Origin: Taxawa tesnikishii (nom. ined.)
Taxonomy: Eukaryota > Ascomycota > Dothideomycetes > Dothideales
Direction of reading: 5' to 3'
Length of the DNA stretch: 64,000 nucleotides
Assembly (NCBI GenBank): GCA_030247885.1
Contig: JAPDRO010000012.1
Coordinates: 248,001-312,000 of the forward strand
Part shown: positions 1-64,000 of the stretch, piece after piece
How the letters are laid out: each line of letters begins with the position of its first letter
Position numbering within the stretch: the first letter of the stretch is position 1
Made by a program: the position numbers and the translations under genes
The notes under the pieces: generated by a model
The model's input: only the letters and a program-made list of their open reading frames with translations
The model's database searches: none
What the model was told of the DNA's origin: nothing

Positions 1-299
1 CATCGCTTATCTGTTGTATGCGGCTCGCCGTACGCAACTTGTGAGCAAATACTCGGGCTTGTGTCGACTGGCTCGGGAAGAGCTGTTGTTGGATCATATT
101 AGAAGAGGATAAGACAAGGAGATCATACGGAAATGTCGCACAGAAGAAGGAACACAAGATCAAGAACAAGCACAACGTACCGCCCAGGAATAGGGACGAT
201 TGTGTATTGGTGAAGCACTGTACAGTGCCTGAAGAAGACGCTTGCGCGCAGCCTTGCCTGGTGGTATTTGAATCACCAAACCTTGTGACGCCCACGAAC

Positions 300-3200
300 A
301 TGGACTGCGCCGCGCTCTCACCTCAGCATATGAACAATCGTTACGTTCATCTTCAAAATCACTTCAACGATAGTCAGCCGGTCGGTCAGTATGGGCAAAA
401 ACGACGGGTTTTGGAACGAACGGATTCGACCGTGAACCCCAGTACAACCGTTGGCCAGACGCCTTCGCAATTGCATTTCAATCCTCACCAGTATGCATTC
501 CCACCTCAAGGAACGAGTTCTCACTTTCGAGGCAACAACAGCAACATGCGTGCAGAGGTAGCGCGTAATAGCGGTTTGTCGGAGCACATGCTGCGACGGA
601 AGACGCCTAACGGTACGCTTAACGGCGCATACGAAGGTACTCCCACAACGTCAACCCTTTGAAGCATGTGTTACTTCCGGCACAAACTCCAGGAGACTCT
701 TACCAGGAGCATGCGAGCCTTCCGCAAATGGACTCTATGTTGCACCAAATGTCTCCGAGGTATTCGTCAATAGTGAGCATGTATAACCTATCGGTCCCAA
801 GTGCACTTCAGCCATCCTTCAACCACCTTGACCCAACGGCTTCCGGAGCAGAGAACAGAGGACCTTATGGTCCATACTGGCATGATGGTACCTACGTGCC
901 TTATCGTCCTGCCGCATTAAGGGATCCTCGGTTCTATGGGCAGGCCAGTGTGGGCTGGAACACACCAAATGGTCAACTACATCAGAAAGTGTCTTCGTGG
1001 CAAGATGGCAGTCGACAACGTCTGACACCCCATGGTTCTTTGGCCCATTCGTGGCTGCCAAGCAACGCTCCATTCGCCAGCCTGGCTGGAACGCCATCCA
1101 TGCCTCATTCGTTCGGTCTCGGTCATGCTCCGAGTTACGGAACCCCGTAAATCAAAGCGTCCAGTACGGCAGTTTTGGCCCTGTTGCAACACACATGAAC
1201 GCGCCAATGAACCAATTTGCTCTTCCTGACTCCTCTGGCACCTCCTTCGCGCTGAGCGATCCCTTGCTGGAATATGGTCCATCTTCTTCGAACGCACAGC
1301 AAAGAGAAAGAACATTCCACTGGGCATTGCAGCAGTACAGGGACCTGCTAGCCTTCATCCATCACACTAAGAGACAACACCGAGCAAACGGGCCGTTTCA
1401 CAACAATGCGAACAATCATCGACCGACCTTCTTTCCGAAGCCCCCAAGCTTTCGGGCGCACTTCTTCCTATCTCGTCTGCCAGCAAGTCATTTGATCCGA
1501 TAGAACCATCAAGAAGTACCACACAAGCAGGGAAGCAAGACCAGCGATCGACGGATGATTCTGTCTCAGCCACCGACGGGGCTCAAGACTCGAACCCAAA
1601 CGCATTGACACCGAAACCTTCAGCAATCTGGTCTCCTGGCGGACTGCATTTTCAGGATAATGAATATAACAACCAACAGCATCAGTTGGGCGATCAGCGA
1701 CAACTGTGGGGGAATACTATGTCGCGAATGTCTGATAAGCCTCGGACCCTCCGACGCTCCTCTGGAACTATCGTTTCACCCATAGTCCCTCCCTGTCCCC
1801 AAGATGACTCTCCTCCCTCTAGAGCCGCGCACGCGCTTCTCTTGGTATCTAGTCTTTGTCAGGAAACGGATTGGCAGTGGATCGACGGCATGCATCTTGG
1901 TGGCTGTCTGGCCTACGGTCTTGGGAACTATCAAAAAGCATTGAGATGGTACACGAAGGTTCTGGACCTGGACTCCAGGTGCGTTCAGCGGGGTCAAGTG
2001 CTGCACGATACTATCCAAATTGCAACTTACTGACAGTTTGTTCCTTACAGGCATCTCGAAGCGACATCGAATCTTGCCGCTACATTACTGGCTTTGGGGA
2101 GAAGACAAGAGGCTGAACAGCACTGGACGACGGTTGTCAAACTAGCGCCTAATCATTTCGAAGCTGTCGAGCACCTCGTCGGCTTGCTCTGCAACGAACA
2201 GAGGGGTAAAGACGCCATAAAAATCATCGAATACGTTGAGCGTTACCTCAAATACCGGAGAACAAACGACTTGTACAAGGCGGACAGTGAGTGTTCATCT
2301 TCGACAGCGAGCCGCTCGCCTGTTATTTCCGAGCTATCCGACCGCATGGTACACGACTTCGATGCGGATGCTGAGGGATATGGCAAGGATGCCCGAGATT
2401 TGCCGGAAGGTTCGGAGCCAGGCTACGGCTCGAGTGGATACGCGATCCCAGGGTCGGACAACGGACGCATACTTTCTCTGGTTCACGCGAAGGGCAACAT
2501 GCTGTATGCGCTTGGGGACAACGTCAATGCCGCCAAAGCCTTCGAAGATGCGGTATCAATCGCATGTGGCCGAAAGTTCGGCGGCATACAAGGCATCGTC
2601 AAGCATGTTCTGTCCGTGATATCCGCTACACCGGCAGCGGATATGCCGACGCGCTTCGAGCCAGAACTTTCATCTGATCCCGTCCTTCTGATGCCCGAGC
2701 AAGCAGTTCAGACTGCACGTTTGTGCTTTCCGCACTTTGGAGAGCTTCCGGGATTGCAGTACCTTTCCAAAGATCCACAGAGTCTTTCAAGAAAAACTGC
2801 AGTCTCCACTACGAGCAACTCGTTGCTATCTCTGGCGAAGATCTTTCAGGATTCCATGTCTCAAACCTCTCGCAATGCTGTGCTTTCTCAACTGAAATGC
2901 GGCGTGAGAGATATCCTCGCCCTCTACTACCTGTCCCTTTCCCTCCAGCCGAGCCCTTCTACGGCCAACAACGTCGGTATTCTCCTGGCTAGTGTTCAGC
3001 AATCTGCTCCGGCCGCCCAGCATCTCCTGCACTGTCGTACCTTCAAATGCGATATCCCGGGCGTGGTGCCTGGCAGCGGTATTGCGCTCGCGCTGGCGTA
3101 CTACAACTACGGCCTGAACCTCGATGCTCGTCACGCGCACCTCTACACCAATCTGGGTAGCCTTCTTAAAGACATCGGACAACTGGACGCTGCCATCGAC

Positions 3201-5363
3201 ATGTACAAGAGTGCTGTGCGATGCGATCCTAGGTTCGACATAGCACTTGCAAACCTTGCGAATGCAGTCAAAGACAAGGGCAGGATCTCTGAGGCAATCG
3301 AGTTCTACAAGCGAGCCGTTGACGTTAGTCCGGACTTTGCCGAGGCTGTTTGCGGACTTGCCAACGCACTCAACTCGGTTTGCGGCTGGCATGCAAGAGG
3401 TGGCATTGCTGCTAACGGTGGCAAACAAGATCGCTGGCACGTCGACCAGAATGGCATGCTCTTGGATGCGAGAGCTGATGGCGCCTCTAGCTCTGGCTGG
3501 ATCAAGCGGGTGGTTGACATCGTGGCGAAACAGCTCGCTGAGGGCGAACATTGGGGTCGTGGCACACTAACAGATTCCGTTATCGAGGACATCACACGGC
3601 AGGTGACCGTTCTCGACGCCAAACCTGAGGATCTGCAACAAAAATCACAGTCGCTTCGCAAGATCCTCGCCAGCTGGAGCGGCCGGAAATGGGAAGGAGC
3701 CAGGATCATCAGGCTGGTCGAGCGAGCAACCAGGCGGCTTGGTTGGCACTGGTATCAAGACAAGCACATCCGGAAGAAGCAAAGGACGGCGTCAAGTTAC
3801 ATCAGGCCTCAGCTGCCATCCTCACTCACTGTTCCTACCGCACCCACGGTCCTGCCCTTCCATACCTTCACCTGCCCTGTCTCGGCGAAGCAGGTCCGAC
3901 AGATATCGCAACGGAATGGTTTGCGCATTTCGGCTTCTACTTTGCAGTCTCCTTGGCTGCCTTCGCACGTCTACCCGCCACCCGCTCCGCCGAGTCCATT
4001 CTTGCGGGTCGGCTACGTGTCTTCGGACTTTAACAATCACCCCTCGCGCACTTGATGCAGTCCGTCTTCGGCATGCACGATCCTTCTCGTGTCGAGGCCT
4101 ACTGCTATGCCACCACGGCAAGCGACAGTTCAGTACATCGACGGCAGATCGAAGCAGAGGCGCCCGTGTTCCACGACGCGAGCAACTGGTCAGCGGAACG
4201 GCTCGTTAACCAGATCGTGCAGGACGGCATCCACATCCTCGTCAACCTCAATGGTTACACGCGTGGAGCCCGGAACGAGGTCTTCGCTGCTCGACCCGCG
4301 CCGATACAGATGTCTTTCATGGGCTTCGCGGGCACCCTGGGAGCGGAATGGTGTGACTATCTTCTCGCAGACGAAACGGCAGTACCGCCCAGTACACTGC
4401 GTCCATGGCGTCGGAACCTAGATCTAGAGGACGTCGTTGTCGACGAGAACAGCGACGACGGCGACAAGGACGAAGACTGGGTCTACGGCGAGAACATCAT
4501 CTACTGTCGGGACACGTTCTTCTGCTGCGATCACCGGCAGAGCGCGCCCGATTCGCAAGAGAGAAGATTAACTTGGGAGCAAGAGCAAAAAGGCGGTGGC
4601 AGATGCGCAAAGAGCTCTTCCCCACCATCTCCGATGACACGATCATCTTCGGCAACTTCAACCAGCTCTACAAGATCGAGCCCACCACCTTCCGGACCTG
4701 GCTGCGCATTCTGGCGCGCGTGCCCAACAGCATTCTCTGGCTACTCCGCTTCCCGGACCTGGGCGAACACCATCTCAAAGCCACGGCGGCGCACTGGGCC
4801 GGGCCCGAAGTCGCCTCGCGCGTCATCTTCACCGACGTCGCCCCGAAACACATGCACATTTCCCGCGCGAGAGTGTGCGATCTCTTCCTCGACACCGCCG
4901 AGTGCAACGCCCACACCACGGCCGCGGACGTGCTGTGGAGCGGCACGCCCTTGCTCACGCTGCCGAGGTACGAGTACAAAATGTGCTCGCGCATGGCGGC
5001 TTCTATCCTCAAGGGCGCGCTGCCCCCAAACACACGCCCGAGTATGCCTCGGCCGTCAAAGACCTTGTCGCGGGCGATGAAGACGAGTACGAAGAACTGG
5101 CCGTGCGGTTGGGCAATGGTCTGCTGTATCCGAAAGAGGGCGAGGGGGTAGGGAGGGGCAGGGGCCGGTTGGTCGAGTTGAGGAGGTTGTTGACGGAGAG
5201 TAGGTGGGGTAGCGCCTTGTTTGATACCAGACGCTGGGTTAGGGATCTTGAGGACGCGTATCAGGAGGCCTGGAGGAGGTGGGTGGAGGGTGAGGGTGGT
5301 GATATCTGGTTGGACAAGCTACCGCGAGGGGGCATGGTGGTGAAGGAAGTGGGAGAGAAGTAG
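300..5363 (+). CDS. O-GlcNAc transferase-like protein (TPR + GT41 catalytic domain), frame-disrupted in the sequence
   Basis: Predicted UDP-GlcNAc:protein O-GlcNAc transferase (GT41, OGT/SPINDLY-like), which would glycosylate Ser/Thr of nuclear and cytosolic proteins. The first ~500 residues are Ser/Pro/Asn/Gln-rich and look disordered. TPR-like helices follow (for example 3060-3360, with the DARHAHLYTNLGSLLKDIG type of repeat). The split catalytic domain contains the NNHP-LAHLM histidine region near 4035-4055, NFNQLYKI with the expected UDP-binding lysine near 4655-4675, and the DTAECNAHTTAADVLWSGT loop near 4890-4945. One clear intron lies at 1979-2050 (GTGCGT...TTACAG). Coding then switches frame six times, each needing one extra base: near 658-660 (TTT), 1144-1147 (CCCC), 1431-1445, 4040-4043 (CCCC), 4587-4591 (AAAAA) and 5023-5027 (CCCCC). 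With those six bases the model is exactly 1,666 codons. An acidic Asp/Glu insert sits near 4425-4485. The start is the first in-frame ATG; an upstream exon is possible. Confidence 0.85.
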
Positions 5364-6618
5364 AGACCGAGGCGAGAGAGGCATTTGGCGTTTTGGTTGG
5401 GATGGACTTTGGAACTCACCTTTTTTTGCTCCTTGGTGTCAGCGTTGTAGCGTAGATGCGCATATTCCCTTCTTGTTGTCGCGCGAGGTGGGACTCATAG
5501 ACGGTGTGGGCTTTCCGTTTACCAAAATATTTATCATGGCATGACAGCGGGTGCGGGAAAATCGCCGTGGCACGCCATCGAACATTCAACCAGGCCTAGA
5601 ACGAGTCTGTTGCGTCGAGTCGGCAGGTACAGTACAGGACGGGAGGTGTGTGAACACCGTTCGCTTGATGCCACCTTCCAGTCGAGCACTGGAAATTCAC
5701 GCTGGGCTTGATCGCCAGATCTGAGCGCCGCAGCAGGCGTATAGGTGAATGTATGTGGCCCATGTGTTGCTCCGTGGGATAAAGGTAGTTCAATGGCATG
5801 GAGAGCTTGTGTAATTCCAGCATAGCAATGGCGTCTAAACAAGCATGATTGGCGGACAGGATCATGATCATCGGAGTGCTTTATTTGGGTCACAAGAGTA
5901 CGGGTGGGCAGCCGCCTTGTTCGCGACGAAGATGGAGGTGTCACTACACCGACCTGAGTCCAGGCGATATCTAGTATAGCTTACGCATGATATGGCTGCT
6001 GTTCGTCGCAGAAAGGTGGGTTTTCCCCAGTGTGCTCGGTTTCTGTTCTGGCGTTCGGCAGTACCCTCGTAACCCAGTTCGGCGACAGCAACTCGAACAA
6101 ATGGCCGCGACTTCTGCCTCACACTGCCGACGGCGGTCTCGAAGGAACTTTTGAACAAGGCTCACAACCATTCAGCATGGATGCGCTGGGAAGCACACGG
6201 GCCCGGCATGGCGCGCAAGCTCGGTCAGCTCTGCCCAAAGAGACTTGAGCCGACTCTCGCACACGGTAAGATGAAGGGTTCCGACATCGCCAACGCGCCC
6301 GCGGACGTGATCACATGCGTGCTTTCGCTTCGCCATCTGAGAATCATCGACGCCGTTCGAGGTCGGGTCGTGCGACATCTTGTGAGCACTGGGCGCGTGA
6401 GTAGCGGCGTTCAGAATCGGAAATGCCATCTTGCTTCCGCTGTTGCAGGAGATGATGGTGAGCTGTGGCCTCGGGTTTGCCGCAACCGTCCGCCCCGTAT
6501 CATCGATGTCACGGACGAGGGCCTGACCCGGGCATCGGAAGACAGCAATAACAGTCACACGGCTCCACAGGGGCTCGACGGTGTTGACTGCGTATTTGAC
6601 AGCGAGAACACACCTTTG
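5364..6618. other. Intergenic, no supported gene
   Basis: This 1.25 kb lies between the 3' ends of two convergent genes. Short overlapping open frames occur on both strands (for example 6151-6624 +), but none shows a recognisable domain, splice-consistent extension or skewed codon use. I see no tRNA or repeat here. Confidence 0.5.
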
Positions 6619-8514
6619 TTATAATCGACAATCTAACATACAGGAACGGTCGTGACCCCGAACCTTCTCGTAGAAATGGGTCGTCTCATCCCTCGGTTTC
6701 GCGGCTCCGGGCTTACCAGCTGGGCTCACCAGGGACAGGTTGCGCAGGACGTCTGACCCGGCGGCTGGCCCGTCAAACACGATGGCAATCTCCTCAAGGG
6801 TGCGGCCTTTTGTTTCGGGGAATAAAAAGTAGATGGTCGGGATCATGGCTGCCAGGGTGCCGATGTAGACGAAGTAAAATCTCCATGCAATCGCATCCAG
6901 CGCAATGGGGTTGACGTATTCTGTAAAATATGAGTATAGCGATAGACGAAGGGGAACACGATACATGCAGCCCATCGCAGTCAAGCGAACATGGAGAGAT
7001 CGGGAGGGTGACTTACGGTTGAAGAACCCGGCGGCAAACACGACTGTGAGGGTGATGGACAGGCCTTTCGCACGTAAGCGAAACGGCAGGATTTCAACCG
7101 GATACGCAATCGACAGCGGTGTGAAAGCGATGTCATAGAAGCCGAAAAAGACGAACAGAAACGCGACAGTGGCGCTGCCGGCAGCTTTGATCTGATGTTC
7201 GGCGAAAACGGCAGACAATGCTGTGACGACGACGAAGGAGCACAGCATCCCTGACGCCGAGACTAGCCAGAGTGCACGACGGCCAAACCGCTCGGCAGCA
7301 AGAGCGCCGCAGGCGGCTAAGATGGCGTTCCAGACTTGCAGGCCAAGGTTTATGCCGGCCTGGGAGACCGGGTCTGTTATACCGACGGAGCGCAATATCG
7401 GAGCCAGGTAGTACGACACGATGCCTGTATGCATGCTAGATCAGTACGGATCTCCGTTTCATAACTGTATGATCAAGCTGATGCGTACCGTTACCAGCCC
7501 ACTGAATCATGAAGCCGATCGACACACAGATTAGGAGACGGTGCCGATTGCCCTTCGTTTCGAAGAAAGAGAGGAATCCTGTCGTCCGAGCGGCTTCCTT
7601 TTCCTTCTCAATGACCTCGCAGATCTCCTTCATCTCATACTGCACTAGTTCATCCTCACGGTCGCCATTGGCGTGATATTTCGCCAAGATAGCCAGTGCT
7701 TCGTCGCGTCTTCCTCTGGATACAAGCCATCGCTGCAGAAGATTACGTCAGCAAAGGAAAACAGCTGCGATCGATTGACTTTAGCAGTTCTCACCGGTGA
7801 CTCAGGAACAACAGAAAGCCCGATCAACTGAAGGCCGGGAAAGAGAACCTGGAGGAGACAAGGGACCCTCCAGCTCCAGCTATTGTCGATGTAGATGGTG
7901 CCGAGAGTGACACACGCGGAAACGATGGAGCCCCAGTACCAGATGGCCTGGAAGAGATTCGTGACGTTTGCACGATGCCGCGGGTGTGCGATCTCGGTCG
8001 TCAGGGGAGGTGCGGCCGTCTGTGCGAAAGCCAGGCCGACGCCGAGCATCAACCTTGTGCCCAAGAACGCCCAAGGTCCGTTTGTCGCGCACTGGACGAT
8101 GGCTGTAGCAAGCATGAGGGAAGATCCCAGCCCGATCGTGAAGCGCCTGCCGAACCGGTCGCTGACGAACGAGGCCGGGATGAAGGCCGGCAGACCGCCC
8201 AAGCTGATGCCGGCTAGGATCAGCCCGAGGATGGCGGAGCTGATGTTCCCGAGGTTGTTGTTGACTGGGAGGAGTGGTCATTTTGGGGCAGGTCAATGGA
8301 AGGGCGTGGCAGTCGTACATTGGTTGATGGCGAGCAGGCCGTTGATGAGACTGCCGTCGTAGCCATTGGCTGCAGCAGAAGCGAACGTGAGCGCAACGCC
8401 GATGTTGAGGCGCCGTAGACCGGCGTCCTTAGTCCACTCTGGGTTGGTGTTGTTCTTCAAGGTCTTGTAGGTGGCGTTGCCGGAGTCAGAGACTATTCCA
8501 GCGGGACCGCCCAT
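6619..8514 (-). CDS. MFS sugar (hexose/lactose-permease type) transporter
   Basis: Plasma-membrane sugar:proton symporter of the MFS sugar-porter family, 539 residues and about 12 membrane segments after splicing. Family signatures are present: DRFGRR after TM2 (about 8160), PESPRWLVSRGRRDEA across an exon junction (about 7800/7730), FGRRALW (about 7275), PVEILPFRLRAKG (about 7090) and FLFPETKGRTLEE (about 6820), the last diagnostic of sugar porters. Four introns, all GT-AG, read on the minus strand as 8318-8265, 7794-7733, 7488-7425 and 7016-6921. Spliced length is exactly 540 codons with no frameshift. The start chosen is MGGPAGIVS; an in-frame ATG 48 nt upstream (8562) would add a His/Pro-rich tail. 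Substrate cannot be told from sequence. Fungal relatives include hexose, lactose and quinate carriers. Confidence 0.9.
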
Positions 8515-9203
8515 GACGAGGAAGAGAGTCGGATGTGGTTGTGGTGGATGGAAATGATGCAAAGCGCGAAGAGAAACCTCGCTATGCCTTGCAGTCGGCC
8601 AGATGATGTACTGGTGCTGTGTTGCGAGTCTCGTGAACAGAGGGACATGCTGCCCTTTATTTGCGAGTAGGAACAGAGCTGAGGCTGGTATGAGGCCTCG
8701 ATCGGTTGACGGCCGGAATCATGTCTGCTGCGGGACGACGTAGTGCGGGGAATGGCCGAGATGCCAGTTGCGTGTACCGTGTACCGTGTACCGTGTACAG
8801 ATGCAATCTACCCGCAGGCTTGCGGAAGGCGGACAGAGACTACCTGAGGCAAAGTTAAAGGGAAGCAGCGCGTTGTTGTGTTCACGGAAACGAAGGACAG
8901 CGCGGATCGGCGAGTTTCCCGGCAAGACCAGGGGCAGGCCAGCAGGCCGACCGGGAGGATGCCCGGCTGGGTTTTGATTGGCCGGGAAGAATCGTGGGGT
9001 GGTTGATTACCCGGAAACAAGACGCTCCATACATGCAGAACATAACAGGGTGCTCCTATATTGTACACTTTTGATAGCCACACACGTCCCCACCCGTCTA
9101 TACTCATCCGCAGGCACGTGTCTGACACCACAAAAGCTCTGCCGATCCGCCACTCCCCACCCTCACCCTTACGAGAACATCGGTCAAACAGCATCTCTAC
9201 CGC
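8515..9203. other. Intergenic: transporter promoter and AAT 3' flank
   Basis: This stretch holds the upstream region of the sugar transporter and the downstream flank of the aminotransferase gene, which is on the same strand. The only structured element seen is a short perfect tandem repeat (separate entry). No gene is supported. Confidence 0.5.
8771..8798. repeat. Perfect 7-bp tandem repeat, four copies
   Basis: The unit cgtgtac is repeated four times without error, about 260 bp upstream of the sugar transporter start. Each unit contains GTAC and the units create repeated ACCGTG half-sites. It may be a minisatellite or a regulatory cluster; nothing in the sequence decides. Confidence 0.8.
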
Positions 9204-10587
9204 TTAACCCTTGACCTTGTAGATGGCCTCAGCCAACCGTCCCACATTGTCACTTGTGATGCCCGCGACGCTAATACGACCGTCCTTGGTGGCGTAGACA
9301 CTGTGCTCCTTGGCCAGAACTTCCATCTGCTCGGGCTTCAGGCCAGTGTAGGCAAACATTCCGATCTGGTTCGTGATGTGGCTCCAGTCGTGCTTGGAGC
9401 CGAGCTTCTCGAGGTTCTTCTTGAGGAGAGCACGCATCTCAATGATACGGTCGGCCATGCCCTTGACCTCGCCCAGCCACTGCTGGTTGAGCTCAGGGTC
9501 ATTCATGATGGTAGAGGCGATGCGAGCACCGTGAACGGGAGGGTTGGAGTAGAAGGGACGGATGAGGATCTTGATCTGCGAATCGACTCGCTTCTTCTCC
9601 TCAGCGTCGGCGCAGACAATGGAGAAGGCGCCGACACGCTCGCCGTACAATCCCTGAATTTGTGAGCGATAGCCGTACTTGCAAACGAGACAAGAGGACG
9701 TACCATGTTCTTGGCGAATGACTGGGCCAGGCAGATCTGGTGGCCCTCCTTGATGAAGTGGCGCACGGCGAAAGCGTCCTTGTCAGTGTCACCGCTGGCG
9801 AAGCCCTGGTATGCCATGTCGAAGAATGGGTAGTGGCCGCCCTCTTTAACGGCATCGCTGATGGCGCGCCATTGCTCTTCAGTCGGGTCGACGCCGGTGG
9901 GGTTGTGGGCGCAGGCGTGCAGCAGGACGATGCTGCCCTTTGGCATCTTCTTGATATCCTCCACCATTCCCTCAAAGTCCAGACCGATGGTGTCCTTGTT
10001 GTAGTACCTGTACTTCTCCACCTTCAATCCGGAGTCCTTGAACACGGCGTTGTGGTTTGCCCATGAGGGGGTTGGGATGTAGATGGTCTTGTCGCCTGGG
10101 TAGAAGCGCTCGAGGAAGGCGCCTCCTATCCTAAGTGCACCAGTGCCGGAGATGGATTGGGTGATGGCAACGCGGCCCTCCTTCAGGGGCGCAGAGTCGG
10201 GTCCGTAGGCGAGCAGAGCGGCGGCCTTGGTGAAGTCGGGCACACCGGTGATGCCGGCATACTCCTTGTCCAGGTTCTTCTGCACAACGGTCTGTTCGGC
10301 CTTCTTGACGGATGGGAGAACGTAGGGCTTGCCTCTGTCATCGCGGTATGCGCCGACACCTATACTATATGAGCTTGCTGTCTCTACCCATGATTGTGAT
10401 GCCTCTCACCAAGGTTGATCTTGTGCTGGTTGCTGTCTGCCTTGTATGCCTCAGTGATACCAAGGATGGCATCTGGAGGACCTTGAGGCACCTGCGAGAA
10501 GACGGAGGCGGCTCTGACGCTCTGGGCGCGAACAACCGACTGGGCGACGGCGCGGCGCAGTGCGCTGCGAGGGACGGAGGCAAGCAT
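9204..10587 (-). CDS. Aspartate aminotransferase, mitochondrial
   Basis: PLP enzyme interconverting aspartate + 2-oxoglutarate and oxaloacetate + glutamate, a malate-aspartate shuttle component. The first ~30 residues ([18 protein letters not shown]...) are Arg/Ala/Ser-rich without acidic residues, a typical matrix-targeting presequence. Family landmarks are [20 protein letters not shown] at the substrate-binding N-terminus, the HNPTGVDPT loop (about 9900) and the PLP lysine in QSFAKNM (about 9710), followed by GLYGERVG. The last exon gives [15 protein letters not shown] with the substrate-binding Arg. Introns are 10409-10360 and 9703-9654. The second follows two codons after the PLP lysine. 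Spliced length is exactly 428 codons (427 aa), normal for the family, with no frameshift. Confidence 0.95.
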
Positions 10588-11070
10588 TGTGGTGTGTATG
10601 AGGCTATGCGACGAGAAACAAGACGGATTGGGAAGAGGAGGGATGAGGGTAGAATAGTATTGATGCCGAATATGGGCTGCTCGATGGCGTGACACACGTT
10701 GTACGGGATCAATAAAATTACATGGGTAGCTTGAGCTTGGAGGCTGGGGTAGATCAAGGGCCCGATGTCGCACTAAGATAGCCGGCTGAAATTCCCTCAT
10801 TAGGCAGTTCAAGAAACTTCCTCGGATCAGATTAACTTCACCTTGCGCCTTGACCCAGGCGCTGATGAAAGACTGCCTATCAACACAGAGACTCCACGCT
10901 TGCTTTTAGTACATTTCTTCCAAAGCCTCTGCCTGCACCCGTTTCACAACAGCTCTCCTCAGCCCGATTATGCTCCCTGATGGTGGCGTTGTTCTTGCGG
11001 CTGAGCACCGACAATAGCCCTTGTTGCCGTTGCGTCCTGGTCTAGCTGCAAGTGCTTCGTGACGAATCCC
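10588..11070. other. Intergenic between RVB1 3' end and AAT promoter
   Basis: About 480 bp. An open frame continues upstream of the aminotransferase ATG to 10812, but its translation lacks presequence character and homologs start at the Met used here. I treat this as promoter/leader. Nothing else is visible. Confidence 0.5.
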
Positions 11071-13116
<2,046 letters not shown>

Positions 13117-13891
13117 ATGGTGTCCATATTACAGCGCATGCGAAAGCTGCAAACAGTAAGTCGGTCGACACACGGACTGCTAGAGGTGCGATGCTAACAT
13201 CTGGCTCAGAAGGTCGGTCCTGGACTCTGTTCGAAAACGTCGCATACATCATTGACATTCGATACTCGCAGCTACTAGCAATACGTCTTGGTTCCGGTGC
13301 AGCAATCCTCCCCAAGAATGTTTCGAAGGTTCACATGCGGTTCGCCGCGAAGATCGACGGCGGACACATGGGTCCACGGTACGCCTTCTCACCCTCCATC
13401 CCGGGGATACATCTAATAGCACGCGCAGCAAGTTTTGGCGCCATGAACTCGTCCGCCTAAAATACCACAATCCAGCCGTCTCCATGACAGTTGACCGCAC
13501 CGCCGCTTCCCAAGACATCCCCACCATGACCATCTCCTTCGCTCCCGAAAACGCCTCTTTGACCTCTTCTTCGCCAACCGGCGCACCCGTCCCTACCTCG
13601 TCGACATCGGGCGACAAGGCGCCGAGTAATTACACGCCCACGGAGCGGGTCGAGATGATCGATATGAAGAACCGCACAGCCGATGAGATCTTAAGGGATT
13701 TCATGCGCGTCACGAATGCTACGCCGGTGGAGGCTACGGCGGAGGAGAGGGATCAATTGCAAGCGCTCGAGGAGGCGAGGATCAGGAGTTTGAGGGATAG
13801 CAAGACGAGTCAGGAGGTTAGGGCGAAGAAGAAGAGGGAGGAGGCACTGCTGGCGCAGGCGAGGGGTGATATTGCTACGCAGGCCGCGTGA
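13117..13891 (+). CDS. Mitochondrial ribosomal protein, L51/S25/CI-B8 domain (mL61/MRP49-like)
   Basis: Large-subunit mitoribosomal protein of the thioredoxin-like L51/S25/CI-B8 family. Splicing three exons gives MVSILQRMRKLQT, then LLAIRLGSGAAILPKNVSKV, HMRFAAKIDGGHMGPRKFWR and HELVRLKYHNPAV: basic, with the conserved H-M-G-x-R-x-F-W and R-L-K-Y-H-N-P blocks. Introns are 13156-13271 (116 nt, GTAAGT...CGCAG) and 13379-13428 (50 nt). Exon 1 is only 13 codons, too short to appear as an open frame. The C-terminal half (from ~13620) is a charged helix-rich tail ending KKKREEALLAQARGDIATQ. Spliced length is 203 codons with no frameshift. Family membership is sure; assignment to mL61 among the L51/S25 paralogs is less so. 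Confidence 0.85.
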
Positions 13892-14034
13892 GGTGCTGAG
13901 AGCGATAGGAGATTGTAACAAATGTATTTGTGTCGGCATTGGCATTGCATGGCGTCTGGTCAAGAACAGGGGTTGTCCTGAAGGAGAGGGTTTTCGCTGT
14001 AGATATACTATTTCCTTTGGACCGTGTACCACCA

Positions 14035-15007
14035 CTACGAGGCAGCCATACCCTTCCACCATGCCAGCAGACCTAGCACGAAGACGATGATCATGGCGTC
14101 GCCGACCAACGTCTGCCAGATTACCGAATACCGGCCCAGTGTCCTAATGTATCCTCCCCATGGTTCTGGGACCAGTCCCGAGTTAGCGATTGTCGCCAGC
14201 ATTCCACCGCCTTGCAACTGCCCTTTCTCGACGAAGTACCGCGAGCTTTGCAGCACCAACTCCGCCGTTGCGAACATGTAGAACAGCCTTGGTCCGAAAT
14301 CCATTCCCTCTACAGACTGAGCGCGCGACAGCTTCGACCCGTTGAAGGTGCCGGTGAGCGCAATATACAACGCCAGTGAGAATGCCATAACAGCATGGAC
14401 AATGCGCCAGATGTACGCCGAATTAGTCTTTGGGCCCTGTGCCTCTTGCTGCTGCTGCGTCTGCTGCTGCCCGCTCATCATAGCCTTCAGGAACGGAGGG
14501 AGCTGTGCCATCGGGTCATTCGGGTCGTTAGGATCTCCTGTTGGCGGTGCTCCACCAGCGGCGCCTAGCATCTGCTGCATCATGCGCATCATAGGATCCT
14601 CAGACGCGCCGTCTGTTGAACCCAAGCCTGGCATGCCGGCAAAGGGGTTCCCTTGCGGTCCCTGCAGTCCGTCAAATTGCTGGAGGACATCGTTGCGCGA
14701 TTGTGGCGTCCAGTGGTGCTGGGATATGTCTACTTCCGCTGGGTCTTCTGCGGACACGTATGCTTGCCTGGGCTGCTGAGACGGTGTGGCTGGGTTGACT
14801 GTGCAAGGCTGTCAGTACGACTGAGTCTTGCTTCTCCTAGAGAGGTCTTAACAACTCACCGTTCTCTACTGCTGGCGCAGGACGTCCCGCTACACCAGTG
14901 ATCTTAGCCAAGCGGTCGTCTCCTCCTGCTTGGATTTTGGCGGCTCGCTTTTCGCGGCGGAGGCGCGCCTGTCTTTGGGCCGGCGACTCTTCTGCTGTGT
15001 CTGCCAT
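14035..15007 (-). CDS. GET2: GET complex subunit Get2 (ER receptor for tail-anchored protein insertion)
   Basis: ER membrane protein that, with Get1, receives the Get3-tail-anchored protein complex. The cytosolic N-terminus begins with an acidic patch, then RQARLRREKRAAK, the basic cluster Get2 proteins use to capture Get3. A long low-complexity linker rich in Gly, Pro, Met and Gln (about 14690-14440) follows. Three hydrophobic segments lie near the C-terminus: IWRIVHAVMAFSLALYIALT, a segment around FYMFATAELVL, and VGDAMIIVFVLGLLAWW. One intron at 14859-14799 uses the second of two nearby AGs; the first (ending 14809) would break the frame. Total 304 codons, no frameshift. It ends 144 bp from the convergent mitoribosomal gene. 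Confidence 0.85.
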
Positions 15008-15356
15008 GGCGAGTGCTGATGCGAGTAGGAACTGAGGTTTGTAGTCGGGTTCGTGTACGGCGCGGTATTATTGACTTGTTGCAGGGTTCAAGTGCGGGCA
15101 GCAGAGTGAATTGTGTATGGTATATATGAAGTCATAGCTTGGCAAACTCTATAGCACTTTATACACCTTCTACTGCGATTCTTCCACTCAGGCATCCGTC
15201 CAGAACTGCGAACCCCTGTTTAAGTGACTCATTGTACTTAAAGCCAGAGCGTTCTGCGACAACATACAGACTGTCGGAATCAGGACGAGGACTTCCGAAG
15301 ATTCCCTCGAAGAGTAATCGACCACTTGATCCAGTATCTAGTACTGTCAGCAACGC
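15008..15356. promoter_or_regulatory. Divergent intergenic region between GET2 and the 2H phosphoesterase gene
   Basis: About 350 bp between two divergently transcribed genes. No coding potential or recognisable motif beyond short AT-rich tracts. Promoter role is inferred from position. Confidence 0.35.
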
Positions 15357-16717
15357 ATGCGACTTGCGCACGCCTTTGCACGAGGCCCAAAGCTTTCTCA
15401 ATCGGCTTTCTCGTTGAATACATCAACTCTGTCCCATACTTGGCTTGGGATCAGGACTTTAAGCATCTCTTCCCCAAGCTACAACGCTTGGAAGCTGACC
15501 ATTCTCCCCACGAGTTCCAAGGCTCCCTCGGAGGCCATGGCCAAGCACAAGAGAGGCGGTAAGAAGGTGGGAGGGGCTCCTAAGAAACCTCCACTAACTC
15601 ACTTTCTCTGCATTCCATTGATCACTGCGGACTCGAAGCCGCAGCTCGAAGCAAGTCTACGAATGTTCAAGGATGACGTGGTTCACAACTACATACCGGG
15701 ACCTGCAACGGAGACGGAGGAACCGCTCGCTAGAGGACCAAAAGAAGAGGTAGAGTCTGCATCAGGGAGTGGCAGTTCTGATGACGAAGCATTGAAACCC
15801 CAGACCGAGAGAAGCGATGTCGTCCCGAAACCGGTACCTGCGCCCTTAGTCGCCGAGAAAGCTGTCAGACCTGTTGGCGCCATTCATCTTACCCTTGGAG
15901 TGATGAGCTTAGATGCCGACAAGCTCAAGGGCGCTGTACAGTTGTTGAACAACATCGACCTTGTAGGCCTGCTGAAACACCCTGAGCAAGCAACGCCTGC
16001 AAAGGCAATTACAGAAAACAACCGGCCGGCTCAGGAAGGAGACATTTGGACAGGCGAGACCACATCTGCACCAGCAAGTTTGACCAGGCCAATGTTGCCA
16101 CTGGACGTTTCTGGGAAGCCAGAAGCACTGATGGTATCCCTCAAGTCCTTGGAATCGATGCATCCGGCACACAAGACCTCGATATTGTACACTGCGCCAA
16201 AGGATCCTTCTGGAAGGCTATACCCTTTCGCAGACGCACTTCGGCGGCAATTTACGGAAGCAGGCTTTCTGCTCGAGGACAAGCGGCCGCTCAAGCTTCA
16301 CGCCACCTTGGTCAACACGATCTATGCAAAGGGCAGGAAACGACATCAGCGTCCAAACAAGAATGTCAAACCGTCAGACCAGCCGGAGGCGCAAGAAAAG
16401 AATCAGGTGGAAGGAGGCGAAGTCGCCATTGAGGGGCCGGCTACGGAAGACAAGAAGGAAGACGAGCAGGCTACAAAAAGGAAGCGGATGCTGATGAAGA
16501 TCGATCTCAAGGCCACGGACCAGATTCGAAAGCATCCCTTAGGATCAACGCGAAAGGCATCCTCGCCAAGTACAGCGATTATGTCTGGGCAGAGAATGTG
16601 GTTTTGGACCGTGTTGCGATCTGTGAGATGGGCGCTAGAAAGATTATGAATGGGGAAGGGAAAATCATCGATGAGGCGTACACTGAGATTGCTACGGCTC
16701 GAATCCCTATAGCTTGA
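15357..16717 (+). CDS. 2H phosphoesterase, AKAP7/ASCC1-like (AKAP7-NLS domain)
   Basis: Member of the 2H (LigT-like) phosphoesterase superfamily, which acts on cyclic or 2'-5' linked nucleotides. Both H-x-T motifs are visible: AIHLTLGVM (about 15885-15910) and LKLHATLVNTIY (about 16290-16325). The C-terminal YSDYVWAENVVLDRVAICEM motif is typical of the AKAP7/ASCC1 branch. Two acidic/Lys-rich linkers interrupt the domain (about 15700-15830 and 16330-16490). Near 16534-16541 the frame breaks by one missing base; reading resumes as RINAKGILAKYSDY and stops at 16715-16717. The ATG at 15537 (GCCATGG context, MAKHKRGGKK) probably starts the cytosolic form (394 codons with the base restored). The ATG at 15357 adds 60 residues rich in Ser/Arg resembling a mitochondrial presequence. 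Confidence 0.8.
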
Positions 16718-17747
16718 GCCTTCATCGCGTTCGTTTCGTCCGTTCAACTGTCTTACGACTCAGGACTCGCCCCGTCAATATTCTTTCTTGGGGTCTGGAC
16801 TGATCAAATGTACGCCAAGATCATCGCATGTGTGTGGTGGTGGCTTACCACGGATTGGCTTCTCTTGCCGATCACATCCAGCCAGTCCTACGAGTCCTGA
16901 CGCAGTCCATTCCCCACGCACCGCTCAGTCCAGCAACCTGTCTGCGAAGGAGTGTTGTCGTTTACATACCGGATGCTGCTACTTTTGTAGCCACACAGGC
17001 TATGCTTGAGCGTGTCTGATTCATCACTCAAGTCGTTTCTTCCGCCTTCCAACAAAGCACGGCTTCTCTGTTTTGACGCGCTGAAGGACGTCCAGCCACA
17101 TGATGGCTTAAATTCGCGTACGGCACGAAACATGGTCTATATGCGTTCATCTACACGCCTGCGGCTGTACTGAAGTTTACCGATGTGGACACGGGAACTT
17201 AGCCCAGCTTGATTTCCAATGCTCGACCGACCGAATGAAGATTCATAACGAGCCTGTTATGTCGGCTTCATGATAGTCCGCCCACTGGTGTTGCTGAACG
17301 CCTGAACAGCACATAGGGCTCGGAGAATCTTCCGCTCGGCGCCTTCAGCCTCACTCACTAGCCTCCACAACCATAGATTCCTCAGCAGATTACACGTCAA
17401 GTTCTTGAGAAGCGCCAAGTTTGCGATGCAAGGTGGAGAGCCATACATGGAAGCAACAGCGGCGGACAAGGAGGATGAGGAGCGGATACCCATCTGTCCG
17501 GCCGAGTACTAGAACGTTGTTGCATGCGGTTCATTCGAAAAGTTTTCTGGCGAAGGAGCTGTGTGCTACTAACCGCGCTCAGGACGGACCGTACGCTGTG
17601 TTGCTACCTCGTCTGCCATTCGTGCCTGTTTCCAGACGCCATCACTATGCTTGAAACCCACCAATGCACCCTACCGTCAAACCACCCTTGTCCCATAGAA
17701 GGGTCATGCACTCCCCTCATCAAGCTTCTTCTAACAACCCATCTCTC
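16718..17747. other. Intergenic between convergent genes, no supported gene
   Basis: 1.03 kb between the phosphoesterase and chitin synthase stop codons. Small frames on both strands (for example 17257-17493 -) lack recognisable domains. I see no repeat or RNA gene. Confidence 0.5.
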
Positions 17748-20508
17748 TCACCTCATAACTGGTTCGTCTTGATCTCTGCTTCCAGGCCTAGTTTTGCTGA
17801 GCCGCCTCCTCTCCTGCTTTTTCTCCCTGCCGCTACCGGCTCCTTCTTCTTCGACGCCATCCTTCCGGCCAGCGGTGTCCTCCTCAACACCATCCTTCTG
17901 CGCAATGAAACCCGTTTCAGGTGCTGGACTCCTAGCTCTTGGATCCATGAGACCAAGTCTTGCATCTCTTTCCCTCATTTCCAGCTCCTCTACCTGACGC
18001 ACTGCATCCGCCATATCGTTGACGGTGCGTGTGAAGCTCCTCCGTGCAAGTGGACTGCGGCCCGTGCGCGCATGGGAAGGCAATGATGTTGCTTGTGGGT
18101 GACTGTACCTGTTGCTCGGTCTGAGCAGGTCGTTGTCTGATGGGTAATCCGATGTCTGGGAATAGGAGGGCAAGCAGAAATTATGGTTCGTGTCATTGCT
18201 CTCAGAACCGAGGCGCACGTACGGAGGGTACATCGGATACGCCTTGATCGGGGTGGTCGTTTCCTGGAAGGCAGGCTTCGAAGAGTCCAATCTGTCCGCT
18301 GCCTTTGCTTCGCGGCCGGCTTCGAAAAATGCACCTCCTGCAGGGCGCTGTACCGCTTGCAGCCGATGATACGTGTTCGTATCATCTGGATTCATGATGC
18401 TCTCCACGCGGCGCGGTAGGTAGACTGAGTTGATGGCAGAAGACTCCGTGACGAAGGAGTCAGCACTGCTTCGCCTGTACGTCTCCCGGAGTTCACCAGG
18501 GACCAGGTCTGGGAACGTCTGACCAGAATTGTTCGTTTGCTTGTACCAACCGCCAGGCAACTGCTCCGCAGCGGCGAACCGGCCTTCGATGGTCTCTTCG
18601 GGCAACACTTTCTGCTTGACGCTCTTCTTGCGGGTGAGAGCCTCAACCGCCGGCTTGAAGGTTTCCGGTACTACGTTGAGGTCATCGCCAGTAGCTTCGG
18701 CATGCTCGATCGCTGCCTGAGGCGTAGTCTTTGAGTCCGCTTGTCCAGCATCGGCGCGCGGCCCACCCCAGGTACGCTGCCCGGCTGTGAAGATACCGTA
18801 CACCATGTACACCCAGTTGAAGAAGGGGTTGAGTACAAACATCATGGGATAGAGCATGATCTTATACCTGCCAAGCTTCGCGCCGAAGTAGAGCATGAGT
18901 AGCCAGTTGAGGCCGAGGGAAACGCCAATGAAGCCAACGGGAAGCCGCTCAACCTTTTGCGACGTCGTGATGATAGAGATAACCATGATGAAGAACAGCA
19001 AGGCAGTCGTGCGGATGGTGTTCTGCGCAAATCGGACTATGCACAGGATAGGATAACGCTTCCAGAGTCGGATGTCGGTGAGCATGCAGACTTCGTTGGT
19101 GATGAATCCCAGGAACCACCTCCTCCGCTGCTTCAACAAGCTGTGGAACGTCTGCACGGCCTCGGTCTTGCAGAAAGCGCCGGTGTTCATCTGGATCTGA
19201 TACCTCTCCTTCGCACCAATCATGAAGAGGTGGGTCAACCACCTGTCTTCGCCGAGATGACACTTGCCGTAATCAAAGAGGTCCTCGCATTGTTCGGCTT
19301 TGTCTGCGAAATAGTATTTTGCCATCTTGCGGAATGCCGAAAAGCGTAAGATCGTCAATGCACCGGGCAAGCAAGTTACTGCACCGCAGCCGGACTCAAC
19401 GGAGCGTTCGAACAGTTGGCCGTGAATGTACTCCATGTCTTGAAGAATTGTGATGAGACTGTTCTTCTCAGTGGTCGAGGTGATTACACCGGTCATCGCC
19501 AGCATGTTTTGCTTACTTCCCGGCTTGAGCTCCATCTCGTACACGAAGTTCTGGATGCACACTTTGTCTAAGATGCAGTCAGAATCGATGAAGAGGACAA
19601 ACAGGTTGTCGTTCCGCCTTAAGTACTCTTCATAGACTCTGTCGATGAGCTGAAAGGTCTTCTTCTGACAGTGGCGTTTGCCGCCATGTGGAAATCTTGA
19701 TACGGTGATGCGCGTACTTCGGTAGGCGACATCGATGCTCTTGGGGTAGGTGTCCAGAGTCAGAGGTACTCCAAGTCGCTCAATGGTATTCAAGTAAAGC
19801 TCGTCTTCCTGATCTCCGTCGAACGATAGGAAGACGTGAAGACAGGAGGGCGGATACTCGCAGTCGACAAGAGAGTCCACCGTTCGTAAGAGGATTTCCG
19901 GAATTTCCTTGTAACAAGGCATCACTATGACGACCTTCGGCGCGGACCGTTCATCCAGTACGTGCTTTATTCGCTTTTGCCGACCTATGGAGTGAGTGAC
20001 CAGTTGATAGACACAGAAAAGCCATGGGATGATGAGGAGTCCAGAAAATGACCAGAAGGCGAACCATTGCAGGATCTCGACCAGGCGAATCGGAAAGTAT
20101 TGAACTACTTGCGAGGGGAGAGGGAGGGTGACGACCATGATGGGCAGGAAGATGGCGCTTCAAACAGTCAGTAACGATTCTCTGACTGTATATCTGTGGT
20201 GGTTACCGTAGCGAAGTGAAGAGCACCATTATTATCACAGCGAGCACTCTGATGCTGACAGACTCGGCTTTCTGGAATACCTTGACAAGGCAGTAGAGAA
20301 ACGCTGCAAGCCAGAGAATCCACTCGAGAAATGCTGCAAGCATGACTGAGCCAACGATTGCGACATATGCAATCTGGTTCTTGTTAGTGTATGTTGGTTC
20401 TACCTTCCCAATAGATATGAACCTTACATCCTTTGCAGGCCATGGAGCGTTTATTGGAGGCATTCCAGTATCACCGGTTGCGCGTGCGAAAAGGTCGAGA
20501 GTAGCCAT
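17748..20508 (-). CDS. Chitin synthase, division III (class VI/VII-like)
   Basis: Integral plasma-membrane GT2 enzyme polymerising UDP-GlcNAc into chitin for the cell wall. N-terminal membrane helices (SVMLAAFLEWILWLAAFLYC; VRVLAVIIMVLF-like; FAFWSFSGLLIIPWLFCVYQ) precede the catalytic core with VVIVMPCYKE, LFIDSDCILD, CHLGEDRWLTHLF and KQRRRWFLGF, the family's QxxRW motif. Further helices follow, then a ~300-residue polar tail. There is no myosin motor or cytochrome b5 domain, which excludes class V and argues against class IV. The intron 20206-20158 joins exon 1 to the long exon with no frameshift (904 codons). An additional 48-nt segment in exon 1 (about 20427-20380 on the minus strand, GTAAGG...ACTAACAAG) looks like an intron whose length is a multiple of three, so 903 or 887 residues. 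Exact class cannot be fixed without alignment. Confidence 0.88.
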
Positions 20509-21831
20509 TTTCGACCGATGTTGGTACGATTGTTTGTGGGTTCCTGAATTACTGAAGCGACGTCTGTCCAGCAGGTATCGAAAGCGGGCTATGCCCGGAA
20601 CAGAGAGTACGTAGGTGGCAGGGAGGAAGCGGTCAGTGGCAGTGGCAGTAGCAGTTCGATCGAATAATGTTTTCGTTTGTAAAGGCGATTAGCACTTAGG
20701 TCTCTCGGGGCTGTGTCGAGAGTTGTTGCTTGTAGTAGTCAGGCCGATTTCCAGCGTTGGTTGAGGAATCTGCGATCTTGATGGAAAGAAGGTTGACGTT
20801 GCACGGGGCTCAGCGCCTGCATGCAGACAGCCGGATGATGTTGTGTTGTGCAACCTTCGCGTATCTCTGGGCGGGCAGGTGCGGTCCGCTGGATTTGCTG
20901 TGACGCGACAAATGCGAAGAAAAGGTCGATTGCGCAATACGGCACTAACAAAGGTGTAACAGATGACGTGCATGCCTCGTGATACGGATGAAGCAATGGA
21001 TTGCTTTCACAGCACTTGTCGAGGCATGTAGCAAGATGTCGAAGGTACAAGGAGTGAACCAGTAGGAGCGCGCGCTGCACGCAAAAGAAGAAGAAGAAGA
21101 AGAAGGGCTAGTAACACAGTGAACAGGAAGAAGACAGAACCACAGGCTGGAGAACCCGGAAAAGAAGGAGAAGAAAAAGAAGCTGGATCAGGTCATGGTT
21201 GTGGCGAAGATGTCGAAACAACTGAAAGTCGGACCAAGATGGTCGTCAGGCAGCAGGTGAACGCAGGTACGGCCTTGGCACGATTTGATTGGGCTATCTC
21301 GCTGGCGGCCCGCACGACCTTTACCGAAAAGGGAAACATGGAGCCGTAGCGCACATCTAAGCACTCCGGGTACGGGAATGTCAGATCCTCTCTACAGGTG
21401 GAAGTAGCAATGAGATCAGGAAATGTAAATAACAAGAGCACTACACAGGCTTGCAGAACGCATCTGAATCAACACAGACAGGTAATCGTGGATGGACGAC
21501 GAACTCGAAACAGCCGAATCTTCTTGGAAAAGCGAGAGCCTCCCTGAGCTCCGGACCTACGAATGTGCCTTGGACTATCTGCTTCCATCACTCGCTCGCA
21601 ACATCCTCTTGTTCCTCATCCTTTCCCACTAGCACCCAATCTTGATCCGCGATACGATCCTTGACCTTCTGGATGAAGGCATCGGTCTGGGCGCCCGAAA
21701 GTCCAGAGCCAGCCATGCAAGACATGACGAGATTGCGGGCCATTGTCAACACCTGGCAAAGGTCAGCATGGTATCGCAATTCTTAGATTGGATTACAAGT
21801 CTGTTAAGCGCCGGTGTTGGAGACAAGCCGT
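20509..21831. other. Long upstream region of the chitin synthase gene
   Basis: About 1.3 kb without a convincing gene apart from the candidate small frame noted separately. It includes a (AAG)7 microsatellite and purine-rich stretches around 21080-21190. A short open frame at 21588-21779 (-) ends in an acidic tail and may be a further exon of the small candidate gene at 21832-22074; I could not find a splice junction that joins them. Confidence 0.4.
21085..21105 (+). repeat. (AAG)7 microsatellite
   Basis: Seven uninterrupted AAG triplets in non-coding DNA upstream of the chitin synthase gene. Length polymorphism between isolates is likely. Confidence 0.85.
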
Positions 21832-22074
21832 TTAGCGGATGAACGTCTCTTTGAGGCAGTGCTCCGTATAGTGGTAGTCCTCCGACATGAGCACTTGCTT
21901 TATGCGTAGGACACTACCATGACATAGCATTGCGGCAAGTGCACACAGCGTTCGGCCGACAACTAATTGAGAATATCGGTATATGATAAAATCTTGTGGA
22001 ACGCCACGTACCTCTTGTCGAGTGACGCTAGGTATCTTGCCATCTGGAGCCTGAAAATCGTCTGGGTTGAACAT
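21832..22074 (-). CDS. Candidate small protein of unknown function
   Basis: The frame from the ATG at 22074 encodes about 80 residues starting MFNPDDFQAPDGKIPSVTRQ and ending DYHYTEHCLKETFIR. A GTACGT at 22011 directly after the first 21 codons could be a 5' splice site, so the middle section (IIYRYSQLVVGRTLCALAAM) may be an intron. A polar frame downstream, 21779-21588 (MARNLVMSCMAGSGL ... DWVLVGKDEEQEDVASE), could be the last exon. I do not recognise it. Weak support only: order and spacing of acidic/helix-like peptides on one strand. Confidence 0.3.
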   Translation of the reverse strand: MFNPDDFQAPDGKIPSVTRQEVRGVPQDFIIYRYSQLVVGRTLCALAAMLCHGSVLRIKQVLMSEDYHYTEHCLKETFIR

Positions 22075-22155
22075 TGTGGACGTTTGGGCGGGTGTGGCTA
22101 GTGTGGGATAGGCCAGAGAATCGAAGCGTTGTGCTCGACTCGAGAGCAGGACCAA

Positions 22156-23218
22156 AAAGAATGCTAGGACACCGGAGGTATTTGTATGCCCCTGTGTTCA
22201 ACAAACTCCCTGGACGTCTCAGCAATACAACATCTCTGAAGGTTAAAGTTCGTTTCTCCCTGGAAGTAGGATGACGGTATAGAAAGCTTAAAGCATATGC
22301 ATTAGACTTTGCGCAAAGGAGTTCCCTTGCATGTAGCGGCACAAACATGTACTACTGGACCAAAACGAGTTCTTATCCCTTAACTCCCACCTACGACCGC
22401 CGAGCAAAGGGTAGTAGAGCCCTTGAAAGCAACATGGCTTTCACGCAGTCTAACGTCGGATGTCTAGGCGCGGATTCGATTACGGGGCTAGGGTTACGTG
22501 ACCACTTATCGACTAATCGGAACGCTTAGCCGTAATCCCATCCGCCCGGATCAGTGGGATCCCGGGGATCTTGAAGTCTAAAGCCTATACTAACTCCCTC
22601 GTCTACTAAACTACTTCTGTAACTATCACCTCACTCTAGGGGATCCCGTGGAACAGTACACTCCGTTCTATCCGCTTTATGGCGTTCAAAGGCTCATTAC
22701 ATTCCAGCTCTGTGAAATAGATTGATAGAAATTCCATGAGCCTTTCCATCCATTGACAGCCTTGAATGCGAGAAAGCTGATTCCGCAGCCAGAGGGGAGA
22801 GAGGCCTAGAGATGTAAGCCGATTACGCTCGTCTTGGCGTCTCTGCTCGCTGTGAGGGTCTCTTGGAAGGGGATGCTTGGAGATACTCAAGGATAGCGTC
22901 GCGGAACTGGTACAGTGGATAGCAGAAGAGGAGAGCGAGTTTTGGGAGCAGGTAGTCCAGGTATTTATATACAGGCGTTCGTGTCAAGCGATGTTTTGTT
23001 GCCGAGTATATAGACTATGTGTTCTCGAGTGCTTTTCCGAATTTGTCCGTGTTACAAAGCCTACTCGTAGAGGTAGACAGTCAATTGCAGCATGCCTTGT
23101 CTCCTAGATGAAGGGCAAGAAGAAGAAAGGGTTTCGATGTCTTGCATGTACGCTCCAGATACTCAACGAAACATGTAAAACATATATATACCTCAGAAAA
23201 TCACCTTTGAGAAAACCC
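22156..23218. other. Gene-poor, TA-enriched stretch with possible mobile-element relic
   Basis: About 1 kb with no supported gene. Base composition shifts between ~22340 and 23200, with many TA/AT steps and stop codons in all frames, unlike the flanking genes. A minus-strand fragment (22890-22636; MERLMEFLSIYFTELECNEP) has the look of a degraded coding segment, but I cannot assign it to a transposon family. GGATCC-containing segments near 22555-22645 are partially repeated. No terminal repeats were found. Confidence 0.3.
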
Positions 23219-24815
23219 TCACCCTTCATGGTCATTCCCAATCTTCCTCTCGGCCCGCTTTTCCTGTCTCTCATGCCACACACACCACAGACTCCAGCAA
23301 AACCCGACGCCGCTTGCAACCAACGTGATGACGTACGCCTGGCTATAGCAGCTCTTTCCCTCCATGCAGAGCCTCTCACCACCATCGACATAGTCGCTAT
23401 GGGAATCCAAAATCCGCCCGTATGCGAGGTTGAAGATGTTCCCACTGACAACGGGGGACATGGTCATAGCACCCCAATTTATTCCCATGCCCGCTGCACC
23501 AAACGCATCGGCGACGAGGGCCGGGTAGACGCCGAAGAGGGCGCCGTATCCAAGCCCCGTGAGAGAGGACAGCCAGAAAAGTTGGTTCGGGTTCTCAATG
23601 CTGAGGGCGGCGATTTGAGCGACACAGAAGATGGTCGCGGAGGCCACGAGAGACCAATACCGGCTGCTGTGTAGGCGCTTGACAATGACGTCGGAGCCGA
23701 TACCGGAAGAGAGACGCCCGATGAAGGACAGGAAGGAGAGGATAGAAACGTGCATGAGCTGGCGCTTTTGAATGAAGTCGTGCGATGCGGAGTCATCGTA
23801 GTGGTGCCAGAGGGTTTTGGCGTTGTTGCCAATGTTGTTGATCGTCATGAGACCGACGCCGCAGAGGAGTCCGAGCATGATGAATTGTTTCCAAAAGGTC
23901 GAGTTGCGTAGGAGCGCCCAGCCTGTGATGTCTGGTTTGTGTGAGTGAGATCCTTGCGTGGGGGTCTTGTCGTCGTCAGGCATGTCCCCGGGCAGGAGAT
24001 TAGGGACGAGGTTTCGTCGGCTGTTTCGACTGTACCTGTATGAAGAGGTTGGAAGCTACTTCCGGGGGCATGGTGATAGGAAACGTCGTTTTGAAAGAAC
24101 AGTACAAGAAAAGGACTTACCAGGTTCGTCGTGCACGCTAGCCTTGCTGCTGTGTCTGCTATGGCCTGATGTGGTGCGGTGCAGTTGGTTTGAGTCTTTG
24201 CGCGTGTATGCCGGTCGGCCCCCTTCCTCGGTGGGCAAAGACTGATACGGCGAAGGCGGAGGCGTCATGCGAAGGAACAGCATACCGCCGAACACCAAGC
24301 AGAAAGTGCCGATGGCCAGCATGAGCAGGTAGTTGGCGGTGTTGTCCGGGAACGCGAATCCACTGATCAGTGTAAAGGCAAATGCGCTTAACCCGAACGC
24401 ACTAAGAGGGAATGCAGTCGCGGTTCCGCGATGGTGAGGCCAGTTGGTGGCACAGACCTTGAGACACCCGGAAAAGGCTGAACAACTCCCCACGCCAGTT
24501 AAGAAGCCGAAGAAAGATAAAGCAGAGACGCTCATGGAACCGGCACCCTTCACGTATGCCGAGTAAAGTGGGAAGTATCCGCATGCCAGGCAGATGGATC
24601 CAAGCAGTACGCCCCATCGTGGGCCTCGAGAGTCGATGAGTACGCCAATGGGTATGCCGGACGCGTACATGCCGATATTGCCTGCGCTACCCTTGTATTG
24701 TTCAGCCCCTTTTCCATAACGTTCTTTCCCGGATTGAGCTCACGATAACGTTGCTTTGTGTAGCAGACAGCTGCATCCGTTCTGCGAATTGCGGAGCCCA
24801 TGCCGAGTATGCGTA
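23219..24815 (-). CDS. MFS transporter with nodulin-like domain (monocarboxylate-carrier-like), 5' end unresolved
   Basis: Membrane carrier of the nodulin-like/MCH branch of the MFS; substrate unknown. Exons read YAYSAWAPQFAERMQLSATQ (24815-24744), then GSAGNIGMYASGIPIGVLID (from 24691), six N-terminal helices, a polar central loop with Ser/His residues, and six C-terminal helices ending at a Lys/Arg-rich tail. Introns are 24743-24692 and 24120-24036. After the second intron the reading (TVETADETSSLISCPGD) reaches the main C-terminal frame only if one base is added at 23986-23992 (plus-strand CCCCGGG). The exon with the first membrane helix must lie upstream of 24815. A GGCACCAAC ending at 24870 before GTTCGT would give the family's G-T-N before YAYSAW, but I could not extend it to a start codon. 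Confidence 0.75.
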
Positions 24816-25525
24816 CTGCGTGTTTCGTTAGGCGCGCTCATGGAACATACTCAGGTCAAACGAACGTTGGTGCCACTGTCGACGATGGTCAATTGCCTAT
24901 CTTCGAAGAAGTTCGCGCAGCTCTTACCAGGCCAGAGCTATGCAAGTAGCCGCTGCTACAGATACTATCCTCGATTTCTTGTGCGTGTTCTCGTGCATGG
25001 CGGACGCAGTGCTTCAGGTGAGCGGGTGTGTGTGTCGACTGCTGTAACGGGTATCTCGCTCGCTCAACGCGTCGGCGTAGCTGTGAAGCTGTAGCGATTG
25101 CTGGCGGATATGACGAAACCCTTCTTGTCTGACAATGTATCACCGTCTCTTCGCCGGGCGGTAACACGCCAATTCCTCTGTTTCGTGTTGCCGTCCGACA
25201 ACGGTTCTGGGAGACCGGTCCTGCGAATCGACAGCAGCTGCGAGGGAGTGAAAGGGGAGTCGTCAGGTAGGTATGGAAGGTTCGTTGCATGTTCAACTCA
25301 TCGGACTTCCTCATGCAGTTTAGGCTGTTACGCAGGTGCCGATTGCGATAAGGTCGGCAGTCGGCAGTCGGCATAAGACGCGACTACATGCCCAGAAATA
25401 CTGACGACGCCATCTCGCATGCGAACTCCCGCCGCCGCGTATACGTACGGACAAACTCCAAGCATCCAGCACTCCTTCCTGGGCTTGATATCACTACAGC
25501 ACTTTCGTATCGTCGCAACACAACC
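24816..25525. other. Divergent region: unresolved 5' exon(s) of the MFS carrier and Serinc promoter
   Basis: About 700 bp between divergent genes. The first exon of the carrier should lie in the left third. The remainder shows pyrimidine-rich tracts just before the Serinc start. No other gene is supported. Confidence 0.4.
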
Positions 25526-27038
25526 ATGGGCGCAGCACTGTCTCTCCCTCTATTGGCGCTGCCCAGTGTGGGCACAGTAAGCCTCTCCTTTCCCATGGAA
25601 AAACCCGCACACTTACACCTACATCCCAGGTCATGACCTTCGCCGCATCATGCTGCGGAGCCGCTACCTGCTCGGCAGTCTGCAGCGCATGCGGCAAATG
25701 CAACAACAGCATGGCCACGCGCATCGCCTATGCCGTTATCCTCCTCCTCAACTCGCTCCTTTCATGGATCATGCTCACCGACTGGGCTGTCAAGAAGCTC
25801 CAGCACGCGCTCCTGGACTACACCACCATCACCTGCAATGGAAAAGCATGCACCGGATTCGTCGCCGTACAGCGCATCAACTTCGCCCTGGGTTTCTTCC
25901 ACTTCATCATGGCGCTGCTTTTGATCGGCGTCAACAGCACAAGAGACAAGAGATCGGCTATACAGAACGGTTTCTGGGGCCCTAAGATTGTTGCCTGGCT
26001 GGGTCTTATTGTCATCACCTTCCTCATTCCGGACAGCTTCTTCGTCACTTGGGAGACTACTTTGCCCTCGTTGGCGCCGTTTTGTTCCTACTTCTGGGTC
26101 TCATCCTGCTTGTCGACCTCGCTCACACCTGGGCCGAATTCTGCTTGGAGAAGGTCGAAGACACCGACTCGCGTGCCTGGAAGGTCCTTTTGATCGGCTC
26201 GACCCTGGGCATGTACTTCGCCTCGATCGCAATGACCATCGTCATGTACATCTTCTTCGCGCAATCTGGTTGCTCCATGAACCAGGCAGCCATCACGGTC
26301 AACTTAATCCTCCTCCTGGTAGTCTCCGTTATAAGCGTACACCCCGCGATTCAAAGCGCTAACCCGCGCGCTGGCCTCGTCCAAGCCGCCATGGTCTGCG
26401 TCTACTGTACCTACCTCACCCTCTCTGCCGTCGCCATGGAGCCTGACGACAAGCACTGTAACCCGCTCGTGCGCGCTCGCGGCGCCCGCAAAGCTACCAT
26501 CATCCTCGGTGCCGTCATCACCTTCCTCACTGTCGCTTACACCACCACCCGCGCCGCCACCTACGGCCTCGCCCTCGGAAAAGGCAAGGGTTCGCCCGGC
26601 GGATACTCCGCCGTCGGCTCTAGCGAGGCGGAACATGGACTTGTGTCCACCCAGCCGGAGTCCAGACGTGAGATGCGCGCGCAGGCGCTCCGCGCTGCCG
26701 TCGCTAGCGGTTCCTTACCTGCGTCTGCGCTCGACGATTCCGACGACGAGTCGGATGATGAGGACGATGCCAAGCACGGCCGCGACGACGAGCGCAATGG
26801 CACGCAGTACAACTATACGCTCTTCCACGTCATCTTCCTTCTCGGAACGATGTGGGTCGCGACGCTGCTGACGCAGAACATTGGCGCTGATAAGGGGATC
26901 GAGAAGGGCGATTTTGTGCCTGTGGGCCGTACTTACTGGGCTTCTTGGGTCAAGATCGTTAGTAGTTGGGTGTGCTACGGTATCTTTGGGTGGACCCTTG
27001 TTGCGCCGGCGGTCATGCCGGATAGGTTTGATTACTAG
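25526..27038 (+). CDS. Serinc/TMS1 family membrane protein (serine incorporator)
   Basis: Multi-pass membrane protein of the Serinc family (yeast Tms1), linked to serine-lipid metabolism or lipid scrambling in endomembranes and vacuole. Seen: short exon MGAALSLPLLALPSVGT (25526-25576), intron 25577-25629, then VMTFAASCCGAATCSAVCSA with the family's Cys cluster, and about ten hydrophobic helices. Conserved pieces include FWGPKIVAWLGLIV, NPRAGLVQAAMVCVYCTYL and the ending YGIFGWTLVAPAVMPDRFDY. A hydrophilic Asp/Glu/Ser-rich loop lies at about 26690-26790. One base is missing at 26051-26053 (GGG): FFVTW must be followed by GDYFALVGAVLF in the next frame. With it the gene is 487 codons (486 aa), usual for fungal members. 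Confidence 0.92.
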
Positions 27039-27705
27039 GCTTTTGTTTCCTAGGATGAGTTTCTGTCGGGCTGTAGCTGCGGACTGAAGACCCTCAACGT
27101 AGTACATACTGTTTGAAGTTGTGTTTACTGCGAACCTCGACCCATACAACGATGTGATATCTTCAAGTTCAGAGAACGAACTTCTATTCGCTTCAGTGAC
27201 GGTGATCGAACCGCAGTGCCAGTAGCGTTACGCAAACCCGCGGAGTGAATCGGCCTAAATCAATTCATGGGGAATGCAGTCGTGCCAGAGCGTGCGTCGA
27301 GGAAGACGGTATCTCATAATACGCGAGATGTCGCGTTGCGCGTTATCCGAAAACCATCGGAAACAGCCGAAGAGACGAGGCTCGCCCAAAACATCGAAGC
27401 GACCCCTCCCTCCAATCGGTGTCCACTGCACCGAAAACATCTTCTGCTCACCTCAGGCAGCTTCGTGGTTGACGATCGGTATAAGAGATAGACGAGAATA
27501 CAGCCTAAGTCCCACTATGTCCGGCATCAACACCGCTAATGCCGAATTGACACCATTTCCCCGCTCTCTCAAATCGAACACATGAACATATGTAGAGTAG
27601 AACCCCTCCATTTCTCTCGCCTTCGTTCATCTTTCTTCTTGCCTCTCGGCAACCTCCCTTACTTCGTCGCCCGATCTTCTCCTCTGACGCCAAAGCTCTC
27701 ACAAG
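27039..27705. other. Intergenic, promoter of the aldo-keto reductase
   Basis: About 670 bp between tandem genes. The final 100 bp before the start codon is CT-rich (CTCTCGCC, TCTTTCTTCTTGCC), typical of fungal core promoters. Nothing else is visible. Confidence 0.4.
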
Positions 27706-28733
27706 ATGCCATACCCGCAACGCAAGATCGGCGACACGCCAGTCTCCGCCCAAGGCCTCGGCTGCATGGGCATGTCATTCGCCTACACCTCCTTCGGTGG
27801 TTACGACGACACTGAATCTGCCCGTGTGCTTACCCGCGCTGCCGACCTCGGAATCACCTTCTGGGACACGTCCGACATTTATGGGCCCGAGACCAACGAG
27901 CGACTCATCGGCAAGTGGTTCAAAGATACTGGACGACGCTCAGAGATCTTCCTTGCCAGCAAGTTCGGGAACACGTATGAGGCAGGGAAAAGGAGTAACA
28001 GCGTGAGAGGAGATGCGGCGTATGTGAAAGAAGCGTGCAGCAAGAGCTTGGAGAGACTGGGTGTAGAGACGATTGATCTGTACTACCAACACCGCGTGGA
28101 TGACAAGACACCCATCGAAGAGACGGTCAAAGCTATGGCGGAATTGAAGCAAGAGGGAAAGATCAGATACTTGGGCCTCTCGGAATGCTCAGCCCGCACT
28201 TTGCGTCGTGCGCACGCCGTTCACCCAATTGCGGCCATCCAGATGGAGTACTCCCCTTCGCGCTCGAGATCGAATCAGACCAGACACAGCTGCTGAAGAC
28301 GGCCCGCGAACTCGACGTAAAGATCGTGGCTTATTCTCCTCTCGGCCGAGGATTCCTGACCAACACGATTAAGAGCAGAAGCGACCTCGACCCCAACGAC
28401 AACCGTGTCAATCACCCTCGCTTCTCCGAAGAACATTTTGGCGAGAACCTCAAGCTGGTCTCGACGCTCTCATCGATTGCGCAGAAGAAAGGCGTCACTC
28501 CGGGTCAACTGGTCCTTGCATGGGTGCTGGCGCAGGGTGAGGATTTCATCCCGATTCCGGGTACAAAGCGGGTTAAGTATCTGGAGGAAAACGCGAAGGC
28601 AGTGGATGTGAAGCTGAGCAGCGAGGAGGTGAGTGAGATTCGGAAGGAAATCGAAAAGGTGGGTGGTGGGAAGGGTGCGAGGTACCCTCCCGCTATGATG
28701 GCAAAGTGCTTTGGAGATAGCCCGGAGCTTTAG
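27706..28733 (+). CDS. Aldo-keto reductase (AKR8/13, YakC-like)
   Basis: Cytosolic NADPH-dependent (alpha/beta)8-barrel oxidoreductase; natural substrate not predictable. Family features in order: [19 protein letters not shown], active-site Asp and Tyr in [17 protein letters not shown] (about 27865-27920), Lys in LASKFGN, His in [10 protein letters not shown] (about 28080-28105), [20 protein letters not shown], the late-barrel SPLGRGFLT, and the NADP-binding [18 protein letters not shown]. The frame breaks at 28253-28256 (CCCC): MEYSP must continue as [19 protein letters not shown], needing one base. With it the gene is 343 codons (342 aa), normal length. The ATG at 27706 (AAGATGCC) is the only sensible start. 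All four catalytic residues are present, so I regard the enzyme as functional despite the break. Confidence 0.9.
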
Positions 28734-29376
28734 CAGGGCGTCGTGGAGAGATGATGGTCTGGGACAATGAGCCCCTAGTTTTCTCGCGTATTTGTTCTGT
28801 AAGTAGATTTCCGCCACTAATCAGCCTTGAGTTGCGGCTTGTGCTCCAACATCATCCGTGGCTCTGGATGTCCGATCGACCACACTATTGCTCAAGTGTC
28901 CTTGTGATCGAAGTTCCATGCAGTACGCTTCGTAACCAACAACTAATAGCAGATAAGTGAGCCACTATAGCTGCTTGCATGTCAGCTTACCACGCGTTTG
29001 CCTCAGCACCTATACCACTGCGGGAGAACAGCAAATCTGGAAGCCAGTTATCTGTTTATCCGCCGGCAGGTCCCAACGCATAAGCGAGCCGTTGTGGCTG
29101 CTTACTTGCGCTTGCAACAACATGCCTGGGGGTTCCTCGATAAAATACTTGCGACCAAGATACAACATTGGAGTTGTCGGTACCAGCTCGTATGCACAGA
29201 GAGCGTTCGAGGCGCTGGCACGGAGTGCTCCTGCCAGATTTGTACAACGCTCAAACAACCATGAACAGGTCCAGCCAAGATCCTGCGACGTTAAGTACTG
29301 CCTTGTGCGGTCATGTTGAGGACAAGAAGACGTGTTGTCAGCACAAGCTTCCAGAAATCCTTCAATAGGAGCCAAG
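28734..29376. other. Intergenic, upstream of the peroxidase gene
   Basis: About 640 bp with short frames on both strands but no recognisable product. No tRNA or repeat seen. Confidence 0.4.
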
Positions 29377-31143
29377 ATGCTAGTCTCCACATTGATCATC
29401 GGCGCACTCTTTGCGTGCAGAACAAGCGCTGCACTCTACTATCCTGACGTCCAAACTTCTCTTCTCGAACACGTTCTCGTCGACAACTGGGGCGCATACG
29501 CTTCAAACTTCTCCTCAGCGATCACCCCTTGCAACAGATATGTCACGCAGACAGGAGACGCCGCAGTCAAGAGCGGCCGCACGACGGCAGCACAATGGAT
29601 CCGGGTTCTGTTCCACGATTTCGTTACCGCCAATGTCACTGCAGGCACCGGTGGTGTCGATGCGAGCATAGGTTTTGAGACGGCGCGCGGCGAGAACTCC
29701 GGCAGCGCATTCAACGACAGCTTCACATTTTGGCGGCCCTTCGTTAATGATGCCGTTTCGAGTAAGTCCCATCCGTTCGTAAACGGCCACAATGGAATGG
29801 GTTGAACAAGGGCTGACAGCTTTGGAGTGGCCGACCTTGTCGCCCTTGGGACCGTCATGTCCAACAACTTGTGCGGCGGCAGCAATCTTCCGTATCGCGC
29901 CGGCCGAGTAGATGCTACCTCCGCTGACCCTACAACCGGAGTACCAGCTCCAGAAACGGACTTGGACACGACGCTGCTCTTCTTCGAAAGGGCAGGATTC
30001 GACAGAACAGACGCCATCGGTCTTACCGCTTGCGGGCACACGATGGGCTCGGTGCATCACGTACGTACAAAGGAGGTCCCGATTGCTGAATAGAATTCTC
30101 CTGGCGGTAGTTGACGATGCAAAGGGTGGCTTCCCAGACGTTGTCGATGCATCCGCCGTCACATCAAACAATACCAACGGCGGCATCAATTTCGACTCGA
30201 CAAGGGCTGCCTTCGATCCGGTCGTCGTACAAGAATACCTTTCGTGGACAGGACAGAAGGGTGGGCCTTTGGTCACCACCAACAATGTCACCACGCGCTC
30301 CGACCTGCGCTTGTACGAAAGCGACAACAACGCCACCATGCGCTCTCTCCTCGCGCAAGGAGCCGGCTTCCTGGACACCTGTGTCGACCTCATGGGCCGG
30401 GCCATGAACACCGTACCATCGTCTGTGCACTTGAGTCAACCCATTACCGCGCTGCCGGTAAAACCGGTTAACGTCACGTATAGTTTCGGAGCGGATGGGA
30501 AGTTGATGCTCTCGGGCAGGATCAGGGTGGGCCAGATATCACGTCCTCACCTGCTAGGATGTTGCAGTTCCGCTGACGTTTCCTGGTAGATCCTCACCGC
30601 TGCCGGCGCAGTGAACCCAACCTCCCTTACCCTTAGCATCTCCAACCACGCATCTAAACTCACCCCGAATCGACAACGGGAACTTCAGTCTTCGGCCGCA
30701 CGGCTTCGACTTACGGAACTACGACCTACTTCCCGTTTTCGCTGACCGGCGATACAGTGCGCAACGCAAACACCTTCTCGATTTCCGGCTCCGGTATCAG
30801 CACGCAGTCTTTCGCGATCCAAGGCCAGAACTTCGTTGTTCCCAACCTGACAACACTCTCAGGCCTCACTGTCAACGCGACAATTGCCAGCTCGGCCCAC
30901 GCGTGCAACGCTTTCACTGTTAGGGTTGCGGCTCCGCATGCCCAAAGCGGGACACTGGCGCCGAGGATCGTCGAGAAGGATGTAAGTGTTGCTAAGGTCG
31001 CGAACCGCACCGACGGGTATACGATTTGCCACGGTGTCATACAACTGGACAATGTGCCCACCGGCGTGGTCTCTGTGAAGGCGTTGGTCGGAGGGCAGGT
31101 CATAGATACGTTGATGGTAAATGGCGGATCTGCGGGATGGTAG
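29377..31143 (+). CDS. Secreted haem peroxidase (plant-peroxidase superfamily, fungal class II-like)
   Basis: Extracellular H2O2-dependent haem oxidase. The signal peptide MLVSTLIIGALFACRTSA is followed by the distal-haem helix TTAAQWIRVLFHDF with catalytic Arg and His (about 29585-29620), the Ca-binding GGVDASIGFE, FGVADLVALGTV, and the proximal haem ligand in GLTACGHTMGSVHH (about 30020-30060). A ~190-residue Ser/Thr-rich C-terminal domain follows. Introns: 29762-29819, 30061-30124, 30527-30589. Two single-base deficits occur: one at or near the first acceptor (29819-29820), where FGVADLVALG is otherwise out of phase, and one at 30663-30666 (CCCC), after which TSVFGRTASTYGTTTYFPF reads through. 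With both restored, the model is 528 codons. There are many N-x-S/T sites. No manganese site or Trp for lignin oxidation could be verified. Confidence 0.85.
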
Positions 31144-31362
31144 ATTATCGCTTCCGTAGAAAGTCTGCAAATAAACCCGTGAAGGACGAATTCCAAAATT
31201 GGCTTTCCGGCCCGTTTCTGCTCCGAATCGTAACTGACCGAAGCTTGCTTGGAGTCATCATACACACAAACGTCCCTTAAAGCATACGATGCCATCTCCA
31301 TCAAATTACTCCAACGGCCAAGATAGCAGCGAACAACGCCGCGAACCCAACGGAGGACGATA

Positions 31363-32572
31363 CTAGTACAGAAGCAGCAGCACCTTGATGACCTTGAGAT
31401 GCAGCGGGAGATGTCGGCGGGCTTCCAGTAGACGTTCATGATGGTGTTGGACCGGTCCGAGTCGAGTTAGTTCCCACAATTGGTGGCAGTCGTCCCGACG
31501 TAGTAATGTTCGAAGTACCGCCCCGGATCTGGCAGCAAAACTCACCGTTGCATTATCCATATTGAACACGCCGACGACATTTCTTAAAAATGGAGTTTCC
31601 AGCACAAGAGGTTCGACTCCCTCAACAGTATTTTGTGATCCGTTCATCACCGTGCTGAAACAAATCCCCGACTCGGACAGATCTGGCTGGATCATATCGC
31701 TGCCGTTATGGTAGAATGTCTGATTGCCGATCACGATGCCAAACTCCGGCGCCGTCGCGTTATATGCAACACAGTATAGACCTGGACTTCCATATACAGG
31801 TGTGGCAGATGGTCGGAAGGCGGCGTCTGCGGCGACGGCGGTGTCGTGCGGCAGCAGGCTGAAGGGGTTTCCGGTATCGACATACGCCTGAAAGGGAGTG
31901 GTGAGGTTCGATTCGTTTTTCCCTGGGGAACCGACTTTGGCGCCTGCAACAGTCAATGTCCACCATCCGAGCTGGCTAGTGTTGTTTGGGAAGAACGAGG
32001 CTGGAAGTGCTTTGTAGATCTCCACCGGCACAATTGCCCAGTCTGCGCTGAGTGCGACAGGAGGGAGTTCCCCAAGCCCACCCATCCGCCATAGGTAGGG
32101 TTAGGCGAGGAGGGAGTTCCACTCAAGGGCTACGCTGAACCACGGCGCGACGCTGCCCTGGGGTATACATGTTAACAAACAGCGGGTTGTAAGGAAAGCG
32201 GTCGGCCGTGTAACTGTCATTTGCGATTCCATACCCTGAGTGCGCGGACGTGACGGCTGGGAATGCGAAGCCGACTACGCCACTGCTGATACCGTCGCCG
32301 TGGTCTGCCGACGTCTATACAACTCCAATTCCCTGCTGTGAGATGGTGATACCGCCCATTGTCACGTTTTCCCGCCCAACGATGCCGCTGTCGATCCCGT
32401 TGCCGTTCTGGACTCCGAATTTCTCCAAGTGGATTTGTGGAAGATCGGCGAGAGTTAAATATCGTATAGAATAGCCGTGACAGGAACAACGCTTCTTCTG
32501 TCTAGTTGCGAAGCACGCAGAGCGCGCCGGTGAAGGGGAAGGATATTTGAGGATTGCGCAAGCATCCCACAT
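31363..32572 (-). pseudogene. Decayed pepsin-family aspartic protease (A1), N-terminal catalytic half missing
   Basis: Recognisable A1 protease pieces occur in order on the minus strand: GIDSGIVGRENVTMGGITIS (about 32420-32350), ISSGVVGFAFPAVTSAHSG (about 32300-32240), WVGLGELPPVAL, the second catalytic Asp in FQAYVDTGNPFSLLPHDTAV (about 31890-31850) and ETPFLRNVVGVFNMDNATVS. An in-frame TAG lies near 32318. Several shifts, including two or more between 32090 and 32190, interrupt it. The first DTG motif with its ~100 preceding residues is not found upstream, and the C-terminus after SFAAR is ambiguous. Unlike the other broken genes here, one restored base per break does not give a complete enzyme, so I call a pseudogene or truncated copy. 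It lies tail-to-tail with the peroxidase gene. Confidence 0.65.
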
Positions 32573-34129
32573 ACCAAAAAAGAGAAGAGAGAGATCCGTG
32601 TTTAATGTTTCTCGAGAACGAAAGAAAAAGGATCCGTATGTGAAGGCGAATTTGAGTGAAGATGACGAATGTAAGAAAGAATGGACAACTACCTACGAGG
32701 AAGTCCACGGTACTTATTAGCATCGAACAAATCGTTCAACCTGTACAACTGGATACGTCTGTAACAAGAGCGGAATGATACGGGTTATGCTGGCCCGAGA
32801 GCTCATAAGCAGAGTACAAAGATACACCGAGCTGATGCTGGGTATGGCTTGTAACGGATCCGGTCATGTCGCCTCGCACTCTCTGCCACCGATGAGCTTT
32901 TGTTGGCCTTACAAGCCAGGCTCCCAATCGCGCAACAGTCCACGAGGATCGTCTTGGAACACAATCGCACTTTCGCGATTGTGTTACCTAGCCGTTTGCG
33001 CACCATCAACATTTCACGTTCGCCCTTGACATAGAGTATGCGGACCATCTTAGGCGGATGCCTGAAGCTGCCCAGAACGTCGTGGACGTGATGGACTTGT
33101 CGACAATATCCGAGGTAGCAATAGCATTCTTCAAATTGGGTGTGGTTGCGTAGGAAATTATAGCGATCCAGCCATACAGTCTGCAGTAGGCAGAGCAAGG
33201 TGTCGTGGGTCTCCTTGAGCCGTCGATCGGGTGTCATGATCTCTTACTCGTCACGGCAGTCCAGAACGTTCTCCCGTATGGAATAGGCATCGAAGTGACC
33301 GGCATCCCTCATGTCGAATACGTGACTGATGTTACGTGCCGGGTGAACAGATCCCGGCGGTAGATCGCAGAAGTCATGGATTGAGCCCGCAAATCTGATG
33401 GGACGTAAGCGAACAGGTGCCCAGAGGATGTTTGGCTCCAGCAGCAAGGACCCGACTCCTACCTCTTTCCGTCCTTTTGACAGGTTTGCACACGTCATGC
33501 AAGCTATTCCAACCGCGTAACGACGCCAGACCTGCCTCTAAGCTGCCGCCCTTCTGCCCTTTGTAGCGGCAGTATACGGAGGGATAATTCCCCGGCACAA
33601 CACCGCGGTGATTGATGGTGTGGTGTGGTGACGTTGACAGCAACAGCGACGGAGACGATGGCTACGGTTGCGACAGCGGTGTCCATGTCAAGACGGCGGT
33701 GTTGTCACGGCTCGTAGCAGACACCGCAACCTGCGCCGACGCGAACAGCTATACCGGACCCTGTCTCGCCTAAATGGTAGAAGGATTCTTGCCCTGACCG
33801 CTGCACTCGTGTACTTTTGATTTACAATCAGGCTCGCGATTATCTAATGCCCACATGGCTTACATTGCGTGCGTAATGTCTCGTTTCCGCCATTCGGTGT
33901 CGCTATCGAGCGAGCGGGAAGGAATGTAGTCAGCACCGTGTTGTGGCGGCGGCAATGCAAGACGGGGCGAACATGCTATAGATGAGGATTTCAACCGCGA
34001 CGGATGAGTATATCAAGAAAGTCGTATTCCCAATTCCATTAGTTTCCAAAACTCTAACAACCCTTGCATCTGAACACGAGCAGGCGTTAACAGATAAAAG
34101 CATTCGGGAAGACACAGAATGCAGTTCAA
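32573..34129. other. Intergenic, 1.56 kb, no supported gene
   Basis: Should contain the lost 5' half of the aspartic protease if any remained, but no DTGS-like motif, signal peptide or splice-consistent exon was found on the minus strand. The segment before 34130 is the presumptive promoter of the SET gene. Short TGTGGTG repeats near 33605-33650. Confidence 0.45.
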
Positions 34130-36190
34130 TTGCACACGATGACATCTCGGAACGATGGAAACACAGTCTTTCTCAGTTCGCTTGAAGCAGAGCGCATCCG
34201 GAACACACTCAAACATCGATTGAAGAGATGTTCCGAATTGGCAGGCGATGCAAGGGAGTCTCGAAATCCAAAAGCCGCCATCAGCCAAGCGACAGGCGCC
34301 TCCCTCATGGCAGACATAGGCGGAGCACCGGATCCTGATCTCACGCACTCCAAATGTCGAGGAGGCACGCTGCCAGCCCTGGCCGTAGGGCAGCCGTATG
34401 CGCCCTGCATCGTCTCGCTGTGTGACCTCACACCGATCCGACTCGCCGATCTGCGGCTGGAAACTCATCACCGTGGCCGATCTCTCACAGTCAAACGCGT
34501 GAGCCCGGTGGTTACGCTCACGGCCCGGTCGTGGGCCATCGTGCAGGACGAAGAGGGAGAGACAGAGCGTTTGGAGATGTGCCTGCACAAGTTGCGGCAC
34601 GGTGAGGAGGTACTAGAATCATGCAAGGCCTTTGTGATCAAAGAGCCTTACTTTACTCTGACCGATCAGGGTGAAGGCACGCTTCGGATCGATCATCCTT
34701 CGGATTTGATTATGTGCCGAGACCAGACTAGCCGACCTCCCACTCCAGGGATGCTCGCTCCTCTGTCTGTGGCCCGCGAAGATTCTCGAATCGCCAACGG
34801 CACACTGACTTTGGCCAATGAAACAAAGAATCAGGCCGAGGACGCAGCAGCAGCAGAGAAGATGGCTCGAAAATGCAAGGAGGAGGGCAATGCGGCGCTC
34901 AAAGCACATGATCTTACGGTCGCTCACGCAAGATATACCGAAGGTCTGAAAGCTGCCCTCCAACCCATCATGTCTGCCACCGATCCTGACCTGGCGCTCG
35001 ACATCTCTCGCAACAGGGCCCATGTCAACCTCCTTCTTCACCAATATGACGAAGCGAAGACTGACGCCGTCGCCTCGCTTACCCGCGGGTCAGACCAGCG
35101 CTTTAAAGGTGTGGATGGCAAGGCCTATTTCCGCGCCGGGTGTGCAGCGTACAATCTTGGCGAGTACAGGCAGGCAAAGGGCTTCTTCGAGCAGCAACAG
35201 AAGCTCACGCCCAGCGACAAAGACGCGAGTGCCAATCTGCGACGATTGGCGATTCGGCTGCGCGAGCAAGAGACCGGAGCATACGACTTCTCCAAGCTCC
35301 GCGCCGCCCTGTCTCGAGCACGTTCGCGCGTTGACGCGGCAGACTTCATTGGCAATACTGAGATCAAGGAGAGCCCAGGACGCGGACGCGGGCTGTTTGC
35401 AACGCGCGATATACCCGCTGGAGAGATAGTGATGTGCGAGAAAGCCTTCTGCGTGGTCTGGGGTCACGAACGCGAGGCCCAGACAGCGATGACCTATGAC
35501 GTGCGGGACGACAGAATCCGAGCATCACCGCTCGGGCTGACCACATCTCTCGTACAGAAGCTTCTCAGCAACCCATCCCAGATCGGACGGGTGATGGATC
35601 TCTGGGGCGACTATCGTGGCGACGGCGAAAACGTGTACAGAACAGAAGAAGGGCCAGTCGTCGATACGTTTCGCGTCCACGACATAGTGTCCCGCAATGC
35701 CTTTGGCCCAGGCAGCCAGTACGGTGAAACCGCAAGCACGGGACTCTGGATCTGGGCTGCGTACATCAACCATTCCTGCATCCCCAACACTGGGAGAGAA
35801 TACATCGGCGACATGATGATCGTCCGGGCTACTCGTTCCATCACCGCCGGCGAGGAGATCCTCTCCAGCTACGACTCATCCGCCGATTATGACGAAAGAA
35901 CTCTATCCCTAACAACCACATGGGGTTTCGAATGCAACTGCGCCCTCTGCGCTGCGGAAAAAGAAGACGACGCCGCCGTGAGGAAGAAGCGAGTGGAGCT
36001 GACAAAGGAGGCGAATGCTTTCGTAGAACGAGAGGATTGGGCTGGAGCAAAGAGGGTTGTGATCACGAAGGCGCGGCGGCTCATAAAAGCGATCGACGAG
36101 ACGTATGATGAAGAGAGATACAGAGGCGTGCCGAGAGCGGCGACGGAGAGGATTCGTGAATGGCTTGCCAAAGCGAGTGCGCGACGGTAG
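34130..36190 (+). CDS. TPR-SET domain protein (SMYD-like lysine methyltransferase)
   Basis: Single-exon, 686-residue putative protein-lysine methyltransferase with no frameshift. Residues ~1-220 are a β-rich N-terminal region of unknown fold. TPR-like helices follow (about residues 240-360: KCKEEGNAALKAHDLTVAHA, YFRAGCAAYNLGEYRQAKGF). The SET domain spans about residues 410-585: ESPGRGRGLFATRDIPAG, the NHSCIPNT cofactor-binding motif (about 35770) and ITAGEEILSSYD. A Cys-x-Cys-x2-Cys post-SET zinc site lies in WGFECNCALCAAE (about 35925). The usual MYND finger is absent. The SET core is split by an insert (about 35480-35700), as in SMYD proteins. An ATG 9 nt downstream (34139) is an alternative start. 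Substrate unknown; fungal relatives are poorly characterised. Confidence 0.85.
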   Translation: MHTMTSRNDGNTVFLSSLEAERIRNTLKHRLKRCSELAGDARESRNPKAAISQATGASLMADIGGAPDPDLTHSKCRGGTLPALAVGQPYAPCIVSLCDLTPIRLADLRLETHHRGRSLTVKRVSPVVTLTARSWAIVQDEEGETERLEMCLHKLRHGEEVLESCKAFVIKEPYFTLTDQGEGTLRIDHPSDLIMCRDQTSRPPTPGMLAPLSVAREDSRIANGTLTLANETKNQAEDAAAAEKMARKCKEEGNAALKAHDLTVAHARYTEGLKAALQPIMSATDPDLALDISRNRAHVNLLLHQYDEAKTDAVASLTRGSDQRFKGVDGKAYFRAGCAAYNLGEYRQAKGFFEQQQKLTPSDKDASANLRRLAIRLREQETGAYDFSKLRAALSRARSRVDAADFIGNTEIKESPGRGRGLFATRDIPAGEIVMCEKAFCVVWGHEREAQTAMTYDVRDDRIRASPLGLTTSLVQKLLSNPSQIGRVMDLWGDYRGDGENVYRTEEGPVVDTFRVHDIVSRNAFGPGSQYGETASTGLWIWAAYINHSCIPNTGREYIGDMMIVRATRSITAGEEILSSYDSSADYDERTLSLTTTWGFECNCALCAAEKEDDAAVRKKRVELTKEANAFVEREDWAGAKRVVITKARRLIKAIDETYDEERYRGVPRAATERIREWLAKASARR

Positions 36191-37242
36191 CTGTGATGTG
36201 ACATGAGGCCATGGCGCACGCGCGCACGGTTTAGGACCCGGTTGACCGTCGCAACTCCTTGCACACAGGTCTTGTCGGAACGGCACATGTTGCCATTCGT
36301 CAGGCGACAAGTCCGATGACACTTCCACGCCGGATGCTAGTCGCAGGCGGGTTTGGATAGAGCACCATTGGACTACTACATTGGGCCCCAACTATGACCT
36401 CCCTCTCCATGAACGCCAGGAGAAGCCTCCACTTCGCCGGTCTTCTGGTCAGTATGCACTCTACGAGGAAGCATTCAGTGTAACAGGGGTGGGGGCAACG
36501 ACTGAGTGATTGACAGATTGATCGAAACATTATATTGAGCGAGATCTTGCCTCAAAATATAGGCCGTGTGGCCCAATGGCAAGGCGCTTGACTACGATTC
36601 AGTCTTCGACTAGATGATATGTCGGAATCAAGAGATTCCAGGTTCGACCCCTGGCACGGTCATTTTGCTTCGTTGGGACATGATAGAGATCGATTGGTAT
36701 TGGTTGCGGATGTGGTTAGGGTTGCAATTTTCTTTTTGTTGGAGTTTGCATGCCCAACTGCCGGTCTTGGCTTTACCGCGACGGCTTGGTAGTATTCTCA
36801 TAATGACAGTCGGCTACCCCGGCAAGTCAAACGGTGTCTTCATAGAAGGTTCCACATATTCTATCGTTCAAATTCTCTTCGATGGCTATAGGTACCCTAA
36901 CACGGGTGGCGGTAGAATAAGGCCTCGGTGTGGACCTAAGGCAGAACAGAGGTCTCGTACTATCAACGCTGCCTTGGTGCAGGGAATTGTTCGACCACTA
37001 GATCTGTCGCTCGAAAGCGCAAGTGTTGATCATTTGACATCGGTCCGGTCCTTCCGTCAACCGGCATAAACAAAGTTACCTGCCGTAGCTAGCTGAATAG
37101 CGCCTGCAGGTTTGCACTTACTGCAGTTCTGGTGGGCAAAACAAAGGAACGGCGTAAACCCTAGAGATGCGCACCTCCCAAGCAAGCTAATACCGATACT
37201 TTTGCGTGGGTGGAACATGGTCGAGGCAAAGCAAAGAAAAGT
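36191..37242. other. Intergenic flanks around the tRNA-Arg gene
   Basis: The flanks on both sides of tRNA-Arg carry no supported protein gene. The 36614-37069 frame overlaps the tRNA and has no recognisable features. No solo LTR or tRNA-associated retroelement was recognised. Confidence 0.4.
36562..36662 (+). tRNA. tRNA-Arg (ACG), with intron
   Basis: Cloverleaf read directly: acceptor GGCCGTG pairs with CACGGTC (one G-U), discriminator A at 36662. The D-arm contains GGCCCAATGGCAAGGC. The anticodon stem CTTGA/TCAAG encloses loop C-T-ACG-A-A, and the T-arm is CCAGG-TTCGACC-CCTGG. A 29-nt intron (36598-36626) sits at the canonical position after nucleotide 37. Mature length is 72 nt before CCA. 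Promoter boxes A and B are internal, as expected for RNA polymerase III. A TTTTG follows immediately, but no long T-run. Confidence 0.93.
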
Positions 37243-37342
37243 TTCCGAAACGGGGAATTGAACCCCGGCCTTACCGGATTTCTGATCGAGACAATGCTCG
37301 ACGCTTGAGAGCGGTAAATCCTAGCCACTAGACCATTTCGGA
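37243..37342 (-). tRNA. tRNA-Glu (CTC), with intron
   Basis: On the minus strand, acceptor TCCGAAA pairs perfectly with TTTCGGA (discriminator A at 37243). The D-arm region is GGTCTAGTGGCTAGGA, the anticodon stem TACCG/CGGTA holds loop C-T-CTC-A-C, and the T-arm is CGGGG-TTCAATT-CCCCG. A 28-nt intron (37305-37278) interrupts after position 37. The 5' half matches the eukaryotic Glu pattern (TCCGA...GGTCTAGTGGCTA). Mature length is 72 nt including the discriminator. It lies 0.6 kb from, and opposite in strand to, the tRNA-Arg gene. Confidence 0.93.
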
Positions 37343-37730
37343 CATGGAAAGACATGCACAACTAGATAATATATACCTAACATTGGTATGATAATGACAA
37401 ACGACTGGGAATCAACAATCGAAGGTACAACCAAGAATAAACGATGGCACTTGAGGCCGTTATATTACAGGGCTTTGGTCTGTTGTGTGTGTATACTCAG
37501 GTGAACATATTCCTTGCATGGGACAGAAAAGCACAACCGTAGGGTATTAGCCAAAGCAAGCCAACCAGAACGCCGCCAACACCATGCTATCCCATCCCAA
37601 CAACCAAATGAGCCTGTAAGCGACACAAAAGACATCGCAGCCATCAGCAATCATCAAAATCGGTTCCCTCATCGGATGCTCGGGAAATTCATGAAAACTG
37701 GGCAATGAGAGAGAGACGGAGATCGAACAC

Positions 37731-38848
37731 TCAAGCCTCTCCACCAGCAACAGCAGCCCGAATAAGCCATCCCTCCCACCACCTCCTGAGTCCAGCCACC
37801 GTCTCCCTCCCATCGTTGCGCCCATCAAGCCCGTCCGGATTCCCGACCATGGCGGCTAGGACCCAGTAAAGACCGACGACCCATGCGGCGAGGGCGACAC
37901 CCAAACTGAGCAAGGGACCAACAGCGTTGACGATCAGGAGCATGGGGAGCGAGTACTGCAGCGGACTGCTTGTGGCGGAGACGAACGGCGAACAGACGCA
38001 GCGGAGTTGGAGCGTCAAAGAAGGAGCCAGGAGCGAGAGGAGGTGCGTGGACGGTGACGGGCGTCGGCGGAAGCAGAGATGTAGTGGGGAGAGTAGTAGC
38101 GTCAGAAGGAGGGCGAAAAGTGTGTAGAAGCTAATAGCCATGGACAAAAGTGCGCAAGGTCCCGAGAGGAAGAGCTAATCGAAACGTTAGCATCGACCCT
38201 TTTTGATGTACGAGGCGTGAGAAGACTTACGAGCAGCTTCATAGCCTTGGACTCCAACTCCCGCTTTTCCTCCGCATCCATGCTCCATCGCTCGAACGGC
38301 GCGACTCTATCGCCCGCCACGGTGGGTTGGAAATGCTCTTTCTTCTCCCTGCCCGTACTCTTCTCGCTCATGATTTCAGCGCCCAAATCGACGGGCGCCA
38401 TGGAAGTCCTGCTGGTATCGTGTCGTAATTCGGCACCGCGCAAACATGCACCTTTTTCCAGATCGATCGACTCGCTGGCCGAACTCCCGCCCACTGATGA
38501 TACGGATGTGCCGTAGTGATATGGTTGTGAAGTCTGCTGTCGCAGGTTGTGTGAGGGATGGTAGTAGTATTGGTATTGGGCACGATCATCGTAATCCGGA
38601 TAGTTGTTCGGGCAGCGACGGACGATGGGAGGTGGTTGGGTTGGAAGACTATCGGAGTCGGTGTTGTTGGTGTTGCTGAAGGGATCGGAGGGGACAAAGG
38701 ATGGTTGTAGCTGTTGTGGTGGTGGCGGCCGTGGAGAGGAAGACGGCGAGGTCGGAATGGTGTTCCTGCTGGTGGTGGTGGGATTGCCTTGTGCCAAGCG
38801 ATTGTGAGTGGTCATGACGACGGTGGAGGATGGCGTGTAGGCCATCAA
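37731..38848 (-). CDS. Uncharacterised fungal membrane protein
   Basis: Two exons (intron 38230-38175, GTAAGT...ATTAG) give 353 residues with no frameshift. The N-terminal ~200 residues are hydrophilic and low-complexity (Pro-, Ser-, Asn- and Tyr-rich, e.g. SSSPRPPPPQQLQPSFVPSD), then a Lys/Glu helix (DAEEKRELESKAMKLL). The second exon holds three to four hydrophobic stretches (CALLSMAISFYTLFALLLTL; MLLIVNAVGPLLSLGVALAA; VVGLYWVLAAMVG) and a short polar tail with RRWWEGWLIRA. This suggests a cytosolic disordered N-terminus with C-terminal membrane anchoring. I do not recognise the family. The second of two adjacent ATGs is also usable. Confidence 0.7.
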
Positions 38849-40780
38849 ACAGGCGGACAGTCAACAGTCAACAGCCAACCAGGTAGGCAGGCAGGACCGT
38901 TCAGCAAAGACGTCGTCTCCGACGCTGTTACCAGGTGGTCTCCTCCTGCTTCCGCTTCTCGTTCTTCTTCGTAGCACAAGCCCGGCGATCAGCCAGTCTG
39001 GGGTATCATGTCCGATGTTTTCGATCGGAGCGGGCAGTGGTTGCAGGCGGAAGGGCAGGGCGGAGCGGTGGATGGCTACGCAGGCTCTATATGTAGGAGG
39101 TGGCAGCGTTCCAGAGTTCGTGACGCTCAGGGTGGTGAATTGGCATGGCTCTTGGGAGCGTTTCTCGTCTCTCGACTTTGGTTCTCGGCGCCCAGATGGG
39201 CAGCGCTGGCGGTGATGACTGGCCTCCCCATTGCGCGGGATGCGGAGGGCCAGCAGCACCTGAGAGGACACCAAGACGCTTGCGAAGGACGTACAGCCAA
39301 GCGTGTGAGGACATTCGCCAAGTCCTTGGCGGACGGTTAGATCCAATGGAGGCCGGCTCAACTGCGATGATACTGACAGGACCAAGTGTAGTTTACGTGA
39401 GGAAGTATCGACAGGCTTTGATGTGAACTGACTCGACCGCTACATCGGTGTCGTGGTGAGGCGTGCTGGAACCCATGTTCGTGCATTGCTGTTGCGCTGC
39501 GGTGCGGCGCCGGGCCTTGGATGGAGTCTCCAAGCTACTTGGAAAGTGTTAGTGCTGCTTGTAGGGTTGTGGGAGAGTGCTGGGGACGCAAGGACAAGCC
39601 GGAAGGCTTGCCGTTATTTGACAAGGCCGCGCAAATTGCCCTGCCCTCTAGCAAAAGTAGATTAGCGCATGCAGCAGAAGTGCCGGCGTAACTTCACCCA
39701 ACGACAACAACAACAACGACAACGACAACGACAAGGACAAGGACAGGGACAAGGACAAAGACGTGATGCGGAGATTACTCCACCGTCCACAAGACCCTTG
39801 ACGCTGACAAGAACTGAACAAGTTGCAGAATACAATGTCATGCCATGCAGGCCGTTGGTTTTTATCTTTTCTTTGCTTCGTCTTACACTGGCACGGCGCC
39901 ATGCGCATTGACGATTGCCCATCTGACTGAGGTGCTGCTGCTGCTGCTGTTTGCTTGCTCGCTCGCTCGTCCAACGCCAAGCGACAGAACCCCAACGCCA
40001 ACACCGAAAGCATTGCCATTGTTTCCGACTGGAGCCTTGCGATACAAAGGGACATTCTGGGCACAAGGCTCGCCCAGCTTTTGCGATTAACGTGTCATGG
40101 TCGGTGACGACGATGATCAAACGCGTCGTCAGCCGCGCAAACTCATACCTGTGCACTATAACGTCGAGTCACGGCATCAATAGAGCAGAGTAGACAAATT
40201 CCCCTCAAATATCGTAACGGTGATCTATAGAAGCTACCGGTAGAGTGGAATGGAGCAGCGAGATAACGTAACGGACCCAATCGCATTGTCACGGCACCGG
40301 AGATCGGTGTGTCGCTCGACCACCCGTAACAGCCCGCCAAGGCCAAGACCCGGAGTTGAACTTTCAGTGGCACGAGAGCGCATGGCCAAAACCGTAATAC
40401 GGGCCGTTCGAAGCCAAAGGGGCCAACCGCAGCTTTTTACACGATGCAAATCGGATTCAAAAGAGCAGGCCAAGTGGAGTGGGACTTCCGAAGCAGCGAC
40501 CTGCACTTCGCTCTTGGTCGTCGCACCATACTGTCCATGCCGCTGTGAAAACGCGAAAGGAAGAAGCAAAGACGTCTTGGTCTTCGCACCGCTGGGTGAT
40601 AACACAGACGAAAGAAAGAGAAAAACGCCCAGCAAGCCGTAATCTAGGTATCGTGCAATGGTTGCGCCGTTCTGATGCCGCAAAGCCGCAAAACTCCTCT
40701 TCCCATCAGCAAAGCCGGACGCCGTATAAAATGCTGCATGATCGCTCTCTTCATCAAATTGGCGCATGGTCGAGACGTGC
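38849..40780. other. Long intergenic region (1.9 kb) with microsatellites
   Basis: Lies between the membrane-protein promoter and the 3' end of TOM1. Several short frames exist on both strands, but the ones near 39650-40150 are produced by simple repeats (Ser/Leu runs). No domain, tRNA or spliced gene was recognised. A small 3' flank of TOM1 precedes 40781. Confidence 0.5.
39701..39760. repeat. Imperfect CAACGA/GACAAG hexanucleotide microsatellite
   Basis: Runs of caacaa, cgacaa and ggacaa units give a 60-bp purine-rich tract. A (CTG)5 tract followed by CTTGCTCGCTCGCTCG lies nearby at about 39930-39970. No coding role is supported. Confidence 0.75.
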
Positions 40781-43700
40781 TCAAGCAAAGCCGAAGTATT
40801 CGCTTCCCGCAGTCATGGCCGTGTACACCTGCTGACGGAGAACCTCATAGCTGTCATATTCTGGAAGATCAAGTTCTGAGCAACTTTGTCAGTATACAGT
40901 AGCAACTATGTGTGGAATGGACAGAGACTTACGGTTGAAGCATGTGTGACTGCTCGGTAGACGATCCTTGCTGCCGTAATCCCGGTGGATGTTGAACTTG
41001 GAGAAGCCGTTCATGCCCTCCAACTCCTTGAACCCGTTGAGCGGGACCTTGCTCGTGCCTGTCACGAACTGGAGCAGCTTGGCCTTCTCTTCCTGGTCGA
41101 AGCTGCGGACCGCGCGCCAGAACCACTGGATCTGTGGAGACGTGGCTTGGTAGTTGTGATACTCCGTATTATTCTTCCAATCGTCGACGTCGATGTCCGG
41201 CAGACCAGAAATGAGGAGCTCAAGCTCTTGCTCGTTGAATATGGAGATGAGCTCCGCGGGAATGATATCGTTGAATCCTGTGGGTTCTTGTCAGCGGTGA
41301 TCGTCAATGCCAAGGAGAATCATTAGAACTCGCCTTGGAGGAAATTGTCCAGCTGCTGTTCGACAGACTTGGTTAGACGCTGCTCGACCACCAAGCGAAC
41401 ATACTCCTGCTTGTTTTCTTCGGTGACGGGAACGTTGCGGCCGTTGGGAATGAGATCGACCACTTCAATGACGCCGAACTTGTCAATTTCTAACGAGAAG
41501 GTCTCGAACGTAACGTCCGTGATGTCGTTCTCAAGAATCCAGCAGAGTGACTTGTAGTAGTCGAGATCCAGAGTTTCCATATCCTTGAGTGACACTTGCT
41601 TGCCAAGGACACGCTTGTAGACAGCTCTGCTGAAGTGACAGTCCAGAACGCGACCCTCGTAGAGAGCCTTCCCAATGATCCTTCCAATGAACTTGAAGAA
41701 TGTCAGATGCTCCGGGTTGATTTCGCTGAGCGGGTTCGGGTGGAAAGTAGTCCTGTCCGATGCCACCGGGTTGAACAGGGCGTAGTTTGGGTCGAACATC
41801 TGCCTGGACAGCGCGCCGAACCATTCGCGAGTAACACCACCGGCATCCACACCCTCCTCGCCCTGAAAGCGGATGTTCAACTTGCCATACTTGATCTCAT
41901 TGGCGCTCTTGTAGTACAGCGATCTGAAGGAGTCGAGGAAAATCTGATCGCGACGAATGTTGAGTTGCAAGTTGCCGTGGGTGTTGACACGGTCAGCGGC
42001 CGACCGGTCGTGGATCTTCCGGGTGAAGTAGTTACGCTTGTTGTCAAAGTCGAGAACCTTGGAGTTCTTGACAAGCACGGAGAAGGTACCACTCATTAGC
42101 TTAGGGTTGTGGCGGACCAAATCGTTGAGAATCTTTCGGTGCTCATCGGTAAAGGTGAAGAAGAGGTTTTCAATGCGTGACTCTGGTGCGGGGCTGCTCA
42201 TCAAAGTTCCTGAGACGCTGCCATGTGCGGCGCGTCCTTGAGTGTGGTTGTCTTGCACACGACCATGAATGCTTCGATGACCGGTTGCAGGATGGTAGCC
42301 ACGTTGTTCATAGTGGCGCGCTCACGAACAGCGGTCAAGCACTCACTGAGTGCGGACCACAGCTTGATGAAGATGGAGCTCTGGTAAAGAGTCGAGAGGA
42401 TGTCTTCCTTCACCTCCTGCGGCATGGTTTCGGCGTCGGGAGCTGGCCTGTCCTGCAATTGCGCACGCTTGGGGTCAAAGATATAGTCGAGAGCGACCAG
42501 AACCCTGAGCAGCTTGTTCTGATGAGAGCTTCCGGGGAGAAGTTGGCCAAAGTCAGGCCTTGCACGTCCGTGCTAGACTGAGCACTTCTGACTTGGGACG
42601 TCAGGCGTGGTAGATCATTGAGTATCATTTCTCCAAGTTCCTGTGCACGACGGGCCAGCTCTTTGCCGAAGATAGCTCTGGCGCCCGGGATAGCAGACAG
42701 GTTGTTGATAATGTCGATGACATTAGACAACGTCTTGCTGCTGCAGTCGCGGGCGGTGATAATGTTGACAACCAGGCCAAGATTCTCCTCTGGCACTTCT
42801 GGAGGAGTGAGGTCGCGGTGCTTCTTCTTTTCCTCGGCGCTGGCTTCTTGAGGCTTGTCCGAGTTTGACGGTTCAGCTTGCGCTGCGGATTCGGCGTTAG
42901 CTGACGTGCCTTCAGTCATCGACACATCCGCAGATGGAGCAGCAGCAGCATTGGCGGTAGGCTGGGCTGCATCTGCCTTCTCCTTCGCCTTTTCAGCTTC
43001 CTTGGCGCGTCTTTGGAGAATCTTGAGAGGTTCAGTAACTCTGATGAGCAATGCAGCAAGATGTTCCATGACCTGGGTGTTTTCGATGATGGTTTTGCGA
43101 TCCAGCAGAGTCAGCAGGGCATTCAGCGGGAACCTCGATGCCCTAGACTCCTTGCCCTTTCCTTTCTTGGAGGCCTTGGTTCGCTGGCTGGTGATGGTGT
43201 CATGCTCGGAAAGGAAGAATGAAGCGACACGAGGGTTGTCATGCGCCAAAGTGGTCAATGTTGACAAGCACTGAGCTACGATCATAAGCGGAGACATCTC
43301 AGTGTTTGGTGGCGCCACCTGGCCAGCAAGCGATCGCTTTAAAGGAGTCTTTGGTGGACCAGACATCTGCTTGGCCCGAAGGGTGAGCTGAGCAAAGCTC
43401 CTTTCCAGTGCACTCGAGTCTGCCGTCCCATCTTGAAGGATCGACAATAGAATGCTGATAACTTCAGCGCGGTTTTGAGTGTTCTTGCAGAGGTCAGAAA
43501 GGATGCCATGCATGGTAGTACGGGCGCTGCCTTGCATGGAGACGAACATCAGGCGCAGAAGTGTCGCAACACCTGCTTTGTCCAGCATCTGTACGACTGG
43601 GCGACGGGGACGGTTCTGCTCCTGTTCGGCAGCCTGATCGCCGCGTTGCTGTTCGCCGCCTTCTCCGCGTACCATTCGTTCGAAGCGGTTCATGCTTTGT

Positions 43701-46700
43701 GTGAGGCGGCGTTCACGGCCATAACCACGAGCTTCGGCTTGTAGCTCCGGTGGCAGGGCGGCGATTGTGGCGTCATCGGCATCCATCAAGACACTCTGTC
43801 GGAGACCAGGATCAAGCATGGCAAGGAAGTCGGCATTGCCCAATTCTTCGGGCTGGGCTGGTGCCGCCGCTCCACCGCCGCTGGCTTGAGCACGACGACG
43901 GGCCTCGTCACGCTCTCTGCGGCGTCTATCCTGGGCTTCGGAGCGGAGGAGTTCTTGCTGCATGTCTGGCGGTAGTGCCTCGAGGAACTCACGACTGATC
44001 TCGCTTGGTTGGCCTTCTCCTGCTTGAACAGCCGCTGATCGTTGTTCAGCAAATTGCTGCATGATGACTTCCTCACGGAAATCTTCAGGCAAGGCCTCGA
44101 GATATTCTGCATCGATACCAAGGTTGGTGATGTCCAATTCCCGACCACGGATGGTAGTCGTGACGCGAGGAGCTGAAACCGCTGATTCAGCTGCAGTCTC
44201 GGTCGCTGGTTGGCTCTCCTCAACACCTTCCATGGGCTGCTCGGTTGCTCCACGCTCAGCTTCTTCACGGGCGCGTGCAGCGGCTTCTTCGGCTTCTCTG
44301 GCCTCGCGCTCCTCTCTCTCTTCTTCTCCTTGGCCTCGCGCTCTGCCTTCTCCGCTTCGGCCTTCTTGCGTTCTTCTTCCCTGGCCTCCTCCTCAGCAAT
44401 CCTGCGCTCCTCCTCAGCCTTCTCGCGAAGACGCTTGGCTTCAAGGGCAGGAGGTACGAGGAGCTTCAGAATCGAGGTGATGACATTCTGGGCCTTCTCT
44501 GGTGCGCGTGCGCTGAACAAAATCCTAGCCTCATCCTGCCAACGGGCAACAGTGAGCATCGGCGTGAAAGACACGGCCTGAGCAGGGTCGGTCGAGCTGC
44601 GTGGTTGGGCAGAGGAGTCGTGGAAGTGAGGCGGCATTCTGCGAGAAAGAGCCCCTCCATAAATTCGTAAACAGTGTTTCTGTTGGGGAACGTGAAGGGG
44701 CCAAGGTTTGCCATTGGAGGCGGACCACCGACTTGAATGATTTGAGGCAGTCCACCAAGGAACTCGGGTGGCGGTCCTCCCACAACGTTGATGCGCGTGC
44801 CACCAGGGCCAACCAACTCGACGACGTCCGCACCCGCACCAGCTGGCCGGCCGGCGAGTCGTGCCAGCAGACCACCAGGTCCGCCGCCTCTAGTGCCGAG
44901 GAGCAACTCGTCCATGGTAGAGAGCTGCCTCATTCCACCTTGTCTCAAGAACGATCCCGCGCTTGTGCGAGCACGTTGTAACAACGGGTTAGTTCCATCG
45001 TCGTTTCCTCTTGGCGTGCCACCACCACGATGCGAGCGGTAATTGGGGTATCCGATGCGATCGTCAAGTGACATACCCCATGGATCGCCTCTGTGATGAT
45101 GGTGATGGTGGCTGCGGAGCAAGCCTGGACCGGGTTCGTCGAACTGCCAAACACCCATTTGCTCTTCATCATCTTCCATCTCGGGCTCGTAGATAATGTC
45201 TTCGCCGTCGTAATCTTCCTCTTCCTCTTCGTCCTCATCATCAGGAGGCATTTCATCGTCGAAATAGTCGTCGTTACCCATACCCGCATCAATCTGGACG
45301 TCGCCTCTGGCAAGCACGTCCATAATCTCCGAGTGGTCATCTTCCAAGACACGAGCAAGGTTGTCCAGTGTGCCCATATGGAACGGCGGGCGTGGTGGCG
45401 CGTGGGCGCCGTCAGCATCATGCTCATCATAATCGCCGGCGCCTTCGTCCTCCCAATCCTCCTCTTCCTCGCCGCCTTCTCCAAGACTGGCGTTCTCGTC
45501 GTCGCCAGTGATCTCTTCAAGGATTTCGATATCATCACCCTCGTCCTCATCCTCGTCATCCATATCTTCGTCGTCATCCTCGTCTTCGTCACCTTCGTCA
45601 TCGTCCTCGTCGTCTTGATCATCGTCATCATCATCATCCACGACGATTTCGAGGTCCATATCGACATCTCCAGGCCGACCCTCAATCTCACCCATGTCCT
45701 CCATACCTTCAATCTCCTCATCCTCGTCACTGACGGCTTCATCGTGGTCCGGCTCATCATCTTCGTAGTCCATTTCCTCATCATACTCGTCGCCGTACAT
45801 GTCTTCATCATCTTCATCCTCAGAACCAGACTCGTCATCGTCGCGACCGGATTCAAATTGGCCCAAGGTCGAATTGCGGAAGAGATCCGGTGTTTCCTCG
45901 CGCTCCTGGTCGTCGTCAGAGACTGAGGTTGCAGAAGAAATCTCGTCCTCTTCGCTAGTGCCGGGCGCGTTAGGGAGGTCGGAAGTGGTGCTGAGAGTGA
46001 TGGCAGTGTCGGTAAGCCATTTCAGAGGGCGAAGGATGTACTTAACAGCGCGTTTGGCATTCGGAAAATTCAAGTCGATCTCCGCAATCGATGCTGTCAA
46101 GGTTGTGATGAAGTTCTTCTCGTACATCAGCTTGCCCAGCTGCTTCTGGGAGGCGACGAGCATGTCCATACTGGCGTTGTTGTTGTTGGCAGAATTCGGC
46201 TTGCCGGTCAACATGCGGTTGAACAGATCACTGAGACCAAGCAAGCGAGCATACTTCGAATCAAGGGCCTCGGAGGAATTGAGGGCGTCCTTGTAAGCCC
46301 TCAGGGCATGTTCGAGGACAAACTTGCGCACGTAAACAAGCTCAGACTCCTCCTCGTCAGTCGGCAGCATGCGCTCGCTGGTCTTCGAGCACAATGCAAC
46401 GACCACAGAGATGGCCCAATTGGACGTTGCCATGCGCTTCCGATGAGGAAGGTCATCTGCATGGTTCAGAGTTCCAACCGGAATCAGGTTGTTCAGCAGA
46501 TAATTGAGGATCCCAGAACGAGGCTTTGACGGCGTCGATGCCTGGTAATCTGCCTTCCGCGAGAAGTTGATGAACTCAATCTTGGTACGGTTGTAATTGG
46601 CCAGAAGCTCAACAAGGCATTGCAGGATAAAGCAGCGGTAGACGTATGTTGGATGCTGATCTGCCTTGAAGACCGGCTTCTCGTTAATCTTGTTCGCTTG

Positions 46701-49700
46701 TGAAGGCTGCGAAACACTCGCCGGCGCATCAAGTCCAGATGTCGGCGTGGAGTCGCTCATGTCCATATCACCAGAGACAGAAGAGGTAACCTCCTTTGCA
46801 GGTGCTGGTTGGGGTGTTTTGTCCTCAACATCCTTGTAGGAGGACAATTCCCGGAGGAGAAACTGAATTACTCCGTCTGGATTCTCGATCGCCGGCGGCT
46901 TTATATCCGACGTCTTGGTCCTCTCCAGAGGCGCACGAGACTCGCCGCTCGTCTGCTGCTCGCTTTCTGCCTTGTCCTTGGCTCCGCCCTCGTCCTTGTC
47001 TTCGTCCTTCGGCTCGGTCTTCTTTAGAGAGACTGGTTGAGGACGCTGACCGGAGTCGTATCTCGTGAGCTGGACCATCTCGTTGGTAACCTCGACGAAG
47101 ATTTCCGGATTGCGCAGGACAAGATGATAGTTGTTACGAGTATAGGATGTGGTATCCAGTGGTCGAGCCGGTCGAGTATTCGCAAAAGCTAACTTGATCT
47201 CTGAGCGCATGACCTGACGAATAGTCTCTTCGTCTTCGATGATGTGCCGAAGCACGATCATGAAAGCGCTCTGCAGCTTCTCATTATTGGCACCAGAAAG
47301 TTGCCTGATCATGACAAAGAGCTTCTGGATGTTCAACCTCTCACCCAAGCGCCTAGCGAGTTGTCTGTGGCGGGTAAGGATTACCAGAGTCCTTGTGGCG
47401 GACAAGGCGAGACTCTTGTTCTTGCCAATCTTAGTCAGGATGTCCAGAAGCGCCTCGAAGAGCGTAACTTTCTCTTCGTATGGGACAATCGGAGGCTTGA
47501 GCGAAGCAGTTTTCTGCTCCTGGAATGGGTTGTCCGCTGGTGGTGGGGTCCAGTCAATCCTTTGAGGCTGCTCATCCTCGGCAAGAATCCGCTCGACGAT
47601 CAAGAGGATATTGCTGATCCACGGGGATGGGTTCTCCGTATCCTGGTCCGGAGAGATCCTGATGAAACCAGCAAAGTACTCGAAGTTGTCCTTCAAATGC
47701 TCAAGCGTTGCATCGAAGAAACCGGCGTCCTGGAGGACCAGAGCAAGCAAATGTGCAAAGGATGCAACTTTCTTGGGCTCCTCGGGGACGCCTTGCTCTG
47801 GCCTCAGAGACATCAGCGACATGATCAGCGTTTCGCCAATACTTTCCTTCAGGCCTCGACTGTCAGGCACTCTCGCAACGTCAGCAGCGATGAGGTCCGC
47901 AAGCTCGAAAGAGGTTTCGGTATGCTGGTTGATGACTTCTAAGCACCGATCAATCAAACCATCACGCAAGGCGGTCCGCATGTCATCCAGATCGTCGACA
48001 GTAACGAAAGGAACGTTGGACTCCTCTGCGGGCGGGTCGGTGCTTGGGGCATTTGGCACGGTGCTGCGACGTCCACCTAACGCCACGGGACCGCCAAGCG
48101 CAGCGCTGATGATGGGAGGCAACTGGTCGTTTAGAAGGTCGGCCGGGATCCGTCTTCTGGTATCTTCGTCGTCACTATCAGACGGCTCTGGTTCACCAGC
48201 AGCAGAACGAGCAGACGATGCTCCAGCATCTTGCATCTCGACTGACGGCACCCTCGTAAGTTCGGAAACAGAAGGCTCGTCGAGTTCGTCCTCTGGTGGG
48301 GGCAATCTGGGCACGTTGACGCCAGACTTGGTTCGTAGAGCGCAGTATTCTTTGGCAGACGCACTGTCGTTGCAGCGGAACAAGCCTTCCAACGCCAGCT
48401 TCTCGTCAACATCGCCGTTCTTGATTCTATGGATGTCGTCCTTGTTGCTCAGCTTCCACTTTCTGTTCTCCTTCGAGACAATGCGCTTGGCATTCTGACT
48501 GCGCTTGACCGCGCCGTGGCTCTCACCATCAACTTCCAGTATCACTCGGAGCGAGTCGATGACAGCCTTGATGCTACCCGTGGACAATTTGTCAACGACG
48601 CTACTGTCCCACACGCGTTGGACAGCCGGAAGGACAGCATGCCTTACTTCCACAACCAACTGAGACCCGACAAAGTAATCGGCCTTGGTGATGTCTTGTT
48701 GACGACATGAGTTGATCTGGTGCGATTCCGTAATAGCCTTTGATTGAACGATCTTAGCAAAGAAGTCCAGAATTTGGTGCGTTCCTGTTACAGCCAAGTG
48801 GGCCTCAGGCTTATCCTCAGGAGCGGGCGCGGACGCAGCAGGCGGCGCAGGTAGCAGCTCGCAGTACTTCTGAAGACACCGGTCTAGCTGCTCGAAGCCT
48901 TTCCGCTGTAAGAACTTCTGGAGGACAAGAACAAGGACCTCACGTCCGCGGTGGCTTTCAGTGTCCTGAAGAATCTGGACAGTAGAGTCGACGGCAGCGC
49001 GTTCAAACCGAACTGTAGCCAAGTTGTCCTTGATGAATGCCGGCTTCTGGGCCTCCAATTGCGCGACTGCCGCCTGGGCAATCTCATCGGCAACTGTAGC
49101 AGCGTTCTGTCTCTGATACGCGTCCAGAAAAGTGCCGCGGCTCTTGGGGAGTATCAACTTGCCGAGAGCTTGGAAGAACTCAGTGATACCGGTCGGAAGC
49201 TGGACGAACAAGAATCGTAGGGTCTCCGTGTTACGGTAAGCCGGCCACTTGGAATCGTCCTTGGCAGGCGGCTGGAAGGTCTCCGAAGACTGATCGGGAG
49301 CATTCTGGGAGTCCGATCCTAGAGCACCAGAGTTGGGTGCCTGAGATCGTGCCTCATTTGGGGTGCGAGGCGTAGTCATGCGGCTAGCGGACATCAAACC
49401 CATAGTAACGTCTGTCGCATAGCTGCCGTATCGTGTGTCTCTCAGCTGAGTGCTATCAATCCACTTCTTGGGAATCCGTTCCATCAGTGAGATTTCTTCC
49501 CAGAGGCACTTGGTATGCAGCTGAGTCAGTAGACGTACGAGCTCTACGTAGATGTCAGTCAGGTTGATCTGACTGAAGTACAGAGGACTGCCGCTACGAG
49601 AGTAGTGCGACTGCCTGACCAAGTTGTCTCCAAGAAGGCTAGTAAGAGTGTGAACGTTCACCATAGTTTTTACGGCGAGGGTACCAAATTGCTGATCATC

Positions 49701-52700
49701 CCTCGGAGGAGTAAGCTTTCCGCCTTCAGGGCTCGTGCACCATTCAAAGAATGCAGAATCTCCTTGGTGTTTTAATAGTGGCTCAAGGTACCACATAAAC
49801 TCCCGAGTACGCTGCAGAATCGATGGAAGCACTAGATGTGGCTTGTAGTCCATCATTGAATGGAAGAGGCTTGCCATGTCGTCAAAAGTGGACAGTTGCT
49901 GGAAGTTCGTCGGGTTGCAAGGGCATGTGGCAAGGTCGAGCAACAGCTCAACACCGCCGCGCTCGGTGAAATTCAGCAGCATATTTTGGTTGTGGAAGTA
50001 GCCGTTCAAAAACTTGCACACAGCACTAATGTGGTCGGATGTTGAGCGACCGCTGGTCTTGCCGTTGGTCAGATCATCTCTTTCGATGGCATCCACATGC
50101 ACATCACTACCAGAGCCGGCCGAAGGCACGCCCAAGGCTCCACGGGGAACACCAGAAAGCGTGTCCTTGCCACCAGCAACGTAGTTGTTTTCTGTCCAAA
50201 GCTTTGCGCCAACGCCCCTCTCTGCTGCACGCTCATTGCAGAGACTAACCACCTTTGTGACCATGGCGTGCACTGCCGACGCAACACGCTCTCTCAATGC
50301 AGGATGATGTCGCACAAGTTCGTCAAAGGCATGGCCAATCGTTTCCGAGGTTCCTGCGCGTCTGTTGTCCGACTCCTGATCGTCCTCCAGTGCCTTGACG
50401 TGATCTGGACTGAGGAAAATATCCAGAAATTTCTCAAGGGCATCAGAGGCCTGAAATAACCTCATTCCGGATTCGTTCAAGCAGATAGCTCCAAAAGCCG
50501 TCGGGATTTCCCGCATCGTCTCAATCACTGGCAAGATGCCTGTTGCCTGGGATTGGCCAGGTGTGTATGGAATAGGCTTCGGGCCGCTGACGTCTCCAGA
50601 CTCTGGAACCACTATCTCGGTCCGAGTGATGGTTTCGAGCAGCTGCTTGCTCAATCCTGCCTCGGCGATAACTTGGTAGCTAGTAGGCTCGTGGTGGATG
50701 AAATTTGTGACAATGTTCATCGCCGCACTCCATATGCTGGAGCCGAAGATGACAGCATTGCCGAGAATCGTCTTGAGTGAACTGAGAACCTGTGGTGTGT
50801 CGACCAAGTTACGCAGCTCACGGTCGTTCGCGCCTCCAGTACCGCTTTGGAACATACGGTAGACAAACTTGCACAGATTACGAAGCGTCTGCTGCTGGTA
50901 GAACGGGACTTGGTAGTCTCTGTCCCTTGCTCGAAGCTCCTCAGGCATCTTCTTACCCTGATTGACCAGTTCCAACGAGAACTGGACTTCGTGGTTCATG
51001 AGTTCGGCCAAAGCATCCAGACCCTTGCAGTTGACGAGGGCTTGGAAAGCATCGCGGACGCCGTTGTGGAGGAAGGTATCGAAAAAGCTGATGATGTGAT
51101 GGAAGGATCGCTCTGCCTTCTGGGTGCGGAAGCGGAGAGTCTCCTCGAGTATCTCCATCAAACCAGCGGCAACCATGTGATCCCCTTGCCTGGTGTTCGC
51201 AAGAGTATTAATCAGAGCGAAGACGGATTCCCGCCACTCGTCTTCTTGGGGGTCATCATTGGCAGTCTCCTCAGCAATGGACGCTATTACTTTCCGGAGG
51301 ACGAAGTAGAGCGCACCGTGGCTTACTTTGATGTTCAAGGCTGATTCAACCTCGACTGCCTTGGACTTGCACCTCGTCAGTGCATCGAGAGTCCAGAGGG
51401 CTACGACCTCCAGTTCCCTCGAGACACTGTGTTGATCACTATTAGAAAGCTGGATGAAGTCGGTCAGTTGCTGAACTAGCTGATAAGGGCGAGGCTCTTC
51501 GGAGTCCGGCTGGCCAATCTTTTGCTGAAAAGTCGAATCGGTGTAAACGTAGGCAAGATTTGCGACGGCCAAAAGGCGTACAGCTACCATATCATCACTG
51601 GCCTGCTTTGAAGTGGCAAAGGCGCAGGCGACACGAATTCGCTGTAATGCATCGTAATGGACTTCGTTGGGCAGGGTTTCGAGACACCTGCGGACCAGTT
51701 CCCAAGCTGGCGTGTTAGAGGTCTGTGCTCTTGGAATCTGTAAGGTTTTTGGTCCGTTAGCAGAACCGCTGTCAGGCAGCCGGGATCTCACAGGAGTCTC
51801 TGTCGGATCGTCATGACCAGGAGTGGATGACTGCCCCAAACCAGACGATCTCCGAACCGGGGTAGGCGTAACTGGTGGAACCTGCTGAGGGATGTTGCTG
51901 TTCGGTGCCGGAGTCTCAATAGAGGTGGTTGCTGAGCTGTCGTAGTACGTCAGGTGTACAGTCGAGAATTCTTCTATGACTTCTGGAGAAAATCTCTGTC
52001 CAGAAACGATTGAAACAAGGTCTGACGGGCTCAAGGCGTCTTTCGAGAATTCCTCTTCCGATGTTTTGTCCTTGCTCTTTGCAGGCGTACCACCCAGCGC
52101 AATGGGTGCCGAAGGTTTCTTCGGAAATGCGCTCGCCAGCTTTTGCAGCCGCTCCAAATCGACGTTGTAGTGCCCAGCAAGCAGCGCTTGTGTCATATGC
52201 GGGGAAGTGTACTTGTGCTTTGAAGTATGGTAACGCTGCGCCAGGCGGAAGAGAAGGCGCAGTGTCGCCTTGAGAAGCGATGCGGATGTCGTATTCAAAA
52301 GATGGCCAAGGTGGCCACTGCTAGAGTACAGGCTGCGGTTCGCGCTGTGTTCAAAGATGATCCTCGTGAAGTTGAGGACCGATTCGACCAGCTCCCGATC
52401 ACCCTCTTCTGAGAATCCAGCAGTGAGAGCTTCGCCTCTCGCAATTCCTGCAGATTCAGAACCTTCACCATCCCCTCTCTCAAGCAAAAACAGCTCGAAC
52501 GGCTTTGCTTGAGGACCCTTGTTGAGGCCATATTCATCGGCGAACAGTTCCAGAATATGATCGAAGCGATTCAATGCGGGTATCCAGTGGTACAGGTCTT
52601 CACGAGGGAACGGGAACTGCTGAGGAAAGGTAGACAAGTAGGCCGGTAGCTTGTGAAGCGGTATCGTGGAAGCTTGCTTGACGAAATCTGCTATGAAGGG

Positions 52701-52862
52701 TGACTGCCATGACGTTAGCACAGCCTGGCAGGATACTTGACGACCACAACGGGCCGTCGACGTAGCATGCAACTGCTTGCTTGCCGGATAGACAGTTGAG
52801 CATCGTGCACTTACCAGAGACGCCTCATGCTTCTCTTGCGGAGTCTTCTTAATCCGCCCCAT
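40781..52862 (-). CDS. TOM1: TOM1/HUWE1-family HECT E3 ubiquitin ligase
   Basis: Giant E3 ligase (3,954 codons after correction) acting in mRNA export, histone/ribosomal-protein turnover and stress. Order: [16 protein letters not shown] start; armadillo-like DUF908/DUF913 regions (about 52700-50000); a His/Asp/Glu-rich acidic tract (about 45960-45130); DUF4414-like helical region with Arg/Glu coiled coil (about 44440-44240); C-terminal HECT (about 42200-40781) with the catalytic Cys in [13 protein letters not shown] (codon 40942-40940) and ending GSEYFGFA. Introns are 52814-52704, 41333-41278 (GC-AG) and 40932-40876. Four single-base deficits: 44646-44648 (AAA on plus), 44311-44312 (CC), 42532-42537 (CCGGGG) and between 42196 and 42230. 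With four bases restored the length is a whole number of codons. Antisense frames over the acidic region are shadows. Confidence 0.95.
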
Positions 52863-54012
52863 GGCGACGGGCCGGAACACGAGGTTCCCTTACCGCCTTC
52901 TCCAGGGCTGTGATTTGTTGGTATCTTACTCCGCCTTTTGCTGAAACTTGAGAGCTCGTAACAGCTGTTGTAAGAAAGCGCTGTAGAGGTGGAGTTCAGA
53001 GGTCGATCTGGTCGGTTGCAGAGAAGATGTCGCGGAGGGTTTGGTCGTGAGATCAGCCAGGTTTCACTCAGACCGTCGCTTCCGGGTTGAGAAAATTCGA
53101 CAACAGCGATTGGGAGGGTGTCGAGAGGTACGCGCAGCGTATCGATAGACGAAGCTACGGCTGGGCTTAAGCGTGTGCAGGTCACTTTCGCCAGAGCCGA
53201 ATCCTCAGTTGTGGATTTGCGAGGATGTTGTGTTGTTCTTGCGCGGAGAGATATGGTAGATGAGAGGGGAACAGAGGGAGGGAAGGAAGGTTGGTTGAAA
53301 GGCCGTGCGGCAACATGTTTGGTAGCATCAGAGCGCAGCAGTGTTCATGGTTCATAGAGAAGCTTCCACTGCGCGACCACGGAAAATTCCGCGCGGGCGT
53401 CATTGCGGAGACTTGCAACGGAACCGCAGCTCCTCTCACACATCTCTCACTTTCACAGGAATAGGTAACAGTGCAGTAACAGTGCAGTGTCACCGAACTC
53501 TAAATTTCATTCTCTTGCTTCTGAACGTTTCGTCTAGGATACATATCGGGCAGCAATACACTGGTATGAGAGGAAGACTACGCATGTGCCAATGCTTTGT
53601 CCGGCCGCCGAAACTGATGCTGGCCTGCCCACTCTGAAGGGAGGTCTCTGAGCTGACCCGTGGTATGGTTGGGTAAGGCGTATAGGAAGCCACCTATGTG
53701 TCGAGTCAAGATGAAGAACAGATTGTGGCTGACAACAAGTCCCATACATACCCCTGGACTTTGCCGCTAAACAGGGCGATGAAGATCAGTATAGAGCTGT
53801 CAAGCCTACAGCCCATTGCATTATCCCACATAAGCACGCTAATAGGCTAGAACGGTAATGAAAAGCATTGGATGCAAGTACAAGACTGTCCAATATTAGT
53901 GTTTCCTATATGGGCAGGAGAGGTGAGCTCGCTTATTCGAGGTTGGACTACACCCTTGCACATCTCGATCTCAAATACCGACCTCCTTGGGTGCTCTTCT
54001 CAAAGATTACCT
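52863..54012. other. Intergenic: TOM1 promoter and downstream flank of the next gene
   Basis: About 1.15 kb. Small frames on both strands (for example 53341-53637 +) show no domain or splice-consistent extension. No RNA gene recognised. Confidence 0.45.
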
Positions 54013-55481
54013 TCAAGAGACACTCGCCGCCCTCGTCCTCAGCCCACCACCCTTCGCAACATCGATCTGAAAACCAGGTGCAATCTCGTTTCCCAACGGA
54101 GCATCATCCCCAGCCGGCTCCGTCGTGGCCCTCTCCCAACGGTCTTCGTTCTCCAAATTCTCCTTATCCGTAAACTCTCCCGTCAACTTCTCCTCAAGTC
54201 TCTCCTCCTCCATCTTCTCCTCTGCGCGTCTCCGCATCTCCGGTTTCTCGCTCTCCTGGACCGCAATCCTCATCATCACCTCCGGCTTGCTCACGAAGGC
54301 CTCGCTCCAATCCGCACTCCGCCACTGCACAGGACGCACCACCAACCTCTCCGCATGAGCTTCCATCTCGCATTCCAGCACGCTCATCTCCGCATCCTCT
54401 GTCAAACCGATTCCCTCCAGGATCCTTGCCTCGAATTCACTGTGCTTGGAAAAGTCAAGAGTGACATACTTCCAGTCGTTGACGACGGTGCTCTCCACCA
54501 ATGAGTTTCCGAGGCTAGCTTCGGTAAGTTCGGCGGAGAGGGAGTGATGGGACGAAACCAGCTGCAAGACAGCGGAAAGGAACAGCCTTCCCACACGCAC
54601 CCGCTTCGGGTGCGCATCAAAACCTTGCCCGTTATGAAACTCGGTCCCTGACGGTAGCGGTCGCGCAGCTGCTGGAGACGTTGAGCTGATCGACTTGAGA
54701 AGGGGTTCTCCTTTGCACTAGTTGCATTGCTGGGTTCGCTGGTTGGCTTGCTGGAAATGTCCGTCTTCGGCTTCTTCGCCTTCGACATGGTGGGTGCGGA
54801 CGTGGGACCGCGCTCTGCTACGCTCGGGCTGGCAGATGCTTTCTTTCGCTTTGTTGTAGCCTTCTTCCGTGATTTCGGCAGTGGCTTGAGGCAAGTTGGA
54901 GAATCGTCCGGCTTCGCCTCCGGGTTGCTGACAATTGGAGGCGTTGATGTAGGGTTGGAGTCGATCTTCACGGCTGAATCAAACTTCGGTGGCTCGGGCT
55001 CCTTCGTTGCGGATGGGGTTGAGGGCGACTTGGCCTCCGTCTCTCCAGGAGCATCTTGTCGTAGCGACGGCGACAAAGGAGGAGGTGGGCTGATGGCGTG
55101 TGGGATGGTCTCATCAGAATCTTCCTCTCCAGATTCAAATGAAGTAAGTATGCTTAAACTGCGCTCAGGTGTCTCCCTCGTGTCCTGTTGCGGCGTCGAT
55201 GGTGGCGGTTGGGCTTGAAGCGCATCGTCTTCTGTAACGTCTGTCTTTACTTTCTTTGCAGACACTCCGATTTGCTCTCCTTCGATCTTTCTATCACCAG
55301 TCACCCCGTGCTCTCCCCAAACTTTCCGTGTAAAGTCGCGTCCGCTGCCATCTCGTTCGCACTGCGCTTCGCCATCTTTCCAGAAGGGTAGCGAGATACT
55401 TATCCGAGTGATTGAGCCCTCGTAGATGCGAGAATCAGAAACTGACAGCGCTGGTGAGGTAGCAAAGATTCCGCGCTCCAA
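54013..55481 (-). CDS. Nuclear-looking protein of unknown function
   Basis: A 490-codon frame once one base is added at 54619-54622 (AAAA on plus strand), where KENPFSSRSAQRLQQLRDRY continues into FDAHPKRVRVGRLFLSAV. The N-terminal ~70 residues look folded (SRIYEGSITRISISLPFWKD). A ~200-residue Pro/Ser/Glu-rich linker follows with Lys-rich segments (KSRKKATTKRKKASASPS; KAKKPKTDISSKP) that look like bipartite nuclear localisation signals. The conserved-looking C-terminal domain contains VNDWKYVTLDFSKHSEFEAR and a charged helix (MRRRAEEKMEEERLEEKLTG). No domain recognised. The start is an ATG at 55481; a further upstream exon cannot be excluded. Confidence 0.65.
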
Positions 55482-56196
55482 CGCACTTGAGTCTGCGTGC
55501 GTACCGAGGTGCGGTGTCTGGAATGTGTCTTTGTACGATCGCGAACAAAGGCCGGCTTTGGGTGTCGCAAACGAACAACGAAGATATGAATGCTCACAAT
55601 CGACAGAGAACTGAAATACGCGAAGGAGAAAACGAGCTGGACGTAGAGGACGGGGAAGAATAACACATGATGGCTAAAGAATAGTTTCAATGGGCTGCTG
55701 TAGTCTGTGTTGTACAACAGGACAGCAGCGCTGTTGACAAACAGCAAGAATACTTCACTTCGTAAAAACTTCATCTACGTGGAGGTCAACGTGAACAAGC
55801 CATGTTTGTTTCACTTGAACCTGGCATGGCAGCTATGAGGAAATGTTTGCCTGCGTGCATGTGCTGGCGGTGCGATGGAGTTTCTGGCTGCCTGACCGCT
55901 TGCGGCTTTGTCGCATCAGCAGTGCGCAAAAAACATCTGGGCCAACACTCCATTCCGTCCTTTCGACCAGAGACCACATTGTAAACGACCGACCAATCCT
56001 TCCGACGATCTCTTCCGCCGCTGCTGATGTGTGTATATGCCAGCAGTAAACCAACAACCTAACCTCTCCAGTTACACTCACGAAATGTCCTATACACCAC
56101 CTTCACCCAGCGTCGCTCTCCGAACCAGTCCATCCTATCTTCCTCACGACATAACTACCCCACGCAGCCGAATGTACGCCGAGATTCGCAACTTGA
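55482..56196. other. Intergenic, no supported gene
   Basis: About 700 bp. The minus-strand frame 55774-55400 begins with a hydrophobic stretch but degenerates into Arg/Thr-rich sequence overlapping the next gene, so I read it as non-coding. Confidence 0.45.
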
Positions 56197-57786
56197 TCAT
56201 GGGTTTGGCCCACCGTCCTGCGCACCAGGCACATCGCCCGTACTCTTCACATCCGCGTGCGCGTCCCCATTCACAGCGCCCGCATTCGCCTTCTCGCTCG
56301 TCTCCGTAGGCGCATGCTCCGCTTTACTCCCCTTCCCTCTCCACGTACTGACCGCAGGGATCTTCGCATACCATCTATCCTCGACCGTTCCATACGCTCC
56401 CGGCGTCAGGCGAATCAGCGTGTGCAGCGGCACCTCCATCCATGGGCTCTTCTCCTGATCGACGCCCATGAAGTATGCATAGATGCACCGCAGCACCGCC
56501 TGGTGCGTCACGATGAGGATGTTTTCGCTGCGCTCTAGCTCCATGATGATGGGCTCGAGGCGGATGACTACGTCGCGGTAGCTCTCGCCGCCCAGGTAGC
56601 GATAGTTGTACTTGTCATCGTCGCGGGATTTGAAGTCGGCCGGGTAGAGAGCTTCGATTTCGGCGTAGGTGAGCGAATCGCACACACCCGAGTCGAGCTC
56701 ATCGAGCGCTTTCCAGGAGAGCTTCTCGAAGGGGAGGTAGCGCGCGGTTTGCAGAGTGCGCTTCAGGGTCGAGGTCCATACGGTCAGTTGCCGGTCGCCG
56801 GCAGATTCTTTAACCAGTTCAGGCAGTTTTTGGCGTAGAGCTGGCCCCGCTCACTGATGTCGGCGTCGCCGCCGATGCGGCCGCTGAGGTTGAACATAGA
56901 CTCGCCGTGCTGCGAGTGTTGTCAGCTAGTGCAGATTCTCGGGGGTTGGCGCGGCCAAACGTACCCGTGACAGCCATATGGACCGTGGCCTGATGTGCAG
57001 GTTCATGAGATAATACACCACCCTCGACTGCAGATAGTCTTGAATCTTGTTGATGATAACCTGATGCCCAACATCGATCAATTTGCAGTACGTCAGGTCC
57101 GACTCGTCCTCGTCCAGTGTTTGATACACCTTCTCGTAGTTCCGTATCCTGTTCCTGAAATCCTGCGCTGCCACCTCCGGGTCTAGGCCTTTGTAATCTG
57201 GTGACGTTGTCTTCACTTCCTTGATGTTCGACATGATCAACTCTTCGTCGTCGCACTTTGATTCCACGAATAGCGTGTCGATACCGGCTTCGTCGCAGCG
57301 ATTCTGGATCCAACGCCTGCGCGACTTGGTCGAGTTCGTGGCATCGAGAATGGCGACCGATCCTTGGCCGGTCTGGAACCAGTGCACCATGTCGTTCACT
57401 GCCGCTTCGGCAGCTGCTTTCCGTAACCGTTCGCCTTCTGGGTTGGTGGTGTCGAAGAAATCAGCGGTGGGGGTTGGAGTAGCTGTCCGACGGTACTGTC
57501 CCACGTTGAAGGTCTTGGCAGTGATTGAGAGCCATTTCAAATAGCGTACGACTGGGCGCGCTCGTCAGTTGTGGAAGAGCATGCCTTGTAGGATAGACGT
57601 GCCTTTTGAAGCGATCAGACTCTTGCCTCTTGCGGGCAGGCCAACCATGACCACGCATATCCGGGTTTCTTCAGCCTGCACTCCTGCTCCGTTAGTCCTC
57701 CTGTTCGGTCTCATGATCTCCGCCGCCGTCACTCCGCGCATGTTGGGCTTGTATTGGTCGATTCCATCTCTCGGGTCTCCGGCCAT
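56197..57786 (-). CDS. 6-phosphofructo-2-kinase / fructose-2,6-bisphosphatase, bifunctional
   Basis: Cytosolic enzyme setting the level of fructose-2,6-bisphosphate, the activator of phosphofructokinase. Kinase half: CVVMVGLPARGKSLIASK (Walker A, about 57655-57605), RYLKWLSITAKTFNVGQYRR, AILDATNSTKSRRRWI, TLFVESKCDDEELI and DLTYCKLIDVGHQVI. Phosphatase half: histidine motif SRHGESMFNLSGRIGGDAD split by intron 2 exactly between Arg and His, WTSTLKRTLQTA and ENILIVTHQAVLR with the second active-site His. The R-H-G-E motif is intact, so bifunctionality is likely. Introns: 57602-57552 (GC-AG, GCACGT) and 56964-56910 (GT-AG). One base is missing at 56827-56831 (TTTTT on plus): LYAKK must continue LPELVKESAGDRQLTVW. 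With it the gene is 495 codons. The acidic/Ala C-terminal tail is presumably disordered. Confidence 0.92.
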
Positions 57787-58960
57787 GGTCGAGTTCTTCG
57801 CTCTTGAGAAACGCAGGGGTCGTCAGTGGATTCTGTAGTGGTGTCGAACGTTTTGTAGCAACGCGAGTGTATTTCCTGCGGCGAAACGAGGTGCTTCTTC
57901 AGGTTGTTGTTTTCCAGGGAAAGAGTGTTCAAGTGTTTGGGTAGGAACACGCGTAGTCGGACTTGGAGAGGCAGGATTGAGGCAATTGGTGAAGGGTTTC
58001 GGTAGTGTTTGGCCTTATTAGCAGGCACATGCAAGTAGTTTTCCTGAGTTGATCCGCTGTACCGCACCGACACAGTGGGGCCCCAAAGGTACTCAAACAG
58101 CTCCCCCACTTGGCCCGCAGTAGTGACGCTTTGCTTCGGTCCAGATGATGACAATGTTTGTGTGCTGTCGGAAGTCGCTCTTTCTTTTAAATCAGATGTT
58201 CGCGCAGGCGTGCGAGTGGCTTTGATCCTGCTCGACAGTCTAGTCTATCATGGTGCGGGGACGGAGAGAGGTGCTGCAACCTGACGTGCGCAGGTGTGTG
58301 TGTCTTGAGGTGTTTGGATCGTGTGCCTCGCCCTCTGACGCCATGCCGGGTCCATGGAGACTTCGTTTTGGTGATGCCTCGGCGGGATTCGGGAAAGGCC
58401 AGACCGCCGGAGGAGCGTGAGATGGTCCTTTGCCAGTTCGTGCTTTGTATGTACCATGGCGTGTCCGGGGACCAGCGGAGGAACGGGAGGCTCACAGCCA
58501 AGGGCAGAAGAAATGCGTGCAATGTGTCATTACGTATACTGACTGACTGGCCTACTGACCTTTGCCATGGAATAATTCTTGACGTCGCGGGGACGTCCGC
58601 TGCCTGCCACCACACCGTCCATCGCGTCGCGACTCAGCTCGACTAACAGGGACTGCTGGATGTGCCGAAGAAATTGGGGTAGAGCCGAAGCAAGACGCGT
58701 TCAGCAGACAACAAGAAGGAAGCGGAACAACAATGTTGAGGTCTGAAATCGCATTGCATTACTGTCATTGTTATGTTATATGTAGTAGACCTGCAGATGT
58801 CGACAGTATCATGACCCGCCCATCCGCACACCCCAGACGCGCTTGGAAATGCGACACGTGTGTGGGCCGAAGCCTTATCTCAGTCCTGCATACCAACACC
58901 TACATGTCAACCATACCTTATCGACGAGACTATCGCTGGACCTCCACCATGTAGCTTTTC

Positions 58961-59001
58961 TCAAGATCAAGATCAAGATCAAGATCAAGATCAAGATCAA
59001 G
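58961..59001. repeat. (TCAAGA)6 hexanucleotide repeat
   Basis: Six perfect TCAAGA units plus five bases. It translates as a Gln-Asp run in one frame but lies in no supported gene. Confidence 0.85.
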
Positions 59002-59470
59002 CCCAAAATCACGTCGCGGCATCGCACTCGAGCCTACCACTTCTCTACAGCAACGCCCTTATCCGGAGACGATTGCCTAGTTCTCGACGAGTCCGTGGTG
59101 GAACAAGATGGAAAACCACAGCTCGGATGCAACGCCGCCATCGCTTGGAAAGAGTACAGAGTTCGGGTTCATTGCTAGCCTGTGCAAGCTGACTTTTATG
59201 GCCGGCGGGACGTGTGGCTGGTAGGTAATGCATATACGTAGAGAGTATGCGACAGCGCAGCCAACTTCTGAATGAGGCTGTGCAAAGTCGTAGCCGCCGA
59301 TGGTAATGTAGTATGCTATGAGGTTTAGAGAAGAGAGTTGAAGGCATCTTACCAGCGTCTTTGACTCACATTCTATCCATGACTCTGAACAACCTATTCA
59401 ATTTCAGCCGTGCAGCCGTGTACACACCGTATCTCAATCCTCACTGACGAACAGGCTTTCGATACACTAA

Positions 59471-59494
59471 GCGACAGCGACAGCGACAGCGACA
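59471..59494. repeat. (GCGACA)4 hexanucleotide repeat
   Basis: Four perfect GCGACA units in a non-coding region. Second hexanucleotide repeat within 0.5 kb. Confidence 0.8.
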
Positions 59495-60018
59495 TGGTAC
59501 TGCATCCCAGCTGTAGAGGGCAGCCGGTGTGGCATCAGCGTTGCTCTCATCTGGTCGATACTTCCTCTTCGAATCCAAGGTACGCGTTCTGATGATGCTT
59601 CGAGCATTGTTGATGCCTGCCTTGAGAGAAAGTCAATTGTAGCAACTTTATTGCCCGCTAACTTCGCGGCCACCAAATCTCTGACCCTCCAACCAGCTTT
59701 CATACAGCAACAACTCTATCCTACAAATCTCTGCATCTCTCTGCGTACTTTCTTCTCCTTTTCATCTCCCTTGAGAACTTTCCACTGCCCGTAAGCACAG
59801 CGACCAACAACAGCTAGCAACGAACATCCGAACAGCGACCTCATCGACCAACCACCAGAACTCATTTGCCTTGCGATAGTAATCTCATCACACGGGCATT
59901 ACATCGGCTGAGAATCTGCTAACAAACGAACATTTTACGGACCAGCACTACTCGCGCCCCGTCAACACCTCCGGCGACCGACCTACAACAGTCGCATCGA
60001 CCTTCTCCTACGAGCACT

Positions 60019-60813
60019 ATGCCTTGCGATAGTGTGATGTCTTACGCTGCCGCCTCCGAGACTAAGAAGTCTCAAGCGCCATACAACTTCCGGGCCAGCA
60101 CCCTCCTGACCCGCTCTCGCCGCCAACACCAACCGGAGCAACCAGCTCCTGTTGCCTCTACCACAACCATCTCGCCTTCTGATAATGCACCATCACGCAC
60201 CATCACCGTCAAATGGGAAGCCGATTCGGAGGCTGCCCTTGTGGCCCCGCAACCGAAGAGGGCCCGCACAACGACCGACGCCCTGACCTTTCCGAATCGC
60301 GTGGCATTGGCAACAGGAGCGCCCCGCGTTCACCTGAACACCCCTACCGCCATTGAAGAGGTGTCGAGTGGGGAGCTGCACTGCCTCAGCTACGTGCCAG
60401 CAGTCGGTGAGGGCAAGCTCAAGTACCTCGTCATGCTCCCCTGTTGCGGCGTGTTCATCAGCCCGAACTACTTTGTGAAGTGGTTTGGCAAGAAAGACGT
60501 CGAGGGCAAGCTCAATCAGTATTGCCCTCGCTGCAACGAACGTCTGGTCGTTCTCCCTCGCTTCCACCATAGCCGAATCCGACTCACAGTTCGGCTCCCT
60601 CCTCCTTCTCCTGCTCCAAAGCGCGTTCGTCTTACCGTCCGGCCCCTCCCTCCTACCCTTAAATCTGAGATCGACACTGAGACCGGTCCCTACTGGTCGA
60701 GACAGAGACATCAGATGTGGGCAGCAACTGCTGAGGGCGTGCCCGAGGAGCAACGAGTTCCTGAGGCACCGACACCCAGGACGTACGCGGTGAACCCCTC
60801 GATTCATGTTTGA
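60019..60813 (+). CDS. Unknown protein with a Cys-rich, RING/zinc-ribbon-like core
   Basis: Single-exon, 264 residues, no frameshift. Residues 1-90 are polar, with Ser/Thr and a KPKRARTT-like basic patch (PQPKRARTTTDALT) that could localise to the nucleus. The central ~85 residues look folded: GELHCLSYVPAVGEGKLKYL, then LPCCGVFISPNYFVKWFGK ... QYCPRCNERLVVLP. The two Cys pairs (C-C-G and C-P-R-C) are spaced like half of a RING or a small zinc ribbon, with only one upstream Cys to add. The C-terminal ~90 residues are Pro/Arg-rich with a doubled RIRLTVRLPP / KRVRLTVRPLPP repeat. I do not recognise the family. A zinc site is inferred from Cys spacing only. Confidence 0.65.
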   Translation: MPCDSVMSYAAASETKKSQAPYNFRASTLLTRSRRQHQPEQPAPVASTTTISPSDNAPSRTITVKWEADSEAALVAPQPKRARTTTDALTFPNRVALATGAPRVHLNTPTAIEEVSSGELHCLSYVPAVGEGKLKYLVMLPCCGVFISPNYFVKWFGKKDVEGKLNQYCPRCNERLVVLPRFHHSRIRLTVRLPPPSPAPKRVRLTVRPLPPTLKSEIDTETGPYWSRQRHQMWAATAEGVPEEQRVPEAPTPRTYAVNPSIHV

Positions 60814-61709
60814 TGGGAGACTTCTTGGAGAAGATCGAACCAGTTCTGAAGGAGGCCATGATCCGCCAATGGGATTTTGAGGGTGTCTTGGAGAGGCATT
60901 CGGCAGCCTTCAGTAGAGGGCCCTCCTAGAACGACGACCATGACCTGCTACGACCAACAGTGTTCTCAACAGTCAGTTCAGCCGGCCGATTGACTGCTAT
61001 CACAATGCAACCGCATCGCCAGCTCCTCTCTACATACACAACTCATCCGCAGCTGAGGTACCTTATGCCTGCCTCCAGCCCTTCGCGGCAGCTATGTAGG
61101 CAGGCGGAGCCCAGCATCTAGGTCAGCTGGTATCTGGACTGTGATGCTGTTGCATTGTGACGGTAGTCAATCAACTCGACTAGGCTGATTGTTGAAAGAC
61201 TGACGACCCACTATACGTTGCTGCCCGCTACGCTGTTCTCCATCCCATTACAAACTTCCTTTCTCCGGCTCAGAGTTGCCTTGTGTTTATCTGGGTTTCT
61301 TGGTTTCTGGCAGCTCTCTATTAGGCATCTCATTCCGGTCCTTGGATGCCGGCCCCCTCATGAAGAGCAGGTTGCCCCTACGATTCGCGCTGTTTTCTGT
61401 CTTCGGGGTTCTGGGGCTTAATCATGTGCGATGGAGGTGTTTTGGTTTACTTATGATCACACGCATGCCCCATGATGCGGGCACCGTGTGGCATGATAGC
61501 AATGATTCCCTGGCTCTGGGTCATAGCATGTCTCATTTCCTCATTGTAATACACCAGTGTTCTTTCCCCTCACGTCACTGTCTCAGTATCGTATCCTCTA
61601 CAACAGCTTTGCACAACCACACCGTCATACTACTATACCCGTATCTACCACACAGTCGAAGCCACAACTACCCCCGTTCTGGTAACGAAGACACTAGACG
61701 TCATCCCTG
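60814..61709. other. Intergenic, ~0.9 kb, no supported gene
   Basis: Between two tandem unknowns. A frame at 61276-61710 ends where the next gene begins and has no coding character. Nothing else seen. Confidence 0.45.
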
Positions 61710-64000
61710 ATGCCTAGACGCAGATCCTCACCTCGCACCTTCTCCAGCATAACTCCCGCAGCGGTCAGGCGCCTGTACCGCTCCGCGTTCTCAACCCCTC
61801 GCGATCGCGGCAAGACTCGCAGCCCCATTGTAAACTTGCACCCCGACTGGCCCTACCATCGCCCCGTCCCACCACCAACCCCTCACCGCTCGCACCACCC
61901 ACGCCTCGAGACTCTGCTCCGCTCCACCCGTGGCATCGGCGCGGCTTGCCTCGACGCCATCCTCCACAACACCGGCGACGATCGCAGCGCCTGCGTCGAT
62001 GCCGTCCGCGCCGATACGCCCGAGAGGATTCAGTTCGCTCGGGCCATGCTCGAGATCCTCAAGCCGTTTGGTTGGGTGGGGCTGAAGAGGGGGAGATTGA
62101 GTTTTACAAGAATGAAGTGAGTATCAAGTAAGAAGGAAACCCCGGGCAAGGTTCTGAAGGGATTGGAACGAACCCGGTTGGCTGATTGCTCGTCTTGGCA
62201 GATCAGGAGGCTAGAGGCCGTGTTTGGGAGCGATGGGGGAGCGGTTGGAGAAAGTGGGCGTCCGGAGCATCACTCGGGGGAAGAGGGTATAGGGATGATG
62301 GCAGCGAGCAGGGTAATGGAGTTGATGGGAAGGGTGATGAACCGATGTGGGGAGGTCCGTCAGGTGCATCGTTAACGAGTGAGCCTGACGAGTATCGTAC
62401 GCACGGTGAACGCGAGTACAGGCAGCGTCTCCGTGTCGCCGGTTGGAGTGGAGATGTAGCTTCGTCTGCTTCTTTACAAACAATCCCGCAAGCGAGAGAC
62501 CGACTAACGGAAGGTGCGATACAAAAACAGACTCGTGGGGGCGAAGCGCCGGTCGATCCTCTTGAAGCGGCGTTGAATGTGCTCGAACCTCATCTTACAA
62601 CCGGAAACCGGGACGAGGCACTGACGGCTCTGGAAGACCACGTAGGAAGCGAGGGGCGTGCTGGAGAGGAGTTGCAAACCCGGACAGCTGTGGATCGCGC
62701 CCCTGGCGAACTCGATTATAGGCAGCGCCTCAACGAAGCCGGCGGACAGTCGTACGGAAGAGGAAGAGGAGGTGCAGTTTCTCCTGCTTCTTCGGAGGAG
62801 ACGGTCATTGCACCTCCAGTGGCAGTGCGTCAAGTAACAGAGGACGCCGACCATCATGGGTTAGACTATCCGGAGTACCTGCCCGATGCTGAACATTGTG
62901 GGCCAGTCGAAAACTTGGACCACGAACGAGAACAAGAGGCATGGGCCAACGAGTGGCGCGATGAAGATGCGGCAACCAGAGCCAGACGAGCAGCAATTCG
63001 AGCAAATGGACTCCGTGGCGAAAGGGAAGGTCATCCACCTGCGGCTGCAACGGATGATCATTGGCGGCAAGTCGAGGCACGCGAAGCCGCGCAGAGACAC
63101 GGTGGTGAGTGCGCAAACGGAGACAATGCGCTCCAAGAAGAGTTGGATCTCCGTCCACCGCGAGCTACCTGGGACCCTCTCGCTCACGGCGCCAACCATA
63201 TGCCAACAGTAACGCTCAACCATCCCATTCCTGCTGCTGCTCCAGCGCGGCCAGTGCCACACTATGCGCCCACCTCATCTGGCTCGAGATCTTCGGTGCC
63301 ACGTTCCAACCCGGGCGGCATGGACAACAGCCCTCTCGCTGTCCAACCAGTAGGTGCAAGCCGGTACCAGCTTCCTGCTCACCCTGCGAATCAAGATATT
63401 CTCGAGCCACCGCCTACTGCTGACCAGAATAATGGGCAAGCTACCGCTCCGCAACAGCGGCGCCCAGGCTACGCGTCTTCTGCTTCATGGTCCACGATGC
63501 CACCCTCCAGCGCTGGTGGCGATGACAACGATGTTCTGGTTCAGCCGATGGGCGAGAACTACTATCAGCTTCCTGCGCACCTTGGGAACCAGAACGACAC
63601 TCCCCGTCCGCCATCTGCTTTCCGTTCTCCTTCGGTCCCTAATCGTCCTCCCTCAGCTCAAAAGTCCGGACAGCAACCCCGCCACGCCTATGCGGAGACG
63701 GTACCCGAGACGGTAGCACCACGTAGCGCACGTGTGAACTGTTCCCAACAGACATTGTTGCGTACCGTTTCGAACCCAGGCAGCGCTTCGAATCTGACGC
63801 TCCCGTTCCGGCACCCAGTCCAGGGCCGGTCCGCCAACCCGGCGCCGCCGAATCAGCAGGCCGGCTCACCAACTCAAGACGTCCTTGGGCCTCTTCCCAC
63901 TCTCACCCACCAAAACCTCGCACGCCATCAATCCCACCATTCAAAGTCTGGCCCGTCCACAGCTGCAACGCACTCGAATTGGCGCTCACAGACCGCACGC
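61710..64000 (+). CDS. Large Pro/Gln/Arg-rich protein of unknown function, 3' end outside the window
   Basis: Exon 1 encodes MPRRRSSPRTFSSITPAAVR, then a helical stretch RSTRGIGAACLDAILHNTGD ... RIQFARAMLEILKPFGW. One missing base near 62078-62081 (GGGG) moves into EEGEIEFYKNE, followed by a GT-AG intron 62117-62201 and IRRLEAVFGSDGGAVGE. Another single-base deficit near 62337-62352 would join a frame that is open without a stop from 62342 to the window end (>550 codons). That long frame is Arg/Gln/Pro-rich with internal duplications: EREYRQRLRVAGW and ELDYRQRLNEAGG; RYQLPAHPANQD and YYQLPAHLGNQND. If the second join is wrong, the long frame starts as its own gene at the ATG 62345. Family unknown. 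Confidence 0.55.

What the first reader, a model, noticed from the sequence alone, without database searches (positions are those of the whole stretch)
300..62352. About twenty single-base deficits, all of one polarity, interrupt otherwise conserved genes
In 11 genes the frame switches by exactly one missing base: OGT at 658-660, 1144-1147, 1431-1445, 4040-4043, 4587-4591, 5023-5027; RVB1 at 11466-11470; 2H phosphoesterase at 16534-16541; MFS at 23986-23992; Serinc at 26051-26053; AKR at 28253-28256; peroxidase at ~29820 and 30663-30666; TOM1 at 44646-44648, 44311-44312, 42532-42537, 42196-42230; unknown at 54619-54622; PFKFB at 56827-56831; right-edge gene at ~62080 and ~62345. Nearly all sit in runs of 2-5 identical bases. 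No break (outside the decayed protease) needs a base removed. Restoring one base each makes every complete model a whole number of codons. Conserved residues continue beyond each break. Homopolymer under-calling by the sequencer is the simplest cause. Programmed -1 slippage or insertional RNA editing would also look like this and would be remarkable.
Basis: partly seen in the sequence, partly recalled or inferred. Interest (0 to 1): 0.85.

Follow-up and report, generated by a model that had tools for sequence, protein, structure and literature searches.

The report
Missing bases from nanopore assembly errors
The repeated one-base gaps that break genes in this desert-crust fungus are very probably errors left in a nanopore-based genome assembly, not a biological signal, but they do damage published gene models.

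Summary
The window matches the assembly of Taxawa tesnikishii JES_119, a soil-crust Dothideales fungus sequenced with 194.58x Nanopore and 25.38x Illumina. For 5 of the 21 an intact same-species protein was found: one matches TOM1 in 3852 of 3853 residues through four breaks and ends inside an intron, so it was read from unspliced sequence, almost certainly genomic DNA; one matches the unknown gene in 429 of 430 residues. A homology-free frame model with equal penalties missing and 0 extra bases in the window, 34 and 6 in 20 other stretches, at a similar rate. Inverted copies within one organelle contig disagree in run length. Published BUSCO falls from 97.4% (Illumina) to 92.9% (Nanopore). 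Ribosomal frameshifting, RNA editing and pseudogenes are not needed. The deposited OGT model bridges breaks with false introns and loses conserved residues.

The parts
4040..4043 (+). OGT: frame +3 to +2, one base missing
   Evidence: 6 of 6 relatives aligned change frame here; coding model
4588..4591 (+). OGT: frame +2 to +1, one base missing
   Evidence: 6 of 6 relatives aligned change frame here or just upstream; coding model at 4599
5019..5043 (+). OGT: frame +1 to +3, one base missing
   Evidence: 4 of 6 relatives aligned change frame near here, the other 2 do not reach it; coding model at 5018
658..1445 (+).
   Evidence: staircase of open frames +3, +2, +1, +3; one relative supports the last step; not called by the model
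11448..11470 (-). RVB1: one base missing
   Evidence: the frame before the break reads up to HGIP, the next continues [15 protein letters not shown] like PDB 5fm6; coding model
16521..16541 (+). 2H phosphoesterase (Pfam AKAP7_NLS): one base missing
   Evidence: coding model; Pfam match of the 5' piece only
23986..24020 (-). MFS transporter: one base missing beside an intron edge, weak
   Evidence: coding model only, with a 7-nt stub
26046..26056 (+). Serinc: frame +1 to +3, one base missing
   Evidence: Pfam PF03348 profile positions 1-139 and 137-434 in the two frames; coding model
28253..28278 (+). Aldo-keto reductase: frame +1 to +3, one base missing
   Evidence: Pfam PF00248 positions 3-171 and 171-288 in the two frames; coding model
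29761..29828 (+). Peroxidase: intron, possibly with one base missing just after it, inconclusive
   Evidence: the model uses an intron with an unusual acceptor; a canonical acceptor would need a missing base
30663..30729 (+). Peroxidase: frame +2 to +1, one base missing
   Evidence: coding model only
44652..44655 (-). TOM1 break 1, one base missing
   Evidence: P0001 exact on both sides, one-base step
44318..44322 (-). TOM1 break 2, one base missing
   Evidence: P0001
42533..42536 (-). TOM1 break 3, one base missing
   Evidence: P0001
42202..42206 (-). TOM1 break 4, one base missing
   Evidence: P0001
54622..54626 (-). Unknown gene: one base missing
   Evidence: P0241, 429 of 430 residues exact, one-base step; the coding model misreads it as an intron
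56826..56832 (-). PFKFB: frame -3 to -2, one base missing
   Evidence: coding model; kinase and phosphatase domains on either side
62080..62345 (+).
   Evidence: the model uses introns 62117-62214 and 62456-62530; no family hit for the main open frame

Best explanation
The missing bases are uncorrected consensus errors of a Nanopore-led hybrid assembly. Long reads under-count bases, mostly in short runs, and part of the sequence was left without effective short-read correction. The gene predictor then bridged broken frames with false introns. Shown here: intact same-species sequence at 5 breaks, one-sided polarity in other parts of the genome, run-length differences between copies within the assembly, and one damaged deposited model (OGT). 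Inferred: that the same holds for the 16 breaks without a same-species comparison, and the exact step at fault.
For: Identity: P0121 is NCBI H2203_005728 of Taxawa tesnikishii on a 974,396-nt contig, the length of contig C4 that holds the window; contig C1 is 2,828,030 nt, the maximum printed for JES_119. TOM1: P0001, source 'lgn', contig 16,154 nt, matches 3852 of 3853 residues in five blocks stepping one base each; its last residues GEF and the stop are read from an intron. Unknown gene: P0241, 429 of 430 residues, one step. Coding model: window 14 deletions, 0 insertions; 20 other stretches on 15 contigs 34 and 6; 0.34 and 0.29 per kb of coding, P = 0.62 for a difference. Inverted copies within contig C25: 24 gaps, 22 of them one base and 23 in a run by eye, against 18 mismatches over 13,013 aligned columns in four comparisons. 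A C28 tRNA is one base shorter than its C26 twin. Paper passages: guppy 3.4.4, 194.58x Nanopore, 25.38x Illumina, MaSuRCA, BUSCO 97.4% Illumina against 92.9% Nanopore.
Against: 6 insertions were called outside the window, above the null mean of 0.9, so the bias is strong, not absolute. TOM1 break 2 shows an observed run of only 2. The C26/C28 pair has more mismatches (14) than gap events (9), and comparison C25f/C25g has 8 mismatches and 1 gap, so some of these copies may really differ; the tRNA argument is weaker for that. I saw no reads. 'lgn' is read by me as Logan, an assembly of public reads (recalled); no call shows the read type behind P0001 and P0241.
Confidence: 0.97

Rival explanations
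1. Programmed ribosomal frameshifting: the DNA really lacks the base and ribosomes slip at these sites.
For: Conserved residues continue in the next frame after several breaks.
Against: Same-species sequence has an uninterrupted frame at 5 of the 5 breaks for which one was found. By eye, the 10 sites whose context was printed share no motif. A one-base difference also occurs between two copies of a tRNA gene, which is not translated, though those copies also differ by substitutions. About 0.3 detected per kb of coding is far denser than programmed sites known in fungi (recalled).
Confidence: 0.01
2. Insertional RNA editing: the base is absent from DNA and added to the RNA.
For: One polarity in the window.
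Against: P0001 keeps the frame and then runs into an intron, so it was translated from unspliced sequence. P0241 lies on a 5,393-nt contig for a 430-residue protein. Copies within one organelle contig disagree with each other in the assembled DNA.
Confidence: 0.005
3. Genuine pseudogenes or strain-specific frameshift mutations in JES_119.
For: P0001 and P0241 could come from another strain of the species.
Against: RVB1 and TOM1 are core eukaryotic genes (recalled). Amino-acid identity is complete apart from the first residue, no sign of strain divergence. Decay would be expected to give both polarities. BUSCO is 97.4% for the Illumina assembly of the same isolate.
Confidence: 0.015

Closest known systems
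Nanopore homopolymer-length errors breaking fungal genes, described for Drechmeria coniospora (PMC7500977; passages seen)
   Same: Frame-breaking single-base errors, mostly in runs, in fungal assemblies; BUSCO is not sensitive to them; the passages also warn of improbably short introns.
   Different: There polishing introduced more insertions than deletions; here deletions dominate and the passages of the JES_119 paper that I saw name no consensus polishing.
Gene-fragmenting errors in long-read assemblies of small genomes (Kastor, PMC12007338; abstract and section headings seen)
   Same: Assembly errors that make genes look like pseudogenes.
   Different: Tested on bacterial strains, to judge by a section heading.
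Programmed -1 ribosomal frameshifting (recalled)
   Same: Frame change with conserved residues on both sides.
   Different: Needs a base absent from the DNA and a slippery motif; not met where tested.

Membership tests
Long-read assembly indel error | Independent sequence of the same species has an intact frame | tested here: met
   5 of 5 breaks for which such a sequence was found. Three protein searches were made; the OGT one returned only the deposited same-species model, which is itself broken. No same-species comparison for the other 16 of 21
Long-read assembly indel error | Same polarity and rate elsewhere in the assembly | tested here: met
   34 deletions to 6 insertions in 20 stretches on 15 contigs; 0.29 against 0.34 per kb of coding
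Long-read assembly indel error | Enrichment in runs of one base | tested here: met
   10 of the 15 supported sites were tested: longest runs sum to 36 against 21.6 +/- 2.4 at random, 0 of 5000 draws reach it; 2 of the 10 show a run of only 2
Long-read assembly indel error | Copies of one sequence inside the assembly disagree in run length | tested here: met
   C25: 24 gaps, 18 mismatches in four comparisons that share one copy. C26/C28: 9 gap events but 14 mismatches, and C25f/g 1 gap and 8 mismatches, which do not fit as well
Long-read assembly indel error | Raw accurate reads carry the extra base | not testable with these tools
   reads are not held
Programmed ribosomal frameshifting | Genomic DNA truly lacks the base | tested here: not met
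   P0001, read from unspliced sequence, is intact through four breaks
Programmed ribosomal frameshifting | Shared slippery motif | tested here: not met
   contexts of 10 sites compared by eye only
Insertional RNA editing | Base present in RNA and absent from DNA | tested here: not met
   intact frame in unspliced sequence for TOM1; RNA itself was not available
Pseudogene decay | Both polarities of frame change | tested here: not met
   0 insertions called in the window at penalties -9 to -16, 1 at -7

The most novel reading that the evidence does not exclude
A few of the 16 breaks not compared with same-species sequence could be true deletions in JES_119 that the cell tolerates by slippage, or by real loss of the gene.
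Probability: 0.02. Interest if true: 0.6.

Novelty: not a real feature. Interest (0 to 1): 0.08.

Why it matters
It guards against reading biology into this assembly. The one deposited model that I compared, OGT, carries false introns and lacks conserved residues: at the first break it loses an 18-column stretch, 17 columns of which are at least 90% conserved among the 11 relatives chosen. Studies of gene loss, intron gain or frameshifting in this fungus could be misled.

Tried and rejected
Tried without result: Rfam search for the nuclear 18S rRNA (machine error, not repeated); 5.8S search, no match; PDB and NCBIfam for the peroxidase middle piece and the right-edge open frame (no hits). Papers: one search lists one paper that names the species and one search lists 8, of which I opened only that one; the passages seen do not discuss frame errors. 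Searches were listings from which I opened two papers.

Considered and rejected: introns as the cause of all frame changes (P0001 and P0241 run without a gap across 5 of them); a phenomenon of this window alone (rate like the rest); clustering of errors (4 of 4 TOM1 breaks lie in the last 3,330 of 11,555 nt, P = 0.007, a post-hoc test, but the 20 stretches show no significant over-dispersion, P = 0.14), so I claim no clustering.

Weak points: the coding model was trained on the same 264 kb on which it was run, and it turned one verified break into an intron (54515-54600), so its counts are probably low. One of the 20 stretches (L001) had no coding call. My first pattern for the TOM1 3' intron caught only 5 of 118 relatives; a corrected one found 94 of 103 contiguous, and 7 of the other 9 look contiguous by eye. 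The 6 OGT relatives and the 11 were chosen by me from 120 listed. P0124 also gives a weak +3 match at 4674-4754 that I do not explain. On recheck I corrected the number of contigs behind the 20 stretches (15, not 16) and now state that the C26/C28 and C25f/g copies differ more by substitutions than by gaps; I left the odds as they were, because the case rests on P0001, P0241 and the polarity counts.

Full report
What the window is. The held genome has 29,367,862 bases in 34 contigs and the window is C4:248001-312000. A protein search with one OGT open frame returned P0121, NCBI H2203_005728 of Taxawa tesnikishii, on a contig of 974,396 nt, the length of C4. C1 is 2,828,030 nt, the maximum scaffold length printed for isolate JES_119 in PMC11195213; that table gives 29,383,553 bp in 38 scaffolds, slightly more than is held. 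The taxonomy places the species in Dothideales. From the passages of the paper that I saw: Oxford Nanopore with guppy 3.4.4, 194.58x, plus Illumina 25.38x, hybrid assembly with MaSuRCA. The single use of 'polish' in the main text concerns Exonerate alignments. BUSCO completeness is 97.4% for Illumina and 92.9% for Nanopore.
Noticed in passing
G000 contigs C25 and C26/C28 (loci L021-L050): The assembly holds two different organelle (probably mitochondrial) sequences: SSU rRNA stretches of C25 (L022) and C26 (L021) align at 90.8% over 660 and 84.8% over 368 positions. A second organism or a divergent mitotype is possible.
   Followed up: partly
G000 contig C25, 80,121 nt: tRNA genes are mirrored about ~14.1 kb and ~49.6 kb, so the contig looks like a head-to-head concatemer.
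   Followed up: partly
whole genome G000: No 5.8S rRNA match at E <= 0.001 in the 34 held contigs; the paper lists 38 scaffolds. The nuclear rDNA may be missing from what is held.
   Followed up: no
window 54013-55301, strand -: The unknown gene has one hit at E <= 0.001 among 7,990 scored candidates, apparently from its own species: an orphan gene at this sensitivity.
   Followed up: no
window 41278-41333, strand -: The last intron of TOM1 appears to begin with GC rather than GT (GCGAGT ... CACAG), a minor donor type, judged by eye from the sequence.
   Followed up: no
G000 stretches L002, L004, L007, L008, L012, L020: One extra-base call each, 6 in all, against a null mean of 0.9: a minority of insertion errors, or introns the model does not know.
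   Followed up: no
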